DNA from: a virus
Length of the DNA: 59,865 bases
Virus record (IMG/VR): IMGVR_UViG_3300034196_000123
Location: 1 to 59,865 of that record
Strand: one strand, 5' to 3'
Position numbers and translations under genes: made by a program. This document shows positions 1 to 59,865 of the stretch, piece after piece. How positions within the stretch are numbered: the first letter of the stretch is position 1; every line of letters starts with the position of its first letter. The notes below the pieces were generated by a model. It had not been told where the DNA came from. It worked only from the letters and a program-made list of their open reading frames with translations, and did no database searches.

Positions 1-168
1 GTCGAGACCCTGACCGGCTGGGTGGCTCGATGCGTCGGCAACGCCGACTACATCCGGGCGGTGCAGAAGCTGGTGGAGCAGCACCCCGGGATCGACATGC
101 CCGTCCCGGACCTGGTCGAGTCCTGCGGGTTCGCGATGCCCATGACCCCGGGGCCGTCCCGTGGCTGA
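1..168 (+). CDS. Hypothetical protein, 5' end cut by window
   Basis: The frame is open from the first base and ends with TGA at 166-168. The visible 55 residues begin VETLTGWVARCVGN and are soluble and mixed in composition. No in-frame ATG precedes them; a GTG at 25-27 is a possible but unconvincing start. If the two window ends are joined, the frame stays open back to about 59,701 without a good start, so the gene is either truncated or the ends do not truly abut. The next gene overlaps its stop by 8 bases, as expected for a coupled early operon. Function unknown. Confidence 0.55.
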   Translation, partial: VETLTGWVARCVGNADYIRAVQKLVEQHPGIDMPVPDLVESCGFAMPMTPGPSRG

Positions 169-376
169 GCCACCCGACCCGCTGCTACAGGACCTCGTCG
201 GCTCAAGGGCGACCCTGGACCTGGTGCGCAGGGAGAACGAGCAGCTGCGCGCGCTGCTGGCCCAAGCGCTGCATCACGGCCGGCGGTGCTTCGACGAGGC
301 ACGCGAGGCGGACCGCCTCACCTCCCGCAAGGCCCTGCGGGCGACCGAGTTGGAAGCGAGGCGCATCGCGCAATGA
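161..376 (+). CDS. Small hypothetical coiled-coil-like protein
   Basis: A 71-residue GTG-start gene overlapping the upstream stop by 8 bases and the following ATG by 4. Residues 12-71 are rich in Leu, Arg and Glu (for example LVRRENEQLRALLAQALHH), consistent with a long helix or coiled coil. No catalytic motif is visible. The tight overlaps on both sides support real translation. Family not recognised. Confidence 0.5.
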   Translation: MAEPPDPLLQDLVGSRATLDLVRRENEQLRALLAQALHHGRRCFDEAREADRLTSRKALRATELEARRIAQ

Positions 377-621
377 GGTACACCACCTACCGAGGGACCG
401 ACGCCGCCGGCGAGCAGGTCACCGACGTCGCCGAGCTGGACATCGACGCGATCGAGGACATGGAGCACATCCGGGCGCTCGCCGCCGACCTGGCGGAGCG
501 GACGGGCCTGACGGACGTGCAGCTGCTGCACGTCACGACGGAGCCGCCCCGCGAGGACGGTCCCAGTACGGGGGGCCAGCCCGGCGATCGGCCCGAAGGT
601 GCTGGGGCGGCGACTGATTAG
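373..621 (+). CDS. Small acidic hypothetical protein
   Basis: An 82-residue protein starting at ATG 373, which overlaps the preceding stop (ATGA). A longer upstream reading exists but runs antisense-like through the previous gene, so 373 is preferred. The N-terminal half (MRYTTYRGTDAAGEQVTDVA) looks globular and acidic; the last 25 residues are Gly/Pro/Arg-rich and disordered. No known domain is recognised. Confidence 0.5.
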   Translation: MRYTTYRGTDAAGEQVTDVAELDIDAIEDMEHIRALAADLAERTGLTDVQLLHVTTEPPREDGPSTGGQPGDRPEGAGAATD

Positions 622-647
622 TCGCCGCCCCGCTCGCGCCAGTGTGT

Positions 648-809
648 TCAGGCGGCGGCCGGCCATTCGGCGGCCGGCTCCTCGGCCGCCCACGGAGGCG
701 GTGGCTGCTCTTCCGCGTCTCGCAGGCAGCCCTCACAGCTCCACGCGGTCACATGCCAGATGTGAACGGTGATCTGCAGGCAGTGATCGCACTCAGCTTC
801 GTATGGCAT
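648..809 (-). CDS. Small two-CxxC zinc-ribbon protein
   Basis: A 53-residue protein on the minus strand (ATG at 809-807, TGA at 650-648). It contains two knuckles, CDHC (residues 7-10) and CEGC (25-28), separated by an aromatic/His stretch, which is a compact zinc-ribbon pattern. The C-terminal 22 residues are Pro/Ala/Glu-rich. Such mini-ribbons are common accessory proteins in actinophages with unknown partners. The opposite strand also has an open frame (642-908), but the paired Cys motifs make the minus frame more convincing. Confidence 0.5.
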   Translation of the reverse strand: MPYEAECDHCLQITVHIWHVTAWSCEGCLRDAEEQPPPPWAAEEPAAEWPAAA

Positions 810-940
810 GTCGGAACTCCCGGTCTCAGCGCCCCCTTCGTCAGGGACGTCGCTGAAGTCCTCGGCATCCCGATGGCAGAAACTCCGTTTCGCCTCACGC
901 CATGGTGACGAGAGGCCCCTGACCAGGGGAGACTGACCAG

Positions 941-1225
941 GTGACCCAGACGACGTCCCTAGTCGACGAGCCTCCGGCCGCCCACGCCCCGGCCGGCTTC
1001 CTTGCGGAGAGGCTCCGCGCTCGCCTGGCGTGGGCGAACCGGATGCTCGACGGCGAAGAGGGCAGCCCCGACGTCCGCGGGGTCGCGGCGTTCGCCCTGC
1101 ACGACGTCCCGGCGCAGCTGGGGCTGCTCGCGCAGGAGCCCCCGGACTGGGTGGTGCTGCAGCTGCTGCAGGCGTACCGGGACCACCGGCGGTTCCGCCC
1201 GGAGTGGCTGCTGCCCGACCGCTGA
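941..1225 (+). CDS. Hypothetical protein (FLAERL-type)
   Basis: A 94-residue GTG-start protein after a purine-rich GGGGAGA at 926-932. A Pro-rich N-terminus is followed by FLAERLRARLAWANRML and an ALHDVPAQLGLL helix. The start resembles that of the gene at 42,211 (both Pro-rich then FL-x-ERL), suggesting a small paralogous pair. DUF6221-like actinobacterial proteins also start with a similar helix, but the match is too weak to assign. Function unknown. Confidence 0.55.
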   Translation: MTQTTSLVDEPPAAHAPAGFLAERLRARLAWANRMLDGEEGSPDVRGVAAFALHDVPAQLGLLAQEPPDWVVLQLLQAYRDHRRFRPEWLLPDR

Positions 1226-1244
1226 CCGGGCCGGCGCTCGCCGG

Positions 1245-1688
1245 TCAGCTGGCCTTGGTCGACGAGCTGCTGCTGGACGAGCTGGACGACGAGCTGCTGG
1301 ACGAGCTGGACTGCGACGGCTTGCGCGTTGTGCTGCTGGTGGTCGGGGTGGTGAACCGCGTGACGGTCGACGTCTCGGTCACGTCCGGCGGCGTGACGTG
1401 CACTGTGGTTGTCGCCGTGACCTGCTTCTTGACCGTCACCGTTGTGCGTGCGGTGGGCCCTCCCGGGGCCTGCACCCACTGCACGTGCGTCCTGGTCGAC
1501 GTCGTGGTCGCCGTCGGTGCTGCGACGTCCGCGGCCTGGGCGACCTCGGTGGCGGTCACGCTCGGGCTCTCCGACGTCTGGGAGTCGGCGGGCAGCTCGG
1601 TGGGTGCCGCCTTCCCTCCGGTCGAGCACGCCGCGAGGGTCGCGGCGGTCACGACGATGAGGGCGAAGGTGCGGGGGCGGGGGAGCAT
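1245..1688 (-). CDS. Lipoprotein with Ser/Thr-rich stalk and poly-Ser tail
   Basis: A 147-residue protein on the minus strand, start at 1688 behind an excellent Shine-Dalgarno (GGAGG, 1691-1696 region). It has a short basic N-terminus, a hydrophobic core and a lipobox LAAC (Cys at about residue 20), so it should be lipidated and anchored outside the membrane. The rest is Thr/Ser/Val-rich with no folded domain visible and ends in a run of about 17 serines before TKAS. The Ser run uses mixed AGC/TCG/TCC codons. Being opposite to the late genes it is probably expressed from the prophage; superinfection exclusion or lysogenic conversion is inferred, not shown. Confidence 0.8.
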   Translation of the reverse strand: MLPRPRTFALIVVTAATLAACSTGGKAAPTELPADSQTSESPSVTATEVAQAADVAAPTATTTSTRTHVQWVQAPGGPTARTTVTVKKQVTATTTVHVTPPDVTETSTVTRFTTPTTSSTTRKPSQSSSSSSSSSSSSSSSSSTKAS

Positions 1689-1864
1689 CGATCCTCCAGA
1701 GTGATCGGCTGAGTGCACGCTGCCAGGCAACTGATGCGGATGGGTGACGATTGGTTCCCGTGACCCCCGCACGGGGGACAAGACACCGAGCAACCTCCGG
1801 GCCTGGACAGCACGATGCCCCGCCACCGGTCACCCAGGGGCGGGGCATCGTCGCGTCGGCTCGG

Positions 1865-2281
1865 CTACTCGCCCGTCGCCGCCGTACCCGCGGAGCAGCG
1901 GGCGATGATCTCGTCGTTCATGCTGCGGCCGGCCGCGGCCGCGGCACGCTCCAGGTCGTCGCGCAGGGACTCGGGCAGGCGCAGCGGGAACCGCACGAGC
2001 TGTTCGCCGTGCTTGAGGGGCTGCCCCCGGCCGCGCCGCGGCGCAGGGCCGATGGCCTCCAGGGCTGCGGCGCGCTCGGCTCCCGGCTTGGTGGTGACGG
2101 GGCGGCCGGTGGCGGCGCGGGCCAGCTGCAGCCACAGCCGGGCCGTGGTCTCGGGCTCCACGTGGTCGGTGAGCACCGCGTCGAGAGCGGCGACGAGGGC
2201 GTGCGCTCGGGGGATCCGGTCCGCCTCGGGCAGGTCCCGGATGGCGGCGACCGCTCGGGACGCCTCGGTGAGGGTGGTCAC
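1865..2281 (-). CDS. Ribbon-helix-helix DNA-binding protein
   Basis: A 138-residue protein. The C-terminal third contains a ribbon-helix-helix signature: a strand FPLRLPESLRDDLERAA followed by AAAAGRSMNDEIIARC (residues about 96-130), the Arc/MetJ-type arrangement. The first 90 residues are helical and of unknown role. It overlaps the upstream gene (2278-2622) by four bases in an ATGA arrangement, so the two are cotranscribed. An RHH protein behind a small unknown gene suggests an autoregulated pair such as toxin-antitoxin, or a lysogeny regulator; this is inference. Confidence 0.7.
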   Translation of the reverse strand: MTTLTEASRAVAAIRDLPEADRIPRAHALVAALDAVLTDHVEPETTARLWLQLARAATGRPVTTKPGAERAAALEAIGPAPRRGRGQPLKHGEQLVRFPLRLPESLRDDLERAAAAAGRSMNDEIIARCSAGTAATGE

Positions 2282-2622
2282 GAGACGAACCGTCCGGCGC
2301 CCTCGCAGACCTCCCAGAACTTCACGTGGATCACGGGGCGGCCGGTGGTGCGCCGCAGCGCGCCCATCGCCAGGCCGACCTCGCGGCCGGCCAGGTCGCC
2401 GTCGCTGGTGACGTAGGTGGCGCCGGGGGTGGAGGCGGTCGCCGGCGTGTGGCGGGTCTCGGCGACGATCACGCCCTTGTCGGTGACGATGCAGCCGCGG
2501 CGGGAGTCGCCGATCTCGCGGGCCTGCTCGGCCCAGGTGGCGAGGGGCCCGCTGTTGTCGGGGTTGCCCCCGGCCTTGGCGAAGGCCGCGCGGGCCTTGT
2601 CGACGAAGTATCCGCTGGTCAT
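2278..2622 (-). CDS. Hypothetical protein, first gene of RHH operon
   Basis: A 114-residue protein starting at ATG 2622 with GGGAG about five bases upstream. It begins MTSGYFVDKARAAFAKAGGN and has a mixed alpha/beta composition with one Cys pair (CIV, EVCEG). No known toxin or enzyme motif is recognised. It is the promoter-proximal gene of a two-gene minus-strand operon with the RHH protein, transcribed away from the portal gene. Confidence 0.65.
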   Translation of the reverse strand: MTSGYFVDKARAAFAKAGGNPDNSGPLATWAEQAREIGDSRRGCIVTDKGVIVAETRHTPATASTPGATYVTSDGDLAGREVGLAMGALRRTTGRPVIHVKFWEVCEGAGRFVS

Positions 2623-2662
2623 GGCTGCTCCCTGACGACGTCCCGATTTCCTGACATCACGT

Positions 2663-2692
2663 ATTTAACCCCTCCCCATTATGTGGTGTCAA
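2663..2692 (-). promoter_or_regulatory. Near-consensus sigma-A promoter for the 2622-1865 operon
   Basis: On the minus strand TTGACA (2692-2687) is followed after 18 bases by TTAAAT (2668-2663). This is an unusually A+T-rich, consensus-like promoter in a very G+C-rich genome. It points at the gene starting at 2622. Confidence 0.65.
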
Positions 2693-2748
2693 GTATTCGC
2701 GTGGAGGGGCACCGGCTCGCCACCCCTGATCCACACCCCCCCGGGCGC

Positions 2749-2786
2749 TACCCTGTGCCCGGGGTCGGGTCCGTATCACTGCGGAC
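2749..2786 (+). promoter_or_regulatory. Late leader element copy 1 (before portal)
   Basis: TACCCT (2749-2754), six bases, then GGGGTCGGG (2761-2769), followed by a hairpin GTCCG/CGGAC (2769-2773 with 2782-2786). TACCCT is also flanked by an inverted repeat CCGGGC/GCCCGG (2741-2746, 2757-2762). It is one of five copies with identical spacing. Confidence 0.7.
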
Positions 2787-2798
2787 CTGGAGGCAGGC

Positions 2799-5093
2799 GT
2801 GTCGGCATCCGACGCCCCGACCACGGAACTGGGTGCCCTCGGCGGCGACGTCTGGTCGCACTGGCAGGGCGTCTGGGACCCCACCGAGCACGTCCCCGCG
2901 CTCGCCTGGCCGACCAGCACGCTGACCTACGCCAAGATGCGCCGCGACCCCGTGCTGGCCAGCGTGCTCGCGGCGTACGTGACGCCGATCGTCGAGGCCC
3001 GCTGGGCGATCGACCCGCGCGGCGCGTCCGCGAAGATGACCAAGCTGTGCGCTGATTCCCTCGGCCTGCCGATCCTGGGGAAGGACGACAAGCCCGGCCC
3101 GGTCCGCCGCCGCGGCGTCCAGTGGCTCACGTACCTCCGCCTCGCCGTCGCCGGGAAGCTCACCTGGGGGCACATGCCCTTCGAGCCCGTCTACGAGATC
3201 CGGGACGGCGCCGCGGTGCTCGCGTCTCTCGACGAGCGGCTCCCGCCCAGCATCACCGAGATCGAAGTCGACGACGTCGGCCGGCTCTCGGGGATCTGGC
3301 AGAACGTCTCCGCGAAGAACCCCCGCGGCGCCCACATCCCCGCCGACCGGCTGCTGTGGCACGACTACCAGCGGGAAGGCGCGATGTGGCAGGGGAACAG
3401 CCTGCTCCGCCCCGCCTACGCCCCCTGGCTGATCAAGCAGGACATCCTGCGGGTCACCGCCACCAGCCACCGCCGGTGGGGCGCCGGCGTGCCCGTCGCG
3501 AAGCCGCGGCCCGGCACGCAGCCCACCGAGGCGCAGATGCGCTCGGCGCAGGCCATGGCGTCCGCCGCCCGGGCGGGGGAGACCGCCGGTGCCGTCGCGC
3601 CGCCCGACTTCGACCTGGCGATCCTCGGCATCCAGGGCACCATGCCCGACGGGCCCGCGTTCCTGCGGTACCTGGACGAGCAGATGGGCCGGATGGCCTT
3701 GTCGTCCGTCCTCGACCTCGGGTCGACGTCGAACGGGTCCCGCGCGCTCGGCAGCGTGTTCGCCGACCTGCTCACCGGTGCCGTGCGCTCGCTGGCCCGG
3801 GAGACCGCCGAGCTGTCCACCCAGCTGTGCGTCCGCCTGGTCGACTTCAACGCGGGTGAGGACGCGCTGGTCCCCGCTGTCGTCGCCGCCGACGTCGGGA
3901 CGTCACGGCAGCAGATCGCGCAGGTCATCACCGACATGATCAGCAAGGGTGCGATCACCGCGGACGAAGACCTGGAGGCGTGGATCCGGCAGGCGTTCGA
4001 CCTGCCCAAGATGGTCGAGAAGGCCCCCGCGCTCCCCGGGCCGCCGGTACCGCCCAACCCCGCCGACCCCACGGACCCTCCCGACCCGGCCGCCGGCGAC
4101 CCCACCGCGGACCCGACCACCGACCCGGCCGGTACGCCGCCGCCCGCCAAGGCCCCCGCGAAGACCGCGAAGGCCCCCGCACCGGTCAAGGCCTCGGCCG
4201 CGCCGCGGCGGCCGGCCAGCATCGCGCTCGCCCACGGCCGCGCTCGCCTCGCCACCGCACGCCCCCACGCCGTCCGCGCCGCAGCCGCAGCCCCAGCACC
4301 CCGGGAACTGACCCCCGAAGAGGAAGCCGCCGGCGTCGACCCGCAGGCCCAGAACGACGCCCAGGCCGCCGTCCTCGCCGTCCTGCTCGCCGCATGGCTG
4401 GCCATCCGCGACGACCAGGAAACCAGCCTCATCGCGCAGATCCGCGCCGCCACCACCCTCACCGACCTCACCACCCTCACCATCGACACCCAGGACGCCG
4501 CCGACGTCCTCGGCGCCGCGATGCTCGAGGCCGCCGACCACGGCACGCAGCTGGCGCTCCTGGAGGCCGCGCACCAGGACGTCGACATCACCCCGGCCGT
4601 CGTCGACGTCGACGTCGTGCAGGCCCGCGCTGATGCGCTCGCCGCGGTGATGGGGCAGGGCACCGCGACCGCTGCAGTGCGTGAGGCGGTGCGGCTCGCT
4701 GGGGACGGCGCCGACATGGCGGTCGTCGCGGCCGGGGTGGAGGAGTTCCTCGCCCAGCAGACCGGCGCCGGTGGTGCGGGGGTCGACACGCAGCTGGCGG
4801 GGGCGGTGCACACCGGGATCAGCCTCGGCCGCGCCGCGGTCCTGTCCCGCGCGCCGACCACCGCGGTGTTCTTCGCCTCGGAGATCCTCGACACGGCGAC
4901 GTGCCGGCAGAAGCCGGGGGACCCGATCCCTCGGTGCTGGGAGATCGACGGCCACCAGTACCCGACCTGGGAGGCCGCCGTCGGCGACTACCCGACCGGC
5001 CAGTACTGGGCGTGCCTCGGCCGCCAACGATGCCGCGGCCTCATCTTCGCGTCGTACATGGGCCCGGCCACCGACCCGACCGCGGGAGCGTGA
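2799..5093 (+). CDS. Portal protein fused to MuF-like head morphogenesis domain
   Basis: A 764-residue protein, GTG start behind GGAGG. Residues about 1-400 form a portal domain of the DUF935/SPP1-gp6-like type, which builds the dodecameric DNA channel at the capsid vertex. A Pro/Ala/Thr-rich linker follows (about 405-500). The C-terminal ~70 residues carry the cysteine-rich MuF signature (ILDTATC, CWEIDGHQYP, a YPTGQYWAC-like segment and CRGLIFASY). In many phages portal and MuF minor capsid proteins are separate adjacent genes; here they are one chain. It directly follows leader element 1 and is coupled to the protease gene. Confidence 0.9.
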   Translation: MSASDAPTTELGALGGDVWSHWQGVWDPTEHVPALAWPTSTLTYAKMRRDPVLASVLAAYVTPIVEARWAIDPRGASAKMTKLCADSLGLPILGKDDKPGPVRRRGVQWLTYLRLAVAGKLTWGHMPFEPVYEIRDGAAVLASLDERLPPSITEIEVDDVGRLSGIWQNVSAKNPRGAHIPADRLLWHDYQREGAMWQGNSLLRPAYAPWLIKQDILRVTATSHRRWGAGVPVAKPRPGTQPTEAQMRSAQAMASAARAGETAGAVAPPDFDLAILGIQGTMPDGPAFLRYLDEQMGRMALSSVLDLGSTSNGSRALGSVFADLLTGAVRSLARETAELSTQLCVRLVDFNAGEDALVPAVVAADVGTSRQQIAQVITDMISKGAITADEDLEAWIRQAFDLPKMVEKAPALPGPPVPPNPADPTDPPDPAAGDPTADPTTDPAGTPPPAKAPAKTAKAPAPVKASAAPRRPASIALAHGRARLATARPHAVRAAAAAPAPRELTPEEEAAGVDPQAQNDAQAAVLAVLLAAWLAIRDDQETSLIAQIRAATTLTDLTTLTIDTQDAADVLGAAMLEAADHGTQLALLEAAHQDVDITPAVVDVDVVQARADALAAVMGQGTATAAVREAVRLAGDGADMAVVAAGVEEFLAQQTGAGGAGVDTQLAGAVHTGISLGRAAVLSRAPTTAVFFASEILDTATCRQKPGDPIPRCWEIDGHQYPTWEAAVGDYPTGQYWACLGRQRCRGLIFASYMGPATDPTAGA

Positions 5094-5095
5094 GC

Positions 5096-6556
5096 ATGAG
5101 CGCACTGGTCACCATCGAGGCGGTGCCGATCGCGAAGGTCGGGACGTGGCGGGCCTCCACCGGCGAGGTGGAGCTGACCACGGCCCACTTCGAGGACGCC
5201 GTCCGGGCCCAGCACGACCCGGTGTTCCGGTGGGGCGTCATCAAGCTCGGCCACGACGACCCTCGCTTCAACGGCCCGGACGGCGACGGGGAGCCGGCGG
5301 TCGGCCAGGTCGTGAACCTGCGGGTCACCCCGGACGGGCAGACGCTGCTCGCCGACCTCGTGGGTGTCCCCGCCTGGCTCGCCACGATCATGGCGTCCGC
5401 GTACCCGTCCCGGTCGATGGAGGCCGATCTCGGCGTCCAGACCACCAGCGGCGCCACCTACTCGATGGTCGTGACCGGCCTCGCGCTGCTTGGTGTCGCC
5501 CGGCCCGCGATCGAGTCCCTCGGCGACATCGCCCAGCTGTACCAGGTCCCCACGGACGTCGGGTCCTGGACGTCGGCCGCCACGGTGGCGGCCTCTCTCC
5601 CGATGGAGGTCACCGTGCCGCAGCGCCGGCTCGGGCAGGTCGTCCTGTCCGCGAGCATCGACGAGCTGGTCACCGCGGCCGAGTCGTGGGCCCGCGACCA
5701 GCCCACCCTCGGTGACGCCTACATCCGCGACGTCTACACCGACTATCTGGTGATGTCAGTGTGGCTAGCGGGCGGCGAGAACCGCCTCTACCGCGTCGAC
5801 TGGTCCGAGAGCACCGACGGAACCTTCGCGTTCGGCACGCCGGTGCGCGTTCGGCAGACGTACGAGGCGATCCCGGAGGCCACCACGAGCGTCGCCGCGT
5901 CCGCAGCCATGGGCCTGCTCGCTTGCGACGTTATGGCCCGTCGCTACCACGATGAGCGGTCCGAGGCGGTACTCTCGCGGCGGGGTCGGGATGTGACCAC
6001 CACCGGTGCACATCCTGAGGAGACGCACGTGCCACTTCCGTCCGCCATCGCGGCGGCCCTGGGGTTGGCGGACGACGTGGACGACGCGACGGCCCTGGCG
6101 GCCATCGAGGCGCTGCGAACCGCACCCACGCCGCCCACCGAGCCGGAGGGCGGCACGCCGCCCGCCCCGACCATCCAGACCACGCCGGCCCCCGTCGCCG
6201 ACGTCCAGGCCCTCGTGCAGCAGCAGGTCGCCGCCGCGCTCGGCCCGGTCATGGCGACCGTCCGGGAGCAGTCCACCGAGCTGGCCACCCTCCGTCAGGA
6301 GCGCGCCACCTCCACCCGGGACACGGTCATCCAGGCCGCCCTCAACCGTGGCGCCATCGCCCCGGCCGCAGCCGAGACGTGGCGCAAGCGGTACGACGAG
6401 CACCCGGGCATCACCACCGAGCTGCTCGCCGAGAAGGCCGACGGCGAGGCGGTCCCGCTGCGCGCGTCCGGGCACCTCGGTGAGATCCCCGACTCCACGG
6501 TCGACGCCGAGTGGGCGAAGGTCGCGGCGTCGCTGGGGGTGATCCAGGGTGGCTGA
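5096..6556 (+). CDS. Capsid maturation protease with C-terminal scaffold
   Basis: A 486-residue protein; ATG 5096 has GGGAG seven bases upstream, and an alternative GTG at 5090 overlaps the portal stop. Residues about 1-150 resemble the Mu-I-like prohead protease (VIKLGHDDPRF, then GEPAVGQVVNL, VPAWLATIMASAYPSRS). A middle segment of unknown fold follows. The C-terminal ~175 residues are helical, Ala/Glu/Gln-rich and scaffold-like. An internal in-frame start with its own leader element (5970-6015) would produce that scaffold alone, as with lambda C/Nu3. Confidence 0.8.
   Translation: MSALVTIEAVPIAKVGTWRASTGEVELTTAHFEDAVRAQHDPVFRWGVIKLGHDDPRFNGPDGDGEPAVGQVVNLRVTPDGQTLLADLVGVPAWLATIMASAYPSRSMEADLGVQTTSGATYSMVVTGLALLGVARPAIESLGDIAQLYQVPTDVGSWTSAATVAASLPMEVTVPQRRLGQVVLSASIDELVTAAESWARDQPTLGDAYIRDVYTDYLVMSVWLAGGENRLYRVDWSESTDGTFAFGTPVRVRQTYEAIPEATTSVAASAAMGLLACDVMARRYHDERSEAVLSRRGRDVTTTGAHPEETHVPLPSAIAAALGLADDVDDATALAAIEALRTAPTPPTEPEGGTPPAPTIQTTPAPVADVQALVQQQVAAALGPVMATVREQSTELATLRQERATSTRDTVIQAALNRGAIAPAAAETWRKRYDEHPGITTELLAEKADGEAVPLRASGHLGEIPDSTVDAEWAKVAASLGVIQGG
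5970..6015 (+). promoter_or_regulatory. Late leader element copy 2 (inside protease gene)
   Basis: TACTCT (5970-5975), six bases, GGGGTCGGG (5982-5990), then a 7-bp hairpin GGATGTG/CACATCC (5989-5995 with 6009-6015). It lies wholly within the protease coding sequence and ends 14 bases before an in-frame GTG with a good ribosome-binding site. Confidence 0.65.
6030..6556 (+). CDS. Nested scaffold protein (internal start of protease gene)
   Basis: A GTG at 6030, preceded by TGAGGAG (6015-6021), would give a 175-residue protein identical to the C-terminus of the protease. The sequence is helical and Ala/Gln/Glu-rich (for example VQALVQQQVAAALGPVMATV), typical of a scaffold that organises capsomers and is then removed. 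The dedicated leader element and ribosome-binding site argue that it is made separately and in excess, as in lambda Nu3. It ends four codons into the decoration gene region. Confidence 0.6.
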
Positions 6557-6944
6557 CTACGCACCGATTCTGGAGGGCACCCCGCCGGCGACGTACACCG
6601 TCGGCGCGACCGCCGTCACCGGCGGCGACGCCGTCTACCTGTCGGCCACCGCGGGCAGCAACAGCAACGGCACCGTGCTGACGACCACCGCGGCGACCGT
6701 CGCGTTCGTCGGGGTCGCAGCCCATGACGCCGCGATCGGCGCCCGCGTGACCGTCCTGTCGGGCGGCATCCAGGAGATGACCTCCGGCGGCTCGATCACG
6801 TTCGGGACCAGCGTGAAGACCGGCGCCAGCGGCCGGGTCGTCACGTGGGTGTCCGGCACCGACGCCGCGGACCTGGCCATCGGACTCGCTCTCACGGGCA
6901 CGGGTGCCGCCGGCAACCCCGTCCGCGTGAAGCTCTACCGCTGA
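6549..6944 (+). CDS. Head decoration-like protein (DUF2190-type)
   Basis: A 131-residue GTG-start protein overlapping the protease stop by 8 bases. The sequence is Gly/Thr/Ala-rich, beta-type (TYTVGATAVTGGDAVYLS, VRVKLYR), like the small trimeric capsid decoration proteins encoded just before the major capsid gene in many siphophages. Position between protease/scaffold and capsid supports a head role. DUF2190-like assignment is by pattern only. Confidence 0.65.
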   Translation: MADYAPILEGTPPATYTVGATAVTGGDAVYLSATAGSNSNGTVLTTTAATVAFVGVAAHDAAIGARVTVLSGGIQEMTSGGSITFGTSVKTGASGRVVTWVSGTDAADLAIGLALTGTGAAGNPVRVKLYR

Positions 6945-6960
6945 AAGGGCGGGCTGACAC

Positions 6961-7884
6961 ATGCCGTACATCTACCCGCCCGCCCAGGGCACCCTCACCG
7001 GCGATGTCTACTCCGCCAGCCGGTTCCTGGAGCAGCCCACGCTCGTGCAGCGTGCGCTCCGCTCGATGACCGCGCAGCGGTTCATCGCCGACGCATTGCT
7101 CGCCGGCCGCGTCCAGGCCAGCGGCGGCGGCATCCTCTACGAGGTCTCCGAGGGCCTCTACACCTCCCGCACGCCGGAGGGTGTGGCCCCGGGGTCGAAG
7201 TACCCGCAGGCCACCGCCACCACCGGTGCGGCCGCGCTCGCGGCGGTCACCAAGTGGGGCCAGGCGATCCCGATCACCGACGAAGAGATCTCCCGGGCGC
7301 CGGGGATCGACACGGCCCGCAAGGCGCTGCTGAAGCTGGTCAACCAGCTCGTCAAGACCATCGACGGGATCTTCCTCGCGGCGCTCGGCGCGGCGATCAC
7401 GCAGACCCAGGCGGTGAACGGCACCGCGTGGAACGGCGCGACCCCGCAGATGCTGCTCGACATCAACCTGGCCAAGGCGAAGATCATCACGCTGAACCAG
7501 GGGTACGACCCCGACACGATCGTCCTCGACGACATCCGGTACGCCGAGGTCACATCCAACAAGGACCTGCTGGCCGGCCTGACGCGCGAGCAGATGTCCG
7601 CACCGACCGCCTCCGGAGAGATCGTGAAGCTCTCGGCGTGCCGGATCCTGCCGACCCCGAACCTCCCCGCCGGGGTCAACGCCATGGTCGTCGACTCCCA
7701 GATGCTCGGCTCGGTCGGCTACGAACGGATCCAGAGCCCCGGCTACCAGGGCGACCCGGCGAACGGGGTCGAGTCGAAGCTCATCCGCAAGGACGACGAG
7801 GACCGGTGGCTCATCCAGGGCCGTCGTCCCGTCGTGCCCGTCGTCCAGGAGCCGGGCGCCGGCTGCGTCATCACCGGCACCTGA
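6961..7884 (+). CDS. Major capsid protein (HK97-fold)
   Basis: A 307-residue protein, the usual size for an HK97-fold capsid subunit without a large N-terminal delta domain. It starts MPYIYPPAQGTLTGDVYSAS and carries typical capsid segments (ATKWGQAIPITDEEIS-like stretch at about 95-112, NAMVVDSQMLGSVGYERI near 240-258). It follows the protease, scaffold and decoration genes, which is the canonical order. A strong terminator-like hairpin sits directly downstream and could set its high transcript level. Confidence 0.88.
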   Translation: MPYIYPPAQGTLTGDVYSASRFLEQPTLVQRALRSMTAQRFIADALLAGRVQASGGGILYEVSEGLYTSRTPEGVAPGSKYPQATATTGAAALAAVTKWGQAIPITDEEISRAPGIDTARKALLKLVNQLVKTIDGIFLAALGAAITQTQAVNGTAWNGATPQMLLDINLAKAKIITLNQGYDPDTIVLDDIRYAEVTSNKDLLAGLTREQMSAPTASGEIVKLSACRILPTPNLPAGVNAMVVDSQMLGSVGYERIQSPGYQGDPANGVESKLIRKDDEDRWLIQGRRPVVPVVQEPGAGCVITGT

Positions 7885-7892
7885 CCGAGCCC

Positions 7893-7929
7893 GGGTGCGG
7901 GTCCCCTCCCCGAGCGGGGACCCGCACCC
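7893..7929 (+). terminator. Strong hairpin after capsid gene
   Basis: A 14-bp perfect stem (7893-7906 with 7916-7929) and 9-nt loop, nine bases after the capsid stop. There is no T-tract, as is usual in G+C-rich actinobacteria. It may attenuate transcription into the downstream genes or protect the capsid mRNA. Confidence 0.7.
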
Positions 7930-7967
7930 GCCCACCCGGCACCGACACGACCCGAGACGAGGACCCG

Positions 7968-8279
7968 ATGGCAGCAGGAGCACGTACCGCGGCCGCCGCG
8001 ACGCCGCCGGCGCCGCCCGCAGACGACCAGAACCCGCCGGCCCCGACCGACGAGCAGGCCGCCCCCGAGGCACCCGAGGCGGTCGAGGCCCCGACCCACT
8101 TCAACGCCTACCCCGCCCGGATCGCGGTCACGCTCGCACTGAAGGACGGCGAGGACCCGAACGCGGAGCGGACCCGCGTCATCGTCCCGCCCGGCCGCGA
8201 CATCCCCGCGGACGTCGACCCGGTGGCGCTGGCCGACCTGATCGCCATCGGCTACGCGAAGGCCAAGGCGGCCTCCTGA
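7968..8279 (+). CDS. Hypothetical structural-region protein
   Basis: A 103-residue protein with an ATG behind GACGAGGA. The first 45 residues are Ala/Pro-rich and disordered. The folded part (HFNAYPARIAVTLALKDG, RVIVPPGRDIPADVDPVALA) resembles a small beta/alpha domain found next to capsid genes in actinophages, with no assigned role. It lies between capsid and connector genes. Confidence 0.6.
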   Translation: MAAGARTAAAATPPAPPADDQNPPAPTDEQAAPEAPEAVEAPTHFNAYPARIAVTLALKDGEDPNAERTRVIVPPGRDIPADVDPVALADLIAIGYAKAKAAS

Positions 8280-8281
8280 TC

Positions 8282-8354
8282 GTCCCGCCCGGGGGTCTGT
8301 GACGCGACCCCGACCCCAAGTCCTGGACTTGCCGAGCTGGTCCCCGGGCGGGAC
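8282..8354. other. Highly structured 110-bp intergenic segment
   Basis: A 13-bp perfect inverted repeat, GTCCCGCCCGGGG (8282-8294) with CCCCGGGCGGGAC (8342-8354), encloses a second small hairpin CAAGTC/GACTTG (8317-8331) and a competing GGGGTC/GACCCC pair. No gene fits here. It separates the genes ending at 8279 and starting at 8394 and may be a processing or attenuation structure. Confidence 0.55.
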
Positions 8355-8393
8355 CCCACCACCATCCACCTCGATCCCGCAGAGGGAGACCCG

Positions 8394-8747
8394 GTGTACC
8401 TGTTCCTCGGCACACGACGTGCCTTCAACGACCCCTCCCAGCACGAGGACGGCACCGCGAAGACCCTCGACGAGCGGGACATCCTCGACATGAAGAGCCG
8501 CGTCGAGATCACGTTCCCGGCCGGAGTCCCGTTCTCCGAGGCGTTCGTGACCGTGACGTCACCGACCGGGGTGTGGGCGAACCAGTCCCCGGACGCCGCG
8601 CCCGCCTGGGTGGCGTCCGACGACGAGGACCTGGCCCGCCTGGTGTCCCGCCACTTCGGCGGCATCCAGGTCCGGGACCCGCTGCCCGCGGGGGAGCGGG
8701 ACGAGCACGCCGGCCGCGCCCACCACTTCGAGAGCCTGGAGGGCTGA
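8394..8747 (+). CDS. Hypothetical protein, head-tail region
   Basis: A 117-residue protein, GTG start after AGGGAGA. It begins MYLFLGTRRAFNDPS and is acidic, with an alternating strand pattern (RVEITFPAGVPFSEAFVTVTS). No family recognised. Its position between capsid and fibre genes suggests a virion or assembly role, which is inference from context. Confidence 0.6.
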   Translation: MYLFLGTRRAFNDPSQHEDGTAKTLDERDILDMKSRVEITFPAGVPFSEAFVTVTSPTGVWANQSPDAAPAWVASDDEDLARLVSRHFGGIQVRDPLPAGERDEHAGRAHHFESLEG

Positions 8748-8750
8748 GCC

Positions 8751-9140
8751 GTGAAGACGTCGGGCGGGATCGACTTCGTCAGCGCGCAGGTGTCCGGTGC
8801 CGGTGGCACCGCGACGGCCGCGTACATGGGCCTCACGGCGAACTCGGCGGCGCCGGCCGCCGGCGACACGACCCTCGCCGGAGAGATCGCCACCGCGGGT
8901 GGTGGGCTGATCCGGGCGCTCGCCACCTACGCCCACACCGCGGGTACCGCGACCTACACGCTGTCGAAGACGTTCACCGCGAACGGGAACGACAGCTTGC
9001 CGGTGACGATCGCGAAGCAGGGCATCTTCACCGCCGTCACGGTCGGCACGCTGGTCTACGAGACCCTGCTCTCCGCCACGGCCACCCTGACCGCCGTCGG
9101 TGACGCGATCACGGTCACCGACACCGTCACGATCTCCTGA
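8751..9140 (+). CDS. Putative structural protein, beta-rich
   Basis: A 129-residue GTG-start protein four bases after the previous stop. It is Thr/Ala/Gly-rich with predicted strands (TATYTLSKTFTANGN, LTAVGDAITVTDTVTIS). The pattern YMGLTANSAAPAAGDTTLAGEIA recurs in uncharacterised actinophage virion proteins near the capsid gene. No enzymatic motif is seen. Likely capsid- or fibre-associated. Confidence 0.6.
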   Translation: MKTSGGIDFVSAQVSGAGGTATAAYMGLTANSAAPAAGDTTLAGEIATAGGGLIRALATYAHTAGTATYTLSKTFTANGNDSLPVTIAKQGIFTAVTVGTLVYETLLSATATLTAVGDAITVTDTVTIS

Positions 9141-9151
9141 GGGCGGCGGTC

Positions 9152-9322
9152 ATGGAGGAGATCCTCGCGGCGCTCGCCGAGGTCGGGCGGCGCCTGGACG
9201 AGCAGTTCGCCCAGAGCAACCCGGATCGTCTCGCGCAGACGACCGCGCACCTGGCGACGGTCCGGATGTGCGTCGAGGCGCTGTTCACCGAGACCCCGTA
9301 CCGCCCCGACGAGGAGGGCTGA
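9152..9322 (+). CDS. Small helical hypothetical protein
   Basis: A 56-residue protein (MEEILAALAEVGRRLDEQFA...), mainly one or two amphipathic helices. It starts at ATG 9152 and overlaps the next gene in a TGATG arrangement. It could be a short assembly or trimerisation partner of the following virion gene, but nothing in the sequence proves this. Confidence 0.6.
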   Translation: MEEILAALAEVGRRLDEQFAQSNPDRLAQTTAHLATVRMCVEALFTETPYRPDEEG

Positions 9323-9837
9323 TGTCGCGCTTCACCGCGGCGGTCGAGTCGCAGGCCGCCCAGCTGGCCGGGGCGCCGTCGGGCACCACGTTCAACGGCT
9401 ACTTCGCGGCCCTCGTCGCCGGTGCTGCCGCCGGGTACGAGATTCGCCGGATCCTGCTCGGCGTGCGGGCCGGTGCGACCGTGCCGACGTCGCAGCAGAT
9501 GACGGTCGCCCTGTATCGACAGACCGTCCGGGTAGCTGGCACCGGGTTCACCACGGTCGCTGGGCAGAACCTGGTGCCCCGCAACGCTGCCACGGCCATC
9601 ACCGGGCTGGACGTCACCACGGCGACTGCCGCGGGGACGACGGGCCCGACGATCGGCAGCAACCCGTTGTTCAGGTTCAGCTTCAACACGCAGGCCGGCC
9701 CGATTGACCTCCCGACGGACCTGATGGAAGAGATCACCTGCGATCAGGGGACGGCCAACGGCCTGGCGTTCGTCAACATCGGCAACGCGCTCCCGCCCTC
9801 GCACCTGTTCACCCTCTCCGCGGAGTGGGAGGAGTAG
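9322..9837 (+). CDS. Putative virion protein
   Basis: A 171-residue protein, ATG coupled to the upstream stop. The sequence is Thr/Ala/Gly-rich, beta-type, starting MSRFTAAVESQAAQLAG, with one Cys near residue 141. The style matches head or fibre-associated proteins, not enzymes. It directly precedes the large SGNH/repeat fibre and may be its attachment partner (inference). Confidence 0.55.
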   Translation: MSRFTAAVESQAAQLAGAPSGTTFNGYFAALVAGAAAGYEIRRILLGVRAGATVPTSQQMTVALYRQTVRVAGTGFTTVAGQNLVPRNAATAITGLDVTTATAAGTTGPTIGSNPLFRFSFNTQAGPIDLPTDLMEEITCDQGTANGLAFVNIGNALPPSHLFTLSAEWEE

Positions 9838-9878
9838 ACCGCCCCCCGTTCCAGCGACCGTCGGGAGGGTGAAGGCTC

Positions 9879-12800
9879 GTGGCCGTCATCGCGTCGGACG
9901 CCTGCAGCGGTTCGAACGGTGACGCCCCATCGAGCAGGTGGACGGGCGGGACCACCCCGACCGCCGGCGGCGCCGTCAACATCCAGTCGGGCAAGCTGCG
10001 CTTCCTCAGCGGCACCAACGCCTCCGGGGGCGCGACCGACTGTGCATCACGGGTCCTGACGGGCGTCACCGCCCAGCAGGGCATGGAGTTGCGGTGCATC
10101 GTCCGCGTCGACACGTCCGGGAACCAGTCCGGGGTGGTGCTGCGCTGCGACTCCACGCTGTCCGACGCCACGGTGTCGGGGTACGCCCTGTCGATCGACG
10201 GCGGCACCGCCCTGTCGATCATCAAGTTCACCGGTGGGACCGGGACGTTCTCGCAGCTGGCGACGACCGCGTTCACCCAGAGCCTCAGCACGGACTACTG
10301 GCTGCTCGCCCGCGTCACCGGCACATCGTCGACCCTGATCCAGGCGAAGATCTGGGCCGTCGGGACCACCGAGCCGGGCAGCTTCACCACCTCGTTCACC
10401 GACACGACGTCCCCCATCACCTCCGGTGGCATCGGCGCCGTCGTGTTCGGTGGCGGCGGGACCGCCAAGTCCCTGTCCATCGGGTCGGTCACCGTCACCG
10501 ACGCCGGCGGCGGACCGATCATCCCGACCGTCGTGAAGCGGTGGTCGAGGTGGCGGCAGCACCTGGACCGCCGCGCCCGGCCCATGCTGCAGCGGATCCC
10601 CGACCAGACCGAGGCCTGGCCGACCGCCTGGGCGAACCGGGCGACCCAGCCGGCCGTGTGGCTGGCGATCGGCGACAGCATCACCGAGGGGCAGGGCGCG
10701 TCGGACCTCCCGGCCCGGTGGATCACACAGTGCCTGAACCTTCTGCGCTCGCGGGGCGGGAAGCCCACCAAGGGCGGCGCCGGGTACCTGCACGCCGCGT
10801 ACTACATCTACGGCCCCGACTCGGTGTGGACGACCTTCCTCCAGTACAACGGCGGCTCGGTCGGCGGTGCCCTGTACATCCCGGCGATCGGTGGTGCTGC
10901 CGCGGCGTCCGCGGCCGACCCCGACGGCATGACGTGGACGGTCACCGGGACGAGCGTCGACCTGTGGTACGTCGAGTCCACCGCACCCGGGTTCTACTAC
11001 TCGATCGACGGCGGCACCCCGGTGCTGGTCACTCCCGGGAACAACTTCCCCACCCCTCATAAGCTGCGGATCTCCCTCGGTGCGTCCGGTGTCCACACCG
11101 TCGACGTCTGGCAGACCGGCACCGGGGTCATGGGCTGGTGCGGGGTCACCGTTTACGACGGCGACGAGAACGCCGGGGTGGTCCTCATCGATGGCGGGCA
11201 CGTCGCGGCGTTCACCGCGGACCCGCTCACCACCTGGGGTAACAGGTCGTCCGCCTACGACCTGATGGCGACCTACGTCCTCGCGGCCCCCGACGTCGTG
11301 ACCCTGGAGCTCGGGGTCAACGACTGGTCCTCCAACGTCCCGCCGGCGACGGCAGCGGCGAACCTGTTGGTCACCATCCAGTTGCTGCAGTCGCTACCGA
11401 AGCGGCCCACGATCTGGCTCGTCGCGCCTGCCGCGTACGACGATGGCACGACCCAGACGTATCGGTGGACCGCCTACCTCGCGGCGATGCAGGCGGTGGC
11501 TGCGCAGACGGGTATCGGGTTCGTCGACGTCGGTCCGGTCCTCGGCTCGCCGACGAACACCGCGCTGTTCTCCGCCGATCAGATCCACCCGAACGACGCC
11601 GGGCACGCCCTCATGGGGCAGTTCATGTCGGGGGTCCTCGGCGGGAACCCGGACTACCCGCCCGCACCGCCGCGGCGTCGGCTGCCCCGGGCCTGGCGTC
11701 GGCGACCCACGACCACCCTGCGGCCCTTGTCGAGCGGCCCCACGGTCCCGTCGGTGACGGCCACCGAGACCCTCACCGTCACCGATACGGCGGCGCGCAC
11801 CCAGGCGGGCAGCCGGGCGGTCACGGAGACCCTGACCACCAGTGAGGTCGCGACCGCGCAGCCGACCAAGCCGCGGTCGGCCGCCGACGCGATCACCACG
11901 GTCGACGTGGTGGCCCGCACCTCGACGCGCCCGCGGGCCACCACCGACACGGTGTCGATCACCGACGGTGCGGTCGCGTCGGTCACCCGTGGCCGGACCG
12001 CCGCCGACACCCTGACCACCAGCGAGGGCATCACGTGGGCGCTCGCCGCCCGCGTCGCCGCCACCGACGGCATCAGCACCAGCGAGGTCCTCACCCGCTC
12101 GCGGACGTCGACCCGGGCCGTCACCGACCAGGTGACCGTCGGGGACGTCGCGACCGGCCCGGCCATCCGCACCGGCACGACCGTCGACACCCTGCAGCTG
12201 GCCGACGCCGTCCCGGTCCGGTCGACGAACCGGCCCCGGGCCGCCGGGGACACCCTGACCATCGCGGACGCCGCCGCTCGGGCCGCGTCGACCACGACCC
12301 GGACCGTCGTCGACTCCCTGACCGCCACCGATGCCACCAGCAGGGCCACGACGGGCCCCCGCAGCACCCTGGACGCCCTGGGCGTCGCCGACGTCCTGGT
12401 GCGCGCCTGGGCGCCCGCCAGGACCACCGTGGACACCCTCGGCGCCGGCGACACGGCCCGCCTGCAGGTCTCGTTCGTCCGGACAGTCGCGGACGCCGCC
12501 GCGCTCGCCGACACCCTCACCCGGACCGTGGCCCGCCCCCGGACCGCCGGCGACACCCTCACCGTCTTCGACGCCACCGGCCGGGCCCTGACCCTCGTCC
12601 GTGGCATCACCGACCCCCTGACCCTCACCGACACTGCCGGGCAGACGATCCTGCGGGGCCGGACCATCACCGACGCCCTCACCGCCACCGACGCCGTGAC
12701 CCGCGCGGTGCTCGAGCAGCGTGCCGCGGCCGACTCGTGGTCGACCAGCGACGTCACCGCCCGGTCGGTGCAGCTGGCCCGCGCCGTGCCCGAAGGCCTC

Positions 12801-13328
12801 GGCGTGGTCGACGTGGCCGCCCGGGCGCGCGCCGGCGGCCGGAGCGTCGTGGACGTGCTCGGCGTGGCGGACGCCGCGGCGGGGATCCGGTCCCTCGTGC
12901 GCGGCGCCGGCGACGCCGTGGTGTTCGCCGACGTGCCCGGCCGGACTCTCGTGGTCGCGCGGAGCAGCGTGGACGCGGTCGCGGTGGCCGACGCGGTGGC
13001 GAGGGGTCTGGCGCGGGTCGCCGCGGTGGTGGATGGCGTCGCCCTGGTCGACGTCGCCGCCCGGCCGGCGCTCGCCCGGGCCCGGGCCGGGGTGGACGTC
13101 GTCGCGGTCGCGGACGTCGTCGGGCGGGTCCTGACGCTGGTCCCGCGCGGTGGGGTGGACTCCCTGACCCTGGTCGAGGCGACGACCAGGGTCAGGGTCC
13201 AGTCCCGCACCGCGACCGATGGCCTGACGGTCGTGGACGTGGTGGTGTCGGTGCGGCCGCTGCGGGGGGTTCGGTCCCGGGTCATCACCCCGGGGGACGT
13301 CGGCACGATGCTGGGAGACGACCGATGA
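9879..13328 (+). CDS. Large fibre protein: SGNH hydrolase plus 25 tandem 20-residue repeats
   Basis: A 1,149-residue protein. Residues 1-210 look like a beta-sandwich (LamG-like) domain. Residues 258-585 hold an SGNH hydrolase: block I GDSITEG (265-271, nucleophile Ser267), block III-like LGVNDW (about 477-482) and block V DQIHPND (about 566-572). Such enzymes de-acetylate or de-esterify cell-surface glycans. A basic Arg/Pro hinge (about 600-625) leads to about 25 degenerate 20-residue repeats (R-x-x-x-D-x-L-x-x-x-D) to residue 1,125. It lies between capsid and connector genes, unlike most tail fibres, so it may be a capsid fibre. Confidence 0.8.
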   Translation: MAVIASDACSGSNGDAPSSRWTGGTTPTAGGAVNIQSGKLRFLSGTNASGGATDCASRVLTGVTAQQGMELRCIVRVDTSGNQSGVVLRCDSTLSDATVSGYALSIDGGTALSIIKFTGGTGTFSQLATTAFTQSLSTDYWLLARVTGTSSTLIQAKIWAVGTTEPGSFTTSFTDTTSPITSGGIGAVVFGGGGTAKSLSIGSVTVTDAGGGPIIPTVVKRWSRWRQHLDRRARPMLQRIPDQTEAWPTAWANRATQPAVWLAIGDSITEGQGASDLPARWITQCLNLLRSRGGKPTKGGAGYLHAAYYIYGPDSVWTTFLQYNGGSVGGALYIPAIGGAAAASAADPDGMTWTVTGTSVDLWYVESTAPGFYYSIDGGTPVLVTPGNNFPTPHKLRISLGASGVHTVDVWQTGTGVMGWCGVTVYDGDENAGVVLIDGGHVAAFTADPLTTWGNRSSAYDLMATYVLAAPDVVTLELGVNDWSSNVPPATAAANLLVTIQLLQSLPKRPTIWLVAPAAYDDGTTQTYRWTAYLAAMQAVAAQTGIGFVDVGPVLGSPTNTALFSADQIHPNDAGHALMGQFMSGVLGGNPDYPPAPPRRRLPRAWRRRPTTTLRPLSSGPTVPSVTATETLTVTDTAARTQAGSRAVTETLTTSEVATAQPTKPRSAADAITTVDVVARTSTRPRATTDTVSITDGAVASVTRGRTAADTLTTSEGITWALAARVAATDGISTSEVLTRSRTSTRAVTDQVTVGDVATGPAIRTGTTVDTLQLADAVPVRSTNRPRAAGDTLTIADAAARAASTTTRTVVDSLTATDATSRATTGPRSTLDALGVADVLVRAWAPARTTVDTLGAGDTARLQVSFVRTVADAAALADTLTRTVARPRTAGDTLTVFDATGRALTLVRGITDPLTLTDTAGQTILRGRTITDALTATDAVTRAVLEQRAAADSWSTSDVTARSVQLARAVPEGLGVVDVAARARAGGRSVVDVLGVADAAAGIRSLVRGAGDAVVFADVPGRTLVVARSSVDAVAVADAVARGLARVAAVVDGVALVDVAARPALARARAGVDVVAVADVVGRVLTLVPRGGVDSLTLVEATTRVRVQSRTATDGLTVVDVVVSVRPLRGVRSRVITPGDVGTMLGDDR
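11746..13255 (+). repeat. About 25 tandem 60-bp coding repeats
   Basis: The C-terminal half of the fibre gene repeats every 60 bases. Each unit encodes roughly R-T/A-x-x-D-x-L-x-x-x-D-x-x-x-R-x5. Individual repeats differ in sequence, so the array is old and held by selection and not a recent slippage product. Confidence 0.8.
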
Positions 13329-14053
13329 TCGCGACCGTGGGCGATGCCCCGAAGCTGGTGTGGGAGCTGCGGGACCCCGACTCCGGGGAGCGGATCGACG
13401 CGACCGTGACGTGTGCGGTGACCACCGCCCCGACGGGCGGTGCTACCGGTGCGCTGACGGTCGTGCGGGAGGCCCAGGGCCGGTACGCCGTCCTCGTGCC
13501 CCTGACCGTCGTCGGGGACTGGCTCGGCACCTGGACAGCGTCCGGGCCGGTCACCGCGGTCGACGGGTGGACCATCACCGCGGTCGCCGCCGCGGACCCG
13601 GCGTGGCAGGCCCCCGGGTGGGCACCGACCCTGCGGGACGTCGGGTCGCACATCCCGACCCGCACCCGTGAGCTCGGCACCGACGACCGGTACACCGGCA
13701 TGTTCAGCGACTCGACGGAGCCGACCGCCGACGCCGTCACCGTGCTGATCCGCGACGCCTGCACGTGGGCCGCCGGACCGCTCGGCGCGCCCGTGCAGGC
13801 GGTCACGTGGCCGCTGCTGCGCCTCGCCTCGGCCCTGTACGCCGCCTACTCGGTGGAGCTCGCCTACCCGGAGCGGGACGCCGACGTCCGCGTCTACGAG
13901 CAGCTGCTCACGCAGGCCGAGAGCATCCGGGCCACCGCCGACCAGACCAACGCCGCCGCCGGCGGAGGCACCGAGGTCGACGTCGGCGGCGACCAGCTGC
14001 TCGGCTCGCACTCGTTCCCGCCGGCGCCCTGCGCGCGGGACATCGCCTTCTGA
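13325..14053 (+). CDS. Head-tail connector / adaptor protein
   Basis: A 242-residue protein with ATG overlapping the fibre stop. The N-terminal ~110 residues are a beta domain (KLVWELRDPDSGERIDATV...), and the C-terminal part is helical with TADAVTVLIRDACTWAAGPLG and a hydrophobic LLRLASALYAAYSVELAYPE helix, as seen in gp6/gp15-type connector proteins that scan along the portal ring. Context (before neck and tail terminator genes) agrees. Confidence 0.6.
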   Translation: MIATVGDAPKLVWELRDPDSGERIDATVTCAVTTAPTGGATGALTVVREAQGRYAVLVPLTVVGDWLGTWTASGPVTAVDGWTITAVAAADPAWQAPGWAPTLRDVGSHIPTRTRELGTDDRYTGMFSDSTEPTADAVTVLIRDACTWAAGPLGAPVQAVTWPLLRLASALYAAYSVELAYPERDADVRVYEQLLTQAESIRATADQTNAAAGGGTEVDVGGDQLLGSHSFPPAPCARDIAF

Positions 14054-14063
14054 CCGTCCGACT

Positions 14064-14091
14064 CCACCGGTACCCTGCCGGTGGGGTCGGG
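14064..14091 (+). promoter_or_regulatory. Late leader element copy 3
   Basis: TACCCT (14071-14076), six bases, GGGGTCGGG (14083-14091). Here TACCCTG is the loop of a perfect 7-bp inverted repeat CCACCGG/CCGGTGG (14064-14070, 14078-14084). It stands 11 bases after the connector stop and before the gene at 14,123. Confidence 0.65.
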
Positions 14092-14122
14092 AGCAGCCAC
14101 GCGCGCACCCGAGGAGACCATC

Positions 14123-14419
14123 ATGGCCAGCACCCAGAAGCCCCCCGCCGCCGAGCAGGCCCCGCCGGTGGCCCCCGCGCCCGAGCCGGTCGCGGTGCCC
14201 GCCGAGCCCGAGGCGTCCCCGGAGGTCCAGCGGCGTTTCCGCAGCCACGTCGCGCGGATCCGGGAGGAGTTCGGCCGCTACAAGGCGGCTCGCCTGCTGT
14301 ACCTCGACGGGGTGCCCGCGGTCGCCGAGGGCGGCGCGATCCCCCAGTCCCACCCCCACCTGCAGGAGTGGATCGACGAGGGCGGCGTCATCGACCTCCA
14401 GGCCAAGAGCGCGCCGTAG
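14123..14419 (+). CDS. Hypothetical neck-region protein
   Basis: A 98-residue protein, ATG behind GAGGAGA. The first 40 residues are Pro/Ala/Glu-rich and disordered. The folded part (VQRRFRSHVARIREEFGRYKAARLLYLDG) is a basic helix pair, ending IDLQAKSAP. It is the first gene behind leader element 3. Family not recognised. Confidence 0.6.
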   Translation: MASTQKPPAAEQAPPVAPAPEPVAVPAEPEASPEVQRRFRSHVARIREEFGRYKAARLLYLDGVPAVAEGGAIPQSHPHLQEWIDEGGVIDLQAKSAP

Positions 14420-14421
14420 CC

Positions 14422-14799
14422 GTGGACGACACCGACGTCATCATCGACGACGAAGCGATCGCGATCTTCCTGACGTCCCCGGCCGGGCCGGTCGGGGACC
14501 TGCTGTCCGACCTCGGCCGGAAGATCTACACGGTCGCGCGGAACATGGCGCCCATCAGCCCGAAGGGGTCCCACGGTCGCGCGCCCGGGTGGCTGAAGAC
14601 CCGCATCGACTGGGAGCTGCGCACCGACGACGGTGACCTGTACGTCGTCGTCACCTCCCCGGCCCTCACGAACGACGGCCGTGAGGCGCCGTACGGGAAG
14701 TTCCAGAACATCGAGGACCTGCACGGCGCCGGCGGCCACAAGATCCGCACGACGCCGCACCTGCTGCCCGCGTTCCACTACGTCATGGACGGGCTGTGA
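14422..14799 (+). CDS. HK97 gp10-like neck / head-closure protein
   Basis: A 125-residue GTG-start protein. It contains the typical gp10 pattern: a helical N-terminus, then ARNMAPISPKGSHGRAPGWLK and a beta hairpin with YVVVTSPALTNDGREAPYGKFQNIEDLHG. These proteins occupy the head-tail joint. The genes on either side (connector, tail terminator) match that position. Confidence 0.65.
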   Translation: MDDTDVIIDDEAIAIFLTSPAGPVGDLLSDLGRKIYTVARNMAPISPKGSHGRAPGWLKTRIDWELRTDDGDLYVVVTSPALTNDGREAPYGKFQNIEDLHGAGGHKIRTTPHLLPAFHYVMDGL

Positions 14800-15251
14800 T
14801 GGTGCAGCAGATCGTGTACTGCGACGGTGCCGGTGCGGCCGCGGTGTGGGTCAACGACGTCTCCGGGATCACCGGTGCAGGCGGGCCCCTGGAGAATGGC
14901 GTGAGCCTGCTGGTCGACGGGCCGCGCTCGCCCGGGCAGGGCGCCATCGCGACCGTGGAAGAGCTGGCGGGCACCACCGCGGACGACGCGATGTGCAGCT
15001 GCAGGCTGTCGTTCAAGGTGTGGGCGGTCGGGCGGGGCGGGGGCAGGGAGAAGGCGAACCGCGCCGCCCGGGCCCTCGCCGGCGCGCTCGCCGACCAGCT
15101 GAAGGGCAACCCAGTCACGGTCACAACGAAGGCGGGGGAGCGGGTCACGATCCTCGCCGCGTCTGACCTGGCGGGCCCGTCGCTGACCGGGGACGTCGGT
15201 GGGCAGTCGCAGTACCGGGTCGACGCCACACTGAGCCTGCAGCCCGCCTGA
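14796..15251 (+). CDS. Tail terminator protein
   Basis: A 151-residue protein overlapping the previous gene by four bases (start GTG 14796 or ATG 14799). Its length, mixed alpha/beta composition and place immediately before the major tail protein fit the tail terminator (lambda gpU-like) that caps the tail tube. No diagnostic motif is visible. Confidence 0.5.
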   Translation: MMVQQIVYCDGAGAAAVWVNDVSGITGAGGPLENGVSLLVDGPRSPGQGAIATVEELAGTTADDAMCSCRLSFKVWAVGRGGGREKANRAARALAGALADQLKGNPVTVTTKAGERVTILAASDLAGPSLTGDVGGQSQYRVDATLSLQPA

Positions 15252-15267
15252 CGGGCCGTCCGGGCGG

Positions 15268-15304
15268 TAACCTGTGCGCGGGGTTGGGACTTCGTAGCGA
15301 AGTC
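15268..15304 (+). promoter_or_regulatory. Late leader element copy 4 (before major tail gene)
   Basis: TAACCT (15268-15273), six bases, GGGGTTGGG (15280-15288), then a perfect 7-bp, 3-nt-loop hairpin GACTTCG/CGAAGTC (15288-15294, 15298-15304). A 56-base leader separates the hairpin from the ATG of the major tail gene. Confidence 0.7.
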
Positions 15305-15360
15305 GCCGCAGCGGAACTCGAGTTGCTCGGGGGAGGCGCGGCCCCAGCCCTGGAGGCTCG

Positions 15361-15954
15361 ATGCCTGCCATCGCAGTGCCCCGCGACTCGATCCGGATCG
15401 GCGCCGGCTACCTCTACAAGGCGATCATCGGGTCCACGTTGCCCAGCAACACGGTGTCCGGTGGGGTGTTCACTGACCCGTGGCCCGCCGCCTTCATCCC
15501 GCTGGGGGTGACCAAGGCTGGGCACGAGCTCAGCTTGAAGACCGACTTCTCGCCGGTCGAGGCCGCGGAGTACCTGGACCCGCTGCTGCTCGCGCCCGAG
15601 AAGTCCGAGAACAAGATCTCGATTGAGATCCTGCAGTTCACCGCGAAGAACTTCTCGCTGACCCTCAACGGCGCCACCCTGACCACCGTCAGCGGCACCG
15701 GCCCGACCCTGCTGACGAAGCTCACGCCGGTCGCGCCCTCGTCGATGATCCCCACGATGTTCGGCTGGGAGTCCGAGGACGCCCGAGAGCGGACGATCAT
15801 CTACCAGGCCAAGCAGACCGGCGAGATCAAGGTCAAGCGCACCAAGGGCGGCGGTGACCCCTCCACCTTGCCGGGCGAGTGGACCATGGAGCGGCCCCCG
15901 ACCGGCGAAACGTGGGAGGGCTGGTACGCCGGCCCGACCGCGCTGGGCCTGTAG
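15361..15954 (+). CDS. Major tail tube protein
   Basis: A 197-residue protein with ATG behind CTGGAGG. It is beta-rich (GHELSLKTDFSPVEAAEYLDP, SENKISIEILQFTAKNFSLTL) and acidic, with the size and pattern of siphovirus tail tube subunits. It follows the tail terminator and precedes the tail chaperones and tape measure. Its own leader element and long leader fit the need for high-level synthesis. Confidence 0.75.
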   Translation: MPAIAVPRDSIRIGAGYLYKAIIGSTLPSNTVSGGVFTDPWPAAFIPLGVTKAGHELSLKTDFSPVEAAEYLDPLLLAPEKSENKISIEILQFTAKNFSLTLNGATLTTVSGTGPTLLTKLTPVAPSSMIPTMFGWESEDARERTIIYQAKQTGEIKVKRTKGGGDPSTLPGEWTMERPPTGETWEGWYAGPTALGL

Positions 15955-16673
15955 TGGCGTCCCTGGGGGAGTTCGGGCGCCTCGTCATCGACGACGCCCC
16001 CGAGCCCATCGAACCGGACACGTTCACGTTCCACGGCCACGAGTTCCTGATCCCCGACTCGCTGAGCATGCTGCCGACGATGCGGTTCGCGTGGCAGCAG
16101 AAGGTCCACACGCAGCGGGAGAAGCAGACCGGCCGGGCCCTGGAGCGCGCGCAGCTGCGCCTCGCCGCCGCGGACGCCCGGGACCGCGCCGCCGCACAGA
16201 AGGCCGTCGAGGACGCCCAGGCGGAGCAGGTGCAGGCGAACCTGGACATGCTCGCCGAGCTGTACTCCTACGTCCGCTCGTCGATGCCCGATGAGGACGA
16301 CTGGGAGACCTTCTACGAGATCGCCGTGTCGGTGCGCGCCGACATGGAGGAGCTGCTGGGGGTGGCCGGGCAGATCCTCTCCACGGTGACCGGCCGCCCT
16401 ACGAGTCGGCCCTCCGAATCATCGGATGGGCCGTCGAGGAGTGGGGCTGGGTCGACGGGCAGCTACGACTCGCCGGCGCCGACCGGTGGGCCGGCGCGGA
16501 CGATGCGGCGGGAGTTGCCGGCACCGCCGTGGGACGACGTCCCGACGCAGCGGGTGATCCGGATCGAGCCGGAACCGGAGTCGGACCTGATGGCGCAGCG
16601 GCGGGAGTACTTCGCCGACCTGGTGTCCGTGGACGAGCTGCTGGACCGGGCGGGCATCCCCTCTGGCGGCTGA
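15954..16673 (+). CDS. Tail assembly chaperone, G-type
   Basis: A 239-residue protein, GTG overlapping the tail protein stop. Residues 1-145 are helical with a long Ala/Arg/Gln helix (LERAQLRLAAADARDRAAAQ) and the actinophage chaperone pattern ILSTVTGRPTSRPSESSDGPS near residue 145. The tail of the frame (about 190-239) is also protein-like (PWDDVPTQRVIRIEPEPE). Tail chaperones bind the tape measure protein before tube polymerisation. A second frame overlaps from about 16,397. Confidence 0.75.
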   Translation: MASLGEFGRLVIDDAPEPIEPDTFTFHGHEFLIPDSLSMLPTMRFAWQQKVHTQREKQTGRALERAQLRLAAADARDRAAAQKAVEDAQAEQVQANLDMLAELYSYVRSSMPDEDDWETFYEIAVSVRADMEELLGVAGQILSTVTGRPTSRPSESSDGPSRSGAGSTGSYDSPAPTGGPARTMRRELPAPPWDDVPTQRVIRIEPEPESDLMAQRREYFADLVSVDELLDRAGIPSGG

Positions 16674-16846
16674 CGCCCGCGCAGGGGGTCAACACGCTCT
16701 ACGCGCTGTGGGCGTCGGTGTCCGACCGGGACGCCTTGGACGAGTACCTCGCGACCGGTGAGGTCCCGCAGGCCTCGACGTCCGCGGCCGGCTCGCCGGC
16801 GGTCGACGACGCCGCGGCGGCCGCGGTCCTGATGGGGAGGCTGTAG
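16397..16846 (+). CDS. Tail assembly chaperone, T-frame (probable -1 frameshift product)
   Basis: In the -1 frame relative to the G gene, translation is open from before 16,397 to TAG 16,844-16,846, ending just before the tape measure start. The frame encodes plausible protein at its start (PYESALRIIGWAVEEWGWVD) and end (PLWRLTPAQGVNTLYALWAS...DALDEYLATG). In most siphophages G and GT are made by programmed slippage. The exact slip site is not obvious; the run around CGGCCGCCCTACG (16,391-16,403) is one candidate. A separate internal start is the alternative. Confidence 0.5.
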   Translation, partial: PYESALRIIGWAVEEWGWVDGQLRLAGADRWAGADDAAGVAGTAVGRRPDAAGDPDRAGTGVGPDGAAAGVLRRPGVRGRAAGPGGHPLWRLTPAQGVNTLYALWASVSDRDALDEYLATGEVPQASTSAAGSPAVDDAAAAAVLMGRL

Positions 16847-19765
16847 GTGGCTGCCAGCCCGCTGGCGCAGGCGATCGTCCGGGTCCGTGGTGACGGGTCG
16901 ATGCTGCGCGGCGACATCTCGAAGTCCGCCGGTGCAGCGGCCCGGCAGGCCGGGGCGGCGGCCGGTAAGGACTTCGGGCGGACGATGTCGGAGTCGGCGC
17001 AGAAGGCCCTGAACGCCCGCAAGGCCAGCGTCGACCTGGAGATCGTCAAGGCGAAGCAGAAGATCGAGGAACTGCGCGGCACCGCCCGGAAGATCGACGA
17101 CGACAAGCACAAGCTGGACCTGGACATCGCCACAGCCCGGGCGCGGATCGACGAGATGTACCGCCGCGGCGGTGGCGTCCTCACCATGAAGGCGCAGGCC
17201 GAGGTCAACCAGGCAGAGGCGAACCTGGCGCGCCTGGAACGGGCCAGGGAACGCCTGGAGGACGGCACCATCCTGCTGCGGTCGCAGGCCGAGACCGCGG
17301 CCACGCAGGCGCGCCTGGACGCCCTGGAGGCGAAGCGCCGGGACCTCGAGCGGCCGGTGACGATCCCGGTCGGTGCGAACACGGCGGGCGCGGACCGCAA
17401 CCTCGACGAGACGGACCGGAAGAAGCGGTCCGTCGGGCAGTCACAGACCTTCCGGATCGAAGCTGATCCAGGGCCGTCGATCGGGCGGCTCACCGCCCTG
17501 ATGTCCATCATCGCCGTGCTGATCCCCCTGGCGCTCGCCGCGGCCGGTGCGGTCGCGGGGATCGGTGCCGTTGGCCTCGTCGGGTTCGCGGCGACCGCGG
17601 CCGGCTTCAACGGCGTCGGCGACGCCGTGTCGGCCATGGGAAAGAAGGCCGCCGCCGGCGGGTCGCAGGTCAAGGTGTCGGCGTCCGCGGTGCGGGCCGC
17701 GGCTGCGTCCGTGAAGACGGCCCAGCAGGACTACGCCCACGCCCTCCAAGACGTCGCCGTCGCGGCCAGGGAGGCCGCCAGATCGCAGCTGGACGTCGCG
17801 GCCGCCCAAGCCGACGTGGCTCGGGCGGAGCGCGCCGTGTCGGCCGCGCTCAAGGATCAGGCCAGAGCTACCCGCGATGCCCAGGACGCCCAGGCCGACC
17901 TCAACGCCGCCTACCGCGAGGCCAGCCGGAACCTGCGTGACCTGCAGCTGCAGAGCGAAGACATGGCGCTCGCGCAGGAAGACGCGGCCCTGTCCGTGGC
18001 CGAAGCGCAAGAGCGGTACCAGATCGTCCTGAACGACCCCACGGCCACGGCGAACGAGATCAGAAGAGCTGATCTGTCCGTCCGCATCGCGGAGCAGCGC
18101 ACCAAGAGCGTCGCCGCCCAGGCCGACGACCTGGCCTCGAAGAAGGCCGACGCGGACGCCAAGGGCGTCCAGAACGCCGACGTCGTGGTCGCGGCTCAAC
18201 GGCGCGTCGAAGATTCACAGGCCGCCGTCGAACAAGCGACCCAGCGCGTCGCCGACGCGCAGGACGCCGTCGGACAAGCGATCTTGCGCGTGCAAGATGC
18301 CCAGGACCGCGCCTCCGATGCGGCGATGCGCCTGCAACGCCAGCAGGAGGCGGTGGCCAACAGCCTCGACCGGATCGCCGAGGCGAGGACCAGGCTCGAC
18401 GAGGCCAAGCACCCCGAGCAGTCCAGCAGCGGTGGAGGTGCCGCGGACCCCGTCGCCGAGGCGATGGGCAAGTTGGGGCCGAAGGGCCAAGAGTTCGCGG
18501 CGTTCCTGCGCGGCTTCATCGACGGCCCCCTGAAGGACTTGAGGCTCGCCGGGCAGGAGGCGTTCCTCCCCGAGATCCAGAAGGGGCTTGTCGGGATCAA
18601 GCCGGCGATGAAGGACGCCGAGGGGCCGTTCCGCGACTTCTCGAAGACCTTCGGGCAGGGCATCGCCGGCCTGATGACGGCGTTCGCTCCGCTCGCGAAG
18701 CCGTTCCTCGAGTTCGCGAACCAGGCGTTGAAGGGCCTGGCGCCGTTGCAGCCGGCCCTGAAGCAGTTCGCGGACTCGTTGGGGTGGGTGTTCCGGGAGC
18801 TGGCGAACTCGGGTGTCGCGAAGTCGCTGATGGAGGGCCTGTCGGCCATCATCGCGGCGCTGCTGCCCCTGTTCCCACCGTTGATCGACGCCGCCGTGAA
18901 GATCATGGCGGCGATGGGGCCTGCGCTCGCGCAGGTCGTGGACGCGCTGACGCAGTCGATCATCCTGCTGCTGCCCGAGCTGGTGCAGATGGCGCCGCTG
19001 TTCGCCGACTTCCTGATCAAGCTGATCCCTCTGATCCCGTCGATCTTCCAGCTGGTCGACGCGATCCTGAAGCTGATCATCCAGACGTACCCGATCACCA
19101 CGCTGTTCACCGAGCTGGCCATTCTGATCATCACGAAGGTGATCGGGGCGTTCACGTCGATCGCCGACTACATCCAGCGGACGATCATCCCGGTCTGGAA
19201 CTCGTTCAACTCGGCCGCCGACACCGTCCACAAGGCGATCGTGTCCGGCATCGAGAAGGTCGGGCAGTTCGTCGTCGACCTGCCGAAGAAGGCCGCTGGG
19301 CTGCTCAAGATGTTCGACCCCCTGGCCTCCGGCGCGAAGTCCGCGTTCAACGCGGTCTCGGACGCCTGGAACAGCTCCATCGGGTCGTTCTCGTTCAGCC
19401 TGCCCGGGTGGCTGCCCGGGATCGGCGGATCCAACTTCTCCCTGCCGCGGATGCCGCGTCTGGCCGCCGGTGGCATCGCGACGTCCCCGACGGTCGCGAT
19501 GATCGCCGAGGCGGGGGAGGCCGAGGCGGTGGCGCCGCTCAGCAAGCTGCGCAGCATGCTCGACGCCAGCGTGCGGTTCGCGATGCGCAGCGAAGCCCCG
19601 GCCACCGGCGCGCCGGCCGCCGACACCGGCCGCACGGCCGCGGCGATGGACGAGCAGACCAGCCTGCTGCGCCGCCTCGTCGAGCTCCTGGAGCGGAGCA
19701 CCGACGTCCGGCTCGACGGTCGCGTCGTCGGCGCGATCGATGGCCTCTACGGACGGGGGTACTGA
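16847..19765 (+). CDS. Tape measure protein
   Basis: A 972-residue GTG-start protein. Residues about 35-190 and 275-525 are long Ala/Arg/Asp/Gln coiled-coil stretches; a membrane-active hydrophobic block (LIPLALAAAGAVAGIGAVGL) lies near 225-255 and others at 660-780 (IIAALLPLFPPLIDAAVKIM). The length sets the tail tube length, by the usual ~1.5 A per residue rule roughly 140-150 nm. C-terminal residues carry GGIATSPTVAMIAEAGEAE, a feature common to tape measure proteins. Confidence 0.9.
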   Translation: MAASPLAQAIVRVRGDGSMLRGDISKSAGAAARQAGAAAGKDFGRTMSESAQKALNARKASVDLEIVKAKQKIEELRGTARKIDDDKHKLDLDIATARARIDEMYRRGGGVLTMKAQAEVNQAEANLARLERARERLEDGTILLRSQAETAATQARLDALEAKRRDLERPVTIPVGANTAGADRNLDETDRKKRSVGQSQTFRIEADPGPSIGRLTALMSIIAVLIPLALAAAGAVAGIGAVGLVGFAATAAGFNGVGDAVSAMGKKAAAGGSQVKVSASAVRAAAASVKTAQQDYAHALQDVAVAAREAARSQLDVAAAQADVARAERAVSAALKDQARATRDAQDAQADLNAAYREASRNLRDLQLQSEDMALAQEDAALSVAEAQERYQIVLNDPTATANEIRRADLSVRIAEQRTKSVAAQADDLASKKADADAKGVQNADVVVAAQRRVEDSQAAVEQATQRVADAQDAVGQAILRVQDAQDRASDAAMRLQRQQEAVANSLDRIAEARTRLDEAKHPEQSSSGGGAADPVAEAMGKLGPKGQEFAAFLRGFIDGPLKDLRLAGQEAFLPEIQKGLVGIKPAMKDAEGPFRDFSKTFGQGIAGLMTAFAPLAKPFLEFANQALKGLAPLQPALKQFADSLGWVFRELANSGVAKSLMEGLSAIIAALLPLFPPLIDAAVKIMAAMGPALAQVVDALTQSIILLLPELVQMAPLFADFLIKLIPLIPSIFQLVDAILKLIIQTYPITTLFTELAILIITKVIGAFTSIADYIQRTIIPVWNSFNSAADTVHKAIVSGIEKVGQFVVDLPKKAAGLLKMFDPLASGAKSAFNAVSDAWNSSIGSFSFSLPGWLPGIGGSNFSLPRMPRLAAGGIATSPTVAMIAEAGEAEAVAPLSKLRSMLDASVRFAMRSEAPATGAPAADTGRTAAAMDEQTSLLRRLVELLERSTDVRLDGRVVGAIDGLYGRGY

Positions 19766-19768
19766 CCG

Positions 19769-21208
19769 GTGCCAGCTGTGGTGCAGATCGTGGACGGCGT
19801 CGGCGGGGCGGTGCTGTTGGACCTCAACTCGGGCAGCGTGCTGCTCGGGCAGCGGTCCAACGTCAAGCTCGGCGACGTCGACCTCGGGAAGATCGACCGG
19901 CCGGTGCAGTGGACGTCGCAGACGTCGACCGCCGCGCCGGACGACCTGGTGTCCCGGCAGATCACCGCACCGATCGTCGCGGTGTGCGCCAGTCCGGACG
20001 CCGCCGCGGCGTTCGTCGCCAGCCTGCACCGCCTCGTGCAGTCCCCGTTCGTCCTGAAGATCCAGCGGCATGGGGGGACCGTCCCGGTGTGGCTGCGCTG
20101 CTGGCCCTCCGCCCCCAGGTTCGACACCCAGGTCGCCGGCGCCGGCGTGCCCACGAACGTCGTCATCGGGACCCTGCAGGCCGACACGGAGCCCTACGCC
20201 ATCGGTGCGCGCGTCGACGTCGCCGCCGCCACCGTCACCCAGGACCCCACCTCCGCGGGAGCCTTCACCCTCGACGTCAACGGCGTCACCGGCGACAGCC
20301 TCACGCCCGCGGTGCTGCGGTTCTCCACGGACGTCGTGTCGAACGTGGTGGACCAGATGATGGTCGCGGTGCGGCGCCGCGGGACGCCGTCGGCGATCGC
20401 CACGACCAGCCTCGTCGTGCAGGCGGAGAGCGGATCGAGCGCCGTCATCGCCGGCGGCACACCGGCTCCCACGCTGTCGACGTTCACCGGGGACGCCACG
20501 TTCTCGGGGGCGTCCGGTGGGGGAGGGGTGCGGGCCACGTTCCCGTCGGGGGCGCTGAACGGGAGCCCCGGGTTCGCGGTCACGGTGACGCCGTCGTTGT
20601 CGGGGGTCGAGGCGCCGGGCCAGTACCACGTCCTCGCGCGGGTCCGCCGTTCCGGGGGCGCTGCCGGGCAGCCGCTGCTGCTGTGGACCAGCGTCGGCCC
20701 GGCGGTGCTGAGGGAGTCGTACGTGTCCGGTGGGGCGGACACCCGGGTCGTGGACCTCGGGATCGTGCAGGTCCCGATCGGGCAGCCACCGTTCATGGCC
20801 GCGCCCGAAGGCCCCCGGACCGCGATCAGTGCAGCGATCAAGCTGCAGGTGTACAAGCAGTGGGCCGGCGCTGGGGTCGTGGACGTCGACTGGATCGGGT
20901 TGGTCCCCGCGGACCAGGACTGCGGGATGCTCACCGTCGACTCCCCGGCCCCCGGGACGGGCCTGACGGTCGTCGTGGACGGCTACGACGCGGGCACGCG
21001 CATCTACTCGGCCGACCCGTACGGCGGTGGCAGCCCGGTCGCGCAGGGCGCCACCGCGGTGTCGTGGATCGGCGGGCCGCCCCGGCTGCGGCCGGGCAAC
21101 AACCGGCTGTGGCTGATCACCGGGCTCGGCGCCGGTGTGGTCCGCGCGCCGTCCGTGTCGTTCCCGACCGCGGTGTCGTACTGGCCGCGCTACAGGTGGC
21201 TCGGGTGA
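19769..21208 (+). CDS. Distal tail protein-like minor tail protein
   Basis: A 479-residue GTG-start protein directly after the tape measure. The N-terminal part is beta-rich (VQIVDGVGGAVLLDLNSGSVLL), followed by strand-rich domains with many Val/Thr/Gly. Position and style fit the Dit/minor tail protein that begins the tail tip complex. No enzyme motif seen. Confidence 0.65.
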   Translation: MPAVVQIVDGVGGAVLLDLNSGSVLLGQRSNVKLGDVDLGKIDRPVQWTSQTSTAAPDDLVSRQITAPIVAVCASPDAAAAFVASLHRLVQSPFVLKIQRHGGTVPVWLRCWPSAPRFDTQVAGAGVPTNVVIGTLQADTEPYAIGARVDVAAATVTQDPTSAGAFTLDVNGVTGDSLTPAVLRFSTDVVSNVVDQMMVAVRRRGTPSAIATTSLVVQAESGSSAVIAGGTPAPTLSTFTGDATFSGASGGGGVRATFPSGALNGSPGFAVTVTPSLSGVEAPGQYHVLARVRRSGGAAGQPLLLWTSVGPAVLRESYVSGGADTRVVDLGIVQVPIGQPPFMAAPEGPRTAISAAIKLQVYKQWAGAGVVDVDWIGLVPADQDCGMLTVDSPAPGTGLTVVVDGYDAGTRIYSADPYGGGSPVAQGATAVSWIGGPPRLRPGNNRLWLITGLGAGVVRAPSVSFPTAVSYWPRYRWLG

Positions 21209-22926
21209 CCGCCGTCGCGCCCGGCGGGGCCGGGGCGAACCTGCTGGTCCGGGTGTCGTCAGCGTCCGGGCCGGACGTCGTCACCGTGCCCGCACCGAAC
21301 GATCTGCGGTTCTCCGGGGTGTGGTCCCCTGGCGGTGGGTGGAAGGCGTGCAGTTGCACACTGCAGCTGCCCTGGGGCATCACCCCGGCCGCGCTCGCCC
21401 CCTGGTCGCACGTCGCGGTCATCGACCGCCGATCCGGGCGGACCGTCTGGTACGGCCGGCTGACCGACCCCGGGTTGACGCCGTCCACCTCGGGCACCGG
21501 GTACGCGCTCGCGGCCGAGGGCGGGCAGACCCACGCGGACGGGTGGAAGACGTCGTACATCCTGGTCGACCGTGACCCCGACCATTGGGGTGCGGTGGGC
21601 GACTACCCGGGGTCGCAGCAGTCGAACGAGCAAGGCGCGTTCTCGGTGCACCCCTCCGACTACATGGGGGTCGCGTCAGGGTGGGCGCTGACCGAGTCGA
21701 TCGCCGCGGGCACCGGCGCGAACGGGGGGATCACCAGCTCCTGGCAGTACATCGACGGCAACTTCGAACGGATCATCGGCAGCGCGCTGGTGAACATCAC
21801 CGAACCGTCGATGACCTTCGAGGTGCTGCTGGCCACAGCAACCAGCGGCGGATACCAGGAGATGGTCACCCAGCAGTTCGTCTCCGGCAGCCAATGGAAC
21901 TTCGACGTCTACCGCGGAGTCGGCCTGTGGCCCTCCGGGGACCCGGTCGCAGCCGGCGGGTACCTGCGCATCGGGCACACCTCGGGGACGCTGACGTTCA
22001 CCTCCGCCGTGAAGTCGTACATCGGCAACGTGGTGGTCATCCACCCCCGGTACCGGTGGGACGGCAGCGACGCCGGCGCGTGGGCCAGCCCGGCATTGAC
22101 CACCGCGGGGCTCGTCGAGGACCTGGTGGGCCGCGGGTTCTCCGGGTACGTCGAGTACGACCCCGGCCGGCTCGCCGCCACCGCGACGGACCTGGTGCCG
22201 TCCGCGTCGTGGCTTGAGGGTGTGTCCGCGAGGGAGGTCCTGGACTATGCGACGCAGTGGTCCCCGCACCTGTGGTGGGAGGTCGGTGCACCTGGTCCGA
22301 CGCGGCGGCCGGTGCTGGCGCTGGGGTCGTGGAACGACCCGCCCCGGTACGTGATCGCACCGGGTCAGGGGAAGGTGGAGCTGTCCGGCGGCGCCGGGTC
22401 GATCGCGAACGAGTGCATCGTCTACTACCAGTCCGGGACGTTCGGGAAGTCGGTGATCAAGAGAACCACCCGGGTGGGCGTGAACGTCCAGTTCCTGTCC
22501 GACGCCGGGATCACCCGCAGCATGCAGATCGACATCACCGGTGACGGGATCATGTCGGGCGATGACGCGAACGCCCGCGGGTTCGCGGCGCTCGCGCAGT
22601 CCGCGTTGGGCCGCACCACCGGCAAGGTCACGATCACGGGCCCGATTTTCGACCGGACCGTCGGTCGGATGGTCGAGCCGTGGGAGCTGCGCGGCGGCTG
22701 CACCGCGGTGATCCCTGACGCGCGGACGTCGTACTCGCGCAGCACATCGCTCGCGACCGCGACGGCCGACGACTCCGCGGCGGTGTTCCGCGTGACGGGC
22801 ACCGACTACGACGCCAGCACGAACTCGTGCGCGCTCACCTTGGACGGTGGTGCCCTGAGCCTCATCGGCCGGGTCCGCGACGAGACCACACCGCGCCGCT
22901 ACGAGGTCGGCAACGTGCGCCGCTGA
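21205..22926 (+). CDS. Minor tail protein / tail tip (Tal-like N-terminus)
   Basis: A 573-residue protein; GTG 21205 overlaps the upstream TGA (GTG 21196 is an alternative). The early part (FSGVWSPGGGWKACSCTLQLPWG, VIDRRSGRTVWYGRLTDPGL) resembles minor tail proteins of mycobacteriophage type that contact the hub. It continues with mixed beta domains to NVRR. As the last tail gene before lysis, it is likely part of the host-contacting tip. Confidence 0.65.
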   Translation: MTAVAPGGAGANLLVRVSSASGPDVVTVPAPNDLRFSGVWSPGGGWKACSCTLQLPWGITPAALAPWSHVAVIDRRSGRTVWYGRLTDPGLTPSTSGTGYALAAEGGQTHADGWKTSYILVDRDPDHWGAVGDYPGSQQSNEQGAFSVHPSDYMGVASGWALTESIAAGTGANGGITSSWQYIDGNFERIIGSALVNITEPSMTFEVLLATATSGGYQEMVTQQFVSGSQWNFDVYRGVGLWPSGDPVAAGGYLRIGHTSGTLTFTSAVKSYIGNVVVIHPRYRWDGSDAGAWASPALTTAGLVEDLVGRGFSGYVEYDPGRLAATATDLVPSASWLEGVSAREVLDYATQWSPHLWWEVGAPGPTRRPVLALGSWNDPPRYVIAPGQGKVELSGGAGSIANECIVYYQSGTFGKSVIKRTTRVGVNVQFLSDAGITRSMQIDITGDGIMSGDDANARGFAALAQSALGRTTGKVTITGPIFDRTVGRMVEPWELRGGCTAVIPDARTSYSRSTSLATATADDSAAVFRVTGTDYDASTNSCALTLDGGALSLIGRVRDETTPRRYEVGNVRR

Positions 22927-22942
22927 CCGGACGGCAGACGGG

Positions 22943-22993
22943 TACTCTGCGCGTGGGGTCGGGGCTTCTACTGGCGCAATGCTGGGAGGCCCC
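22943..22993 (+). promoter_or_regulatory. Late leader element copy 5 (before endolysin)
   Basis: TACTCT (22943-22948), six bases, GGGGTCGGG (22955-22963), and a hairpin GGGGCT/GGCCCC (22961-22966 with 22988-22993) whose 3' arm overlaps the GGGAGG ribosome-binding site of the endolysin. The overlap could restrain endolysin translation. Confidence 0.68.
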
Positions 22994-22995
22994 TG

Positions 22996-23880
22996 GTGGC
23001 GTATTCGCTGCTGCCCCGCTCCGCGTGGACGCTGACCCCCCGGCCGGGCCACCTCGCCCTGCTGGACGCCCGTGAGGTCGAGGGGTTCGCCGTCCACTAC
23101 ACCGGCTCCAAGGGCCGGTTCGGTGACGTGCCCACCCTCCACGACTCGGCGTCCCGGCTGGACGCGGAGCGGATCGACCACGTGTCGTCGCGCGGCTGGT
23201 CGGACATCGCCTACCTGGCCGCAGTGGACCAGGCGGGCCGGATCTTCGACGCCCGGGGCGCCAGGTACCGGTCCGCGGCGAACGGCGACCAGCCGGTCAA
23301 CCGGCGCTTCGGGGCCCTCACCGTGCTCATCGGCACCGCCGACACCCCGACCTCTGCGGCGATCGAGGCGGTCCGCTGGTGGCGCCACAACGTGTGGCTG
23401 CCGCTGTTCCCGCACGCGGTGAAGGTCGTCGGGCACCGCGACCTGCACTCCACCGACTGCCCCGGCGACCGCACCTACGCCCTCGTGAAGTCGGGGGCGT
23501 TCCTGAAGCCGCCGCCCGCCCCCGGGACGGCACCGACCTCACCGATCCGCATCCCGGAGGCACCGATGACCGCACCCACCGTGCACGACACGTCCGAGGC
23601 CGTCTGGGGTCCGACGTCCGCCTACGTGGTCCGGGAACGGCGCGCCCTGCCCGCCGGGACGAAGCCGGAGCTGACCCTGGTCGACGGGTCCCCGGCCATC
23701 TCACCGATCAGCGCGCTCGCCCGCACCATGTACGCCGTCGAGGACCTCGTCGCCCAGAAGGGCGGTCCCGCGATCGACTACGACCGCCTGGCGGACGCAG
23801 TCGTCGCGCGCCTCCCGCAGGGCCTGGCCGGTGCGCTCGCCGACGAGCTGGTCCGCCGGCTGTCCGGGCACGCGGGCTGA
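22996..23880 (+). CDS. Endolysin: N-acetylmuramoyl-L-alanine amidase
   Basis: A 294-residue GTG-start protein. Residues about 25-165 form an Amidase_2/PGRP domain: VHYTGS (zinc His34), SSRGWSDIAYLAAVDQAGRIFDARG, and GHRDLHSTDCPGD (about 147-158, zinc ligands His148 and Cys156 region). It cuts the amide between muramic acid and the peptide stem. The C-terminal part has a linker and a helical region with SPISALARTMYAVEDLV, a probable wall-binding or oligomerising segment. No signal peptide, so a holin is needed. Confidence 0.85.
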   Translation: MAYSLLPRSAWTLTPRPGHLALLDAREVEGFAVHYTGSKGRFGDVPTLHDSASRLDAERIDHVSSRGWSDIAYLAAVDQAGRIFDARGARYRSAANGDQPVNRRFGALTVLIGTADTPTSAAIEAVRWWRHNVWLPLFPHAVKVVGHRDLHSTDCPGDRTYALVKSGAFLKPPPAPGTAPTSPIRIPEAPMTAPTVHDTSEAVWGPTSAYVVRERRALPAGTKPELTLVDGSPAISPISALARTMYAVEDLVAQKGGPAIDYDRLADAVVARLPQGLAGALADELVRRLSGHAG

Positions 23881-24353
23881 TGGGCTCGCAGGAGCGGCCG
23901 CCGGCACCGGTCCCGCCGGTCAGCCCGCCGCACGGGATGGTGCTGGTGCCCACGCTGGTGCTGGCCGCCGCGTCGTCGGCGTTGCGGTTCATCCTGCTCG
24001 TTCACGGGGCCCTCGCCGTCGCGATCGGTGTGCTGCTCGTCGTCCTCGCGCCGTCCGGGCCGTCGTACAGCGTGCTGCGGATGATCCCCGGGTGGCCGTG
24101 GTCCTGGGGCCTGATCCTGGCGTTCGGTGGCGCCCTGACCGTCGTCGGGCGCCTCACCGGCCACCTGCCCGTCGCGCGCCTCGGGATCCACGTGCAGGCC
24201 GTCTGGTACGTCGTCCAGGCCGTCGGGCTGTTCGCCGCCATCCACGCCGGCGCCGCCTCATACGCCGGCGTGCTCTACCTGGCGCTCGCCGCCGTCGTGT
24301 TCGCGCACCTGCGGTGGCTCACCGAGCACGGCGACTGGCGCCCAGCGCGGTGA
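23880..24353 (+). CDS. Four-pass membrane protein, lysis region
   Basis: A 157-residue protein with ATG overlapping the endolysin stop. Four hydrophobic segments are visible (around residues 22-58, 70-95, 100-125, 130-148), with a Pro-rich N-terminus and a basic C-terminus. It could be a holin, antiholin or lysis accessory; the gene at 24,739 is a second holin candidate. No family recognised. Confidence 0.6.
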   Translation: MGSQERPPAPVPPVSPPHGMVLVPTLVLAAASSALRFILLVHGALAVAIGVLLVVLAPSGPSYSVLRMIPGWPWSWGLILAFGGALTVVGRLTGHLPVARLGIHVQAVWYVVQAVGLFAAIHAGAASYAGVLYLALAAVVFAHLRWLTEHGDWRPAR

Positions 24354-24357
24354 CCGG

Positions 24358-24729
24358 GTGAACGACGTCGTCACCCTGCTCGGCGGGGCCGCCGGCGCGA
24401 CGCTGCTGAACTCGGTGGTGCAGATCATCCTGCGGCGCATGACGCGCAGGGAGACCGAGGCCAACGCGGGGAAGGCCGAGGCGGAGACGCAGGCCGCCCT
24501 GATGGACACCTGGATGCGGACCGTCCTCGCGCCGACGGAGCGCCGCGCGGAGCACGCCGAGCAGGCCGCGGCCGCGGCCGCGGCGACGGCCGAGCGGGTG
24601 TCCCTGCGCCTCGATGCCGTCGAGCGCGTGATTCGTGCCCACGAGCCGTGGGACCGCCAGGCCGCTGCCGCGCTGCGCGCGCACGGCGTGGACATCGACG
24701 ACCCGCCACCCCTGCGGGCCGACTTCTAG
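24358..24729 (+). CDS. Membrane-anchored coiled-coil protein, lysis region
   Basis: A 123-residue GTG-start protein: a short hydrophobic N-terminus (LLGGAAGATLLNSVVQIIL) followed by a basic stretch and a long Ala/Glu/Arg coiled coil (EHAEQAAAAAAATAERVSLRL). This one-pass anchor plus coiled-coil layout recalls spanin-like or antiholin-type accessory proteins of Gram-positive phages. It sits between two membrane genes. Confidence 0.6.
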   Translation: MNDVVTLLGGAAGATLLNSVVQIILRRMTRRETEANAGKAEAETQAALMDTWMRTVLAPTERRAEHAEQAAAAAAATAERVSLRLDAVERVIRAHEPWDRQAAAALRAHGVDIDDPPPLRADF

Positions 24730-24738
24730 GGAGAGATC

Positions 24739-25188
24739 ATGACCCGGTATCCGCTGACCCGCCTGCCCTGGTGGCAGGACCTCGGCACCCGCCTGTGGCG
24801 GCAGCTGTACCAGACCGCCGTCCCGAACCTGCAGCTCGCCCTCGCGTCCGGGCACATCGACCTCGCCGCCGTGGCCATCACCCTGGCCAGCGTCGAGGGC
24901 CTGACCGCCGTCAAGTTCGTGATCGCTGAGCTGAACGGCTGGAAGCCCACCACGGACACCACGTGGGGCTGGCACCTCGTCGACCGCGTGGCCCCGGCCG
25001 TCGGTGGTGTGCTGCTCGGCGCCGGGTTCGCCACCTGGGCGGACGTCCTGCACGCCGACTGGCAGCAGGTCGGCTCCGCGGTGCTCGTCGCCGCGCTGAT
25101 CGCCGCGATCGACCAGCAGGCCAACCCGGCCACGGTGTCCAGCCCCGAGCCGGAGGCCGTCGAGGACGGCGCCTGGGGTGACGTGTGA
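24739..25188 (+). CDS. Holin candidate
   Basis: A 149-residue protein, ATG behind GGGAGAG. The order amphipathic start (LPWWQDLGTRLWRQLYQTAVPNLQLALASGHID), hydrophobic helix 1 (about 42-62), hydrophobic helix 2 with APAVGGVLLGAGFATW (about 86-105) and a third helix (QVGSAVLVAALIAAID), with an acidic tail, resembles r1t-type actinophage holins. It overlaps the next gene by four bases. Most likely the membrane-permeabilising timer for the upstream amidase. Confidence 0.65.
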   Translation: MTRYPLTRLPWWQDLGTRLWRQLYQTAVPNLQLALASGHIDLAAVAITLASVEGLTAVKFVIAELNGWKPTTDTTWGWHLVDRVAPAVGGVLLGAGFATWADVLHADWQQVGSAVLVAALIAAIDQQANPATVSSPEPEAVEDGAWGDV

Positions 25189-25760
25189 TCGGCCGCCGCG
25201 TCGCCGCCGTCGCCGCCACCGTCCTCGCCGTCGCGGGCCTTGGCGTCGTCGCCGCTGACTCCGCGGACGCACACCGCTGGCCCCCGCACCGCCGCCCCGT
25301 GCACACCGCCACCGCGGCGCCCACGGGCACGACGCCGGCGACGTCGACCAGCGTCCCGACCTCGAGTTCGCCGTCGCTGTCGCCGACGACGTCCAGCACC
25401 AGGGCCACGGCCCCGGCCGGGCCGGTGGTCGCGCCGTCGATCGCACGGATCGAGATCTGCGACGGCGCGGTCGGCGTCGCTTACGGTGCCCTCACTCTCC
25501 CGGCGGGCGGCACCGTGTGGGAGGCGTGGCGCAGCGACGGCCGCGAGGTGTTGTGGGCGCACGAGGTGTCCGCCCGGTCCGGGTCGGGCGGGACGTGGGT
25601 GGCTGTCGAGGACGCCGCGGACGGCGGGTCCCGCACGGGCCTGCTGCGGTGGGCCGGCTACCAGCAGACGCTCGACGACGGCGCGCACTGGGACCTGATC
25701 CGGGTGGAGGCCGGCGGGTACGTCTCGACGTCGCGGCCCATCGAGGGGACGTGCCCGTGA
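25185..25760 (+). CDS. Secreted protein with Thr/Ser stalk
   Basis: A 191-residue protein. A basic start (MIGRRVAAVAATVLAVAGLGVVAA) is a clear signal peptide with possible cleavage near ADS-ADA (about residue 30). A Thr/Ser/Pro-rich stalk (45-80) leads to a compact domain with two cysteines (EICDGAVG, IEGTCP) that may pair after export. It could act at the cell wall during lysis or in virion exit; no family is recognised. Confidence 0.65.
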   Translation: MIGRRVAAVAATVLAVAGLGVVAADSADAHRWPPHRRPVHTATAAPTGTTPATSTSVPTSSSPSLSPTTSSTRATAPAGPVVAPSIARIEICDGAVGVAYGALTLPAGGTVWEAWRSDGREVLWAHEVSARSGSGGTWVAVEDAADGGSRTGLLRWAGYQQTLDDGAHWDLIRVEAGGYVSTSRPIEGTCP

Positions 25761-27025
25761 CCGGGGTCCTGGAGCTGGACGGCGCCACGTACGACGTCGT
25801 CCCGCAGACGAAGCCGGCGCCGGAGCCGGGGCCGACCCCGACGATCCCGGCGGGTGCCCGGTCGGTGACGGTCGGGGGAGTGGTGCTGCCCCTGGACGCC
25901 ATCGACCCGACCGCGGCGAGCAACCCGTTGGGTGCCTCATACGCGGGGTTCCGCGGCCCGGGCCAGCTGGTCGCCTACACGCAGGGCCAGGCGACGGCCA
26001 CCAACTTCTGGGGCATCGAGGTCCGTGTCGGCCCGGCGAACATCGTGCTGGCCGTGAACGACCGGGTGACCAGCAAGTCGCCGGCGGGCACGCCGATCCC
26101 GACCGCTGGGGCGGTGCTGTCCGGGCACGGCCCGGTGGGGGAGCAGTTGCGGCTCGCGGCCGCGGTCGGTGCTCATGTGACGTGGTCGACGACTCCGGCA
26201 CCGTCCACCCCGAGCACGCCGACCACCCCGACGTCGCCGGCGCCGTCCGGGTTCACGGTCGCCGAGTACCTGATGGACGGACAGGGTGGCGTCGCGGCGC
26301 TGTCGTCGTCCGCGACGCAGTGCCGGGTCGCGTTCGTCCGGCTGCAGGGCGGCGCGCTGGTCGCCGTGGAGTGGGGCGGGGAGACCCCGCAGGAGACGCA
26401 GACCCGGCTCGCCACCTGGGTGACCGCACCGAGCACCGCCCGCCGGGTCCTGTTGTCGTTCGGTGGCGCTGGGGGTGGGACGACGTTCGGGGACGTCGCG
26501 GCGTTCGCCCGCGGGTACGCAGCGCTCGCCCCGAAGTACTCCGCGACGGGCCTGGACGTGGACCTGGAGGGCGGGTCCCTGGACATCGCGTCCTGTGTGG
26601 CCGCGTGCCGGGCGTGCGCGGCCCTGCAGCCGGGGTTCCTGGCCAGCTTCGTGCCGTCCGGTGGGCCGCCGGTCGCCCGGTACCTGGAGGCCGCCCGGCA
26701 GGTCCAGGCCGCCGGGATCCCGGTCCAGTTCGGGCAGCAGCTCTACGACGCCGTTGTGACGAGGAAGCAGGCGATCGAGCAGACGCGCCTCGCGGTCGGG
26801 GTGCTCGGCCAGGAGTCCGTCCTCGTCGGCATCATGATCGGCTCCGATGAGCAGCACTGGGACGTCACCGAGGCCGCCGACATCGTCAGCGCCGTCCTGC
26901 AGGAGTACCCCGCGCTCGGCGGCGTCTACTTCTGGGAGGCCAACCGGGCGGGCTCCGACGAGGCCGCGGCGCTGATCGTGGCCCGGGCCGCCGCGGTGCG
27001 GCGCGCGGCGGGCCTGACACCCTGA
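25757..27025 (+). CDS. GH18-like glycosidase with NAGPA-like N-terminal domain
   Basis: A 422-residue GTG-start protein overlapping the preceding stop. Residues about 175-420 match a glycoside hydrolase 18 barrel: ARRVLLSFGGAGGGTTF and LDVDLEGG (266-273) carry the D-x-D-x-E triad with the acid Glu271. Residues 35-150 (AYTQGQATATNFWGIEVRV..., TPIPTAGAVLSGHGPVGEQL) resemble the phosphodiester glycosidase (NAGPA/DUF2233) pattern. A Thr/Pro linker joins them. Probably a virion or released glycan-cutting enzyme. No signal peptide visible. Confidence 0.7.
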   Translation: MTGVLELDGATYDVVPQTKPAPEPGPTPTIPAGARSVTVGGVVLPLDAIDPTAASNPLGASYAGFRGPGQLVAYTQGQATATNFWGIEVRVGPANIVLAVNDRVTSKSPAGTPIPTAGAVLSGHGPVGEQLRLAAAVGAHVTWSTTPAPSTPSTPTTPTSPAPSGFTVAEYLMDGQGGVAALSSSATQCRVAFVRLQGGALVAVEWGGETPQETQTRLATWVTAPSTARRVLLSFGGAGGGTTFGDVAAFARGYAALAPKYSATGLDVDLEGGSLDIASCVAACRACAALQPGFLASFVPSGGPPVARYLEAARQVQAAGIPVQFGQQLYDAVVTRKQAIEQTRLAVGVLGQESVLVGIMIGSDEQHWDVTEAADIVSAVLQEYPALGGVYFWEANRAGSDEAAALIVARAAAVRRAAGLTP

Positions 27026-27112
27026 GGCATGCCCATGGTCGCTCGCCCGGCTATGCGACTACGCTGGTCGGGTGAGCGACCTGGGCAGGTGCTCACCGTC
27101 GGGGGCAAGGTG

Positions 27113-27144
27113 GGAAGGGCGTCCCGGGGGCGGGGCGCCCTTCC
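27113..27144. terminator. Bidirectional terminator between lysis genes and GntR gene
   Basis: A 9-bp stem GGAAGGGCG/CGCCCTTCC (27113-27121 with 27136-27144). It lies between converging transcripts: the glycosidase gene on plus and the regulator gene on minus. Confidence 0.65.
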
Positions 27145-27156
27145 TGCTGCCCGGGC

Positions 27157-27897
27157 CTACTCCGCGGCGATCTGGTAGACGAGCTGGTACCGCTCCGACG
27201 ACATGACCATCCGATTCACCTCGACCGCCCGGTCGCCGGCGTACGCCACGCGGGTCACCTCGAGGACGGGGTAGGCGGCGGGCAGCTGCAGGTGCTCGGC
27301 CTCCCGCGGCCGCGGTGGTCGCGCCGCCACCAGCTCGCTGTAGTGGGTGAGCGTCCACCCGGCCTCTTCGACGCGGGCGTACATCCCGCCGGGGCCGGTG
27401 TCGGTCTGCTCCAGGTGCGCGGCTTCGGCGACGTCCACGGGGATCCAGCTGGTGGCCAGCTGCACGACCTCGGCGTCGGCGCGCATGATGCGCTCGCGGA
27501 CGGCGACGTCGGTGCCGGGCGCGACGTCCAGGAGCGGCGCGACGTCGACCGGGACCGTCTGCCGGAACGTCTTCACGGTGACCGCCGGCGCCCAGCCGCC
27601 GGTCCGGGCGTCGCTCATGAACGTTCCGCGGCCGGCTGCGCGCTCGGCGGCGCTGAGGCGGTTGCGGGCGAGCCTGGTGACGGGCTTGCGCTCGCTGACG
27701 AACCAGCCGCGGCCGGACACGCTGAACACGAGGCCTTCGGCGCGCAGTTGGTCGACGGCGTTCTGGATCGTGTTCCTCGCGACCCCGAACCGGGCCATGA
27801 GCTGGGTGCCGGACGGCAGGGGAGTGCCGGGACCGGCGTCGGTGACCTCGCGGCGGAGGGTGTCGGCGATCTCGACCCATGGGCGGCGCACTGGCAT
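27157..27897 (-). CDS. GntR-family transcriptional regulator (HutC/UTRA type)
   Basis: A 246-residue protein. Residues 8-75 form the GntR winged helix (WVEIADTLRREVTDAGPGTPLPSGTQLMARFGVARNTIQNAVDQL...SGRGWFV). Residues about 95-240 are a UTRA effector domain (ARERIMRADAEVVQLATSWIP-type stretch, YPVLEVTRVAYAGDRAVEVNRMVMSS). It is minus-strand, and a TAGCAT -10 (27909-27904) lies so close that the mRNA may be leaderless. Two operator palindromes are upstream. GntR proteins such as KorSA/TraR control transfer in actinobacterial integrative plasmids. Confidence 0.85.
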   Translation of the reverse strand: MPVRRPWVEIADTLRREVTDAGPGTPLPSGTQLMARFGVARNTIQNAVDQLRAEGLVFSVSGRGWFVSERKPVTRLARNRLSAAERAAGRGTFMSDARTGGWAPAVTVKTFRQTVPVDVAPLLDVAPGTDVAVRERIMRADAEVVQLATSWIPVDVAEAAHLEQTDTGPGGMYARVEEAGWTLTHYSELVAARPPRPREAEHLQLPAAYPVLEVTRVAYAGDRAVEVNRMVMSSERYQLVYQIAAE

Positions 27898-27912
27898 GCC
27901 GCCATGCTACGC

Positions 27913-27930
27913 GACCTACTTGCATAGGTC
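27913..27930. promoter_or_regulatory. GntR operator 1
   Basis: Palindrome GACCTACTTGCATAGGTC: 6-bp arms GACCTA/TAGGTC around CTTGCA. It overlaps the predicted promoter spacer of the GntR gene. Confidence 0.7.
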
Positions 27931-27958
27931 ACCGGGCTGACCTACGGTGATCCTGCGT

Positions 27959-27976
27959 GAGCTACTTGCATAGCTC
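27959..27976. promoter_or_regulatory. GntR operator 2
   Basis: Palindrome GAGCTACTTGCATAGCTC with the same central CTTGCA, 46 bp from operator 1. It lies at the promoter end of the divergent gene starting at 28,050. Confidence 0.7.
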
Positions 27977-28049
27977 ACCCTCGATCGGCGGAGCGCGCCG
28001 TCCACCCCGAGTCGCGGCGCGCTCCGCCCACCACGGCCAGGGGGGCCTC

Positions 28050-28457
28050 ATGTCGCTACGCCGCATCCAGGTGCTGGTCGTCCCTGCCGAACGTGAGCTG
28101 CCTGCCCGCCTGGTCCACATCGACGACAGTGCCGCCGCGATCAGCGATGCGATCGGCGTTGACCGGTTCGATGACCTGCTCGTCGGCTCGACGCCGCTGG
28201 GCATGTACACGATCTACGGGAGCGGCTCGGGTGGCCCGCCGCTCAACCTCGCTGCCGGGGCGCTCGTCGGCGCCCTGGGGCACTCCGGCCCCGACGTCCG
28301 GCGCCGGATGCGCGGCGACGTCCTGGTGTCCGGGCTGGACGCCTCGGGCATCGTCGACATCGACGTGCCGGCGTCCGTGCTGGCCGCCGCGGCGTCGGCG
28401 GGGGTGCCGATCGTCGCCGGTGGGGTGCTGCTGCGCCCGGCCGACCCGTCTGCCTGA
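28050..28457 (+). CDS. DUF3846-like protein
   Basis: A 135-residue protein, ATG after GGGGGCC. The pattern LRRIQVLVVPAERELPARLVHI...GMYTIYGSGSGGPPLNLAAGALVGALG...MRGDVLVSGLDASGIVDIDVP matches the small actinobacterial DUF3846 proteins that often carry a conserved Y/N-rich middle and a GDVxVxG motif. Role unknown. It is divergent from the GntR gene and shares its operators, so it is probably a controlled target. Confidence 0.6.
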   Translation: MSLRRIQVLVVPAERELPARLVHIDDSAAAISDAIGVDRFDDLLVGSTPLGMYTIYGSGSGGPPLNLAAGALVGALGHSGPDVRRRMRGDVLVSGLDASGIVDIDVPASVLAAAASAGVPIVAGGVLLRPADPSA

Positions 28458-28496
28458 GGGTCGGGGGAGGGCCCGAGAGCACGACATAACGGGCCT

Positions 28497-28524
28497 ACCT
28501 GACATAATCATAATTATCGGTGCA
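28497..28524 (-). other. dif-like XerC/XerD site
   Basis: Read on the minus strand, the arms CCGATAAT (28520-28513) and TATGTCAGGT (28506-28497) flank a 6-base centre. The known actinobacterial dif consensus has CCGATAAT, six variable bases and TATGTCAAGT, so both arms match with one mismatch. A further GACATAA half-site lies at 28,483-28,489. Confidence 0.6.
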
Positions 28525-28885
28525 GAACGGACGATCTTCAGGGGGAGCCGGAGCGGCTGTCCACAGCCCCTTCTGGTCCCCTTGGATCAGGGCCGGCCGT
28601 GCGCCACGATGGGCGGGCCGGCCCGGGCCGGTCACCCTCGGCGCCGCCTCCCCGCCCACCTGGCGGGGCGTGGCGCCCTCGGAAGCACAGCCCGGACCGG
28701 TCCCGTGCCAGACTGATCGTCGATCGCGCTGCGCGAGGTGCAGGGCAGCGCAGGGCCTGGTGGCGATGCGACACGTCACGGCAGCGCGGTCTGCGGGTCC
28801 CGGTGCATGGGAGCAGCAACGTGCGCGCCGTTCGAGTCGGAGGTCGGGACCCGCGTCCCCTCCCGGTCGTCGTGCCTGGAGCGAC

Positions 28886-28917
28886 GAACCGCCCCGGGCG
28901 GCTACCCGGGGCGGTTC
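28886..28917. terminator. Perfect 13-bp hairpin
   Basis: GAACCGCCCCGGG (28886-28898) pairs fully with CCCGGGGCGGTTC (28905-28917), loop 6 nt, followed by TTCC. It likely ends transcripts from the 28,050 gene before attP. Confidence 0.75.
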
Positions 28918-28974
28918 TTCCAGCGCTGACGAAGCTGGGGAGAGATCCATCGTAGCGGCGCCGGCGGCAGCTGC

Positions 28975-28996
28975 TGGCAGCCGTTGTGGCAGCCGT
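28975..28996 (+). repeat. Left integrase arm-type repeats
   Basis: TGGCAGCCGT occurs at 28,975-28,984 and 28,987-28,996, a 12-base period. The same pattern occurs right of the core at 29,193 and, degenerate, at 29,205. Confidence 0.6.
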
Positions 28997-29101
28997 GCGG
29001 TGGGACGCTGTGGTTCGCTGTGGTACTCCCCCACGAGTCGATCATGCGTTGACCAGGCGTTTGGCACGCTGCGCTACATGGTGGGACGGGTTGCCCGGGC
29101 T

Positions 29102-29145
29102 CTTTTAATCCGCGGGCTGAGGGTTCGATCCCCTCGGGGCCCACC
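29102..29145 (+). other. attP core: 3' half of tRNA-Lys
   Basis: The sequence reproduces a tRNA-Lys(UUU) from the anticodon loop CTTTTAA (29102-29108), through the T-stem and loop GAGGG-TTCGATC-CCCTC (29119-29135) to the acceptor strand GGGGCCC plus A (29136-29143) and CC. The 5' half of the tRNA is absent, so this is an attachment core that restores the host tRNA after integration. Confidence 0.85.
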
Positions 29146-29192
29146 GCTTGACCTGGCAGTATGCGCCCCTGCATAGATCATTTAGGGGGGTG

Positions 29193-29214
29193 TGGCAGCC
29201 GTTCTGGCAGCTCC
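29193..29214 (+). repeat. Right integrase arm-type repeats
   Basis: TGGCAGCCGT (29193-29202) and TGGCAGCTCC (29205-29214), again with a 12-base period and in the same direction as the left pair. Confidence 0.55.
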
Positions 29215-29297
29215 TGGGACGATCTACCGTCGAACTCCACCGCTGTAGTTCGGCCGCGTTCATCGAACATGCGTTCGACGGCTGCCATCCTGGGGTC

Positions 29298-29621
29298 ATG
29301 GCGGGAGGCGCGGACCGACGAGCGGGACAGGACGGCCCCGTCCTCGATCGGCTCGGCCTGAGGGTACCCGCCGCCCCCGAGTCGGCGCCGGCTGCCCTGC
29401 CGGACGGCGGCGCGCACCGGCAGGAGTGGCCCACCCTCAAGCACGTCTGGGTCGCCGACGCCCCCGAGGTCCCCGGCCGCTGGCCGGGCATCCTCATGGG
29501 CTGGGCCCGGGACGACCGCGGCTGGCTCGGACGTGTCTCCCTGGCCGCCGAGGGCCGTGAGGGCATCGTCACGATGACCCTGTGGGTCCGCGCCGAGCAC
29601 CTGGTCCCCCTCGACCAGTGA
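29298..29621 (+). CDS. Hypothetical protein between attP and integrase
   Basis: A 107-residue protein from ATG 29298 (an upstream extension to 29,148 would run through the attP arm and is not preferred). The centre reads KHVWVADAPEVPGRWPGILMGWARDDRGWLGRVS, an actinobacterial small-protein pattern often found beside integrase genes and of unknown function. It converges with the integrase gene. Confidence 0.6.
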   Translation: MAGGADRRAGQDGPVLDRLGLRVPAAPESAPAALPDGGAHRQEWPTLKHVWVADAPEVPGRWPGILMGWARDDRGWLGRVSLAAEGREGIVTMTLWVRAEHLVPLDQ

Positions 29622-29673
29622 CCGCCCTGGTGGCGCAGGCCTGCCCGCCCCAAGTCTGGGCGGGCCCGCGCCA

Positions 29674-31014
29674 TCAGGCCGGGACCAGCGCCGCGGCGGG
29701 CGGGTCCTCGCCGTCATCCTCGCCGCGCTCGCCGGCGCCCTCGCCGGCGGTCTGGCCGGCATCCGGCGTGGGCGGGACGCCGTCCGGCCACAGCAGCTCG
29801 TCGACCCGCTTGGCGTTGGTGTCGAGCATCCCCGGGAGCAGGTGCTGGTACGTGTCCTGCGTCAGCTGGGTCTGGGAGTGCCCCAGCTGCTCCTTGACCT
29901 CGCGCACGTCGGCCTTCAGGAACAGCAGCAGCGACGCGGTGGTGTGCCGCAGGTCGTGGACCCGCAGGTCCGACTCGATCGGGTCATCGACGACGCTGCC
30001 GTCGCGCATCGTCCACGACTTCCCGGTACCCGAGGTCCGGACGCCCGCCTTGACGGCGAGGTCACGCAGGTTCTGCCAGTCCCGACGGGCGTCCAGCGGG
30101 TAACCACCGCGCTGGGCGAACACCAGGTCGGCGATCTCCTCCCAGCCGGGCGGCTGCCAGCCCTTCCAGTTCGCGCCGTCCTCGAGTTTCGCTACGCGCT
30201 GGGCGAGCCGGAGCCGCTTCAGGATGGGCAGCAGGTGCGCGGGGATGGGCAGGCGCCGGATCCCGGCGGTGGACTTCGGCGGAGTCAGCACGAGGTTCTG
30301 CCCACGGGGGCGGCCTCGTAGGCGGGTCAGTGACCGCCGGACCGTCAGGACGCCGGCGTCCAGGTCGACGTCGTCCCACAGCAGGCCGAGAACCTCGCCC
30401 TGGCGCAGGCCGAGGGCGATGGCGATGCCCCACCGGGCGTGCGCCGCGTCGTCGGTGCAGGCGCCCAGCAGGCGACGGCACTCCTCCACGGTCAGTGGCA
30501 TGACTTCCTCCCGGACGGCCGCGGGTGGCTGGACGAGCTTGGCGACGTTCATGCTGACTCGCTGCCGCTGCCAGGCGACCTGCAGGGCGCGGGCGAGGAT
30601 GCGGTGGCACTGCAGGATGGACGTCTCGGACAGCCCCGCCTCGCGCATCGTCGTGTGCAGCTGCTCGATGTGCTCGGGGGTCAGCTTGATCAGCCGGTGC
30701 CGTCCCACGTTCGGGATGATCCAGTTCCGGAGGTAGGAGCGGTACCCGTCGATGGTGCGGGGCCGGACCTTCGTCGGGGCGATGTTGTCGATCCAGTGGG
30801 TGAGCCACTGCTCGACGGTCGTCTTCGGGTCGTGGAGGGTCCCCCCGCGGGCCAGGACCGACTGTGCTTCCTGCAGCTTGGCCTTGGCCTCGGCGCGGTT
30901 CTTGGCCCGCAGGTACTTGCGGATCGGCTTGCCGTCGGCTGTCCACCCGACGTGGATCTGGACGCGCCATCCGGCGCCGCTCTTGTAGATCGAGCCTTCA
31001 CCCGGGGATCGCAT
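29674..31014 (-). CDS. int: Tyrosine integrase
   Basis: A 446-residue tyrosine recombinase. An N-terminal arm-binding domain (GSIYKSGAGWRVQIHVGW, residues 8-60) and a core-binding SAM-like domain (65-165) precede the catalytic domain with Arg204 (LGLRQGEVLGLLW), HDLRH (353-357), H379 in LGHS and the nucleophile Tyr389 (QDTYQHL). All catalytic residues are present. It should recombine attP (29,102-29,145) with the host tRNA-Lys gene. The gene points toward attP and lies one base after the stop of the upstream small gene. Confidence 0.95.
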   Translation of the reverse strand: MRSPGEGSIYKSGAGWRVQIHVGWTADGKPIRKYLRAKNRAEAKAKLQEAQSVLARGGTLHDPKTTVEQWLTHWIDNIAPTKVRPRTIDGYRSYLRNWIIPNVGRHRLIKLTPEHIEQLHTTMREAGLSETSILQCHRILARALQVAWQRQRVSMNVAKLVQPPAAVREEVMPLTVEECRRLLGACTDDAAHARWGIAIALGLRQGEVLGLLWDDVDLDAGVLTVRRSLTRLRGRPRGQNLVLTPPKSTAGIRRLPIPAHLLPILKRLRLAQRVAKLEDGANWKGWQPPGWEEIADLVFAQRGGYPLDARRDWQNLRDLAVKAGVRTSGTGKSWTMRDGSVVDDPIESDLRVHDLRHTTASLLLFLKADVREVKEQLGHSQTQLTQDTYQHLLPGMLDTNAKRVDELLWPDGVPPTPDAGQTAGEGAGERGEDDGEDPPAAALVPA

Positions 31015-31015
31015 G

Positions 31016-31258
31016 TCACGGCTCCTTCCTGGCGAGCCGGGCCGCGTCGGCGATCGCGTGGCCGAGGGCCTCGGCGTCTGCCGGGTCGAGGGCCTGGGGC
31101 CCTCTGGGTGGTGGGTCTGGGATCACGAGTGGTCCGGTGCTGCTGTCGGTCAGCCATACCGTCCAGCCGGCGACGGTGTGTGGCGGGCTGGTGCAGTAGC
31201 GGGCGCCTGGGTCGTGACCGGAGCGTTCGCACCAGGCGGCGTGCGAGGTCGTGACCAT
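31016..31258 (-). CDS. Small Cys/His protein upstream of integrase
   Basis: An 80-residue protein; start ATG 31258 (ATG 31273 is possible, neither has an ideal ribosome-binding site). It carries HAAWCERSGHDPGARYCTSPPHTVAGW, a Cys/His pattern that recalls DUF6907-like actinobacterial proteins, then an acidic/Ala helix. It is cotranscribed with the integrase (one base apart). Whether it modulates integration is not known. Confidence 0.55.
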   Translation of the reverse strand: MVTTSHAAWCERSGHDPGARYCTSPPHTVAGWTVWLTDSSTGPLVIPDPPPRGPQALDPADAEALGHAIADAARLARKEP

Positions 31259-31430
31259 CTCCCCCAACCTCATTCGCGGTTCACACGGATGACAGGTAAG
31301 GGGGCAAAGATTGCATCTGATCCCACACGATGCGTCACGAATCACTGGTTTGGTGTCGTTTCGCAACGAGTGCGGAAACTTTCGAGAGCATTTGCCCCGT
31401 TATCGGGCAACGATCATCGGGGTAGCCGAC

Positions 31431-31457
31431 CCGGCCGGATGAGGCTTGTCCGGCCGG
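31431..31457. terminator. Hairpin downstream of repressor gene
   Basis: A 9-bp perfect stem CCGGCCGGA/TCCGGCCGG (31431-31439 with 31449-31457), just after the stop of the minus-strand repressor gene at 31,470. Confidence 0.65.
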
Positions 31458-31469
31458 TCCCGTGCGGCG

Positions 31470-31910
31470 TCAGGAACTGGTGGGCCCCTCGGTGCTGGTG
31501 CGTGGTGATGTCGCCGCGCGCAGCCGCGCGAGCTCCAGGAGTGCGTCGACCAGGCTGAGGACCAGTTGCCGGTGTGGCTCCAGGAGGCCGTCGGTCCCGG
31601 GTGGCAGTAGCGCGACGAACAGGCTGTCGACGTCACCGGTGTCCAGGCCGCGTTGCTTCGCGATCGTGTTCCCGCACGCGAGGTAGACGGTCCACCAGTG
31701 GACCCGCAGTGCCTGCGCGATCCCCATGATCGTGTCCGTGTCCGGAGCGGAGTCGAACGGGTCGTCGCTGGTGGCGAGTTGCTGCCAGCGTGGGGCACTC
31801 GGCTTCCCGCCGGCGGCGCGGGTGAGGTCGGCATATGTGCGTTCCCTCCCCTCTTGGACCCGCTGGGCGGTGATCAGCTCACGGATCGTGATGCCGTGTT
31901 TGGGTGCCAC
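31470..31910 (-). CDS. Putative immunity repressor (HTH)
   Basis: A 146-residue protein. Residues 5-70 form an XRE-like layout (ITIRELITAQRVQEGRERTYADLTRAAGGKPSAPRWQQLAT...DTDTIMGIAQAL), common in actinobacterial regulators; the C-terminal half is helical and may dimerise. It is divergent from the Cro-like gene at 32,193, with an operator-rich 280-bp interval between, which is the classical repressor position. Confidence 0.65.
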   Translation of the reverse strand: MAPKHGITIRELITAQRVQEGRERTYADLTRAAGGKPSAPRWQQLATSDDPFDSAPDTDTIMGIAQALRVHWWTVYLACGNTIAKQRGLDTGDVDSLFVALLPPGTDGLLEPHRQLVLSLVDALLELARLRAATSPRTSTEGPTSS

Positions 31911-31938
31911 TGGGCCACTCTCCCCGGGGTAGGCGAGC

Positions 31939-32154
31939 TAACACAACGGTCGCGTCGTTGCTCAGCGTTAGCGCTCGTGCAGGCAGCCACGTTAGCGCGT
32001 GGCACTAACGTCGCGGGGTCCGATCCTCAGCGTCCGGGCAGGTCAGAGCACTTAACCGTGCCATCACCTGGTGGTCTGTACAGGCGTTCGCCCCCCCTGG
32101 ACCGCTAACGGGAGTAGTGTTAGCGTTAGCCCCGCTAGCGATCAAGACGTTAGC
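31939..32154. promoter_or_regulatory. Operator region with repeated GTTAG motifs
   Basis: At least eight GTTAG/CTAAC motifs lie in the 280-bp interval: about 31,938, 31,967, 31,991, 32,005, 32,105, 32,119, 32,125 and 32,149. Two are arranged as ACGTTAG/CTAACGT (31,989-31,995 and 32,005-32,011) and another pair as CGCTAA/TTAGCG around 32,103-32,124. The density and pairing suggest binding sites for the repressor and the Cro-like protein. Confidence 0.65.
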
Positions 32155-32192
32155 AATGCCAGGATGACGCACACAGAGACTCGGGGCTCACA

Positions 32193-32504
32193 GTGAAAAG
32201 CAACCGATCAAGATGGCCAAAGGGGACGTACATGTTGCTCCGATCGGGCGAGGCGCTGAAGGAGGCGATAGTCGCCGCCGGACTCCGGCAGGTCGACGTC
32301 GCCCGAAGCGCCAACGTCCACCACAGCTTCGTCAGCAACCTGATCTCCGGGCGGGAGCGCACCTGCTCGCCCACGACCGCGGCACGCATCGCGGAGGTCG
32401 TCCGCAAGCCCCTCCCCGACCTCTTCGACGCCAAGGGCGCTAGTCGGGTTAGGCGCTGCGACTCATGCGGTCAGCCGGTCGTGCAGGCGGGATCCGCCGC
32501 ATGA
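32193..32504 (+). CDS. Cro-like XRE regulator with C-terminal CxxC
   Basis: A 103-residue protein (GTG 32193, or ATG 32232). The helix-turn-helix reads GLRQVDVARSANVHHSFVSNLISGRERTCSP, followed by RIAEVVRKPLPDLFDAKG. A small C-terminal zinc-knuckle half (CDSCGQP) is present. Divergent from the putative repressor, so it is the expected first gene of the lytic direction. Confidence 0.75.
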   Translation: MKSNRSRWPKGTYMLLRSGEALKEAIVAAGLRQVDVARSANVHHSFVSNLISGRERTCSPTTAARIAEVVRKPLPDLFDAKGASRVRRCDSCGQPVVQAGSAA

Positions 32505-32752
32505 CCGCCCCCACCGCCGACGTCACCGAGTTGACTGCGGCTTTGCCCGCGGTCGACCGGATGCTCACCGTCGACGAGGTGACGGTGATCCTCCGCAAGT
32601 CGAGGACCACCGTCTACCGGCTCATGGCCAGTCACGGCCTGCCATACCGCTGCGTCGCCGGCGGCGACCGACGGGTCCCCGCCCCCGAGCTGCAGCGCTG
32701 GCTCGACACCCAGCCCGGCCCTCGGATGACCGGGCACCTGCGCGCGGTCTGA
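32501..32752 (+). CDS. Excisionase-like MerR/HTH_17 DNA-binding protein
   Basis: An 83-residue protein whose ATG overlaps the previous stop (ATGA). RMLTVDEVTVILRKSRTTVYRLMASHGLPYRCVAGGDRRVPAPELQRWLD is a winged MerR-type helix-turn-helix of the excisionase/BldC class. In this context it may be Xis for the tyrosine integrase, or a regulator in the early switch. The integrase is on the other strand. Confidence 0.7.
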   Translation: MTAPTADVTELTAALPAVDRMLTVDEVTVILRKSRTTVYRLMASHGLPYRCVAGGDRRVPAPELQRWLDTQPGPRMTGHLRAV

Positions 32753-32767
32753 CCGCGACCCCTGATC

Positions 32768-32840
32768 GGCGCCCGGCCTCGACCCCGGATCCCCCTCCGT
32801 GCCGTGCCCCACCCCCTGGGTGCGGCCGGGGCCGGGCGCC
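32768..32840. repeat. 11-bp inverted repeat upstream of early operon
   Basis: GGCGCCCGGCC (32768-32778) and GGCCGGGCGCC (32830-32840) can pair across about 50 bases, just before the hairpin at 32,853. The interval has no gene. Confidence 0.45.
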
Positions 32841-32852
32841 CCACCAGACGTC

Positions 32853-32886
32853 GAGGCCCCCGACCGTGTCCGCGGTCGAGGGCCTC
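32853..32886. terminator. Terminator-like hairpin before nuclease gene
   Basis: GAGGCCC-c-CGACCG pairs with CGGTCG-a-GGGCCTC (32853-32866, 32873-32886) with one mismatch and a 6-nt loop. It separates the switch genes from the replication genes and may be an antitermination point. Confidence 0.65.
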
Positions 32887-32914
32887 AGTCACACCTCACC
32901 CTGAGAGAGATGCG

Positions 32915-34141
32915 ATGACGACCAGTATCACCCCACCGGCCCGGCTGGGCAGCACGCTGCTGGACCTGCGCGAGTACCTGACCAGCACCGGCGCGCCGCC
33001 GTTCGTCGGCCGCAGCGTCGAGTCCGACTCCTACCACGTCTGGTACGTCGACCCCCGCGACCCGTCGACCCGGTACCGCAGCATCACCAACATCCTCGAC
33101 GAGACCGAGTCCACCCCGTGGAAGGCCCCCTGGTACGCCAAGATGGCCGCCCGGTTCGCCATCCAGCACTGGGCCGACCTCGCGGACATGCTCGCCGCCG
33201 GCCTCAACGACGAGGCCCTGCGCTGGGTCCGCGACAACGCCGAGCGGGACCGGTCGACCGCCGCGGACTGCGGGACGTGGCTGCACGACGTCCTGGAGGC
33301 CCTGCTCCTGGACCGGCCCATCCCCGACCCCCCGACCGACCTGATCGGCCGCCACCTGGACGACGAGCCCATCGACCAGGAGCGCCTCGACCGGTGGGCC
33401 GACGGCCTGCTCGCGTGGATCGAGGACTTCCGCCCGACCCCGCTGATGGCCGAGGCCACCGTGGCGTCGCCCGCCGAGGGCGTGGCCGGGCGCCTGGACT
33501 TCGGCGGGGACTTCGCTCACTACGGCGCCCTGGCCGTCGACCTCAAGTCCGGGCGGACGATCGCGGAGAAGGTGTACTGCCAGCTGTGGGCGTACACCCG
33601 CCTCGTCACGCAGGTGTGGCTGCCCGACGGTCGCCGCCTCGCGCTGCCCCGGTTCACCGGCGCCGCGGTGCTGCGCCTGCGCCCCTCGATGCACAGGGGC
33701 TACAAGTTCATGCCCGTCCCGGAGGCCGCGCTGGCCGCGGGCGGGCAGGAGTTCATGCACCGATGGCACGCCCTGCGCAAGCGCACCGCGCTGCGCGAGG
33801 ACCACCCGTTCATGCGGACCGCCGCCTACCCGCCTCAGTGGCGCCCCGACGGCAGCTGGACGCCGCCGCGGACCATCCCGATGGTCGAGGACGTGGACGG
33901 GACGCAGTTCCCCCGCGGCCTGCTCACCGCCGCCGGCCTGCTGTGGCTGGAGGACCTGACCCACTTCCGCGCGGAGGACCTGCTGTCCGTCCCCGAGCGG
34001 AAGACCAAGCGCGACCCCGCCCCCGCGAAGGGCATCAAGGGCCTCGGCGCGAAGAAGCTGGACGCCGTCCGGGCCGCGCTCGCCCTGTACGGGCTGGCCC
34101 TGGCCGGCGAGACCCTCCCGGCCGAGAGCGAGGTGGCGTGA
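32915..34141 (+). CDS. Cas4/RecB-like PD-(D/E)XK nuclease
   Basis: A 408-residue protein, ATG behind GAGAGAG. Nuclease motifs are in order: His124 (GTWLHDVLEAL), Glu180 (LMAEATVAS), Asp195 (AGRLDFGGDF), DLKSG (209-213) and QLWAY (223-227). The C-terminus has a helix-hairpin-helix (IKGLGAKKLDAVRAALALYG). It probably processes DNA ends for phage recombination. The ATGA overlap with the next gene, a gp3-like protein, suggests they act together. Confidence 0.8.
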   Translation: MTTSITPPARLGSTLLDLREYLTSTGAPPFVGRSVESDSYHVWYVDPRDPSTRYRSITNILDETESTPWKAPWYAKMAARFAIQHWADLADMLAAGLNDEALRWVRDNAERDRSTAADCGTWLHDVLEALLLDRPIPDPPTDLIGRHLDDEPIDQERLDRWADGLLAWIEDFRPTPLMAEATVASPAEGVAGRLDFGGDFAHYGALAVDLKSGRTIAEKVYCQLWAYTRLVTQVWLPDGRRLALPRFTGAAVLRLRPSMHRGYKFMPVPEAALAAGGQEFMHRWHALRKRTALREDHPFMRTAAYPPQWRPDGSWTPPRTIPMVEDVDGTQFPRGLLTAAGLLWLEDLTHFRAEDLLSVPERKTKRDPAPAKGIKGLGAKKLDAVRAALALYGLALAGETLPAESEVA

Positions 34142-35229
34142 TGCCGATCCTCGACCTGCAGGCCCGCACCGCCCGCATCGGGCAGATCCGCATGGGCACC
34201 AGCGTGGCGATCCCCGGGAAGAAGGGTCGCCGTCCCGTGAAGCTGTCGACCCTGCGCTTCACCTCCGCCAGCGAGAGGGCCATCACGGCCGTCGCCCAGC
34301 AGTACGGCGGGGAGCCGAAGCCGTGGACGGAGAACGCCCCGAGCCCGGGGCTGTGGGAGGTCATCACCGAGGCCCCCGAGGTCGCCGTGGCCTGCCCCCC
34401 GGGCGAGCAGCTGATGACGGCGAACTACGAGCTGTGGGAGGACCGCCGGCGGCTGCGGCTGTGCGACAGCCAGACCGACGGCGTGTCCGGCGGCCCGTGC
34501 GTGTGCAAGCCCGAGGCCCGGGCGTGCAAGCCCTACACGCGCCTGTCGGTGATGCTCCCCGACGTCCCCGGCCTGGGCGTGTGGGTCCTCAACTCGACCG
34601 GCCTGAACGCGGCCGTCGGGATGATGGGCGTCGCGCAGCAGCTGCAGCAGTACGCCACCCGCGGGCAGATCCTGCCCGCGATGCTGCGCCTGGAGCACCG
34701 CGTCAGCGTCGACGACCGCACCGGGGAGACCCTGCGGTTCGTCGTGCCCGTCCTGGAGCTGACGATGACGCTGCGGGAGATCGCCGGTGGCGCGGCGTCG
34801 GAGCAGACCCTGTACCTGCCGCCCCCGCCGCCGCGGCTCCTGGCCCTCACCAGGAGCGCCGAGCCGCCCGCCGAGGGCGCGGTGCCCGCCGAACCGGCCC
34901 GAGCCACCACCACGGCGCCGGCGCCCGCCACGGCGCGCCCCCCGGCGCCGCAGCAGGCGGACCGCCCGGCGCCGACGCAGGGCCCGGCGAAGGACCCCGC
35001 CCGGCCGATCGATACCGGCAGCGTCCAGCCCCCGAGCGACGCGCAGGGCATGGTCCCGATCATCACCGCGTGCGAGTCCCGCGCCGAGCTCGCGCAGCGG
35101 TTCGCGCCGTACGCGGAGAAGGCCGGGTGGATGGACGACTTCGTGACCCACCCGTACAGCGACGAGATGTGGGTGCTGCTCGAAGTGTTCCGAGCCCGCG
35201 ACGCCGCCCTCACCGACGCCGAGAGCTGA
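34141..35229 (+). CDS. phiC31 gp3-like protein (recombination directionality factor family)
   Basis: A 362-residue protein. Residues 1-230 match the gp3-like pattern: ARIGQIRMGTSV, LRFTSASERAITAVAQQYGGEPKPW, LWEVITEAPEVAV, ACKPYTRLSVMLPDVPGLGVW, and PAMLRLEHRVSV. A Pro/Ala linker (240-310) and a helical tail follow. In phiC31 this family controls serine integrase direction; here the integrase is a tyrosine enzyme, so a replication or recombination role beside the nuclease is more likely. Confidence 0.75.
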   Translation: MPILDLQARTARIGQIRMGTSVAIPGKKGRRPVKLSTLRFTSASERAITAVAQQYGGEPKPWTENAPSPGLWEVITEAPEVAVACPPGEQLMTANYELWEDRRRLRLCDSQTDGVSGGPCVCKPEARACKPYTRLSVMLPDVPGLGVWVLNSTGLNAAVGMMGVAQQLQQYATRGQILPAMLRLEHRVSVDDRTGETLRFVVPVLELTMTLREIAGGAASEQTLYLPPPPPRLLALTRSAEPPAEGAVPAEPARATTTAPAPATARPPAPQQADRPAPTQGPAKDPARPIDTGSVQPPSDAQGMVPIITACESRAELAQRFAPYAEKAGWMDDFVTHPYSDEMWVLLEVFRARDAALTDAES

Positions 35230-35236
35230 CCCCGCC

Positions 35237-35263
35237 GGGCGCCCCGGGCCATCCGGGGCGCCC
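35237..35263. terminator. 11-bp hairpin terminator
   Basis: GGGCGCCCCGG/CCGGGGCGCCC (35237-35247 with 35253-35263), loop 5 nt, eight bases after the gp3-like stop. Confidence 0.7.
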
Positions 35264-35289
35264 CGCCCCTGCACGCCTGGAGGACGACC

Positions 35290-35727
35290 GTGACCACGAG
35301 CACCACCGACCAGCCCACCGACCTGCCCGCCGACATCGACGCACTGGACTCCTGGGCGGTCGACCAGATCCGCCGCTACACGCACGTCGGCATCACCCAC
35401 GCCCAGGACATGGCGCTGCGCGCCGAGCACGCCCGCGCCCTGGCCCGCCAGCTCGCCGAGCTGGTCACGGCCGAGCTGGGCGCAGGCATCCGCCTGGCGG
35501 ACCTCGCCGAACCGGACGGGGACGGCCCCCGTGCCGCCCAACTCGTCGGCGCACGGACGGCGAAGGTGCTCGCTCGCCTGGCCGGCCTGCTCGCCGACGT
35601 TGAGGACGCCCTGATCGTCGCTCGGGAGCGGCAGCTCGTCCACGCCGACGACCTGCTGCAGCAGGCCCGGGACTGCGGCGTGCACGTCGACGTCGACGAG
35701 CCGGCCGAGAGCGCACCGGCCACCTGA
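35290..35727 (+). CDS. Helical hypothetical protein
   Basis: A 145-residue GTG-start protein behind CTGGAGGA. The first 20 residues are Thr/Asp-rich; the rest is helical and Ala/Leu/Arg-rich (MALRAEHARALARQLAELVTAEL, LARLAGLLADVEDALIVARERQ). No motif recognised. It sits alone between two terminator hairpins, so it may be an independently controlled unit. Confidence 0.6.
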   Translation: MTTSTTDQPTDLPADIDALDSWAVDQIRRYTHVGITHAQDMALRAEHARALARQLAELVTAELGAGIRLADLAEPDGDGPRAAQLVGARTAKVLARLAGLLADVEDALIVARERQLVHADDLLQQARDCGVHVDVDEPAESAPAT

Positions 35728-35743
35728 TGCCTCGTCCCGACCC

Positions 35744-35769
35744 GCTCCGCCCGGCGTGCCGGGCGGAGC
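35744..35769. terminator. 12-bp perfect hairpin
   Basis: GCTCCGCCCGGC/GCCGGGCGGAGC (35744-35755 with 35758-35769) with only two bases between the arms as written, so the real loop is probably 4 nt. Confidence 0.7.
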
Positions 35770-35886
35770 CTTCGGCCTGCCCGCCGGCGGTCCGTGGCCC
35801 CCCAGTCTGCTCGTCCCGATAGTGACCTTGTGTAGCCGGGCTGTAGGGTCCGGGCCGCTGGCTCGATCCACTGGAGGACCAACATC

Positions 35887-35913
35887 ATGAGCGAGAACAG
35901 GCCACCACGGTGA
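35887..35913 (+). CDS. Eight-residue leader peptide
   Basis: ATG 35887 behind a good Shine-Dalgarno (TGGAGGA) opens an eight-codon frame MSENRPPR ending in TGA 35911-35913. The GTG of the replication initiator (35910) overlaps this stop in GTGA. The initiator has no ribosome-binding site of its own at the right distance, so its translation is probably coupled to the leader. Confidence 0.5.
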   Translation: MSENRPPR

Positions 35914-36971
35914 GCCTGGAGGCCCTGGCGTGGGCGTTCGCCCAGAACCCCGGGGACAGCACCCGCAAGCTGGTGCTCTTGGCCTACGCCGACGTCGCGC
36001 AACGGGACGGGCAGGCGTACCTGCTGACGGAGCAGGTCGCCGAGACGGCGCTGTGCGCGGGCCGGACCGCGGGTCGGCACATCACCGCGCTGATCGCCGA
36101 TGGGTACATGCGTGAGGGTGACCAGAGCCTGATCAGCGACAAGATCCCGCGACGGTTCCGGCCGATCGTGTACCAGCTCGCGATGTCCGATGAGCAGCGC
36201 GAGGCGTGGGCGGCGACGCCGGTGACCGGTCGGCGGGCCCTGATGGTGGCCGGCGGGGCTCGCGGTGCCGAGTGGACGAACCGGACGAAGTCGGGCGCGA
36301 CCGAGGATGGTGGGGCGCCACCGGTGGCGCCTCACTCGTCGGACGGTGGGGCGCCACTGGTGGCGCCCCACGAAAACCCTCCCGAACCGGACGGAAATGG
36401 ACACGATGGGGCGCCAAGTGGGGCGCCATCCGTGGCGCCCAAGAACCTAAGAACCAAAGAACCAAACCACCACCACCACCGCGACGACGCGAACGTCCAC
36501 GAACTGGTGGTGGTGGAAGCCCTCCCGGACCACCCCGACCCCGCTGCGATCGCCTCGCAGATCGTGGCGGCCCTCCCCCGCCCGATCGCCCGGCACATCC
36601 ACGGCCCGACCCTGCGCACCGAGGCCACCCGCCTCGCCGCCCTCGGCTGGACCCCCGAGCAGCTCGCCGCCTGGACCCGGGAGGCGAACTGGGCCGGCGC
36701 CGGCCCGGCGCTCGTCACGTCTCGGCTGCGCGGCATCGACGGCCCGCCCCTACCCGCCCCGGTCCGGGCGCCCGTCCAGCTGACCCGCCTGTGCCCCGAC
36801 TGCGTCGCCAGCGGCGCCCAGGAGCCCTCGACCATCCCGGTCGGGGCCGTCGCCTGCCCCGAGTGCTCCGAGGGCCACCAGCGCCTCGACAAGGCCCGCA
36901 AGGGCACCCTCCGGGCCGAGGCCGCCGCCGCTCGAGCTGCCCGGGTCGCGCAGGTTGCGCCCGCGACCTAG
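35910..36971 (+). CDS. Replication initiator (winged-helix, lambda-O/DnaD-like organisation)
   Basis: A 353-residue GTG-start protein. Residues 5-75 form a winged helix (RKLVLLAYADVAQRDGQAYLLTEQVAETALCAGRTAGRHITALI). A linker (130-200) contains Gly/Ala/Pro repeats encoded by GGCGCC-rich DNA. The C-terminal part is helical (IVAALPRPIARHIHGPTL...WTPEQLAAWTREANWAG) and ends with a zinc ribbon, CPDC and CPEC (about 292-320). N-terminal DNA binding plus C-terminal helicase-loader contact is the usual layout. Confidence 0.75.
   Translation: MSLEALAWAFAQNPGDSTRKLVLLAYADVAQRDGQAYLLTEQVAETALCAGRTAGRHITALIADGYMREGDQSLISDKIPRRFRPIVYQLAMSDEQREAWAATPVTGRRALMVAGGARGAEWTNRTKSGATEDGGAPPVAPHSSDGGAPLVAPHENPPEPDGNGHDGAPSGAPSVAPKNLRTKEPNHHHHRDDANVHELVVVEALPDHPDPAAIASQIVAALPRPIARHIHGPTLRTEATRLAALGWTPEQLAAWTREANWAGAGPALVTSRLRGIDGPPLPAPVRAPVQLTRLCPDCVASGAQEPSTIPVGAVACPECSEGHQRLDKARKGTLRAEAAAARAARVAQVAPAT
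36309..36480 (+). other. Probable phage replication origin inside initiator gene
   Basis: Three repeat units (36,309-36,332; 36,345-36,370; 36,406-36,440) contain seven GGCGCC palindromes within 130 bases, each unit TGGGGCGCCA...GTGGCGCC. Directly after is an A-rich, C/A-only tract (36,441-36,480, AAGAACCTAAGAACCAAAG...) that would melt easily. Iterons plus unwinding element inside the initiator gene is the lambda ori/O arrangement. Confidence 0.55.
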
Positions 36972-36991
36972 TCGCACCTACGATCGCTAAT

Positions 36992-37405
36992 GTGGCAATC
37001 GAGATCACACAACGCGGCAAGCGGTGGAGCGAGACCGACGGCCGCGACGCCGTCCGCGACCGCAGCCACGACGTGTGCGAGCTGTGCCGCCACCGCGCCC
37101 AGCACTGGTGCCACCGCGAAGGCCGCGCCCAGGGCGGCACCTGGTCCCCGGCCAACGGCACCCACCTCTGCGCCCGCTGCCACGCCTGGTGCCACGCCGA
37201 GGTCCTCCTGGCCCAGGCCGCCGGCCTGATCGTCCCCAGCTACGCCGACCCCGCCCTGGTGCCCGTCTGGCTCGACACCGCCTACGGGCCCGGCTGGTGG
37301 CTGCTGGTCATCACCCCCGACGGCGACCACGACGTCGTCCCCGCCTACCCGAACACCCCGCCCCCGCCCCGGCCCACGCTGCCCGCGTGGACCCTGGCCG
37401 CCTGA
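36992..37405 (+). CDS. HNH-like zinc protein
   Basis: A 137-residue GTG-start protein. Residues 28-75 show the HNH-like pattern DVCELCRHRAQHWCHREGRAQ...GTHLCARCHAWCHAE: CxxC, a central His/Asn-containing segment (ANGTHLC) and a second CxxC. A Trp/Pro-rich tail follows. It could be a small homing or packaging-linked endonuclease; key catalytic His placement is suggestive, not proven. Confidence 0.55.
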   Translation: MAIEITQRGKRWSETDGRDAVRDRSHDVCELCRHRAQHWCHREGRAQGGTWSPANGTHLCARCHAWCHAEVLLAQAAGLIVPSYADPALVPVWLDTAYGPGWWLLVITPDGDHDVVPAYPNTPPPPRPTLPAWTLAA

Positions 37406-37420
37406 CCGGGAGACCCCGAC

Positions 37421-38521
37421 ATGTCCCCGACGCCCCGCCTGCCCAGAGACACCCAGCTCACCTGCGGCCGCTGCGGCTTCCAGACCCGCCTGACCACCGC
37501 CGGGTTCGCCGCCAAGGCCCTCGCCTCCCACGGCTGCGACGCCCACCTGGCCGCCGCGGAACGCCACGCGAAGTTCACCGCCCGGGTGGAGGCCAACACC
37601 ATCACCAGGCACTGCCAGCACCCCGGCACACCCCACGCCCACGGCACCCACAACGCCTACGTGCTCGACGGCTGCCGCTGCCGAACCTGCCGCGACACGA
37701 TCAACGCGGCCCGGCGACGCAACGCCCGCCACGACCTGTACGGCCGCCCACCCCGCTACATCGACGTCACCCCCGTCCGGGAACACCTGGCCGCCCTGTC
37801 CGCCGCCGGCGTCGGCCGCACCCGGATCGGTGAACTCGCCGGGATCTCCTCCGCCCGCGTCCGGGACATCACGCGCTCCAAGCGCATCACGCCCGACCTC
37901 GCCGCCCGCCTCCTGAAGATCACCCCCGAGGCGGCCCGCCCCGGCATGTTCATCGACGGCATCGGCACCCGCCGCCGCCTCCAGGCCCTGATGCTGCGCG
38001 GCTTCCCCCCAACCTGGCTCGGACGACGCCTGGCCTGGCCCCGGGTCGCCATGAACCACTTCCTGCGCCGCCCCGGCGACCACGTCAGCGCCGGCCGCGC
38101 CCGCAAGGTCCGCGACCTCTACGAGGAACTGTGGAACGCCAAGCCCCCGACGGACCTGACGACCGGTGAACGCCGGTCCCTGGCCACAGCGCTCGAGCGG
38201 GCCGCCCGGGAGAAGTGGGCGCCGCCCGCGGCGTGGGACGAGGACCTCAACCCGATCGACGACCCCCGGTCCCGCCCCCAGGGCCTCGGCCGCACCACGA
38301 CCCGCGACACCTACGCCGCGATGCTCGACAACGCCGCCGAGCTGGCCGCCGCGGGCCTCACCCGCGACGCCGCGGCGATGCAGTTGGGCAAGGCCAACGC
38401 CGAGGCCCTGATGACCGCGCTACGTCGCGCCGGTGACCTCCTGGACCGCGAGGCCGACTACCTGGCCGTCCGGGAGCGATTCACCGCCACCCAGCAGCGG
38501 CGCCGCACGAGCGCGGCCTGA
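37421..38521 (+). CDS. Zinc-ribbon/HTH DNA-binding protein
   Basis: A 366-residue protein. An N-terminal Cys/His cluster (TCGRCGFQTRL...HGCDAH, residues 15-43) and a second (HGTHNAYVLDGCRCRTCRD, 76-94) suggest two zinc sites; residues 120-155 form a helix-turn-helix (GVGRTRIGELAGISSARVRDITRSKRIT). Similar proteins are frequent in actinophage early regions with unknown roles. Stop overlaps the next ATG. Confidence 0.65.
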   Translation: MSPTPRLPRDTQLTCGRCGFQTRLTTAGFAAKALASHGCDAHLAAAERHAKFTARVEANTITRHCQHPGTPHAHGTHNAYVLDGCRCRTCRDTINAARRRNARHDLYGRPPRYIDVTPVREHLAALSAAGVGRTRIGELAGISSARVRDITRSKRITPDLAARLLKITPEAARPGMFIDGIGTRRRLQALMLRGFPPTWLGRRLAWPRVAMNHFLRRPGDHVSAGRARKVRDLYEELWNAKPPTDLTTGERRSLATALERAAREKWAPPAAWDEDLNPIDDPRSRPQGLGRTTTRDTYAAMLDNAAELAAAGLTRDAAAMQLGKANAEALMTALRRAGDLLDREADYLAVRERFTATQQRRRTSAA

Positions 38522-38874
38522 TGGCCGCCGTCCACGTTCCCTGCCCCGCGTGCGGGCAGGACGTCATCGAGATCACCGCCGAGTACCAGACCGGCACCGG
38601 GTCACGGCACGCGATGCCCGGCGTCCAGTACGTCGACCCCGACCCGTCCCCAGTGACCGGCGGGATCGTCCTGCCCGCCGACGGCCCCTGGACCGTCGTG
38701 CGGCCCTCCGTGGCCGCTGACGCCCCGGTCCGGCACCGGTTCCACCGCTGCCCGAACGCCCCCGCCGAGCCCCGCGCAGTCCGGGCACCCAAGCCCGCAC
38801 CGCCCCGCCAGCTCCCGCCCGACCTCGACGTCCCCGACATCACCGCGCCCCGCTACGGAAGGAACGCCCCGTGA
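38521..38874 (+). CDS. Zinc-ribbon hypothetical protein
   Basis: A 117-residue protein starting at ATG that overlaps the upstream TGA. PCPACGQDVIEIT gives a CxxC near residue 8; a second potential ligand pair is weaker (HRFHRC near 90). Pro-rich C-terminus. It overlaps ParB by four bases, so is part of that operon. Confidence 0.6.
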   Translation: MAAVHVPCPACGQDVIEITAEYQTGTGSRHAMPGVQYVDPDPSPVTGGIVLPADGPWTVVRPSVAADAPVRHRFHRCPNAPAEPRAVRAPKPAPPRQLPPDLDVPDITAPRYGRNAP

Positions 38875-40619
38875 CCCTCGCCCCGCCCGCCCCCGACCCC
38901 CACGCCGGCCTCGGCGTCCTCATGCCCATCGACCAGATCAAGCCCAACGCGCGCAACGTCCGCCGGGACCTCGGCGACGTCACCGAGCTGGCCGACTCGA
39001 TCCGCGAGGTCGGCGTCCTGCAGCCCTGCACCGTCGCCCCGTCCACGACCGACCCGGTGCAGTGCCCGGAGTGCGACACCCTGTTCCCCGTCGACCAGCT
39101 CGTCGGCGGAGCCTTTCCGAGGCACTGGCGCTCGCCGCAGAGCCGGCGCAACTGCCGCGCGGGCACCGAGGCCGCCCCGATCACCTACGACCTGATCGCC
39201 GGGCACCGGCGCCTCGCCGCGTCCGTCCAGGCCGGCCACACCCACCTGCCGTGCGTCATCCGCGCCGACCTCACCGGCGTCGTGGACGTCACGGTCGCCA
39301 TGTTGTCGGAGAACCTGCACCGTGCCGACCTCTCCCCGATGGAGGAGGCCACCGCCTACGCGCAACTGCAGATCGCCGGCCTCGACGAGCAGACCATCGC
39401 CCGCCGCACCGGCCGGTCCCGCACCACCGTCGCCAGCCGCCTGAAGCTCATGGACCTCCCCGACCGGATGCAGGCCCGGGTCCACGAGCGGCAGATCACC
39501 CTGGACGAGGCCGCTGCCCTCGCCGAGTTCGCCGGCGACCCGGGGGCCCTCCGCGAACTGGAGCAGGCTGCCGGCACCCGCGACTGGCCCCACGCGCTGC
39601 GCCGGATGCGGGACAGCCGTGAGACCCGCCTGGAGCGGGAGCGGATGGTCGCCGATTTCGCTGCCCGCGGGTTCCGGGTCCTCGACAGCGGCGAGACGAG
39701 CGGGCTGTGGGAGCAGACGCTGCGCTCCCTCGACATCAGCGAGGACGACCACGCCCCGTGCGCCGGCCGCGCCGTGCACGTCACGCCGACCAACTTCGTC
39801 CAGAACTACTGCCTGGAGCCGTGGCTCCACGCCCCCGACCGGTTCCCCGACCCGGCCGCCCCGACCTACGACACCACGGCCCCAGCAGCCGGCGGCGACA
39901 CCACCGCCGCGACACAGCCGGCGCTGCCCACGGTCGCCCAGCAGGACGCCGAAGCCCAGGAACGCCGAGCCGCCGAGCAGGCCGAGGCCGCTGCGGCCGC
40001 GAAGGCCGCGTTCGCCGTCCGGCAGGAGTTCCTCGAGACCTTCTGCCGTGACCGCCGCCCGGTGCCCGCCGACCAGGGCGCGGCGGTGCTTCGGCACCTG
40101 CTCGACCTGCTGACCCGCGCCTACCTCGGCGAGGTCGTGATGCAGGACTGGCTCCACATCCTCACCGGCGAGGACGTGGCCGACGTGGACGACGACGCCG
40201 CCGAGACCAAGGTCCGGGCCATCGTCGCGGAGCGGGACCCGATCCGGGTGCTGCTCGCCGAGCTCGCGGTCGAGTCCGACCGGCTGGTGTACCCGGCGCA
40301 CTGGGGTCCGTCGCCGCTGGGCAGCCACCTGCCGTTCCTGCAGTCCCTGATCGCCGTGGGGTACGTGCCCTCGACGTGGGAGCAGGAGCGCATCGACGCG
40401 GCGCTCGCCTACCGCACCCGGGTGGAGTCGCCGGCGGTCGTGGACGTCCGCCTCCCCGAGCACGACGTCCCCGCCGACGTCGACCAGGCCGACAGCGACG
40501 ACGAGGCGACCTCCGGCACCTGCCGGGTGTGCTTCTGCACCGACGACGAGGCGTGCGACCCGCCGTGCTCCTGGGCCGACGCCGAGCACACCATCTGCAC
40601 CGCCTGCACGGCGGGCTGA
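38871..40619 (+). CDS. ParB-like protein with inserted zinc ribbon
   Basis: A 582-residue protein. The ParB/sulfiredoxin fold starts at PIDQIKPNARNVRRDLGDVTELADSIREVGVLQP (18-52); it is interrupted by a Cys-rich insert (PVQCPECDTLFP...NCRAG, 62-97) before DLIAGHRRLAASVQAGHTHLPCVI and a KorB-like helix-turn-helix (EEATAYAQLQIAGLDEQTIARRTGRSRTTVASRLKL). The C-terminal ~370 residues have a coiled coil and a final Cys cluster (CRVCFCTDDEACDPPCSW). It may act in partition or as a regulator/nuclease. Confidence 0.8.
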   Translation: MTLAPPAPDPHAGLGVLMPIDQIKPNARNVRRDLGDVTELADSIREVGVLQPCTVAPSTTDPVQCPECDTLFPVDQLVGGAFPRHWRSPQSRRNCRAGTEAAPITYDLIAGHRRLAASVQAGHTHLPCVIRADLTGVVDVTVAMLSENLHRADLSPMEEATAYAQLQIAGLDEQTIARRTGRSRTTVASRLKLMDLPDRMQARVHERQITLDEAAALAEFAGDPGALRELEQAAGTRDWPHALRRMRDSRETRLERERMVADFAARGFRVLDSGETSGLWEQTLRSLDISEDDHAPCAGRAVHVTPTNFVQNYCLEPWLHAPDRFPDPAAPTYDTTAPAAGGDTTAATQPALPTVAQQDAEAQERRAAEQAEAAAAAKAAFAVRQEFLETFCRDRRPVPADQGAAVLRHLLDLLTRAYLGEVVMQDWLHILTGEDVADVDDDAAETKVRAIVAERDPIRVLLAELAVESDRLVYPAHWGPSPLGSHLPFLQSLIAVGYVPSTWEQERIDAALAYRTRVESPAVVDVRLPEHDVPADVDQADSDDEATSGTCRVCFCTDDEACDPPCSWADAEHTICTACTAG

Positions 40620-40622
40620 CCG

Positions 40623-41069
40623 GTGACCGACCTTCCTCTCGGCCGCGCGGTCGACATCGTGGTCGCCGCCGCCACCGCGGCCGGTCTCACCGCCCGGACC
40701 GTGAGCATCTCTGGCATCGGCTACTCCTCCTGGTTACCGGAACTGACGTTGCACACCGACTCGCGCCACCCGCGCAACGAGGCGACCGCCCGTGCGGTGT
40801 TCGCCCGCCTCGGCATCGCCGACGTCACGGTCAGGCCGGGATCCAGCAACCACTCCGCCGTCGAGGCCGACCTGCACCTGCTCGGCGTCCGCCTCGTCGT
40901 CGTGATCGAGCTGGTCACGGAGCCCGAACCGATCGCCTCCGCGGAAGAGGTCGCCGCCCTGGTCGCCGAGGTCGACGAGCGGCGCGCGGCCGCCGAGGCC
41001 GAGCCGTGCAGGTACACGCACGCCCACACGCGCGACTGGTGCGGCAACTCCACCTGCCGGGAGTCCTGA
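40623..41069 (+). CDS. Hypothetical protein
   Basis: A 148-residue GTG-start protein with a mixed alpha/beta pattern (VDIVVAAATAAGLTARTVSISGIGYSSW, VEADLHLLGVRLVVVIELVTEP) and a Cys/His tail (CRYTHAHTRDWCGNSTC), perhaps a small zinc site. Family unknown. Its stop overlaps the AAA+ gene start. Confidence 0.55.
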   Translation: MTDLPLGRAVDIVVAAATAAGLTARTVSISGIGYSSWLPELTLHTDSRHPRNEATARAVFARLGIADVTVRPGSSNHSAVEADLHLLGVRLVVVIELVTEPEPIASAEEVAALVAEVDERRAAAEAEPCRYTHAHTRDWCGNSTCRES

Positions 41070-42214
41070 TGGCCGGTGTCCGCACGCGCATCTGCCGTAC
41101 CCCCGGCTGCGGCCAGCGGATTCTCCTGGTGCGGGTCTGGAAGCTCGACGAGCCGAAGTCCCGGACCGCCGAGCAGACCTGGATGCCCCTGGACCCCGAC
41201 CCGCACCCCGCCGACGACACTACGGCGACGTGGGCGGTCGCTGGGATCACGGACCTGCGCGGCCGGGCGCTGCGCAGGGGCGAGCAGCCGTTGGCGGACG
41301 AGGTCCGGTACATGCCGCACCAGGCGACCTGCCCGGCGCTCGCCGCGCAGCGCAAGGCGAAGCAGACCGCCCTCACGCTGGTCCCCGACGCCGCGGCGGC
41401 GCCGTCCGCGGACGTCCTGCTCGCCGAGTTGGACGCCCTCGTCGGCCTCGCCGGTGTGAAGGGCGAGGTGCACCGCACCGTCCACCAGCTGCGGATGGCC
41501 CGGATCCGCCGCGACGCCGGGCTGCGCGCCCCGACGGTGTCCCGGCACCTGCTGTTCGTGGGCAACCCGGGCACCGGGAAGACGACCGTCGCGCGGATCC
41601 TCGCCGGCTTCTACCGCGCCTCCGGCCACCTCAGCCGGGGCCACCTGGTCGAGGTCGACCGGGCCGGCCTGGTCGGCGAGTACATCGGCCACACCGCGGT
41701 GAAGACCGCTGCGGTGATCGAGTCCGCCGTCGGTGGGGTCCTGTTCATCGACGAGGCGTACGCCCTCGCCCGCTCGGACTCGCCGCGCGACTACGGCCGC
41801 GAAGCGATCGACACGCTCGTGAAGGGCATGGAGGACCACCGCGACGACCTGGTGGTCATCGCAGCCGGCTACCCCCTGCCGATGCTGGACTTCGTCGACT
41901 CCAACCCGGGGTTGGCGTCCCGGTTCCGCACGACCATCCAGTTCGACGACTACGCACCCGCCGAGCTGGCCGAGGTGTTTGCCCGCCTCGCCGAGCAGGC
42001 CGAGTACCACGCCACCTCCGACACCCTCATCGCCGTCGCCGAGTACACCGCGACCCTCCACCGCGGCGAGGGGTTCGGCAACGGCCGCTGGGCCCGCAAC
42101 GTCCTCGAGGACGCCATCGACCGCCACGCCTGGCGGCTGCGAGACGTCCTCACCCCCACCCCTGACCAGATGCGGGACCTGCTGCCCGCCGACCTCCCCT
42201 GGAGAACCTCGTGA
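41069..42214 (+). CDS. CbbX/SpoVK/EccA-like AAA+ ATPase
   Basis: A 381-residue protein. An N-terminal Cys segment (CRTPGCGQRILLVRVW, residues 9-24) is followed by LDALVGLAGVKGEVHRTVHQL and Walker A GNPGTGKTT (165-173), pore-loop-like LVGEYIGHTAVKT, Walker B VLFIDEAYALA (Asp228, Glu229), and SNPGLASRFRTTIQF (arginine finger region, about 275). This is the CbbX/EccA/SpoVK class of hexameric remodelling ATPases, rare in phages. No secretion partners are nearby. Confidence 0.85.
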   Translation: MAGVRTRICRTPGCGQRILLVRVWKLDEPKSRTAEQTWMPLDPDPHPADDTTATWAVAGITDLRGRALRRGEQPLADEVRYMPHQATCPALAAQRKAKQTALTLVPDAAAAPSADVLLAELDALVGLAGVKGEVHRTVHQLRMARIRRDAGLRAPTVSRHLLFVGNPGTGKTTVARILAGFYRASGHLSRGHLVEVDRAGLVGEYIGHTAVKTAAVIESAVGGVLFIDEAYALARSDSPRDYGREAIDTLVKGMEDHRDDLVVIAAGYPLPMLDFVDSNPGLASRFRTTIQFDDYAPAELAEVFARLAEQAEYHATSDTLIAVAEYTATLHRGEGFGNGRWARNVLEDAIDRHAWRLRDVLTPTPDQMRDLLPADLPWRTS

Positions 42215-42555
42215 CCCTGACCCCACCCACACCGGCGCCCACGTTCCTCGTTGAGCGCCTCGCCGACGCGCTGTTCGCGGAGCGCGAGGCCCGCCACCGC
42301 CGCGGCGACTACGACGACGAGCTGACCAAGGACGTCCGCGCCGTCCTGGACGCCGCCGCGCAGTTGTCCGGCACGGCCGCCATGCCCGACGGCGACCTGC
42401 TCACCGCCGAGCTGGCCGGGACCGACCCGGACGAGCGGCGCCGCGAGCAGGCCCTGGCCGCGGCTGCGCAGATCTGGCAGGGCACCGCCGTCAGCATCGA
42501 CTACGTGCTCAAGAGCGCGCAGGCCTTCGAGGCGTACCTGCGGGGCGAGCGGTGA
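42211..42555 (+). CDS. Hypothetical protein (FLVERL-type)
   Basis: A 114-residue GTG-start protein overlapping the AAA+ stop by four bases. FLVERLADALFAEREARHRRGDYDDEL and ALDEAA-type helices resemble the 941-1225 protein at the start, and end LKSAQAFEAYLRGER. Predicted helical. Unknown function. Confidence 0.55.
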   Translation: MTLTPPTPAPTFLVERLADALFAEREARHRRGDYDDELTKDVRAVLDAAAQLSGTAAMPDGDLLTAELAGTDPDERRREQALAAAAQIWQGTAVSIDYVLKSAQAFEAYLRGER

Positions 42556-42845
42556 CCGCGACCCCACCCGCGCCCGGCGGCTGGTCGCTGCCGTTCGCCG
42601 AGCAGGCCGCCAGCCGGCTGCACGACGCCACGGACGGCGTCCTCGCCGGCGCCCTCACTGTCGGCGCGATCATCACCGAGACCCCCATCGGCCGGTTCCC
42701 CGGCCTGATGTTCCGCTTCCAGGACTCCAACGGCGCATGGTCCAAGCCCATCACCGTGCTGCTCGACGCCCACCACCTCGCCCAGGTCCCCGACCTCGTC
42801 ATCGAGGCCACGGCCACCGCGATCCGCCGGGCAGGTGGCCGATGA
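42552..42845 (+). CDS. Hypothetical protein
   Basis: A 97-residue GTG-start protein, coupled at both ends. PFAEQAASRLHDATDGVLAGALTVGAIITETPIGRFPGLMFRFQD has an alpha then beta pattern. No match known. Part of the 40.6-44.1 kb early operon. Confidence 0.5.
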   Translation: MTATPPAPGGWSLPFAEQAASRLHDATDGVLAGALTVGAIITETPIGRFPGLMFRFQDSNGAWSKPITVLLDAHHLAQVPDLVIEATATAIRRAGGR

Positions 42846-43324
42846 CCGCCGTCGGACGCCCCTGGGGCAGCCCCGCCGAGGTGCGGGCCATGGGCATCGT
42901 GCAGGAGCGCGAGGACGAGCTCAAGCGCCTGCGGGCCGGCGCCGACTCCGCCCCGCCGGAGTTCGGCACCGTGCTGACGCCGGCGCAGCTGTGGCACCGG
43001 CTCCTGCAGGCCCACGTCGACGAGCGGTTGCAGATCCTCGGTCACCTGCAGGTCGCCGCCCACGACGCCGCTCAGTGCGTGATGGCCGACCACGCCGGGC
43101 AGTTGCTGCACCTCGGTGCCCGCCTGCCCGTCGTCCGCCAGGACCGGGACGACGCTCGTGCCGTGGCCGGCGAGGTCCTGGCGGCCGCCGAGTGGCGGCC
43201 TTGCCGGGTCGCGGAGCAGGGCATCGACTGGCCCGGTGCTGTCCGGCACGTCACGCAGGTCCAGCTGGACACCTGGCGGGCACGAGCCGGGCTCACCGAC
43301 GCCACGCCGGCGGCGACGTCATGA
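42842..43324 (+). CDS. Hypothetical helical protein
   Basis: A 160-residue protein (ATG 42842, overlap 4 nt). Helical, Gln/His/Leu-rich (LWHRLLQAHVDERLQILGHLQVAAHDAAQCVMADHAGQ). The pattern 'LQAHVDERLxxLxxLxxAA...A..H' occurs in uncharacterised actinobacterial proteins. No catalytic motif. Confidence 0.55.
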   Translation: MTAVGRPWGSPAEVRAMGIVQEREDELKRLRAGADSAPPEFGTVLTPAQLWHRLLQAHVDERLQILGHLQVAAHDAAQCVMADHAGQLLHLGARLPVVRQDRDDARAVAGEVLAAAEWRPCRVAEQGIDWPGAVRHVTQVQLDTWRARAGLTDATPAATS

Positions 43325-44001
43325 CCGACCGGGAGCCGGACACCGGCGCGGTATGGCTGCGATCGGAGCCCGACCAGACCGGGACCTACCACCTGCGTCT
43401 GGAGCTGGGCCCGGGCGACGTCGTCCCCCTGGACACCCTGGCGGCGTACCGGTGGGCCGCTGAGGTCCTCGCCGCGACCGCGGCCGCGGAGCACGACGCC
43501 GCGGTCGTCGCCCAGCTGACCGCCCTCGGGGTCAAGGACAGCGTGGCGGCCGGCGTCGTGACGGCGCTGCGCGCGGACCGGCCTGGCTCCGGCGCGGCGG
43601 TGCCGGGTCTGGCGCTGGTCCCCGGGGTGTCGCACCGGACGCGGGACGGGTTCGTACTCCTAGAACGGCACGGGGAGCCGTTCGGGCAGTGGGACCTGGA
43701 CGCCGCCCGGCACCACGCTGCGGGGGTCCTGGAGGCCGTCGAGGTCGCGTTGCTCGACGCGACGTACCTGCGGGCCCTCACCGGCCTCGTCGGCCTCGAC
43801 CGTGACCGGGCGCTCGCCGTCGTCGCGGACCTGGCCAACCACCGGCCGCCCCAGCCGGCCGACCCCGACCCGCTGCTCGACCGGTACCGGGACGCACTGA
43901 CCGTCATCGCGATGAGCGAGCCGGCCCCGACGCAGCCGCAGGCCGTCGTGCTCGCCCAGCACGCCCGGGAGGCGCTGGACGGCGTCGGGGCGACGTCGTG
44001 A
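43321..44001 (+). CDS. Hypothetical protein
   Basis: A 226-residue protein, ATG overlapping the upstream stop. N-terminal beta segment (GTYHLRLELGPGDVVPLDTLAAYRWAAEVLAATA), then a middle domain with RDGFVLLERHGEPFGQWDLDAARHHAAGVLEAVEVALLDA and an Ala-rich tail. No known family. Confidence 0.55.
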   Translation: MTDREPDTGAVWLRSEPDQTGTYHLRLELGPGDVVPLDTLAAYRWAAEVLAATAAAEHDAAVVAQLTALGVKDSVAAGVVTALRADRPGSGAAVPGLALVPGVSHRTRDGFVLLERHGEPFGQWDLDAARHHAAGVLEAVEVALLDATYLRALTGLVGLDRDRALAVVADLANHRPPQPADPDPLLDRYRDALTVIAMSEPAPTQPQAVVLAQHAREALDGVGATS

Positions 44002-44141
44002 GCTGGGTGGCGCGGCCGCGGCGCCTGCCCCGGGTCGTGGACGCCGTCCTGGTCGTCATCCTCGGCGGGGCTGCCCTCGTCGTGTTCGCCGTCGACCAGC
44101 TGCTCGCCGGCGCCCGTCGGCTCGGAGGCCGCCGCCGCTGA
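43998..44141 (+). CDS. Small single-pass membrane protein
   Basis: A 47-residue GTG-start protein overlapping the preceding stop (GTGA). A basic N-terminus (ARPRRLPR) leads into one hydrophobic helix (VVDAVLVVILGGAALVVFAVDQLL) and a basic end (RRLGGRRR). Function unknown. It closes the operon before a terminator. Confidence 0.6.
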   Translation: MSWVARPRRLPRVVDAVLVVILGGAALVVFAVDQLLAGARRLGGRRR

Positions 44142-44155
44142 CGCCCCCGGATCGA

Positions 44156-44186
44156 GGGGTCCGCACCTGGCCGGGGTGCGGGCCCC
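44156..44186. terminator. 12-bp hairpin terminator
   Basis: GGGGTCCGCACC pairs with GGTGCGGGCCCC (44156-44167, 44175-44186) with one G-T pair and a 7-nt loop, followed by TTGCCGTT. Confidence 0.75.
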
Positions 44187-44216
44187 TTGCCGTTCCCGCG
44201 GATTCCGCTGACCCCG

Positions 44217-44245
44217 TTGCGATCGATCGCTAATCGGGCTAGCGT
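44217..44245 (+). promoter_or_regulatory. Promoter for the 44,283 operon
   Basis: TTGCGA (44217-44222), a 17-base spacer, and TAGCGT (44240-44245), 38 bases before the ATG at 44,283. The spacer contains GATCGATCGCTAATC, a motif echoed before the HNH-like gene. Confidence 0.6.
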
Positions 44246-44282
44246 GATCGCATAACCCCACGATCGGCCCCCGAGGGAACCC

Positions 44283-44627
44283 ATGCCCACCGACTACGCC
44301 CGCACCAGGCACGCCGCGCAGTCCCGCCTCGACAAGGCCGTCGCGATGGCCGCCTGGTGCTGGGACCACGACGTCCCCGCCGACGCCCTCTTCGACGCCA
44401 CCCCGGACCAGATCGCCGCGCTCGCCCGCACCGTTGGCCACAACCCGCCCCGCACGGGCAGCACCGACACCCACGAACTGGTCTGCGCGCTCGTCCTCGT
44501 CCGCGAGGCCCGGGCCGCCGCACACCCCGACGACCCCGCCGCCCAGCGCGCCCACACCCCGACCTGCACCTGCCCCGGCGTCACCCCCGGGGCCCTGCCC
44601 ACCCCACGCCGCCGGAGCGCCCCGTGA
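44283..44627 (+). CDS. Hypothetical protein, first gene of operon
   Basis: A 114-residue protein. Helical N-terminus (AAQSRLDKAVAMAAWCWDHDVPADALFDATPDQIAALARTVG), a linker, and a Cys pair near the end (CTCPG). The helix pair with WCWDHDV resembles small HTH-like proteins of actinobacterial phages. Function unknown. Confidence 0.55.
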   Translation: MPTDYARTRHAAQSRLDKAVAMAAWCWDHDVPADALFDATPDQIAALARTVGHNPPRTGSTDTHELVCALVLVREARAAAHPDDPAAQRAHTPTCTCPGVTPGALPTPRRRSAP

Positions 44628-45070
44628 CCCCCCTGACCATCGCGCACGTCCTGTCCCTGCCCGAGTGGACCCCCCGCCGCCCCCCGCCCGGGGAGCTGCG
44701 CGCCCAGACCGCCGCGTCCCGCCGGGACCTGTACGCCGCCCGCGCGCACGGCCTGACCGTCGTCACCGAGCACATGACGCCCCGCGAGTCCGGCGCCACG
44801 GTCCGCGCCCAGATCCGCGGCGCCCTCAACACCCTCGCCGCGACCACCCTGGACGCCGCGATCGGCCCACCCGAGATCACCGGCCCCAGCTGCGGGCACA
44901 CCGCCTGCACCCGCCGCCACCTGCAGGACCTCGCCGCCCGCCAGGCCGTCGTCGCCGGCTTCCCCGACCTGGACGCCGCGTTCATGACCCTCGCGCTGTT
45001 CCCCCGCTCCCGCGCCTGGACCGTCGCCGTCACCTACGACCGCCGCGCCCGCGACGCACGCCTGTCCTGA
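44624..45070 (+). CDS. Hypothetical protein
   Basis: A 148-residue GTG-start protein overlapping the upstream stop. Notable segment GPSCGHTACTRRHLQDLAARQAVVAGFPDLDAAF with Cys/His ligands, and an N-terminus rich in Pro/Arg. Could bind a metal. No family recognised. Confidence 0.5.
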   Translation: MTPLTIAHVLSLPEWTPRRPPPGELRAQTAASRRDLYAARAHGLTVVTEHMTPRESGATVRAQIRGALNTLAATTLDAAIGPPEITGPSCGHTACTRRHLQDLAARQAVVAGFPDLDAAFMTLALFPRSRAWTVAVTYDRRARDARLS

Positions 45071-45105
45071 CCCACCCCACCCGGACCCGAGACCCGGAGA
45101 CGATC

Positions 45106-45690
45106 ATGACCACAGCCACCAGCCACACCCCCACCAACTGGACCACCCCACCCCGCCTCGCCACCCTCCTGGCCGAGGCCGCCGGGATCCGCGACCTCCA
45201 CCCCGGTGCCCGCGTCCTGGAGCCGTCCGCCGGCGACGGCGCCCTCGTCGACGCCGCGCTCGCCATGCGCCCCGGCATCGACGTCCTGGCCATCGAGCCC
45301 GACCACCACCGCGCCGCCGCCCTCCGAGCCCGCGACCGCACCGTCGCCCCCTGCCGCCTGCAGACGTACGCCGCGCACTTCATGCCCGCCGCCCAGCTCG
45401 CCGGCGGCATCTTCCACGCCGCCCTCATGCACGCCCCCCTGGTCGACGTCGCCGACCCCGACGACCCCCACCCCTGGCTCACCCACCTCCACCTCACCCT
45501 GCCGTTCCTGCGCCGCGGCGCCCGCCTCGCCGCCCTCGTGCCCCTCGACCGCGCCGGGATCTACAGCCTCCGCGGCCGCGACGCCCACGAGCTGCTCACC
45601 CGCCCCCACGTCACCTACACCCCCGTCGCACCCACCGACCTCCCGCCCGGCATCACCGACCCGCACACCCTCCTGACCATCACCCGCTGA
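45106..45690 (+). CDS. SAM-dependent methyltransferase-fold protein, catalytic motif degenerate
   Basis: A 194-residue protein, ATG behind CCGGAGA. A class I fold start is clear: RVLEPSAGDGALVDAALAM (motif I) then IDVLAIEPDHHRAAALRA (motif II acidic loop). Where N6-adenine DNA methylases have N/D-PP-Y/F, this protein has ALMHAPLVDV (around residue 105-115), so the usual catalytic motif is missing. The later part has LHLTLPFLRRGARLAALVPLD, typical of the family. It could be a SAM-binding decoy or act on another substrate. Confidence 0.7.
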   Translation: MTTATSHTPTNWTTPPRLATLLAEAAGIRDLHPGARVLEPSAGDGALVDAALAMRPGIDVLAIEPDHHRAAALRARDRTVAPCRLQTYAAHFMPAAQLAGGIFHAALMHAPLVDVADPDDPHPWLTHLHLTLPFLRRGARLAALVPLDRAGIYSLRGRDAHELLTRPHVTYTPVAPTDLPPGITDPHTLLTITR

Positions 45691-45698
45691 GGAGCCCC

Positions 45699-45962
45699 AT
45701 GTACCCCTCCCACCGCGCCCAGCACCGCGCCGCCGCCCTCGCCCTCCGCGAGCAGCTCGGCCGCCGCCCCACCGGCGACGAGTACCAGCAGACCCGCAAG
45801 ACCGTCGCCGCCGACCGCCGCCGCACCGAGCGGGACGACCCCTGGGCCCGCACCCGCACCCGCACCCAGCGGCGCGCCGCCGTCCTCGCCCGCCGGGCCC
45901 GCCGCGCCACCGTCAGCTCCTTCACCGGCCTCGTCCGCGCCGCCGTGCGCCCCACCCGCTGA
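45699..45962 (+). CDS. Arg-rich basic small protein
   Basis: An 87-residue protein with about 25 Arg residues (ARTRTRTQRRAAVLARRARRAT). ATG behind GAGGAG. Strongly basic throughout; it probably binds nucleic acid non-specifically or is a ribosome/DNA accessory. No family recognised. Confidence 0.55.
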   Translation: MYPSHRAQHRAAALALREQLGRRPTGDEYQQTRKTVAADRRRTERDDPWARTRTRTQRRAAVLARRARRATVSSFTGLVRAAVRPTR

Positions 45963-45972
45963 TCGGACCCCC

Positions 45973-46125
45973 ATGACCCCCGAACTGCTCGCCGAGGCCA
46001 TCGCTCGCGTCCTCGACCGCTCCCCGGAGTTCCAGGACGCCAACCCCCTGCCCGACGACCCCCACGTCGTCGCCGTCACCGACCACCAGGGCGACGAGTA
46101 CTTCCTGACCGTGGAGCCCGCATGA
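45973..46125 (+). CDS. Small acidic hypothetical protein
   Basis: A 50-residue protein (MTPELLAEAIARVLDRSPEFQ...EYFLTVEPA) with an ATGA overlap into the next gene. A helix then a short strand pair. Too short for family assignment, but coupling and codon use support expression. Confidence 0.6.
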   Translation: MTPELLAEAIARVLDRSPEFQDANPLPDDPHVVAVTDHQGDEYFLTVEPA

Positions 46126-46583
46126 GCCTGACCAACGGCCTGGCGTCCGCGGTGAACACCGTGATCGAGCGCCTCACCGGCCAGCCGTCCACCCCGTTCA
46201 CCGGCCACCAGGCGCCCACCGACCACCAGCTCGTCGAAGCCGTCCGCCTGCTCGCCAGCCGAGCCCACCGCACCCTCGGCGTCGGGTTCGACGCCGACCG
46301 CGCCGCCCTCGCCGTCGAGCGGTGGCTACAGAGCCCCGACCGCCCCACCGACCCCACCATCACCGAGCAGATCGCCGACTGGACCGACGCGATCCTCGAC
46401 GACATCCAGGCCGACCTCGACAGCTCCACCCTCAGCGCCGGCGGCCACTACTGGAGCGCCGACAGCTTCACCACCACCGGTGAGCGGCTCCCCAGGGGCG
46501 TCCTCACCTTCACCCGGTACCCCGACGGCCCCCAGGTCACGGTCCGCCTGTCCCTGGACATCACCGAGGGGCGTCCCGCGTGA
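46122..46583 (+). CDS. Hypothetical protein
   Basis: A 153-residue protein. Helical middle (QLVEAVRLLASRAHRTLGVGFDADRAALAVERWLQ) and acidic IADWTDAILDDIQADLDSS, then a beta tail (GVLTFTRYPDGPQVTVRLSLDI). No motif recognised. Coupled to neighbours on both sides. Confidence 0.55.
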   Translation: MSLTNGLASAVNTVIERLTGQPSTPFTGHQAPTDHQLVEAVRLLASRAHRTLGVGFDADRAALAVERWLQSPDRPTDPTITEQIADWTDAILDDIQADLDSSTLSAGGHYWSADSFTTTGERLPRGVLTFTRYPDGPQVTVRLSLDITEGRPA

Positions 46584-46945
46584 CCGCCCACCCCGAGGTC
46601 GTCCTCGACGTCCACGGCCCCGACCCCCGACAGCTCATCGTCCCCGGCACCCCACCCACCCCCGGCCCGTCGACTGACGACGGCCATGGAACCGACCCCG
46701 AGAGGACCCAGCCCATGGACACCACCGCGACCGAGTCGAGCGGGCCGCCGCGGCGGAAGCAGGTGCGCGGCGCCGAGCGACAGGAGCTGATGCAGCGGGC
46801 CGCGAAGCTCTACAAGGCGAAGGGCGGCACCGTGCGGTCCGTGGCTACCGAGATCGGCATGTCCTACGGCGGGGCGCACCGGCTCCTGAAGGACGCCGTG
46901 CGGGCCCGGCTGCTGGACGGCATGAAGTCGCGGGGCACCCGGTGA
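46580..46945 (+). CDS. Helix-turn-helix protein (Lsr2/Hin-like C-terminal HTH)
   Basis: A 121-residue GTG-start protein. The C-terminal half has AAKLYKAKGGTVRSVATEIGMSYGGAHRLLKDAVRARL, a helix-turn-helix like those in short actinobacterial resolvase-type regulators. The first 45 residues are Pro/Asp-rich. A second start, ATG 46715 with GAGAGGA upstream, would give a 76-residue HTH-only form. Confidence 0.6.
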   Translation: MTAHPEVVLDVHGPDPRQLIVPGTPPTPGPSTDDGHGTDPERTQPMDTTATESSGPPRRKQVRGAERQELMQRAAKLYKAKGGTVRSVATEIGMSYGGAHRLLKDAVRARLLDGMKSRGTR

Positions 46946-47274
46946 TCGGCGTGACGCGGGAGCCGTCCCGGATCGAGACCGCGGTGTCCCAGCTGATGCA
47001 GCGCGTCGGGATCATCGACGCCAGCGAGGCCCGCGCGGTCGCGGACGTCGTCGCGTCGCTGCCGGCGCTCCCGCCGGTGACGGCGACCAGTGACCGGGGG
47101 GCGCTCGTCGAACGGGCGTTGCGGACGGCGCGGGCCGGGTACACCGCGGCGGAGGAGGTCGGGGAGCTGCCGCCCGTGTTGCTGCGGCAGTTGGTCGTCG
47201 ACCTGGCCGCGCACGCCGTGTCGTGGGCCGCGGCCCTCGACCGGGAAACGCCCCGTCAGCAGGTCATCCGATGA
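46942..47274 (+). CDS. Hypothetical helical protein
   Basis: A 110-residue GTG-start protein. Helical and Ala/Val/Leu-rich: SRIETAVSQLMQRVGIID..., LLRQLVVDLAAHAVSWAAAL. Overlaps at both ends by four bases. The pattern recalls MazG-like helix bundles, but the catalytic EExxE motif is absent. Function unknown. Confidence 0.5.
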   Translation: MIGVTREPSRIETAVSQLMQRVGIIDASEARAVADVVASLPALPPVTATSDRGALVERALRTARAGYTAAEEVGELPPVLLRQLVVDLAAHAVSWAAALDRETPRQQVIR

Positions 47275-47756
47275 CTGTCGAGACGATGCCCGCCGCCATC
47301 GTGGTCGACGAGGTGGCCGACCGCCGAGAGGCCGAGCAGCGGCGCCGCATCTACGCCGAGGCCCTCGCCCGCAGCTACACCGGGGACCTGCCGTGCCTGC
47401 TGTGCGGCCTCACCCTCGACCCCACCGCCGTCGAGGCCTGCGACTGCCCGGAGCCGGTCGTCCCCCAGGTCGACGACATCGTGGCCGGCCAGCAGGCCGT
47501 CATCGAGTCCCTGCGCGCCGAGCTGGGCATCGCCCGCGCGCAGATCGACCGCGACCACCTGACCATCCTGCGGCAGGCCGTCGGCCTGGCCGTCCTCGAG
47601 GCCGAGTTGACGGCCACCCTGGAGGGGCGACGGCATGACCGGGCAGCGTTCGACGAGTTCGTGGTGGCGGCCCGCCGGGCGCTCGCGGGCGAGGCTGGCC
47701 CGTCACGCCCGGGACCGGGCTCCGTGGTGGCGCCGCAGTCGCGTCGCGGTGGCTGA
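47271..47756 (+). CDS. Hypothetical protein with CxxC segment
   Basis: A 161-residue protein (ATG overlap). A helix, then LPCLLCGLTLDPTAVEACDCPEP (Cys-rich, residues about 40-62), then a coiled coil (QQAVIESLRAELGIARAQIDRD) and an Ala/Arg tail. Could be zinc-binding. It is the last gene before a very strong terminator. Confidence 0.55.
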   Translation: MTVETMPAAIVVDEVADRREAEQRRRIYAEALARSYTGDLPCLLCGLTLDPTAVEACDCPEPVVPQVDDIVAGQQAVIESLRAELGIARAQIDRDHLTILRQAVGLAVLEAELTATLEGRRHDRAAFDEFVVAARRALAGEAGPSRPGPGSVVAPQSRRGG

Positions 47757-47771
47757 GCGCGGCTGACGGGA

Positions 47772-47819
47772 CGGCGAAGGGCCCCACCTCCGATGGCCTG
47801 GAGGTGGGGCCCTTCGCCG
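47772..47819. terminator. 20-bp perfect terminator hairpin (twin A)
   Basis: A perfect 20-bp stem (47772-47791 with 47800-47819) and an 8-nt loop. The inner stem CGAAGGGCCCCACC is shared with the terminator at 48,475. Confidence 0.85.
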
Positions 47820-48277
47820 TGCCGGAGTGCATCAGGAGTTGACCGCAGCGGCTGCCTGGCGGTACATGTATGATCGCAAAAGAGGTGTAGCACTCGTCAC
47901 GGCTCCAACCGTGCGCGTGCCGGGACCGACCCGCTGGTATGGGCGAGGTCACCCGACTTCGACCCCGGAGACCAGCCGTCCCAGTACTGACCGGGCGGGC
48001 CCCCAGCGATCACACAACTTCATACCCACGAAGATCATGCCGTCTCCCCGTGGGGTCAGTGTCGTGCCTCGACAACGCTGAGCACCTCAGCGGTCGACGC
48101 CTGACGCCGGCTCCCGGAGACGGTCACCACCGAGCCCGGGACCCGACGTCCCGGGCTCGAGCGCTTTGCGGCGAGGCGTGTGCCACACGTAGGCCAGACC
48201 CAGCAACGACGAACGGCCTCCAGGTCCTGGCGAGGGAGGAGGCCGGTCGTCACCCTCGACCGGAAGGTGAAGGCACC
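47820..48277. other. Gene-poor region between twin terminators
   Basis: No convincing protein gene lies in 47,820-48,277; one 84-residue frame from 47,827 is unlikely. A TATGAT -10-like hexamer (47,869-47,874) stands in an A-rich stretch and a perfect 12-bp hairpin CGAGCCCGGGAC/GTCCCGGGCTCG follows at 48,131-48,159. The layout could hold a small RNA. Confidence 0.45.
48131..48159. other. 12-bp perfect hairpin in gene-poor region
   Basis: CGAGCCCGGGAC (48131-48142) pairs with GTCCCGGGCTCG (48148-48159) with a 5-nt loop. It may terminate or structure a small transcript. Confidence 0.6.
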
Positions 48278-48460
48278 ATGAAGGTACGCCGAGTCGATCC
48301 CCAACGCCCAGACCCCGACGGCCTGCCGACCCGCTGGGGCCTGATCATCGCGATCAGCGCCGGCATCGGCGTCCTGGTCGACCAGCCCCTCGGCCCGGGC
48401 CCCGGCCTCGCCGCCGCCATCGCCGCGGCGGCCGCGCTCCACAAGGTGCTCGCCGAGTAG
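48278..48460 (+). CDS. Small membrane protein
   Basis: A 60-residue protein, ATG behind GGAAGGTGAAGG. Residues 22-35 (GLIIAISAGIGVLVDQ) and 42-55 (GLAAAIAAAAALHKVL) are hydrophobic helices; the start is basic/polar. No family. It lies between the twin terminators and is thus a separately transcribed unit. Confidence 0.55.
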   Translation: MKVRRVDPQRPDPDGLPTRWGLIIAISAGIGVLVDQPLGPGPGLAAAIAAAAALHKVLAE

Positions 48461-48474
48461 CCGGCCAGGCAACG

Positions 48475-48512
48475 CGAAGGGCCCCACCCCCGGGTCGGGG
48501 TGGGGCCCTTCG
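48475..48512. terminator. 16-bp perfect terminator hairpin (twin B)
   Basis: CGAAGGGCCCCACCCC pairs with GGGGTGGGGCCCTTCG (48475-48490 with 48497-48512), loop 6 nt. It serves the plus gene ending at 48,460 and the minus gene ending at 48,520. Confidence 0.8.
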
Positions 48513-48519
48513 TCGTCGC

Positions 48520-48996
48520 TCAGGCGTTGCCCGTGGCGATCGCCCGGGCCGTGGTGCCGGGCGTCAGGACGTCCCGGGCCAGGCGCAGCGCCTCGTCGTA
48601 CGTGAAGCGGGTGACCGCCAGGTGTTTGGGGGTCCGCTCGCTGGGTCGGGGGTCGAGCGTCCAGTACGCCATGGCCGTCAGGACCTGCTGCGGGTCCCGG
48701 GTCGGGCTGATCGTCCAGCCGCCGGCGCTCTGGCGCAGCCACAGCTGCCGCACCGGGGCGGTGTCGGCGAGACTGGGGTTGGTGAGCTGGACCTCGGTCG
48801 TGACCGGCTCGATGGCCGGCGCCGCGGTGTCCTCGTCCGGGCCTGTCCGCGGTGCGCCGGACAGGGTCTGGTCGGCGTAGTGCGGCACGCCGGGGATGAG
48901 GGTGCCGGTGGAGTCGCAGTGCAGGCAGCCGATGCCGGTTGGGGTGCCCTGGCACTGGGGGCAGGTGACGGCGGTGGGGTCGGAGATGAGGTTCAT
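48520..48996 (-). CDS. DnaJ-type zinc-ribbon protein
   Basis: A 158-residue protein, start ATG 48996 with GGAGGG eight bases upstream. CPQCQGTPTGIGCLHCDSTG (residues 12-31) is a DnaJ-like CxxCxG pair. The rest is mixed, with RQLWLRQSAGGWTISPTRDP and an Arg/Leu-rich helix at the end. Function unknown; minus-strand, in the regulatory block before the transfer-like operon. Confidence 0.6.
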   Translation of the reverse strand: MNLISDPTAVTCPQCQGTPTGIGCLHCDSTGTLIPGVPHYADQTLSGAPRTGPDEDTAAPAIEPVTTEVQLTNPSLADTAPVRQLWLRQSAGGWTISPTRDPQQVLTAMAYWTLDPRPSERTPKHLAVTRFTYDEALRLARDVLTPGTTARAIATGNA

Positions 48997-49055
48997 GGTC
49001 GTGTCCCTCCGGGTGGTGTTCGGGGTGCGGGGCGGGGTGGTCACGCCCTCCGCAT

Positions 49056-49110
49056 GTGGAACACATTACGCGCCATGATGAGTGTGCGCAATACGGGTGG
49101 AACACTTTAC
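49056..49110. repeat. Two direct repeats GTGGAACACWTTAC
   Basis: GTGGAACACATTAC (49056-49069) and GTGGAACACTTTAC (49097-49110), 41 bp apart (about four helical turns), upstream of the minus gene starting at 48,996. Likely binding sites for one regulator. Confidence 0.6.
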
Positions 49111-49367
49111 TCGGGCTGTGCGTCGATCTCCGGGCTGTGCGCGTCCAGCGCAGCCTCCACCTCGCGCAGCCGCCAGATCCGACCTGCGCGCAGCTCAGCC
49201 ACCGGCGCCGGCCACCACGCTGTGCGGGTGAGCGCGTCGACCCGCTGACGGGACACCGTGCGGCCGCGCGCAGCCAGCAGCTCGCGCACCTCCGCTACCC
49301 CGACCAGCGCCTCCACGTCGCGCAGCGTACCTGCGCGACCCACCTGCGCGGGCCCCTGTGCGGCCAC
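49107..49367 (-). CDS. MerR/AlpA-type HTH regulator
   Basis: An 86-residue GTG-start protein: LVGVAEVRELLAARGRTVSRQRVDALTRTAWWPAPVAELRAGRIWRLREVEAAL is a winged helix-turn-helix of the AlpA/BldC class. It is divergent from the transfer-like operon and flanked at its start by the palindrome at 49,368, so it probably autoregulates and controls that operon. Confidence 0.7.
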   Translation of the reverse strand: MAAQGPAQVGRAGTLRDVEALVGVAEVRELLAARGRTVSRQRVDALTRTAWWPAPVAELRAGRIWRLREVEAALDAHSPEIDAQPE

Positions 49368-49489
49368 CTGTGCGCCGCACAGCCCTGCGCGGGCCTCCCG
49401 ACTGTGCGCCGCACAGCCCTACCCTGTGCGGCGCACAGCCGGGCGCACAGGGGTTGCGGGTTGACAACCCCCCGACTGTGCGCGCACAG
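49368..49489. promoter_or_regulatory. Four palindromes CTGTGCG-(N)-GCACAG and a TTGACA promoter
   Basis: Palindromes lie at 49,368-49,382, 49,402-49,416, 49,424-49,438 (15 bp each) and 49,476-49,489 (14 bp, CTGTGCGCGCACAG). A consensus -35 TTGACA (49,461-49,466) precedes the last palindrome, which overlaps the spacer and a CACAGT -10-like hexamer (49,485-49,490). A GGGGTTG/CAACCCC hairpin covers the -35. This is an operator cluster for a repressor controlling the rightward operon. Confidence 0.65.
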
Positions 49490-49614
49490 TGGATCCGCTA
49501 GCCCAGCTAGCGACCACGTGTAGCACGACGAGCGACGCGCAGCGTCCGCTCAGCCCCGGCGCACAGCCCGCCGCACATCCACCCCCGCGCACAGCCCGCA
49601 CACCTGGAGCCCCC

Positions 49615-49998
49615 GTGCCCAACCCCGCACACCCGGGCGCACAGCCGCCCGCACAGCCCGACGCGCAGCCCGCGCAGCCCGTGAACGGCGCCGCGCAGGC
49701 CGCCCGCCACGCCGCCGTCGCCCACGCGCACGCCGCGACCCCCGCCCGGCTGCCCTGGTACGCCGGACCCCGCGTCCGCGCCATCACCGCCGCGGCCGCC
49801 GCGTTCCTGGCCCTCGACCTAGGCGTCATGGGCTCGACCCTGACGTCCACCGGCCTGCTCCGCCTGGTCCTGCTCACCGCGATCGCGTTCGTCGTCGTCC
49901 GCGTCACCTGGCGCCCGTACCTCGCCGCCCTCCGCTCGTCCCTGCACGTCACCCGCCCCACCGCCACCTCGAGCTCCACCGGCGACCGGGACGCCTGA
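49615..49998 (+). CDS. Two-pass membrane protein, first gene of transfer-like operon
   Basis: A 127-residue GTG-start protein (GGAG five bases upstream). An Ala/Gln/Pro-rich N-terminus (GAQPPAQPDAQPAQP) is followed by two hydrophobic helices (about residues 57-80 and 85-105) and a Thr/Ser tail. A longer reading from 49,489 would run through the operators and is not preferred. It resembles small Spd-like membrane proteins beside FtsK/TraB genes. Confidence 0.6.
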   Translation: MPNPAHPGAQPPAQPDAQPAQPVNGAAQAARHAAVAHAHAATPARLPWYAGPRVRAITAAAAAFLALDLGVMGSTLTSTGLLRLVLLTAIAFVVVRVTWRPYLAALRSSLHVTRPTATSSSTGDRDA

Positions 49999-50216
49999 TG
50001 GCCGGCCACCCGGACACCGACGTCGAGGTCTGGCGGCGTCAGGGCAAGCGTCGCCGCCTGCTCACGACCCGCCGGCCCGTCGAGGCGAAGGACACCCCGC
50101 AGACCCGCGTGGTGATCCAGGAGGCGTGCCGGGTGGCCCGCGTCCCGTGGTCCGACCTGGAGGTCCGCGTCCGGATCCCCAGGTCGGCCCGCTGGGAGAC
50201 CTTCTACGTCGACTAG
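49998..50216 (+). CDS. Basic small hypothetical protein
   Basis: A 72-residue protein overlapping the previous stop by one base. Basic and mixed (WRRQGKRRRLLTTRRPVEAKD..., DLEVRVRIPRSARWETFYVD). May bind nucleic acid. Family unknown. Confidence 0.55.
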   Translation: MAGHPDTDVEVWRRQGKRRRLLTTRRPVEAKDTPQTRVVIQEACRVARVPWSDLEVRVRIPRSARWETFYVD

Positions 50217-50372
50217 TGCCCTGACCTGCCCGGATGCCCTGTTGTCGGGTTGTTGGTGTCCGGGCCCTCCCTTACGCGCAGGCGCGCGCCCGACAAACAT
50301 CCCGCCCCGATCGGGGCTGGGACCGACAGGCGGACCCGCCGGCCTCCGACAGGCGGGAGAGGGGAGAACCCC
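50217..50372. other. Non-coding spacer with palindrome and direct repeats
   Basis: Contains the palindrome CCCCGATCGGGG (about 50,305-50,316) and two direct copies of CGACAGGCGG (about 50,325 and 50,349). No gene is evident; GGGGAG at 50,360-50,365 is the ribosome-binding site of the next gene. Confidence 0.45.
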
Positions 50373-50822
50373 GTGTCGTCCTGGGCCGTGTTCGCCATCT
50401 CGGTGGTCGCAGCGTTCGCCCTGCACTGGCTCTCCGGGGAGTTCCACCCGCCACGGATCGGGACGTGGGTCGAGCTGACCCTGTCCGTCCTCGCTGGCAT
50501 CTGCGCGGTGTCCGCGTCGGTGCTGGCCGTCGACCAGGGCTGGCTCATGGGGACTCTGTCGACGCTGGCCCGGGCCGAACCGGTCCGGATCTTCTTCGGC
50601 CTGGTCGCCTGCGCCGTCCCGCTGTGGTTCCTGCTGGCGATGCTCCCGGCGTCGTGGTCCCGGTTCGGGATCTCCTACCTCGCGCTCGCCGTGTTCATCA
50701 TCTCGGTCCCCCTGCAGGCGTACGCCTTCTCGGGGAAGGTCCCGCACGGCATCAGCGTCGGGACCGTCGAGACGGCGCAGCAGTTCAGGGCGATCACCCG
50801 TGACTGGTGGGTGCGTGCCTGA
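50373..50822 (+). CDS. Four-pass membrane protein
   Basis: A 149-residue GTG-start protein with four hydrophobic segments (about 4-22, 34-52, 70-90, 98-118). It ends in SVGTVETAQQFRAITRDWWVRA. Similar to small polytopic proteins encoded before FtsK/TraB-like genes in actinobacterial mobile elements; no enzyme motif. Confidence 0.6.
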   Translation: MSSWAVFAISVVAAFALHWLSGEFHPPRIGTWVELTLSVLAGICAVSASVLAVDQGWLMGTLSTLARAEPVRIFFGLVACAVPLWFLLAMLPASWSRFGISYLALAVFIISVPLQAYAFSGKVPHGISVGTVETAQQFRAITRDWWVRA

Positions 50823-51793
50823 TGGACCCCATCTCGATCACGATGATCCTGCTGCTCGCCGGGTGCGGGGCCACGTGGCTCGACAACCGGTGGGACGCCG
50901 CGATGGAACGTGTGCGCGGCGGCCAGCCCACGAACCCGTGGGCCCGCCCGATCCCGACGCCGGTGCGCGCAGCCGCACAGCACGCTGTGCGCGCTGGCCG
51001 CGCAGCCGCCGTCGAGCACCGCGGCAGCGGCAACGGGACCTGGCGGCCGGCGCCCGAGGCGGCGCACAGCTCGGTCCCGCACAGCACCGACGACCCGGCA
51101 CCCGTCCCCGTCGCGAAGCCGCACAGCGGCCCGGTCGCACAGCCCGGTCCGCGCGCAGCCCGCGCAGGTGTGCGCGTGTGGTTCGGCGCAGGTGTCGAGG
51201 CTGTGCGCGAGGGGACGCGCGCAGCGCCCGAGGGGTGGCGGGCCGGTGCACAGCCGGTCCCGTCGCCACGGACCCCGGACCCTGCGCCCGACCCCGCGCC
51301 CGCGCAGCCACCCGCACAGCCCGTCCCCGTGCAGCCCGCTGCGCCCGCACAGCCCGACGCACAGCCGCCCGCACAGCCCACCGGCGACCAACCGGCCGCC
51401 ACCGCACCGACCGCAGGAGACCCCATGGGAGAGCTCGGACCCATCCCCACCGAGATCGCCGACCACGCCACCCTCATCCAGGTGTTGCGCCGCGTCGGTG
51501 CCGCGATCGAGGACGACATGGGCGCCGCCGGCGGCGGCATCCGCTCCCTGATCGCCAAGCTCGCCGAGCTGGCCACCAAGGCGCAGGCGGTCCGGACGCT
51601 GCCCGAGCGGTGCACCCCGGACATCGGGGGCCCCACCCAGGGCCGCCTCGACGAGCAGGCCGCCCAGGCCGCGCTCCTGCACCGCCGTGTCACCGAGGCG
51701 ATGGACCAGCTCGGTGCGCTGCAGGCCGACCTGCAGCACCTCGCCGAGGCCACGACCGGCGCCCAGCAGACCGCGACCGCCGCACGCGGCTGA
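50822..51793 (+). CDS. Membrane-anchored Ala/Gln/Pro-rich protein with C-terminal coiled coil
   Basis: A 323-residue protein (ATGA overlap). One N-terminal hydrophobic helix (ITMILLLAGCGATWL, with a Cys), then a very long disordered Ala/Pro/Gln linker with many A-Q-P units (residues about 100-200), then a coiled coil (VLRRVGAAIEDDMG..., AALLHRRVTEAMDQLGALQADLQHL). An internal ATG 51425 with AGGAG upstream would release the 122-residue coiled-coil part. Shares the GCACAGCC DNA repeats with the 49,615 gene. Confidence 0.6.
   Translation: MDPISITMILLLAGCGATWLDNRWDAAMERVRGGQPTNPWARPIPTPVRAAAQHAVRAGRAAAVEHRGSGNGTWRPAPEAAHSSVPHSTDDPAPVPVAKPHSGPVAQPGPRAARAGVRVWFGAGVEAVREGTRAAPEGWRAGAQPVPSPRTPDPAPDPAPAQPPAQPVPVQPAAPAQPDAQPPAQPTGDQPAATAPTAGDPMGELGPIPTEIADHATLIQVLRRVGAAIEDDMGAAGGGIRSLIAKLAELATKAQAVRTLPERCTPDIGGPTQGRLDEQAAQAALLHRRVTEAMDQLGALQADLQHLAEATTGAQQTATAARG
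51425..51793 (+). CDS. Possible internal product of the 50,822 gene
   Basis: ATG 51425 with GCAGGAGA seven bases upstream would make a 122-residue form (MGELGPIPTEIADHATLIQV...) lacking the membrane anchor. Only ribosome-binding-site strength supports it. Confidence 0.3.
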   Translation: MGELGPIPTEIADHATLIQVLRRVGAAIEDDMGAAGGGIRSLIAKLAELATKAQAVRTLPERCTPDIGGPTQGRLDEQAAQAALLHRRVTEAMDQLGALQADLQHLAEATTGAQQTATAARG

Positions 51794-51831
51794 CCCGTCA
51801 CCCCGTCCGACACCCTGGAGAGGAGGTCACG

Positions 51832-53769
51832 ATGACCCGGACCCACGACCGGCACGCCGACGTCGAGTCGCGCCGTCAGGCCCGCCGGTGGCGGCGCCTG
51901 GAGCGTCGCCTCGACGGCCGGCCCTGGCACCAGCGTCTGTGGTGGGTCCGGGGCCCCGTCCTGCTGGCCCGCGCCGTCCGGCGGATCGTCGCCCTGGTCG
52001 TGTCCCTGCCGGGTCGGCGCCGGCGGTTCGGCTGGCCCCTGCTGGCCGCTGTCGCGGCCGCGGTGCTCGTCGCGCCGCTGCCGTGGGCGCTCGCCGCCGT
52101 CCTCGCGGTGGCCGCGGCGTGGCTGCGGGAACGCCGCGGCGGACCTCGCCGGGTCGTGTCCGACCGGGAGGCGTGGCTGTGGGCCGGCGCGCTCGCCGTC
52201 GTGGCCGTCGCGCAGCAGCTGCTCGACGGCCGCCCCTGGTGGGCCGCCCCGGCCGCGACCATCCCGACGTCCGTCGCGTGGATCTGGGGGAGGCGTACCC
52301 GCCGCCCGGGCCGCTTCGAGCAGGCGTGGGCGGAGCACGTCGCCGGCGAGCAGGATTGGGCCCGGTCGACGGTGCGGGACGTCCGGGTGAAAGTCGACCG
52401 GAAGGGATACCCCGACGGCACGTTCACCCTGGTCGTCGCGAAGGGGCAGACCGCGAAGGACGTTGCCACGAAGGGCGACGAGCTGGCCTCCCACCTGGCC
52501 GACGCCTTCCCGGTGCTCACCGCTGGGTCACTGATGGTGTCCCACGGGCACGGCGACCCGATCCGGCAGGCCCGCGTCGCGATCGCGAACCCGCGCCGTC
52601 AGGCGGAGCCCCGGTACTGGCGGGAGCCGTCCCTCGACGAGCGGACCGGGCTCTACCAGATCGGCGACACGATGCACGACGGGTCCCGGGCCCAGATGTG
52701 GCAGCACGCCGGCGGCGTCAACACCGTCGCCGTCGGCGGCCCAGGGAAGGGCAAGGGCGGCTTCACCGTCGTCACGGACGTCGAGGCTGCGATCAGCCGC
52801 CACGTGGTCCTGATCGTGCTGGACGGGAAGCGGGGCGCCGGTGTGCCCGCGCTGCGCTACGGAGCGTCCCTGTACGCCCGGACCCCCGGGCAGTGGATCG
52901 TCGCGTGGGACGCCGCCATGACGATCATGCGGATGCGCGCCGACGAGTACGGCGAGGCAGGCAAGTCGCTGTGGTCCCCGCAGTCCGACCCGCTCATCAA
53001 GGTCACGTGCGACGAGTGGCGGTACATCCACCGTGCCTGGCCGCAGATGCGCGAGGACGCCGTCTGGTGGACCGGGCAGACCAGAAGCTACGGCGGGCAC
53101 CTGCACCTCAACCTGCACCGCGGCGACGGCGACGGCTACGGCGACACCGAGATCAGAAGCAACATGTACGCGAACGGTCAGGCGTGGATCGGTCCGCAGG
53201 GCGACCTGTCCGCGGAGAACTGCGCCGTCCAGTCCTGGGGCGTCAAGCCCGCGACCCTGCCCCCGTACCCCGGGTGGGGCGACCTCTGCCAGACGATCAA
53301 CGGGGACGTCGGCTCCGCGGTCCGCGCGAAGAACCTGTGGCTCCCCACGAACGCCGAGGTCGCCGAGTTCGGTGTCCCCGCCCCCCACGGCACCGCCGAC
53401 GACATCATCCGGGAGCACGCCGTGTTCCCGTCCCTGCCGCCGGCGATGCAGGCCGTCCTCGACACCGCCCGGGAGGCGATCGAGTCCGGCCGCGCCGACC
53501 AGCCCGAAGCGGTCGAGGAAGCCCGGGAGCGGGCCGCCGCGACCCAGGGCCGCCCCGAGACCGTGGACGCCCTGATCCTCGCCGCGCTCGCCAACGCCCC
53601 CGACCAGGCCGCCGGCGCCACCGACCTGGCGAAGGCCATCGGCCGTGACCGCGCCTACGTGCAGGAGCGCCTCACCGTGCTCCGCGACACCGGGCGCGTC
53701 CTGCAGGAGGGCCCCCGCCGCCCGTACCGCCTACCCGCCCCCGCCCAGGAACTGGAGCCCGCCTCGTGA
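51832..53769 (+). CDS. FtsK/SpoIIIE/TraB-like DNA translocase, atypical Walker A
   Basis: A 645-residue protein; ATG 51832 behind GGAGAGGAGG. Two to three membrane helices (about 66-102, 115-135) precede the motor. The nucleotide loop reads VAVGGPGKGKGGF (about 302-312): the lysine is followed by Gly, not Ser/Thr. LIVLDGKRG (about 327) and VTCDEWRYIH (Asp393-Glu394) match the second and Walker-B-like motifs, and a QTRSYGGHLHLN stretch follows. A C-terminal winged helix (DALILAALANAPDQAAGATDLAKAIGRDRAYVQERL) resembles FtsK gamma/TraB. Likely moves dsDNA. Confidence 0.75.
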   Translation: MTRTHDRHADVESRRQARRWRRLERRLDGRPWHQRLWWVRGPVLLARAVRRIVALVVSLPGRRRRFGWPLLAAVAAAVLVAPLPWALAAVLAVAAAWLRERRGGPRRVVSDREAWLWAGALAVVAVAQQLLDGRPWWAAPAATIPTSVAWIWGRRTRRPGRFEQAWAEHVAGEQDWARSTVRDVRVKVDRKGYPDGTFTLVVAKGQTAKDVATKGDELASHLADAFPVLTAGSLMVSHGHGDPIRQARVAIANPRRQAEPRYWREPSLDERTGLYQIGDTMHDGSRAQMWQHAGGVNTVAVGGPGKGKGGFTVVTDVEAAISRHVVLIVLDGKRGAGVPALRYGASLYARTPGQWIVAWDAAMTIMRMRADEYGEAGKSLWSPQSDPLIKVTCDEWRYIHRAWPQMREDAVWWTGQTRSYGGHLHLNLHRGDGDGYGDTEIRSNMYANGQAWIGPQGDLSAENCAVQSWGVKPATLPPYPGWGDLCQTINGDVGSAVRAKNLWLPTNAEVAEFGVPAPHGTADDIIREHAVFPSLPPAMQAVLDTAREAIESGRADQPEAVEEARERAAATQGRPETVDALILAALANAPDQAAGATDLAKAIGRDRAYVQERLTVLRDTGRVLQEGPRRPYRLPAPAQELEPAS

Positions 53770-54599
53770 CCCGCCTCCGTGCCCACCTCGACCGGGGCCG
53801 CGGCATCTGCTACCTCGTCATGCTCATCGCAGGCGGGATCTCGATCTACGCGAACGTCGCGTTCCAGCTGATCGAGCGCGCCGAAGATGGGACGTGGATG
53901 CCCCGCCGCGACCCGCACCTCGACGCGATGGCGCTCGCCGCGGCCGCGCCGATCCTGCTGTGGGCGACCCTGGAGGTCCTGATCCGGGTGGAGGGCCGCG
54001 GCCTGGCCGCGTGGACGGTCCGGGTCGGCACCACCCTGGTCGCGGCCGCGTCGTTCATCGCGTCGTTCCAGAACATCCGGAACCTGCTGCTGTCGTTCGG
54101 GGACTCCCAGCTGACCGGCTGGACGTACCCGCTCGGCATCGACGGTGCACTCGTCGCGGCCGCCGCGGCGCTGTGGCAGATCCGCGTCACCGCCACCGCC
54201 GCGCCGGCCGCCGCGGTGGGGGAGGCCCCGGCCGTGGAGGCGCCGCGCTCGCCCGCTGAGCCGCGCCGCCGCAAGGCCGCCGAGCCGCTGCCCGCCGCGG
54301 CGCCCACCGAGGCGCCGACCACACCAGCGGTGGACCCGGCCCCGGTCCCCGCCGCGGCACCCACCCCGCCGCCGGCGCCCCGCCCCCGCGCAGTCACCGC
54401 CCGCCCGGCCGCCGCCGTCCAGCCCGACACCAACGCGCGGGACGCCCGGATCCGGGCCCTCGCCGCCGAAGGCAACGGCCGACCCACCGTCGCCCGGACC
54501 CTCCGCGACGAGGGCTACTCGATCTCCGACACCGACCTCGCGACGATGCTCCGCCAGTTGCGCGCCGAGACCGAGGGGAGGGCCGAGCAGCATGCCTGA
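53766..54599 (+). CDS. DUF2637/SpdA-like membrane protein with C-terminal HTH
   Basis: A 277-residue GTG-start protein overlapping the translocase stop. Residues 13-140 have four hydrophobic helices with GWTYPLGIDGALVAAAAALWQI, the DUF2637 signature seen next to Tra/FtsK genes of actinobacterial conjugative elements. A Pro/Ala linker leads to a helix-turn-helix-like tail (DARIRALAAEGNGRPTVARTLRDEGYSISDTDLATMLRQL). Confidence 0.7.
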   Translation: MTRLRAHLDRGRGICYLVMLIAGGISIYANVAFQLIERAEDGTWMPRRDPHLDAMALAAAAPILLWATLEVLIRVEGRGLAAWTVRVGTTLVAAASFIASFQNIRNLLLSFGDSQLTGWTYPLGIDGALVAAAAALWQIRVTATAAPAAAVGEAPAVEAPRSPAEPRRRKAAEPLPAAAPTEAPTTPAVDPAPVPAAAPTPPPAPRPRAVTARPAAAVQPDTNARDARIRALAAEGNGRPTVARTLRDEGYSISDTDLATMLRQLRAETEGRAEQHA

Positions 54600-55086
54600 C
54601 GACCTCCCGGCGTGGGGCACCCCCGACGTCCCCCCGTGGGGCACCCCGGAGTCGATGGAGACGTGGCAGGTTCACCGGACCGTCACCGTCGTCCATGTCG
54701 TCACCGTCCCCGGGCCCCGGCCCGGCCTCGCGCTCGCCGTCGCAGCCGGCGTCGCGATCGCCGCTATCGCCGCCGTCCGTGTCGCACCCGCCGAGGGCGC
54801 GCCGGCGACGACGCCGGCGTCGTGGACGGTCCCGGTGTCCCTGCCCCCTGAGTTGCCCGCCGGGTCACCGGTGCCGTCCGGGCCGTCGCCCTCGACGTCG
54901 TGGATGCCGCCCGCCGACACCCCCACCTCGAGCCCCACCCCGACGTCCACGCCGACGCCGAGCCCGCCGGCGGGCACCGTGTCGCCGACGGACGTCCCGA
55001 CCACCGACCCCACCACGTCGTCCGAGCCCCGCTGGGGGTTCGCCGATCGCGTCGCCCACGAGCTCGCGACGCGCGGCGCACGGTGA
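54592..55086 (+). CDS. Membrane protein with Thr/Pro stalk
   Basis: A 164-residue protein with one hydrophobic helix (ALAVAAGVAIAAIAAVRVA, about 48-66) and a long Pro/Thr/Ser exterior stalk ending in a short folded tail (RWGFADRVAHELATRGAR). Overlaps neighbours. Possibly surface-exposed; no family. Confidence 0.6.
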   Translation: MPDDLPAWGTPDVPPWGTPESMETWQVHRTVTVVHVVTVPGPRPGLALAVAAGVAIAAIAAVRVAPAEGAPATTPASWTVPVSLPPELPAGSPVPSGPSPSTSWMPPADTPTSSPTPTSTPTPSPPAGTVSPTDVPTTDPTTSSEPRWGFADRVAHELATRGAR

Positions 55087-55223
55087 CCCTCACCGTGCGC
55101 TGCTCCTGCGGCCTACCGATGCAGATCAAGGCCGGTGCCTGCGACCCGCCGTACCGCTGGTGCTGGCGCTGCGACCGTCAGCCGGCCCAGGTCTGGTGGT
55201 GGCCGTTCCCGCAGGGCACCTGA
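55083..55223 (+). CDS. Small zinc-ribbon protein
   Basis: A 46-residue GTG-start protein overlapping the previous stop (GTGA): CSCG near the start and CWRC near residue 27, then an aromatic WWWPFP segment. A tiny zinc-binding protein closing the transfer-like operon before a terminator. Confidence 0.6.
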   Translation: MTLTVRCSCGLPMQIKAGACDPPYRWCWRCDRQPAQVWWWPFPQGT

Positions 55224-55239
55224 CCACCCCCACAGACTG

Positions 55240-55280
55240 GATGCCGTCAGCCCCTCGCTCGGGGAGAGGCTGGCGGCATC
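55240..55280. terminator. 13-bp hairpin ending transfer-like operon
   Basis: GATGCCGTCAGCC pairs with GGCTGGCGGCATC (55240-55252 with 55268-55280; one G-T), loop 15 nt containing a short inner pair. Confidence 0.7.
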
Positions 55281-55346
55281 CTGCACGACACACTGGACAT
55301 CGACCGCGCGGACCCGAACCCGCACCGCGCCACCTCTGGAGGACGA

Positions 55347-55658
55347 GTGACCCGCCGAGAGAACCGAGAGAACCGGCTACGCCCGGCCCGCATCCAGGGC
55401 AACCACGTGTTCTCCGTGCGGATCCCCCCGGACAGCCACGCGCGGGTAGCCGAGACGGTCCGGCGCAGCGACCTCGGCCCCGGCGACACCCTCCGCGCCA
55501 TCGTGGACGCCGGCGTCGCCGTCCTCGACACCGCCCGCCGCGCCGGGATCACCCCCCTCGCGGCTGCCGCGCAGCTGGTCGCCGACGGCCAGGCCGTTGC
55601 CGACGTCCGGTCCCGTGCCGTCGACATCGCCGCCGCCCCGCACGACCCTGGCCGCTAG
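55347..55658 (+). CDS. Small RHH-like DNA-binding candidate
   Basis: A 103-residue GTG-start protein after CTGGAGGACGA. NHVFSVRIPPDSHARVAETVRRSDLGPGDTLRAIVDAGV resembles a ribbon-helix-helix start (strand with alternating residues then helix); the second half is helical Ala-rich. Probably a regulator. Confidence 0.5.
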   Translation: MTRRENRENRLRPARIQGNHVFSVRIPPDSHARVAETVRRSDLGPGDTLRAIVDAGVAVLDTARRAGITPLAAAAQLVADGQAVADVRSRAVDIAAAPHDPGR

Positions 55659-55696
55659 CCCGGTTATGCGGTGACGCTCGTGGCATCATCCAGGCC

Positions 55697-55834
55697 ATGA
55701 CCCGCGCGCTCGCCCGCCTCGCCTTCCTCACCGTCCTCGCGGTCGCTGCCGCCGCGCTCGCCCGCTGGGTCGACACCCGGTACGGCGAGGACTTCGCTGC
55801 GTCCCGGACCGCCGCGCCGTACTGGGTGGAGTGA
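55697..55834 (+). CDS. Small membrane protein
   Basis: A 45-residue protein: MTRALARLAFLTVLAVAAAALARWVDTR is one hydrophobic helix with a basic start, followed by an acidic/aromatic tail. Stop overlaps the next GTG. Function unknown. Confidence 0.55.
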   Translation: MTRALARLAFLTVLAVAAAALARWVDTRYGEDFAASRTAAPYWVE

Positions 55835-56001
55835 CCGTGGTCGACGTCCCCGACGAGGTGCGGCGCATCGAGCCGACCGCTGACCAGCGGGCCTTCGCCC
55901 GGGTCATGCGCCAGACGTACGCGGCGCTGATCCTGGAGGGGTTCACCGAGGCTCAGGCCCTCACCCTGATCGGTCACCTGCTGGCGGCGAACCGGCCATG
56001 A
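55831..56001 (+). CDS. Small helical hypothetical protein
   Basis: A 56-residue GTG-start protein: VPDEVRRIEPTADQRAFARVMRQTYAALILEGFTEAQALTLIGHLLAANRP. Its last helix pair looks like the short proteins encoded just before terminase genes in many actinophages (often with EGFTxxQAL). Role unknown. Confidence 0.6.
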   Translation: MTVVDVPDEVRRIEPTADQRAFARVMRQTYAALILEGFTEAQALTLIGHLLAANRP

Positions 56002-56177
56002 GCGACGACACCAGCGTGCAGCGGCCCGCGTCGACCGTCAGCGAGACGTGCTGCTGCGGCGCGTCGTGCTCCGTCACCGCCCCCCGGTTGGCCGGCGCCC
56101 GCCGGACGGTCGAGGCATGGCGTACGGGGCACCCGTGCCCGAAGGCGACGCCCGCCCGGCCCGGGTTCCGGCCGTGA
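55998..56177 (+). CDS. Cys-rich small protein
   Basis: A 59-residue protein (ATGA overlap) with CCCGASC near residue 18 and another Cys near 46 (GHPCP). A mini zinc-binding protein, or non-functional Cys-rich leader. Its stop is close to the small terminase GTG. Confidence 0.5.
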   Translation: MSDDTSVQRPASTVSETCCCGASCSVTAPRLAGARRTVEAWRTGHPCPKATPARPGFRP

Positions 56178-56836
56178 GCCGCAAGGCCTTCGACCCGGAC
56201 CGGCACTGCGGTGGCCGGTCCCGGTCCGCGGACGGCCAGCCCTGCACCCTCGGCAAGGGCCACGGCACCGACCACCGCGGGTTCGGCCACTGCAAGTTCC
56301 ACGGCGGCGCCACCCAGAACGGGACCGTCCACGCCGACCGGGAACGGGTCGTCCAGGAGGTCCGCCGCCTCGGGCTGATCGACGACGTCACCATCGACCC
56401 GGAGATCGCGACCCGGGAGCTGCACCGCGAGATCCTCCGCTGCGTCCAGGCGATCAAGTTCGCCGAGGGGAAGATGAACGAACTCCCCGACGATGACGAC
56501 CTGGTGGTCGGGGTCCGGTACACCCGCACCAAGCACACCAAGGGCGGGGAGCACGGCGCCCAGACCGAGACCGTCCAGGAAGTCGCCGCCGCCCCGCACC
56601 AGTGGCTGCAACTGTGGCGCGCCGAACGGCAGCAGCTGGTCCGCGCAACGTCGGTCGCGATGACCAGGGACCTGCAGGGCCGGATCGTGGCGTCCCTGGA
56701 ACAGCAGGGCGCCCTGATCGGGGACCTGATCGACGGGATCCTCGCCGACCTGGCGCTCACCCCGCAGCAGCAGGCCGCCGTGGACGACGTCGTCACCCGG
56801 CACCTGACCCTCATCGAGGGCCGGGCAGCGGGGTGA
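56174..56836 (+). CDS. terS: Terminase small subunit
   Basis: A 220-residue GTG-start protein. The N-terminal zinc-like pattern CGGRSRSADGQPCTLGKGHGTDHRGFGHCKFHGGAT (residues 11-45) is a hallmark of actinophage small terminases. The middle is helical with a coiled coil, and the C-terminus is acidic/helical (GALIGDLIDGILADLALTPQQQ). It should recognise the packaging site and load the large subunit. It is directly followed by the large subunit gene. Confidence 0.75.
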   Translation: MSRKAFDPDRHCGGRSRSADGQPCTLGKGHGTDHRGFGHCKFHGGATQNGTVHADRERVVQEVRRLGLIDDVTIDPEIATRELHREILRCVQAIKFAEGKMNELPDDDDLVVGVRYTRTKHTKGGEHGAQTETVQEVAAAPHQWLQLWRAERQQLVRATSVAMTRDLQGRIVASLEQQGALIGDLIDGILADLALTPQQQAAVDDVVTRHLTLIEGRAAG

Positions 56837-56840
56837 CCGT

Positions 56841-58361
56841 GTGGCGCTGACCGCGTGGGCCGCGGCACGGCGCCGCTACCAGCCCGCACCCCGACGGTTC
56901 TCGAGCCCGTTGGAGTACGGGCGCGCGGTCATGCCCAAGATGGTCGTCACGCCGGCGCTGCAGCTCATCTCCGACGCCCTGGTGGCCGTCGAGGCGGGTG
57001 ACATCGACCGGCTGCTGGTGTCGATGCCCCCGCAGGAGGGCAAAAGCTCCACCGTCGACCGGCTGGGCATCGGGTGGGCGCTGAGCTGCCAGCCGCTGCT
57101 GCAGTGCGGCATCGCGTCGTACAGCGACCGCCTGGCGACCAGGTGGTCCAGGAGGATCCGCAACGACATCCAGGCCAGCAACCGCCGCGGCGGTGTCGAC
57201 CTCGGGCTGCAGCTGGCCCCGGACCAGTGGGCGGCGGACGACTGGCGCCTCGCGAACGGCATCGGCGGGGTCTACGCGGCGGGCATCGGGGGCCCGTGGT
57301 CGGGGTTCCCGCTCGACCGGCTGGTCGTGGACGACCCGCACAAGAACCGCAAGGAAGCCAACAGCACGATCATGCGGGACGCCGTGTACGACTGGTACAC
57401 GTCCGCGGGCACCGCGCGGCTGTCGGCCGCAGGCCGGATCGTGATGGTGATGACCCGGTGGCACTGGGACGACCTGGCGGCCCGGGTGCTCGACGCGGAC
57501 AAGGTCGGCCGATGGCACGTGATCAACATTCCGGCGCAGGCCGACCCGGAGATCGCCGACCCTGACCCCCTCGGCCGCACCCCCGGCGTCTACATGATCT
57601 CCGCGCAGGGGCGCACCGAGGAACAGTGGGAGAAGCGCAAGGAAGAGGCCGCGGAAGAGTGGACGCCCCTGTACCAGGGCGCCCCGGCCGACCCGGGGAA
57701 GAAGTTCTTCGACCTGAGCAAGATCCGCTGGTGGCACCTGTCCCGCGACGGCAAGCAGATCATCTGCGGGCCGCAGACGTGGAACCTGCACGACTGCTGG
57801 CGGTTCGCCACGGTGGACACCGCGAACACCGAGAAGGCGGGCAGCGACTTCACCGTCGTGTCCGCGTGGGCGATCCCCCCGGACGGGTCCCTCGTGCTCC
57901 TGGACGTCGCCCGGGAGCAGCTCAACGAGGACAAGCAGCTCGGCCTCGCGCGGCCCCTGGTGGAGCGGTGGGCCCTCGACGTCGTCTACGTCGAGGCCAG
58001 CATGCGCGGCACCCTGCTGGTCCGCCAGGCCGTCGCTGAGGGCTGGCACATCGAGGACCTGCACGCCGACCGGTCCAAGACGCTGCGCGCGGCGCCGGCG
58101 GCCCGGCTGGTCCGGCACGGCCGGGCATGGTTCCCCGCCGAGCACGAACACCTGATCGTGATCAAGAAGGAGATGAAGCAGTTCCCGGCCAGCAAGCACG
58201 ACGACTTCGTGGACACCTTCGGCTACGCGAGCCTCGTGCGGCACACCGACTGGGCGCCGCCGCTGACGGGCCGGCCCCCGGCATCGGACCCGGCGCTCGC
58301 CGAGCTGCGGGCCGCGACCCCCGACGCGGACGGGTTCGACCCGATGGACACGCCGTTCTGA
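56841..58361 (+). CDS. terL: Terminase large subunit
   Basis: A 506-residue GTG-start protein. ATPase: Walker A PPQEGKSST (63-71), Walker B RLVVDDPHKN (about 156-166). Nuclease: DTANTEKAGSDFTVVSAWA (about 328-346) and DDFVDTFGYA near 456-465, both with acidic catalytic residues. Deviant Walker A with QEGK is common in phage terminases. It drives DNA into the portal. Clear family identity. Confidence 0.92.
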   Translation: MALTAWAAARRRYQPAPRRFSSPLEYGRAVMPKMVVTPALQLISDALVAVEAGDIDRLLVSMPPQEGKSSTVDRLGIGWALSCQPLLQCGIASYSDRLATRWSRRIRNDIQASNRRGGVDLGLQLAPDQWAADDWRLANGIGGVYAAGIGGPWSGFPLDRLVVDDPHKNRKEANSTIMRDAVYDWYTSAGTARLSAAGRIVMVMTRWHWDDLAARVLDADKVGRWHVINIPAQADPEIADPDPLGRTPGVYMISAQGRTEEQWEKRKEEAAEEWTPLYQGAPADPGKKFFDLSKIRWWHLSRDGKQIICGPQTWNLHDCWRFATVDTANTEKAGSDFTVVSAWAIPPDGSLVLLDVAREQLNEDKQLGLARPLVERWALDVVYVEASMRGTLLVRQAVAEGWHIEDLHADRSKTLRAAPAARLVRHGRAWFPAEHEHLIVIKKEMKQFPASKHDDFVDTFGYASLVRHTDWAPPLTGRPPASDPALAELRAATPDADGFDPMDTPF

Positions 58362-58898
58362 CGGGGAGCCGTCGAGGTGCTGCACGGGGTGCAGTTCTTC
58401 CCCAACATGTCGACGAACGGCTTGGGGACGTGAGCGGGGACGAGCGGTCGGCGGCTGGAGTGATCATTGCTGGCCAGGGCCAGCAGCCGGGCGAAGAGCC
58501 TCGTGCCCCCTGATCCCTGTCCGACCACCGTTCAGCGACACGCCCGAGGGGGAGACACGCCGTGTCTACCTGTCGGGGGAGTGCCGCGGGCCTGTGACCT
58601 GCGGCGACTGTCGAGGCGACTCATATTCATGCACAGGCTGTGGAGCGTTGGGGCGCCTTATCCACGACTTTTCCACAGGGCGGGATGGGGTTGTGCCCAG
58701 GTCGTGCACACACCGATTTCGTCCGTGCCCCGGTCTCTACCTATGTTCGTGCCGACCCCACAGGTCAGCCCTCACCCATTCGGCCATCGGGCGCGAGCAA
58801 AGTCTGCTGTCGGCGGGGCGGGCTTTACTGGGGGTGCAAAACACGAGAGGCCCGGTGCTCGTAACACCAGGCCGCCCGCACGGAGAGGAAGCCCCCCG
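58362..58898. other. Intergenic region with DnaA-box-like motifs
   Basis: No strong gene is seen in this 540-bp stretch; the frames here (for example one from 58,594 with CxxC start) change character and look accidental. The sequence contains TTATCCACG (58,658-58,666) and TTTTCCACA (58,669-58,677) in tandem and a CTGTGGA inverse motif at about 58,638, typical of DnaA boxes. A minor origin or the packaging (cos/pac) region after terminase are both possible. Confidence 0.5.
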
Positions 58899-59072
58899 TT
58901 GTCTCGCAGCAGCAAGGTACCGCCCACCCCTGACCTCTTGCCTCCCGCGCCGCCCCCGCCGGCCGCACGCGCCCGCTGGTGGGTCGTGGCGGCCGCGGCC
59001 ATCACCGCGATCGGCACCGCGATCGCCGCCACAGGGGGCCATCTCGACCTGGCCTTCCGGCTGACCTGGTGA
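58899..59072 (+). CDS. Small TTG-start membrane protein
   Basis: A 57-residue protein with TTG 58899 behind GGAGAGGAAG. After a Pro-rich start (PPAPPPPAARARWW), residues 30-47 are hydrophobic (VVAAAAITAIGTAIAATGG), ending in FRLTW. Single-pass membrane protein, function unknown. Confidence 0.5.
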   Translation: MSRSSKVPPTPDLLPPAPPPPAARARWWVVAAAAITAIGTAIAATGGHLDLAFRLTW

Positions 59073-59079
59073 ACGTGGA

Positions 59080-59115
59080 CGAGCCCCCCCTCGCGCAACG
59101 GTCGAGGGGGGCTCG
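59080..59115. terminator. 13-bp bulged hairpin, bidirectional
   Basis: CGAGCCCCCC-(C)-TCG pairs with CGAGGGGGGCTCG (59080-59093 with 59103-59115), one C bulged, 9-nt loop. It sits between the plus gene ending at 59,072 and the minus gene ending at 59,149. Confidence 0.75.
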
Positions 59116-59148
59116 CGCCGATCAGGATGCCGGACGCCACCGACAGGC

Positions 59149-59337
59149 TCACTGGTCCGTCAGCGGCTTGCACGTCGTGCACAGCCGCAGGAACGACTCA
59201 GCCGCGATCGTGCGTAGCGGCCCGGTCGCGGTGGCCGGCGGCCATGGCACGGGCGGGCCGGTGCGGGTGGCGGTGCAGTCGGCGCGGTGGACGACGCCGC
59301 CGGCGCGCACGAGGGCGGTCGGGTCGGGGGCGGACAT
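59149..59337 (-). CDS. Small zinc-binding protein
   Basis: A 62-residue protein, ATG at 59,337-59,335 with CGGAG upstream on the minus strand. HRADC near residue 18 and LCTTC near 52 form a likely zinc site. Such short CxxC proteins are common in this genome. Function unknown. Confidence 0.6.
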   Translation of the reverse strand: MSAPDPTALVRAGGVVHRADCTATRTGPPVPWPPATATGPLRTIAAESFLRLCTTCKPLTDQ

Positions 59338-59339
59338 GA

Positions 59340-59693
59340 TCACTCCGTTTCGCTGGTGAATCCGTAGGTGCTGGCGGCCAGGCCGTGGCCGTGCTCGTCG
59401 TGCTCGGCCTGCCGGTGGGAGCAGCGGGCGCACAGTGGGCCGTGCTCGCTGTCGGCCAGCTCGCGGGTGAGGGCGGCGCACTGGGCGCACGCGCCGGGCA
59501 GCAGCGCCGCCACGGCGTCGAACAGCGGCGCGTTCTCCGCCGTCCGCATGAGCATCGGGCGGGGCGCGTGGGGCCGGCCGGGCGTGACCGCCCAGATGAT
59601 CGAGTCGGTGCCCTCGCGCATCCGCTCGTGCGTGACGTACAGGCCCGCCAGGGGCGCGGCCGGAGGGGGAGTGGTCGGGGCGGTCTGGTCCAT
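59340..59693 (-). CDS. Zinc-ribbon protein
   Basis: A 117-residue protein starting at ATG 59693 (GGAG ten bases upstream). After a Pro-rich start, GACAQCAALTRELADSEHGPLCARCSHRQAEH (residues about 68-99) is a clear double CxxC zinc ribbon. It is followed two bases later by the 59,337 gene, so the pair forms an operon. Function unknown. Confidence 0.6.
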   Translation of the reverse strand: MDQTAPTTPPPAAPLAGLYVTHERMREGTDSIIWAVTPGRPHAPRPMLMRTAENAPLFDAVAALLPGACAQCAALTRELADSEHGPLCARCSHRQAEHDEHGHGLAASTYGFTSETE

Positions 59694-59734
59694 CGGGTGA
59701 TCTCCGATCGGGCGGGGGTTACGGTGGGCGGGCC

Positions 59735-59756
59735 GGGGGGGGGGGGGGGGGGGGGG
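59735..59756 (+). repeat. 22-nt poly-G run followed by C-rich run
   Basis: An unbroken G run (59735-59756) followed by CCCCCGG and a further C run. Such a tract is unusual even in G+C-rich DNA and can be a sequencing artefact; it should not be used to infer biology without read data. Confidence 0.8.
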
Positions 59757-59782
59757 CCCCCGGCCCCCCCCGTCCGGTGGAA

Positions 59783-59823
59783 GGCACTGGCAGCCAGGCC
59801 GGGGAAACCCGGCCACCAGTGCC
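59783..59823. other. Two-stem hairpin with GAAA tetraloop at right end
   Basis: Outer stem GGCACTGG/CCAGTGCC (59783-59790, 59816-59823) and inner stem GGCCGGG/CCCGGCC (59797-59803, 59808-59814) closed by a GAAA loop. Could be a terminator, a structured RNA or part of a packaging site; it sits beside the poly-G run and the window end. Confidence 0.55.
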
Positions 59824-59865
59824 CGTTCTCAGGCCCTGGGCACCAGCACCCAGGCGGAGTACGCG

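Follow-up and report, generated by a model that had tools for sequence, protein, structure and literature searches.

The element TAMYCT-N6-GGGGTYGGG recurs through the late region of the virus record analyzed here (hereafter the window, which is the whole record of 59,865 bases with 73% GC), and it raises the question of what a hexamer and a G-block held at a set distance could be doing near the starts of structural and lysis genes. We read each copy as probably a late promoter of the −10-only, housekeeping-sigma type, followed by a leader that is short and structured (probability about 0.75), and we infer promoter activity, the start site, the sigma factor used and the effect on product amounts. 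Gene calls in the window were hexamer-based and annotated with PHROGs and Pfam. The genes run from portal (2799) through the Mu-like protease (5090), decoration protein (6549), major capsid (6961), tail genes and tape measure (16847) to the endolysin (22996), followed by a regulator, integrase, repressor, directionality factor and replication genes, with the terminase at the right end; judging by the integrase and repressor, this layout is that of a temperate phage. The virus group appears to be little known, with hosts among GC-rich bacteria. Megablast against 50,697 phage records returned no near-identical phage, searches with tail, portal and terminase proteins returned distant isolates only and a tail protein search none, and viral queries with portal alone, terminase and tape measure gave no matches. 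In a prophage-based host prediction, the capsid protein was not found in the 35 genomes of the order searched. Near the right end of the window (59734–59769), more than 20 consecutive G precede a C-rich stretch; this may have arisen in assembly or may be a genuine feature of the contig end.

By scanning the whole window, exactly five exact copies of the pattern were found, at the coordinates originally noted and all on the + strand, which is the coding strand of the late genes (Table 1). No copies were expected by chance (0 in 100 dinucleotide shuffles of the window), the next-best sites in the window were three mismatches off, at chance level, and there were 2 matches in 395 whole genomes of actinobacteria (about 2 Gb, going by the listed sizes); the original observation is confirmed. 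Given that TANNNT is rare in the 73% GC window (22 on the + and 15 on the − strand), the element accounts for five of the seven + strand boxes of the late region. A general repeat search of the window returned coding repeats only, and neither Rfam families nor tRNAs were found in it. Each copy had been proposed to stand before a late gene, and the portal and endolysin labels stood, but copy 2 lies inside the protease ORF (5090–6556) and is not intergenic. The separate small gene at 6549 matched a head decoration (cement) protein in Pfam and is not the scaffold. The major tail protein was placed by synteny and an Ig-domain match, and the small gene after copy 3, labeled neck, which comes after a tail gene, was without a family match.

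Table 1. Element copies, leader hairpins and associated genes in the window (positions of the window; +1 sites are predicted).
Feature	Position	Strand	Details
Element copy 1	2749–2769	+	TACCCT-N6-GGGGTCGGG; portal copy; predicted +1 at 2761
Element copy 2	5970–5990	+	TACTCT-N6-GGGGTCGGG; within protease gene; predicted +1 at 5982; position conserved in 7 genomes
Element copy 3	14071–14091	+	TACCCT-N6-GGGGTCGGG; neck-region copy; predicted +1 at 14083; next start ATG 14123
Element copy 4	15268–15288	+	TAACCT-N6-GGGGTTGGG; major tail protein copy; predicted +1 at 15280
Element copy 5	22943–22963	+	TACTCT-N6-GGGGTCGGG; endolysin copy; predicted +1 at 22955
Hairpin of copy 1	2765–2790	+	Directly before Shine-Dalgarno GGAGG and portal GTG 2799
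Hairpin of copy 2	5986–6018	+	UCGGGAUGUG / CACAUCCUGA; then GAGGAG
Hairpin of copy 3	14087–14112	+	UCGGG..CCCGA; then GGAG
Hairpin of copy 4	15288–15304	+	GACUUCG-UAG-CGAAGUC
Hairpin of copy 5	22961–22993	+	3′ arm holds endolysin ribosome-binding site GGGAGG
Portal protein gene	2799–5093	+	phrog_113, 2.7e-52; start GTG 2799
Head maturation protease gene, Mu gpI-like	5090–6556	+	Pfam; carries element copy 2
Putative nested in-frame scaffold gene	6029–6556	+	Starts at GTG; corresponds to the protease C-terminal part, as Mu Z does in I
Probable major tail protein gene	15361–15954	+	Ig-domain match; synteny
Endolysin gene	22996–23880	+	phrog_1493, 2.4e-20; start GTG 22996

The search of related phages suggested with the original prediction brought the total to 24 copies in seven genomes, 19 of them from six distant relatives, where they occupy matching gene positions (portal, scaffold, neck, major tail protein and endolysin). 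L006, the nearest contig (capsid 63% identical), was found by a capsid protein search and carries four copies on one strand, at the portal, at the scaffold, one gene ahead of the neck gene, and at the major tail protein; G426, G430, L087, L088 and L093 were found by a DNA pattern scan together with a scan using a capsid profile built from a four-genome capsid alignment. The late proteins of these relatives are mostly about 30–60% identical to those of the window. By position, six copies precede the portal (homologues in L006, G426, L087, L088 and L093), seven of seven genomes have the scaffold copy, three copies are at the neck (homologues at G426 16945 and L093 15087; the L006 copy stands one gene earlier), five at the major tail protein (L006 13411, G426 21768, L088 13989 and L093 16181) and two at the endolysin (homologue in the L093 record, the reverse complement of L145, 8131). 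Several contigs end before the remaining positions; L093 carries copies at all five, and in L088 the neck gene is not preceded by one. The element was missing from other capsid relatives and from two Gordonia phages. Most pattern matches in viral contigs were set aside as chance, being single, mostly in lower-GC contigs and with no further copies.

Across the 24 copies, A−11 and T−7 are invariant and T−12 is found in 20, so the hexamer relaxes to TANNNT; the exceptions are CATCAT in three portal copies and GATACT in one lysin copy. Sites +1 to +6 read GGGGTY, and −1 is a pyrimidine, in all 24, and the gap between box and block is six bases in 22 copies and seven in two. Two neck copies have an extra C after GGGGTC, and GGGGTYGAG replaces GGGGTYGGG in the group of L087, L088 and L093. 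The box tends to be genome-specific, with TACCAT occurring twice in L087 and in two of three L088 copies and TACGAT in three of five L093 copies; G426 has mixed boxes.

Invariance of A−11 and T−7 is what DNA opening by sigma-70-family factors predicts, and the hexamer conforms to a sigma-A/HrdB-type −10 box (TANNNT with these two bases). Streptomyces promoters have a TANNNT −10 box and start on a purine after a pyrimidine (PMC8780764, PMC6742748), and the sequence fits such a start, about seven bases past the box, in 24/24 copies. As far as sequence goes, box, spacing and −1 pyrimidine therefore agree with the earlier suggestion that transcription likely starts on the first Gs. The element resembles Streptomyces HrdB/SigA promoters in its box and, at the predicted start, in the purine after a pyrimidine and the distance from the box, but it is without their TGAC −35 and has a fixed GGGGTY start, a hairpin leader and reiteration along one phage operon (PMC8780764, PMC6742748). 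The lack of a common −35, remarked on before, was confirmed: with both fixed and sliding spacing tried, the mean match to a TTGAC-like −35 at 15–19 bases was 2.67 versus 2.57 in the background (p 0.41), and a promoter scan found no −35 at the element. CTGA upstream of several copies was considered as a signal and rejected, as it is mostly the stop codon of the preceding gene. Since −10-only promoters of the sigma-A/HrdB class are known, the absent −35 lowers the probability of this class without counting decisively against it. An alternate sigma factor, which had been thought possible, would not be needed, because the hexamer over the 24 copies is the ordinary Streptomyces −10 box TANNNT and no sigma-like gene was found; no sigma factor or known late regulator was detected by Pfam and PHROGs among the genes scanned. 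Counting against the promoter reading are the C at hexamer position 5 and the all-G start, which are atypical of strong sigma-A promoters. The preference of Streptomyces starts for T at +2 counts against it as well (PMC8780764). So do the four boxes that depart from TANNNT, the two 7-base gaps, the poor hairpins of two copies, a folding energy that is barely unusual, and the lack of a neck copy in L088. Promoter escape and a phage late factor reading the tag are both candidates for what keeps the G-tag fixed. Outside the late region, a TACCCT at 49400–49440 with inverted repeats on either side (GTGCGCCGCACAG / CTGTGCGGCGCAC-like), 69 bases before the gene at 49489, is a candidate for another promoter with a dyad.

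Copy 2 lies 47 nt before the in-frame GTG at 6029, with GAGGAG six bases 5′ of this internal start, and Pfam Mu-like_Pro (PF10123) matches the full protease ORF and also its nested part after copy 2. The features of a Mu-type nested scaffold, an in-frame start and a ribosome-binding site within a Mu gpI-like protease gene, are therefore recognizable in the sequence. In lambda, Nu3 in C is also a nested scaffold gene. In Mu, too, the scaffold is produced by initiating in frame within the gene for the protease (Z in I; PMC4378225). Unlike in these systems, the nested start here has, besides a ribosome-binding site, a promoter-like box and a hairpin leader of its own within the coding sequence. 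An in-frame start is found 41–50 nt downstream of the scaffold copy in 7/7 genomes, and in all seven protease genes the box stands in the same phase, with its TA at codon positions 2–3 of a GTA, CTA or TTA codon. Such codons are the rarest, amounting to 0.3% of Val for GTA and 0.5% and 0% of Leu for CTA and TTA in 17 long window genes. The invariant alignment columns across the copy 2 stretch are almost exactly TAC..TC....CGGGGTCG.G, and G426 and G430, whose common capsid region is about 82% identical, agree fully over approximately 70 bases starting at the box but differ ahead of it. Conservation of copy 2 for protein reasons only was rejected because the V/L there is always coded by GTA/CTA/TTA; the constraint on this copy acts below the protein level.

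Counted over non-redundant GC-rich capsid relatives, rightward TANNNT boxes peak (7) where the nested start lies, in the bin 1000–951 bases ahead of the capsid gene, and again (9) near −400, at the decoration gene, with mostly 0–2 per bin elsewhere; some relatives in the nested-start peak are without the G-block, and peptide conservation could account for some of their boxes. In L130, L134, L135, L113 and L049, TATCTT, TACCTT or TACCCT stands without a G-block about 935–1030 bases before the capsid gene and about 40–50 bases before a scaffold-like start codon, and some of these may reflect a conserved YLPA peptide. L099 and L141 (59% GC) have, about 957 bases before the capsid gene and at the nested-scaffold position, a TAATGT box, a perfect GACTCGG/CCGAGTC hairpin and AAGGAAGG, possibly the same module lacking the G-tag. 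The copy within the protease gene apparently serves extra scaffold production.

All five window copies have a hairpin beginning in or right after the G-block, one more than the four originally noticed, the addition being that of copy 3 (TCGGG..CCCGA, +5 to +30), and in most copies of the element the hairpin end adjoins the ribosome-binding site. At 73% GC many sequences fold stably, which makes minimum free energy a weak criterion, and the folding energy was only slightly unusual for such GC-rich DNA; helix length was used instead, measured as uninterrupted helices starting near +5 to +10 against genomic, leader and shuffle nulls. The perfect helix averaged 7.06 in nine copies versus 4.1–4.4 in the nulls, and 6.3 versus 4.3 in 22 copies, both beyond every resample, and the 12 copies from later genomes alone also exceeded the null (p 0.0014). 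No good helix was found in the L093 scaffold and G426 neck copies (weak or absent). Stems of homologous copies differ yet stay paired through compensatory change, as in the major tail hairpins GACUUCG-UAG-CGAAGUC (window), GGGUCCG-UAG-CGGACCC (G426), GGAUCGG-UAG-CCGAUCC (L088) and GGUCCG-ACG-CGGACC (L006). Where block base +8 is A rather than G within a stem, its partner is U rather than C, as in UCGAGG/CCUCGA (L087 scaffold) and UCGAGGGCC/GGUUCUCGA (L088). The helix lengths and the compensated stems thus bear out the earlier proposal that structure and not sequence is conserved. Major tail leaders are longer, about 80–90 nt (window 15268, G426 21768, L088 13989, L093 16181); four of five have a UAG loop on unrelated stems, and those of the window and L006 have a second hairpin after the first. 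In GC-rich RNA, such a hairpin may leave the ribosome-binding site accessible, or it may shield the 5′ end.

The conserved hairpin with its compensated stems, abutting or containing the ribosome-binding site in copies that all stand just before start codons, would also suit a post-transcriptional role, with block and hairpin marking where a long late mRNA, transcribed from elsewhere, is processed or stabilized, and setting the translation of the next gene. We consider this unlikely, as it leaves unexplained the TANNNT at a set gap, the invariance of A−11 and T−7 and the pyrimidine at −1, as well as the boxes at the nested start in relatives without a G-block. A translational role has been proposed for SAS (GGGATAGGAGCCC), a 13-bp sequence present in 11–19 copies in the non-structural half of cluster K mycobacteriophages, about half with inverted repeats upstream that have a consensus per subcluster (PMC3203893). 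SAS/ESAS and the element are alike as short repeats before actinophage start codons with inverted repeats, but the element is at structural and lysis genes, has a −10 box and is followed by a hairpin of free sequence; only one 2-mismatch SAS site was found in the window (chance 1.9), and the sequence, location and anatomy all agree with the earlier statement that the two differ. Far less probable still is an immunity repressor binding site, stoperator-like and near late genes by happenstance. Short asymmetric repeats that all point in the transcription direction of a temperate phage would be expected of such sites, but the element is found only at late gene starts, is followed by a conserved RNA hairpin and a start codon, has a fixed −10-like anatomy, and is absent from the immunity region (31–33 kb), which has GCTAACG repeats of its own. 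The cluster A stoperator is a 13-bp L5-type sequence, GGTGGMTGTCAAG; the window has no exact copy, one 1-mismatch and nine 2-mismatch sites, none at the element. The five GCTAACG repeats (31966–32154) lie between the repressor gene (31470–31910, − strand) and early genes, overlap several TANNNT boxes and are likely immunity operators. Two exact CTACTTGCATAG repeats (27916–27927 and 27962–27973), likely also operators, flank a TACGGT box just upstream of a divergent GntR/UTRA regulator gene (27157–27891, − strand).

A different kind of alternative would add to the promoter reading rather than oppose it, namely that these late promoters need a phage-made activator or sigma-appropriating factor recognizing the box, the GGGGTY tag or both, with the tag read in the DNA or at the nascent RNA 5′ end, like put/nut sites, and the late genes firing together only late. 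GGGGTY is constant in 24/24 copies, with its distance from the box set, and so exceeds the requirements of a sigma; the −35 is absent, the element is in late regions only, and box and block types (GGG versus GAG) tend to go by genome as if tracking a changing recognizer. Nevertheless, G426 has its mixed boxes, Pfam and PHROGs show general HTH proteins only, such as those at 46580–46945 (HTH_58) and 32501–32752 (HTH_17), and the loop and stem sequences are not conserved, which leaves an RNA reader with the first bases only; we regard such a factor as possible though doubtful. Late promoters of the T7 type are reiterated, with a fixed GGGAGA at +1 to +6 and structured leaders, and the element is like them in its several copies through structural genes, its fixed G-rich predicted initial transcribed sequence and its leaders before capsid and tail genes, but its box is a sigma-type −10 and not a T7 promoter. 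Pfam and PHROGs scans of the called genes, covering all but a few short ones, showed no RNA polymerase, and thus no single-subunit enzyme of the T7 kind.

Under the −10-only promoter reading, host RNA polymerase with the principal sigma would open the DNA at the TANNNT box, no −35 being used, and transcription would initiate seven bases beyond the box, at the first G of the block. The transcript would begin with GGGGUY and fold at once into a hairpin from about base 5–10, which in most cases would end right before the ribosome-binding site, the start codon being about 33–51 nt from the first G, or about 80–90 nt for the major tail gene. The copies would act as boosters along the late operon, with the portal at its head and then scaffold, neck, major tail protein and endolysin, and the copy in the protease gene would feed the scaffold together with the decoration protein and major capsid behind it. 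With boosters ahead of the genes in greatest demand, proteins required in high copy number could outnumber others, for example the protease. More tentatively still, GGGGUY tag and hairpin together might form a nascent-RNA or promoter-escape signature read by a phage late factor, in a multi-copy −10-only regulon with recognition downstream of the start instead of at a −35 and with one coding-embedded copy setting the protease:scaffold ratio.

In the open-access literature searched the element was not described, and we file it as a new form of phage late promoter. Few mycobacteriophage late promoters have been characterized, and a review asks for such work since they are very active (PMC9262239). 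The 24 mapped copies provide candidate start sites, each with a base-level prediction, from seven genomes belonging to a phage clade about which little is known. They include a clean case in which a nested scaffold gene has a promoter-like box and a leader to itself within the protease gene; this would account for scaffold being made in large excess over protease. If a phage factor does read the G-tag, late genes would be activated here in a novel manner.

Follow-up and report, generated by a model that had tools for sequence, protein, structure and literature searches.

Already known are plasmid resolution sites for host XerCD, filamentous phages whose attP is dif-like, and phage-plasmids that have functions of the Xer type. 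The ColE1 site cer, like psi, is a plasmid multimer-resolution site that uses host XerCD, and on plasmids the usual bias of XerCD is towards resolution. Strand exchange by XerCD requires homology in the centre of the site, as established for other Xer systems. The Leptospira LE1-type record KF114877 carries a dif-like site, LE1 being presumably a plasmid prophage. In a review, cer is likewise given as a plasmid resolution site for host XerCD, dif2 of Vibrio cholerae is described as differing from dif1 mainly in a centre that resembles plasmid sites, and VGJphi is described as integrating even though its centre departs from that of dif1 at four positions, near the XerD side (PMC5357621). The chromosomal dif of Frankia alni is printed as CACGCCGATAATGCACATTATGTCAAGT in Kono et al. 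(2011; PMC3025954). The Bacillus phage-plasmid B83 is described as having Xer-type multimer resolution with its own XerC/XerD-family recombinases (PMC6669507).

The locus described here lies on an IMG/VR virus contig of 59,865 bases (the window, meaning this whole stretch), which has 73% G+C and is without end repeats. The gene layout is that of a temperate tailed phage, running left to right from the tape measure gene (16847) to the terminase near the right end. The tape measure gene is followed by a GntR/UTRA regulator, a small gene without relatives, the dif-like site, attP and the integrase; after the integrase come repressor-like, excisionase-like and exonuclease-like genes, an O-like replication initiator, a ParB-like gene and the terminase. 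The features are as follows.

27157 to 27897, minus strand: GntR/UTRA transcriptional regulator (protein family match; operator-like repeats in front)
28050 to 28457, plus strand: hypothetical gene adjoining the dif-like site, no relatives found (also scanned as ORF 27957-28457)
28483 to 28489, minus strand: extra XerD-type half-site TTATGTC, in direct orientation, 18 bp from the copy in the dif-like site
28497 to 28524, minus strand: dif-like Xer site, 28 bp (pattern and profile matches; core shared with NC_019339)
28497 to 28507, minus strand: XerD-type arm, 11 bp, TTATGTCAGGT
28508 to 28513, minus strand: centre of the site, 6 bp, TTATGA
28514 to 28524, minus strand: XerC-type arm, 11 bp, TGCACCGATAA
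28975 to 28993, plus strand: left attP arm-type repeat, TGGCAGC-N5-TGGCAGC (role suggested by position)
29102 to 29145, plus strand: attP core, the 3' end of tRNA-Lys (aligns to annotated tRNA-Lys genes)
29193 to 29211, plus strand: right attP arm-type repeat (role suggested by position)
29674 to 31014, minus strand: tyrosine integrase, Phage_int_SAM_3 and Phage_integrase (far below the XerC and XerD cut-offs)
31470 to 31910, minus strand: repressor-like protein (phrog_12831)
32465 to 32752, plus strand: excisionase-like HTH_17 protein (phrog_66)
35910 to 36971, plus strand: replication initiation protein, O-like (weak match)
38871 to 40619, plus strand: ParB-like protein (family match; record without a ParA (PF13614) match)
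56841 to 58361, plus strand: terminase large subunit (phage relatives at about 37% identity)

Read on the minus strand from 28524 to 28497, the full 28-mer is TGCACCGATAA-TTATGA-TTATGTCAGGT in an 11-6-11 layout, with the two 11-bp arms of a dif site, inverted around a 6-bp centre and typical of the phylum. The first-pass annotation had placed a dif-like site with actinobacterial arms at 28497-28524; these bounds are exact for the complete site, and the arms agree with the printed F. alni dif at 8/11 (XerC-type) and 10/11 (XerD-type) positions, against 2/6 in the centre. The pattern CCGATAA-N6-TTATGTCA, searched with up to 3 mismatches, has one match in the window, at 28497-28524 and with 0 mismatches, and dinucleotide shuffles (n=100) gave a mean of 0.04 matches at the same tolerance. 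When the profile check that the annotation had called for was made, with a 28-position arm profile weighted by hand and a general consensus for the outer arms, the site scored 38.4 bits and the runner-up position in the window 7.8, far above chance given that the best scores in simulated Markov sequences (n=400, 60 kb each) had a mean of 4.5 and a maximum of 14.9. Both the scores and the 0.04 expected matches therefore indicate a genuine dif-like sequence. The site is intergenic and single copy in the record, and its inner arm bases are intact (15/15) in a genome whose 73% G+C makes such AT-rich sequence uncommon.

The centre sets the phage site apart from chromosomal dif. TTATGA shares just its first and last base with TGCACA, from the printed F. 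alni sequence, and with TGAACA, from Nonomuraea, these being the two chromosomal centres compared; that of the phage's own host may differ. In a genome collection of 84,980 species, the 21-bp core including the centre was present in one contig, a Saprospiraceae MAG in which the outer arms are unrelated; about 0.1 chance matches were expected by estimate.

The closest matches are instead dif sites borne on plasmids, which the three roles suggested in the first-pass annotation did not take into account (resolution of episomal phage multimers, alternative integration at host dif, or a scar of past capture). The identical 21-bp core, centre included, is carried by the circular 103-kb plasmid pJ349-116 of Arthrobacter sp. 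J3.49 (NC_019339); identity between phage and plasmid ends at the core, and the outside flanks are unrelated. Gordonia amicalis pCP86 and two Cryobacterium plasmids have the centre TAATGA (core one base different); the centre is TTGTGA on an Arthrobacter FW305-BF8 plasmid and TTATGA, with a single mismatch in the arms, on Corynebacterium glyciniphilum pCgly1. The phage centre is thus plasmid-like and unlike that of chromosomal dif, as judged on plasmids recruited by similarity and on two chromosomal centres, one of them the printed F. alni sequence. With TGTACA as its centre, a dif consensus query found 86 plasmid records, most often from Gordonia (11), followed by Rhodococcus (8), Leptospira (8), Arthrobacter (7) and Lactobacillus (7); as the plasmid records were selected for dif likeness, their centres are a biased sample. 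At 37 of the 40 plasmid places listed of the 86, no annotated gene lay under the match, by a gene table that is incomplete.

Eighteen matching records were fetched and 17, excluding the window, were searchable whole. Exactly one site (at most 1 mismatch) was found in 16 of the 17, as in the window, and Gordonia pJH63-1 had two in the same orientation. A PF00589 match was absent in 8/17 records; if functional, the site in these would have to rely on recombinases of the host. Multimer resolution via host XerCD predicts such an arrangement, with a single site on each replicon and in many cases no recombinase of its own. As the records were picked for having a site, these figures say nothing on prevalence. 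Dif-like sites of this kind, present on many plasmids of actinobacteria, are little described in the literature found.

Other genes recur near the plasmid sites. In 4 of the 18 fetched stretches (L163, L164, L165 and L168, all from actinobacterial plasmids) the site has a tyrosine recombinase gene no more than about 250 bp away, and this gene adjoins an HTH gene, as if the two formed a recurring dif-recombinase cassette. On the Arthrobacter plasmid (NC_019339; L148, 1-4021) genes for TnsA, a Mu-type transposase and TniB are found about 160 bp from the dif-like site, and on a Gordonia plasmid (NC_016907; L166, 1501-3026) a Tn7-like TnsA gene is found about 1.5 kb from it. Dif-adjacent transposon targeting is a possible explanation for these Tn7-like genes.

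The phage also has a conventional integration module. The segment 29102-29145 aligns with tRNA-Lys genes annotated in mycobacteriophages, and direct repeats at 28975-28993 and 29193-29211 flank this core, resembling integrase arm sites in their position. Together with the integrase at 29674-31014, the alignment and the TGGCAGC repeats support the tRNA-Lys attP and dedicated tyrosine integrase proposed earlier. ARAGORN detected no complete tRNA gene in this stretch, as expected when a phage carries just the tRNA 3' end, and an Rfam search of 27900-29700 returned chance-level matches only. The dif-like site is outside the attP structure, separated by 578 bp from the tRNA core and by about 450 bp from the nearer arm-type repeat. 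With a score of 57.6, where the XerD cut-off is 329.6, the integrase is by this measure not a Xer protein. Host XerCD would be the likely agent if the dif-like site recombines. Between the site and attP, at 28883-28920, there is a strong 16-bp hairpin (GACGAACCGCCCCGGG / CCCGGGGCGGTTCTTC) that resembles a terminator. On the other side, two 30-bp direct repeats of the CTACTTGCATAG type (27904-27979) precede the GntR/UTRA gene and are likely its operators.

The terminase has its nearest phage relatives, among the matches listed, in phages that infect Arthrobacter (about 37% identity), making an actinobacterial host likely. Searches of viral contigs gave 21 relatives of the integrase, 3 of the ParB-like protein, 1 of the GntR regulator and 0 of the terminase, none of them close; the GntR relative (L176, 47% identity) has another gene neighbourhood and no dif-like site within the 1.7 kb read. 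Of possible signs of a circular replicon, only the ParB-like protein and the weakly matching O-like protein are present; ParA (PF13614) was not found in the record, and the proteins scanned included none recognisable as a plasmid replicon. With these two missing and a full integration cassette present (integrase, excisionase-like protein and attP), a lasting plasmid state is not supported.

Sites of this type are scarce among phages. The consensus query (centre TGTACA) matched 3 of 50,697 phage records, namely a member of the Microviridae, a Leptospira phage (20 exact bases) and a Pectobacterium phage (17 bases), and the window's own site matched 43, none of them covering >80% of the query. 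Six Bifidobacterium phages (OP172700-OP172705) each have two places like the window site (90.9% over 22 bases, E about 3), which may be due to chance or belong to a different recombination system. In IMG/VR, a generic pattern with 15 fixed bases gave at least 119 stretches, mostly about the number estimated by chance and many of them in long reading frames; these were not used as evidence, and for this reason a strict dif pattern was used instead. Besides the window's record, the strict pattern was found in 7 of 2.9 million contigs, each with a single perfect core. Their centres (G001-G007: TGTATA, TGTGCA, TACACA, TCTCTA, TGTATA, TAGTTA and TACCGA) do not include TTATGA, and the exact core and centre, trimmed to 19 bases, were absent from all other viral contigs searched. 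By a single terminase model, a match was found in G001 and in none of the other six. G004 has a ParA gene about 1.4 kb from its site, and G007 carries, near its site, a serine recombinase together with a Xer-like tyrosine recombinase that falls short of the XerC and XerD cut-offs. In three viral contigs (L036, L078 and L151) the XerD arm is followed, about 10-14 bp downstream, by the sequence GTTGT...TGCCCTG, which may be an accessory motif.

We give about an even chance to the reading that this is a plasmid-type dif site acting in cis to resolve circular multimers, used by host XerC/XerD and not by the phage integrase. Of the roles suggested earlier, multimer resolution is the best supported, by the core identity with a plasmid, the single site per record and the many records without a recombinase, while integration at chromosomal dif is weakened by the centre. 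Circular phage DNA, whether before integration, after excision or during circle replication, or tandem prophages could be turned into dimers by homologous recombination, and host XerCD could then recombine two directly repeated copies of the site and restore monomers. Without a lasting plasmid state, the site would act on short-lived circles or on tandem prophages. An ordinary dif in a tRNA-Lys prophage would risk recombination with chromosomal dif, a risk that a divergent centre may avoid: phage copies would recombine with each other and not with chromosomal dif, and the prophage would be spared deletions or inversions between itself and dif.

Sequences next to the site were also compared. 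The TTATGTC at 28483-28489 is the sole other copy in the window besides the one in the dif-like site, and in three Gordonia plasmids (L149, L162 and L167) dif is followed, 34 bp downstream, by an XerD-like half-site (ATGTCAGG) in inverted orientation. Such extra half-sites have shuffle p values of about 0.01-0.04 each with 23 sites tested, the search pattern having missed L168, L172 and L175. The KOPS-like motif GGGNAGGG is oriented towards the site in 19 of 24 cases (Fisher p 0.011), but its net excess was equalled in 4% of 150 local-composition simulations and 6 of 54 motifs of the same composition were more polar; being no better than marginal against simulations, this polarity was set aside as support.

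That the site is instead a relic, which arrived with captured plasmid or host DNA and has no present role, we consider unlikely. Its intergenic position next to a gene for which no relatives were found, in a place where extra genes are common in temperate phages, would suit a relic, as would the confinement of the plasmid identity to the core and the rarity of the site in viral contigs (7 in 2.9 million by the strict pattern). A relic would, however, sit less well with arms that have not decayed (15/15 inner bases at 73% G+C) and with the extra half-site adjoining the site (28483-28489), and the single site present speaks against a scar.

Integration by host XerCD at chromosomal dif, with the site as an IMEX-like attP for alternative lysogeny, appears improbable. 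Such attP sites are known in filamentous phages, where VGJphi tolerates four central differences according to the review (PMC5357621), and G001-G006, some of them fragments, have neither a PF00589 nor a PF07508 match, as would fit Xer users. The present phage nevertheless comes with an integrase and attP of its own, its centre agrees with the chromosomal centres TGCACA (as printed for F. alni) and TGAACA at no more than the two end positions, and the core occurs in just the one Saprospiraceae contig of the genome collection.

There is a similarly small chance that XerCD fuses the phage with plasmids bearing the same site, producing cointegrates or a second landing site. The core and centre identical to those of pJ349-116 would allow this; against it, no junction was seen, and XerCD on plasmids is usually biased towards resolution. 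It is equally doubtful that the phage has two addresses, its integrase directing it to tRNA-Lys and host XerCD to plasmids of the same centre, with the centre shielding it from chromosomal dif; if this were true, compatible centres would form an address code governing the fusion of circular replicons within a cell. Lastly, a promoter with coincidental dif likeness, prompted by a sigma-70-like match on the plus strand (ACGACA-16-CATAAT, 28481-28508, 9/12, 0.0 expected in a 1-kb stretch) that overlaps the site, is very improbable, as this match could arise from the XerD arm itself and a promoter leaves the 15/15 arm bases with exact spacing and the plasmid-site identity unexplained.

Resolution of multimers by host XerCD, the preferred reading, places the site among several described systems. 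Like the chromosomal dif of F. alni, as printed (PMC3025954), it is 28 bp long with an 11-6-11 layout, identical inner arms (CCGATAA and TTATGTCA) and 10/11 of the XerD arm shared; it differs in the centre (2/6), in an unlike outer XerC arm and in being phage-borne. The sites of pJ349-116, pCP86 and the Cryobacterium plasmids have a core that is identical or one base off, and they are also intergenic and mostly one per record, but they sit on plasmids and in unrelated flanks. With cer and psi it would share the proposed function; unlike them, it has no cer-type accessory sequence that could be identified, and its centre is 6 bp as in dif. It also differs from the dif modules of Acinetobacter plasmids, where two or more inverted sites surround genes, in that a single site is present (up to 3 mismatches).

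No description of dif sites in integrase-bearing actinophages was found in the titles and abstracts searched, and, as far as the literature found shows, it is a new combination for a tailed phage with an integrase and a tRNA attP to carry a plasmid-type dif. Two systems that are usually apart, an integrase with its tRNA attP and a host-XerCD resolution site, are joined on one temperate phage. If the site is functional, multimers would be a problem for integrating phages too, which would have taken over the remedy used by plasmids, and the 6-bp centre would keep plasmid, phage and chromosome sites from recombining with one another.

Among phages, the IMEX phages CTXphi, VGJphi and TLCphi likewise carry a dif-like site for which host XerCD is the presumed recombinase. 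They have no integrase and the site is their attP, whereas here both an integrase (29674-31014) and a tRNA-Lys attP are present. Bacillus B83 (PMC6669507) is also a phage with a resolution function, while the integrase of the present phage is an ordinary one and its record gave no ParA match. The Leptospira LE1-type record KF114877 is likewise a phage carrying a site of this type. Such a site is unusual among viral contigs, yet it is a variant of known Xer-site use.

Follow-up and report, generated by a model that had tools for sequence, protein, structure and literature searches.

The window analysed here is the whole 59,865-nucleotide viral record IMGVR_UViG_3300034196_000123, which derives from a temperate tailed phage of high-GC actinobacteria. 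Directly upstream of the phage terminase genes, at positions 49,368–55,280, a DNA translocase of the FtsK/Tra-like type is encoded in an operon with membrane proteins, one of them a DUF2637 protein, and a dense repeat array under DNA-level selection adjoins it (Table 1). The module is confirmed as real: through open reading frames, profiles, folding, and hydropathy, all elements listed in a first-pass annotation were recovered at about the positions proposed there.

Table 1. Features of the module and of two genes elsewhere in the window.
Feature	Position	Strand	Basis
GntR/UTRA regulator, plasmid Kor type	27157-27897	-	Pfam GntR 6.6e-13, UTRA 1.6e-21
ParB-like protein	38871-40619		HTH_ParB 1.1e-13
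Divergent small HTH-like protein, 86 aa or shorter	49107-49367	-	ORF; weak PHROG matches
Noncoding control region, palindromes and direct repeats of CGCACAGC; first array, clt-like	49368-49614	.	Counts, ssDNA fold
127-aa membrane protein, two hydrophobic segments, Pro/Ala-rich N-terminus	49615-49998	+	Hydropathy; no family
72-aa soluble protein, overlapping the preceding stop	49998-50216	+	ORF; no Pfam match
149-aa membrane protein, four hydrophobic segments, Spd-like in position	50373-50822	+	Hydropathy; no Pfam match above cut-off
323-aa protein: hydrophobic N-terminus, long Pro/Ala/Gln linker, helical C-terminus	50822-51793	+	Layout, place
Second array, CGCACAGC/GCTGTGCG in 11 copies within the gene of the 323-aa protein	50974-51377	.	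Synonymous-codon shuffles, codon phases
FtsK/Tra-like DNA translocase, 645 aa	51832-53769	+	Profile searches
Walker A, GGPGKGKG, Gly in the usual Ser/Thr place	52735-52758	+	Family alignments
Walker B acidic pair, KVTCDEW	53011-53016	+	D and E align with family Walker B
C-terminal winged helix, residues 556-630	53497-53721	+	PHROG and NmtR matches, AlphaFold
DUF2637 membrane protein, HTH-like C-terminal tail, 277 aa	53766-54599	+	PF10935
164-aa single-pass membrane protein, Pro/Ser/Thr-rich outer part	54592-55086	+	Hydropathy; no family
45-aa Cys-rich protein, possible zinc ribbon	55086-55223	+	Sequence reading; no Pfam match
Terminator-like hairpin without T tract	55239-55281	+	43 nt, RNA fold z = -3.0

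The module genes are likely to form one operon, as was first proposed, given that adjacent genes overlap by 1–8 bases at five junctions (49,998, 50,822, 53,766, 54,592, and 55,086) and the series has a single gap, of 156 bp, before 50,373. The operon was also thought to have its own terminator. A hairpin is found at its end, but it has no T tract, and the terminator is therefore only probable. The small membrane proteins first noted are those of 127, 149, and 164 aa; the frame of the 127-aa gene is open from 49,489, and its start was placed according to an upstream GGAG. The DUF2637 assignment is confirmed with PF10935 (E 1.3e-5, 25.6 bits against a gathering cut-off of 22.8), while the other membrane proteins resemble those of plasmids by place and hydropathy only. 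The 323-aa protein shares its layout and place with the proteins upstream of plasmid translocases. A test for homology to them was negative: no sequence homology was detected, and shuffled sequences score equally. The divergent gene had been described as an HTH regulator. The divergent open reading frame exists, and its HTH nature is weakly suggested by the PHROG matches (best E 0.007, next 0.2), with no Pfam match; the protein is likely to be a local regulator.

The palindrome cluster noticed earlier corresponds to an inverted repeat at 49,397–49,443 (20 nt, 95% match) and to CTGTGCGCGCACAG, a perfect palindrome at 49,476–49,489. These palindromes are part of an array, absent from the first-pass annotation, which reaches through two genes to 51,377. 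The 247 noncoding bases of the control region contain 13 copies of the underlying half-site, CGCACA/TGTGCG, where its density elsewhere predicts 0.09, and the region folds as single-stranded DNA with z = -7.6. Of CGCACAGC, 21 copies lie within 2.3 kb of the module and five in the remaining 57 kb; order-4 Markov genomes contained at most 12. Where the second array has 11 copies, 5000 synonymous-codon shuffles gave 0.50 on average and 4 at most. The Markov genomes and the shuffles rule out that the array arose by chance. The second-array copies occupy all three codon phases, and thus DNA, not protein, is under selection. The dipeptide AQ is written GCACAG in 10 of 19 cases inside the array versus 1 of 44 outside. 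Clustered 8-mers near plasmid translocases of Micromonospora, Actinoplanes, and Streptomyces were also inspected; these lie mostly in one codon phase, and were therefore set aside as peptide repeats rather than DNA arrays. The dense CGCACAGC array, in the control region and inside a gene, is new here. Judged from their sequence, these repeats near the translocase gene are a candidate clt: CCGCACAGC agrees with the published 9-bp clt consensus of plasmid pJV1, CCGCACA[C/G][C/G], present there in nine copies (PMC3583192), and TraB assembly on 8-bp repeats is described in PMC4170104 and PMC12857230.

It is possible, though somewhat unlikely, that the repeats are instead operators for the divergent HTH-like protein or another regulator and that the translocase does not read them. 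Palindromic pairs do lie between the divergent genes (49,368–49,489), where a repressor would act, and the HTH-like gene itself holds three reverse copies of the motif. However, the 11 second-array copies lie 1.5–1.9 kb downstream in a gene; most of them stand alone and share one orientation, and they entail the use of rare Ala codons. Ordinary operators need not sit inside a downstream gene. A double use of the repeats, as operator pairs and as clt, would reconcile the operator and transfer readings. The GntR protein is disfavoured as the reader of the array, since its own promoter has no repeat copies.

The 645-aa protein had been called FtsK/TraB-like, and its falling outside the FtsK/HerA family was to be checked. 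The check was run by profile, and the protein is not outside: a profile of Tra-like translocases from actinobacterial plasmids and phages, with the window protein excluded, finds it with the e-value 2.2e-25, and hhalign gives the probability 99.2. The same profile finds solved structures of FtsK/SpoIIIE (4e-23 and 3e-14), and the shuffled protein never scores better than E 1.2. These profile comparisons place the protein in the FtsK/HerA superfamily, closest to the Tra-like proteins of actinobacterial plasmids. The call is borne out by profile, not by Pfam: the motor part has no Pfam, NCBIfam, or phage match, and PF01580 (FtsK_SpoIIIE), which serves to call Tra proteins of AICEs (PMC3218068), does not match in the Pfam scan even at E 1. 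In the same comparison, pIJ101 TraB passes and pZL12-71 also fails. When the 645-aa protein was searched directly, no relatives came up among phages, plasmids, IMG/VR, or genomes, and the plasmid relatives were reached only via a permissive search of the motor part against plasmids, from which a Microbacterium match on the wrong strand was dropped. Among 396 actinobacterial genomes scanned, only two weak winged-helix matches appeared; one was examined in full and is not a translocase.

The protein has the layout of TraB, with a hydrophobic N-terminus (hydropathy peak at residues 73–91), a motor, and a C-terminal winged helix. In two AlphaFold runs, the motor was poorly modelled (pLDDT 41 and 45), and this check gave no structural support. 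The winged helix is the best-predicted part of both models; it matches a PHROG transcriptional regulator (E 0.0017) and NmtR (E 0.036), and is a candidate reader of the repeats. The P-loop ends in GKG and departs from the canonical Walker A GxxxxGK[S/T]; at the equivalent place, the Tra protein of pSLE1 has GTTGSGKGG. The T/S-Q after Walker B is lost. Such features, with the high divergence and a search of phages, plasmids, and viral collections that yielded no near relatives, would suit a decaying plasmid remnant, gained by recombination and losing motor activity. This is quite improbable, as no module frame is interrupted and the overlaps are tight, the array persists despite codon bias, and the GKGG P-loop of pSLE1 Tra belongs to an apparently intact system.

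The Pfam scan detected no FtsK_alpha, FtsK_gamma, or 4TM domain in the 645-aa protein, while true FtsK paralogues on similar plasmids have them. This argues against a role of the module in maintaining prophage or replicating phage DNA within one cell, by partition, dimer resolution, or clearing of septum DNA, the array then serving for partition or loading. Such a role would agree with the ParB-like protein of the phage and with SpdA2 of plasmid pIJ101, a palindrome-binding protein that has an effect on stability but not on transfer (PMC4170104). It would also agree with the Streptomyces BE-type phages, such as Elmer, in which an FtsK-like translocase belonging to this broad family (family profile E 1e-17) is a lone gene. 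That gene, however, lies among tRNA genes in a 130-kb genome, with neither DUF2637 nor the rest of the cassette around it. In the window, the genes next to the translocase are of the kind found in plasmid transfer regions, and maintenance is considered unlikely.

The phage has a complete set of terminase, portal, and protease, as well as a major capsid protein and tape measure, an O-like replication gene, and a tyrosine integrase, which suggests integration. Although the translocase operon lies next to the terminase genes, a function in the virion cycle, be it help with packaging, DNA entry, or takeover, is very improbable, given this complete set and the occurrence of similar cassettes on plasmids where no virion genes were noticed. 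In four prophages whose terminases are related, no such translocase lies close to the terminase; the module is thus accessory, and its phage function is unreadable from conservation. Models for relaxases and VirB4 (PF08751, PF03432, and PF12846, for TrwC, MobA-type, and VirB4-type proteins) found nothing in the window, with positive controls. The pair of relaxase and VirB4 ATPase that defines T4SS conjugation is thus absent, as expected of a single-translocase system. The GntR/UTRA regulator is 36% identical to a GntR protein on an Actinoplanes translocase locus (E 6e-33; 2e-7 for the pIJ101 GntR), and is a possible distant partner of the module.

The module had been likened to the conjugation regions of actinobacterial plasmids and AICEs. 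The likeness to plasmids held: homologous translocases with similar neighbourhoods occur on many of them, where a helical protein with a hydrophobic N-terminus precedes the translocase, often together with DUF2637, in a gene order slightly different from that of the window. AICEs, which combine Int, RepSA/RepAM/Prim-pol, and Tra without virion genes, fit less well, as none of these replication genes was seen among the genes scanned and the virion set is full. Of phage-plasmid traits, virion genes and a ParB-like protein are present, beside the integrase. TraB/Tra proteins of Streptomyces plasmids and AICEs (pIJ101, pSVH1, and pJV1) share the membrane segment, FtsK-type motor, and C-terminal winged helix, as well as Spd-like neighbours and repeats, including the 9-bp consensus in pJV1. 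In contrast to them, the window motor is too diverged for PF01580 and has the GKG P-loop, and the system is phage-borne with a much larger, partly intragenic array.

The plasmid-phage PhiNon1 of Nonomuraea gerenzanensis (NZ_LT559120), a 59-kb integrating phage genome, has the same gene set within a single stretch: DUF2637, 2-TM, 4-TM (133 aa, at the place of the 149-aa protein), helical protein, and FtsK-like translocase. DUF2637 is at the start there and at the end in the window, the P-loop is a conventional GGSGSGKS, and no DNA-level array of this kind is present. The Streptomyces phage-plasmids pZL12/PhiZL12 and pSLE1 are tailed-phage genomes with a tra operon directly upstream of terS/terL, as in the window, composed of a divergent GntR gene, small ORFs, a helical protein, and a translocase. 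The P-loop of pSLE1 Tra is likewise of the GKG type. Their translocases are barely similar in sequence to that of the window, their capsid genes are unlike, the regulator is GntR instead of a small HTH-like protein, and no comparable CGCACAGC array was found. Transfer of pZL12/PhiZL12 is reported to need the tra gene and two neighbours (PMC3583192, citing Zhong 2010). DNA-transfer genes on phages are thus not new.

Profile homology and the plasmid and phage-plasmid neighbourhoods support the overall interpretation first offered, and the module is probably, with modest confidence, a plasmid-type DNA-transfer cassette of clt and translocase carried by a temperate tailed phage. The winged helix would bind the direct repeats as clt, and a translocase hexamer would assemble on them at the membrane. 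The small membrane proteins may act like Spd proteins, while the hexamer would pump phage DNA in double-stranded form, as prophage or after excision, into an adjacent cell or compartment of a hypha. Repression of the operon may come from the divergent HTH protein, possibly aided by the GntR protein, acting on the palindromic pairs of the repeat; this would keep transfer off except in some cells. Against transfer count the motor below every Pfam and NCBIfam threshold, the GKG Walker A, and the lost T/S-Q. A further point against it is that most documented cases of contact transfer come from hosts that grow as mycelia. A further reading is held only tentatively: a temperate tailed phage that does not belong to the pZL12 lineage may have two routes of spread, the virion and double-stranded DNA pumped to neighbours by a translocase of the GKG type, whose docking sites would be a clt array embedded in coding sequence of the same operon.

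If transfer is correct, the phage could spread without lysis, and contact between cells may carry its genome in addition to the virus particle; under the two-route reading, chromosomal DNA could be carried along too. Phage conjugation would extend beyond the Streptomyces pZL12 group, and the 21 repeats of one 8-bp word would provide a testable cis-site. It would also suggest that transfer cassettes pass as units between actinobacterial plasmids and phages, repeatedly beside the terminase.

The genome of the virus record is 59,865 bp in length with a GC content of 73%. It encodes a portal, a head protease, a major head protein and a tape measure protein, and the best matches of its large terminase are Arthrobacter phages (37%). 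Since a tyrosine integrase, a GntR/UTRA regulator, an O-like replication protein and a ParB-like protein are encoded as well, the window is a temperate tailed phage; its host is most likely a high-GC actinobacterium. No ParA partner for the ParB-like protein was noticed among the genes scanned. Near the record end (59735-59756), about 22 G in a row are followed by C runs; this may be a tract of variable length or an artefact of assembly.

The module elements described in the first-pass annotation were found, and the ends of the eight co-directional genes overlap in most cases. The DUF2637 assignment scores over the curated cut-off. At the proposed terminator, the strong hairpin is present, but the T tract is absent.

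Coordinates of the module and associated features
Feature	Coordinates	Strand	Remarks
GntR/UTRA regulator	27157-27897	-	adjoins integrase
ParB-like protein, 582 aa	38871-40619	+	HTH_ParB and ParB_N domains
Whole module	49107-55281		divergent HTH-like ORF, palindrome-rich control region, eight co-directional genes
Noncoding control region	49368-49614		
323-aa gene	50822-51793		helical linker protein
Translocase P0001, 645 aa	51832-53769		
Second array, another word	L007:7084-7935		Streptosporangium plasmid, next to second FtsK gene

For the translocase P0001, searches of Pfam, NCBIfam and PHROGs gave no match to a motor family, and at E 1e-5 the phage and plasmid collections yielded no hits. A permissive plasmid search with its motor part retrieved a Kitasatospora linear plasmid protein (E 3; 6e-10 in pairwise comparison), which as a query matches 159 plasmids, the majority from Streptomyces, and also FtsK-like translocases of Streptomyces BE-type phages. 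A family profile of 11 such translocases, excluding the window protein, detects P0001 with E 2.2e-25 and solved FtsK/SpoIIIE structures with 4e-23 and 3e-14; hhalign of P0001 against the family gave 99.2%. With a slightly different 10-member profile, P0001 scored 2e-12 (best domain 1e-10); the best of 1000 shuffles was 1.2. These comparisons assign P0001 to the wider actinobacterial plasmid Tra-like branch of FtsK/HerA, in which it is a diverged member. It was not classified as TraB because it shows neither PF01580 nor a canonical Walker A. Its Walker A and B are GGPGKGKGG and KVTCDEW. The absence of Ser/Thr is shared with the Tra of the phage-plasmid pSLE1 (GTTGSGKGG at this position), and thus is not in itself a sign of decay. 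In the AlphaFold model the motor failed, and only the winged helix at the C-terminus and some of the N-terminal half reached fair confidence.

Related translocases are located downstream of small ORFs and a helical protein on plasmids of Streptomyces, Kitasatospora, Amycolatopsis, Nonomuraea, Streptosporangium, Pseudonocardia and Micromonospora, and several of these cassettes have a DUF2637 gene a few genes upstream. The record from Nonomuraea corresponds to the plasmid-phage PhiNon1 (59,257 bp), which has its integration site at a tRNA-Val gene and which its authors compared to pZL12 (PMC5431353). PhiNon1 encodes DUF2637, 2-segment, 4-segment and helical membrane proteins and then the translocase; the window has these same components with DUF2637 in a different position. 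Among the small membrane proteins, sequence homology could not be detected, and they are therefore equated by their place and hydropathy. PhiNon1 carries two copies of a ~217-bp segment at the start of its DUF2637 gene (~43107-43345), and the inverted repeat GGGACACC...GGTGTCCC is present in both. The tra operons of pZL12 and pSLE1 are immediately upstream of terS/terL as in the window, whereas the capsid genes differ. Four prophages with terminases related to that of the window have no such translocase near the terminase; thus, the cassette is accessory in this phage lineage. The homologous translocases and similar gene neighbourhoods on actinobacterial plasmids support the proposed comparison with plasmid transfer in the sense of "works like". 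The 5.3-kb plasmid NZ_CP061945.1, labelled Pseudomonas sp. SK2, contains pIJ101 TraB at 99.8% identity and is likely to be a vector or a wrongly labelled record.

Counted on both strands, the word CGCACAGC has 21 copies in 49115-51377, compared with 5 in the remaining genome; in 60 order-4 Markov control genomes, the maximum for any 8-mer was 12 copies per examined 2.4-kb stretch. Its core, the 6-bp half-site CGCACA/TGTGCG, is present in 13 copies in the noncoding control region, against 0.09 expected. Most copies are in one direction; the palindromes in the space separating the divergent genes consist of facing pairs. The 323-aa gene just upstream of the translocase contains 11 copies spread over three codon phases and read as AHS, PHS, AQP and other peptides, while 5000 synonymous-codon shuffles of it gave a mean of 0.50 and a maximum of 4. 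GCACAG encodes 10 of the 19 Ala-Gln pairs in the two linker genes and 1 of 44 elsewhere. It is thus the DNA word that is maintained.

In its 9-bp form, CCGCACAGC, the word agrees with the published consensus of the pJV1 clt repeat, CCGCACA[C/G][C/G] (PMC3583192). Such repeats are described as assembly sites of TraB hexamers (PMC4170104, PMC12857230). The agreement is suggestive only, because short words coincide easily in GC-rich DNA and the comparison covers the pJV1 consensus alone. In the second array, on the Streptosporangium plasmid, GCGGAACT/AGTTCCGC is repeated 13 times, partly in the intergenic space preceding the FtsK gene and partly in coding sequence, where several codon phases are used; five copies have ~22-bp spacing. 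This is a candidate clt-like array.

No relaxase of TrwC or MobA type and no VirB4 ATPase were found in the window. The GntR/UTRA regulator shows 36% identity to the GntR on an Actinoplanes translocase locus and is related to those of pIJ101, pZL12 and pSLE1; it is probably a plasmid Kor-type repressor carried by the phage. The module is best read as a single-translocase transfer system. The divergent HTH protein would repress the operon, perhaps together with this GntR regulator; on release from repression, the translocase would assemble on the array and pump double-stranded DNA across the membrane, aided by Spd-like membrane proteins. Transfer cassettes in phages have a precedent in pZL12, and thus the module is a variant of an already known type. 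It is set apart by its array, its GKG motor and its location in a phage that does not belong to the pZL12 lineage.
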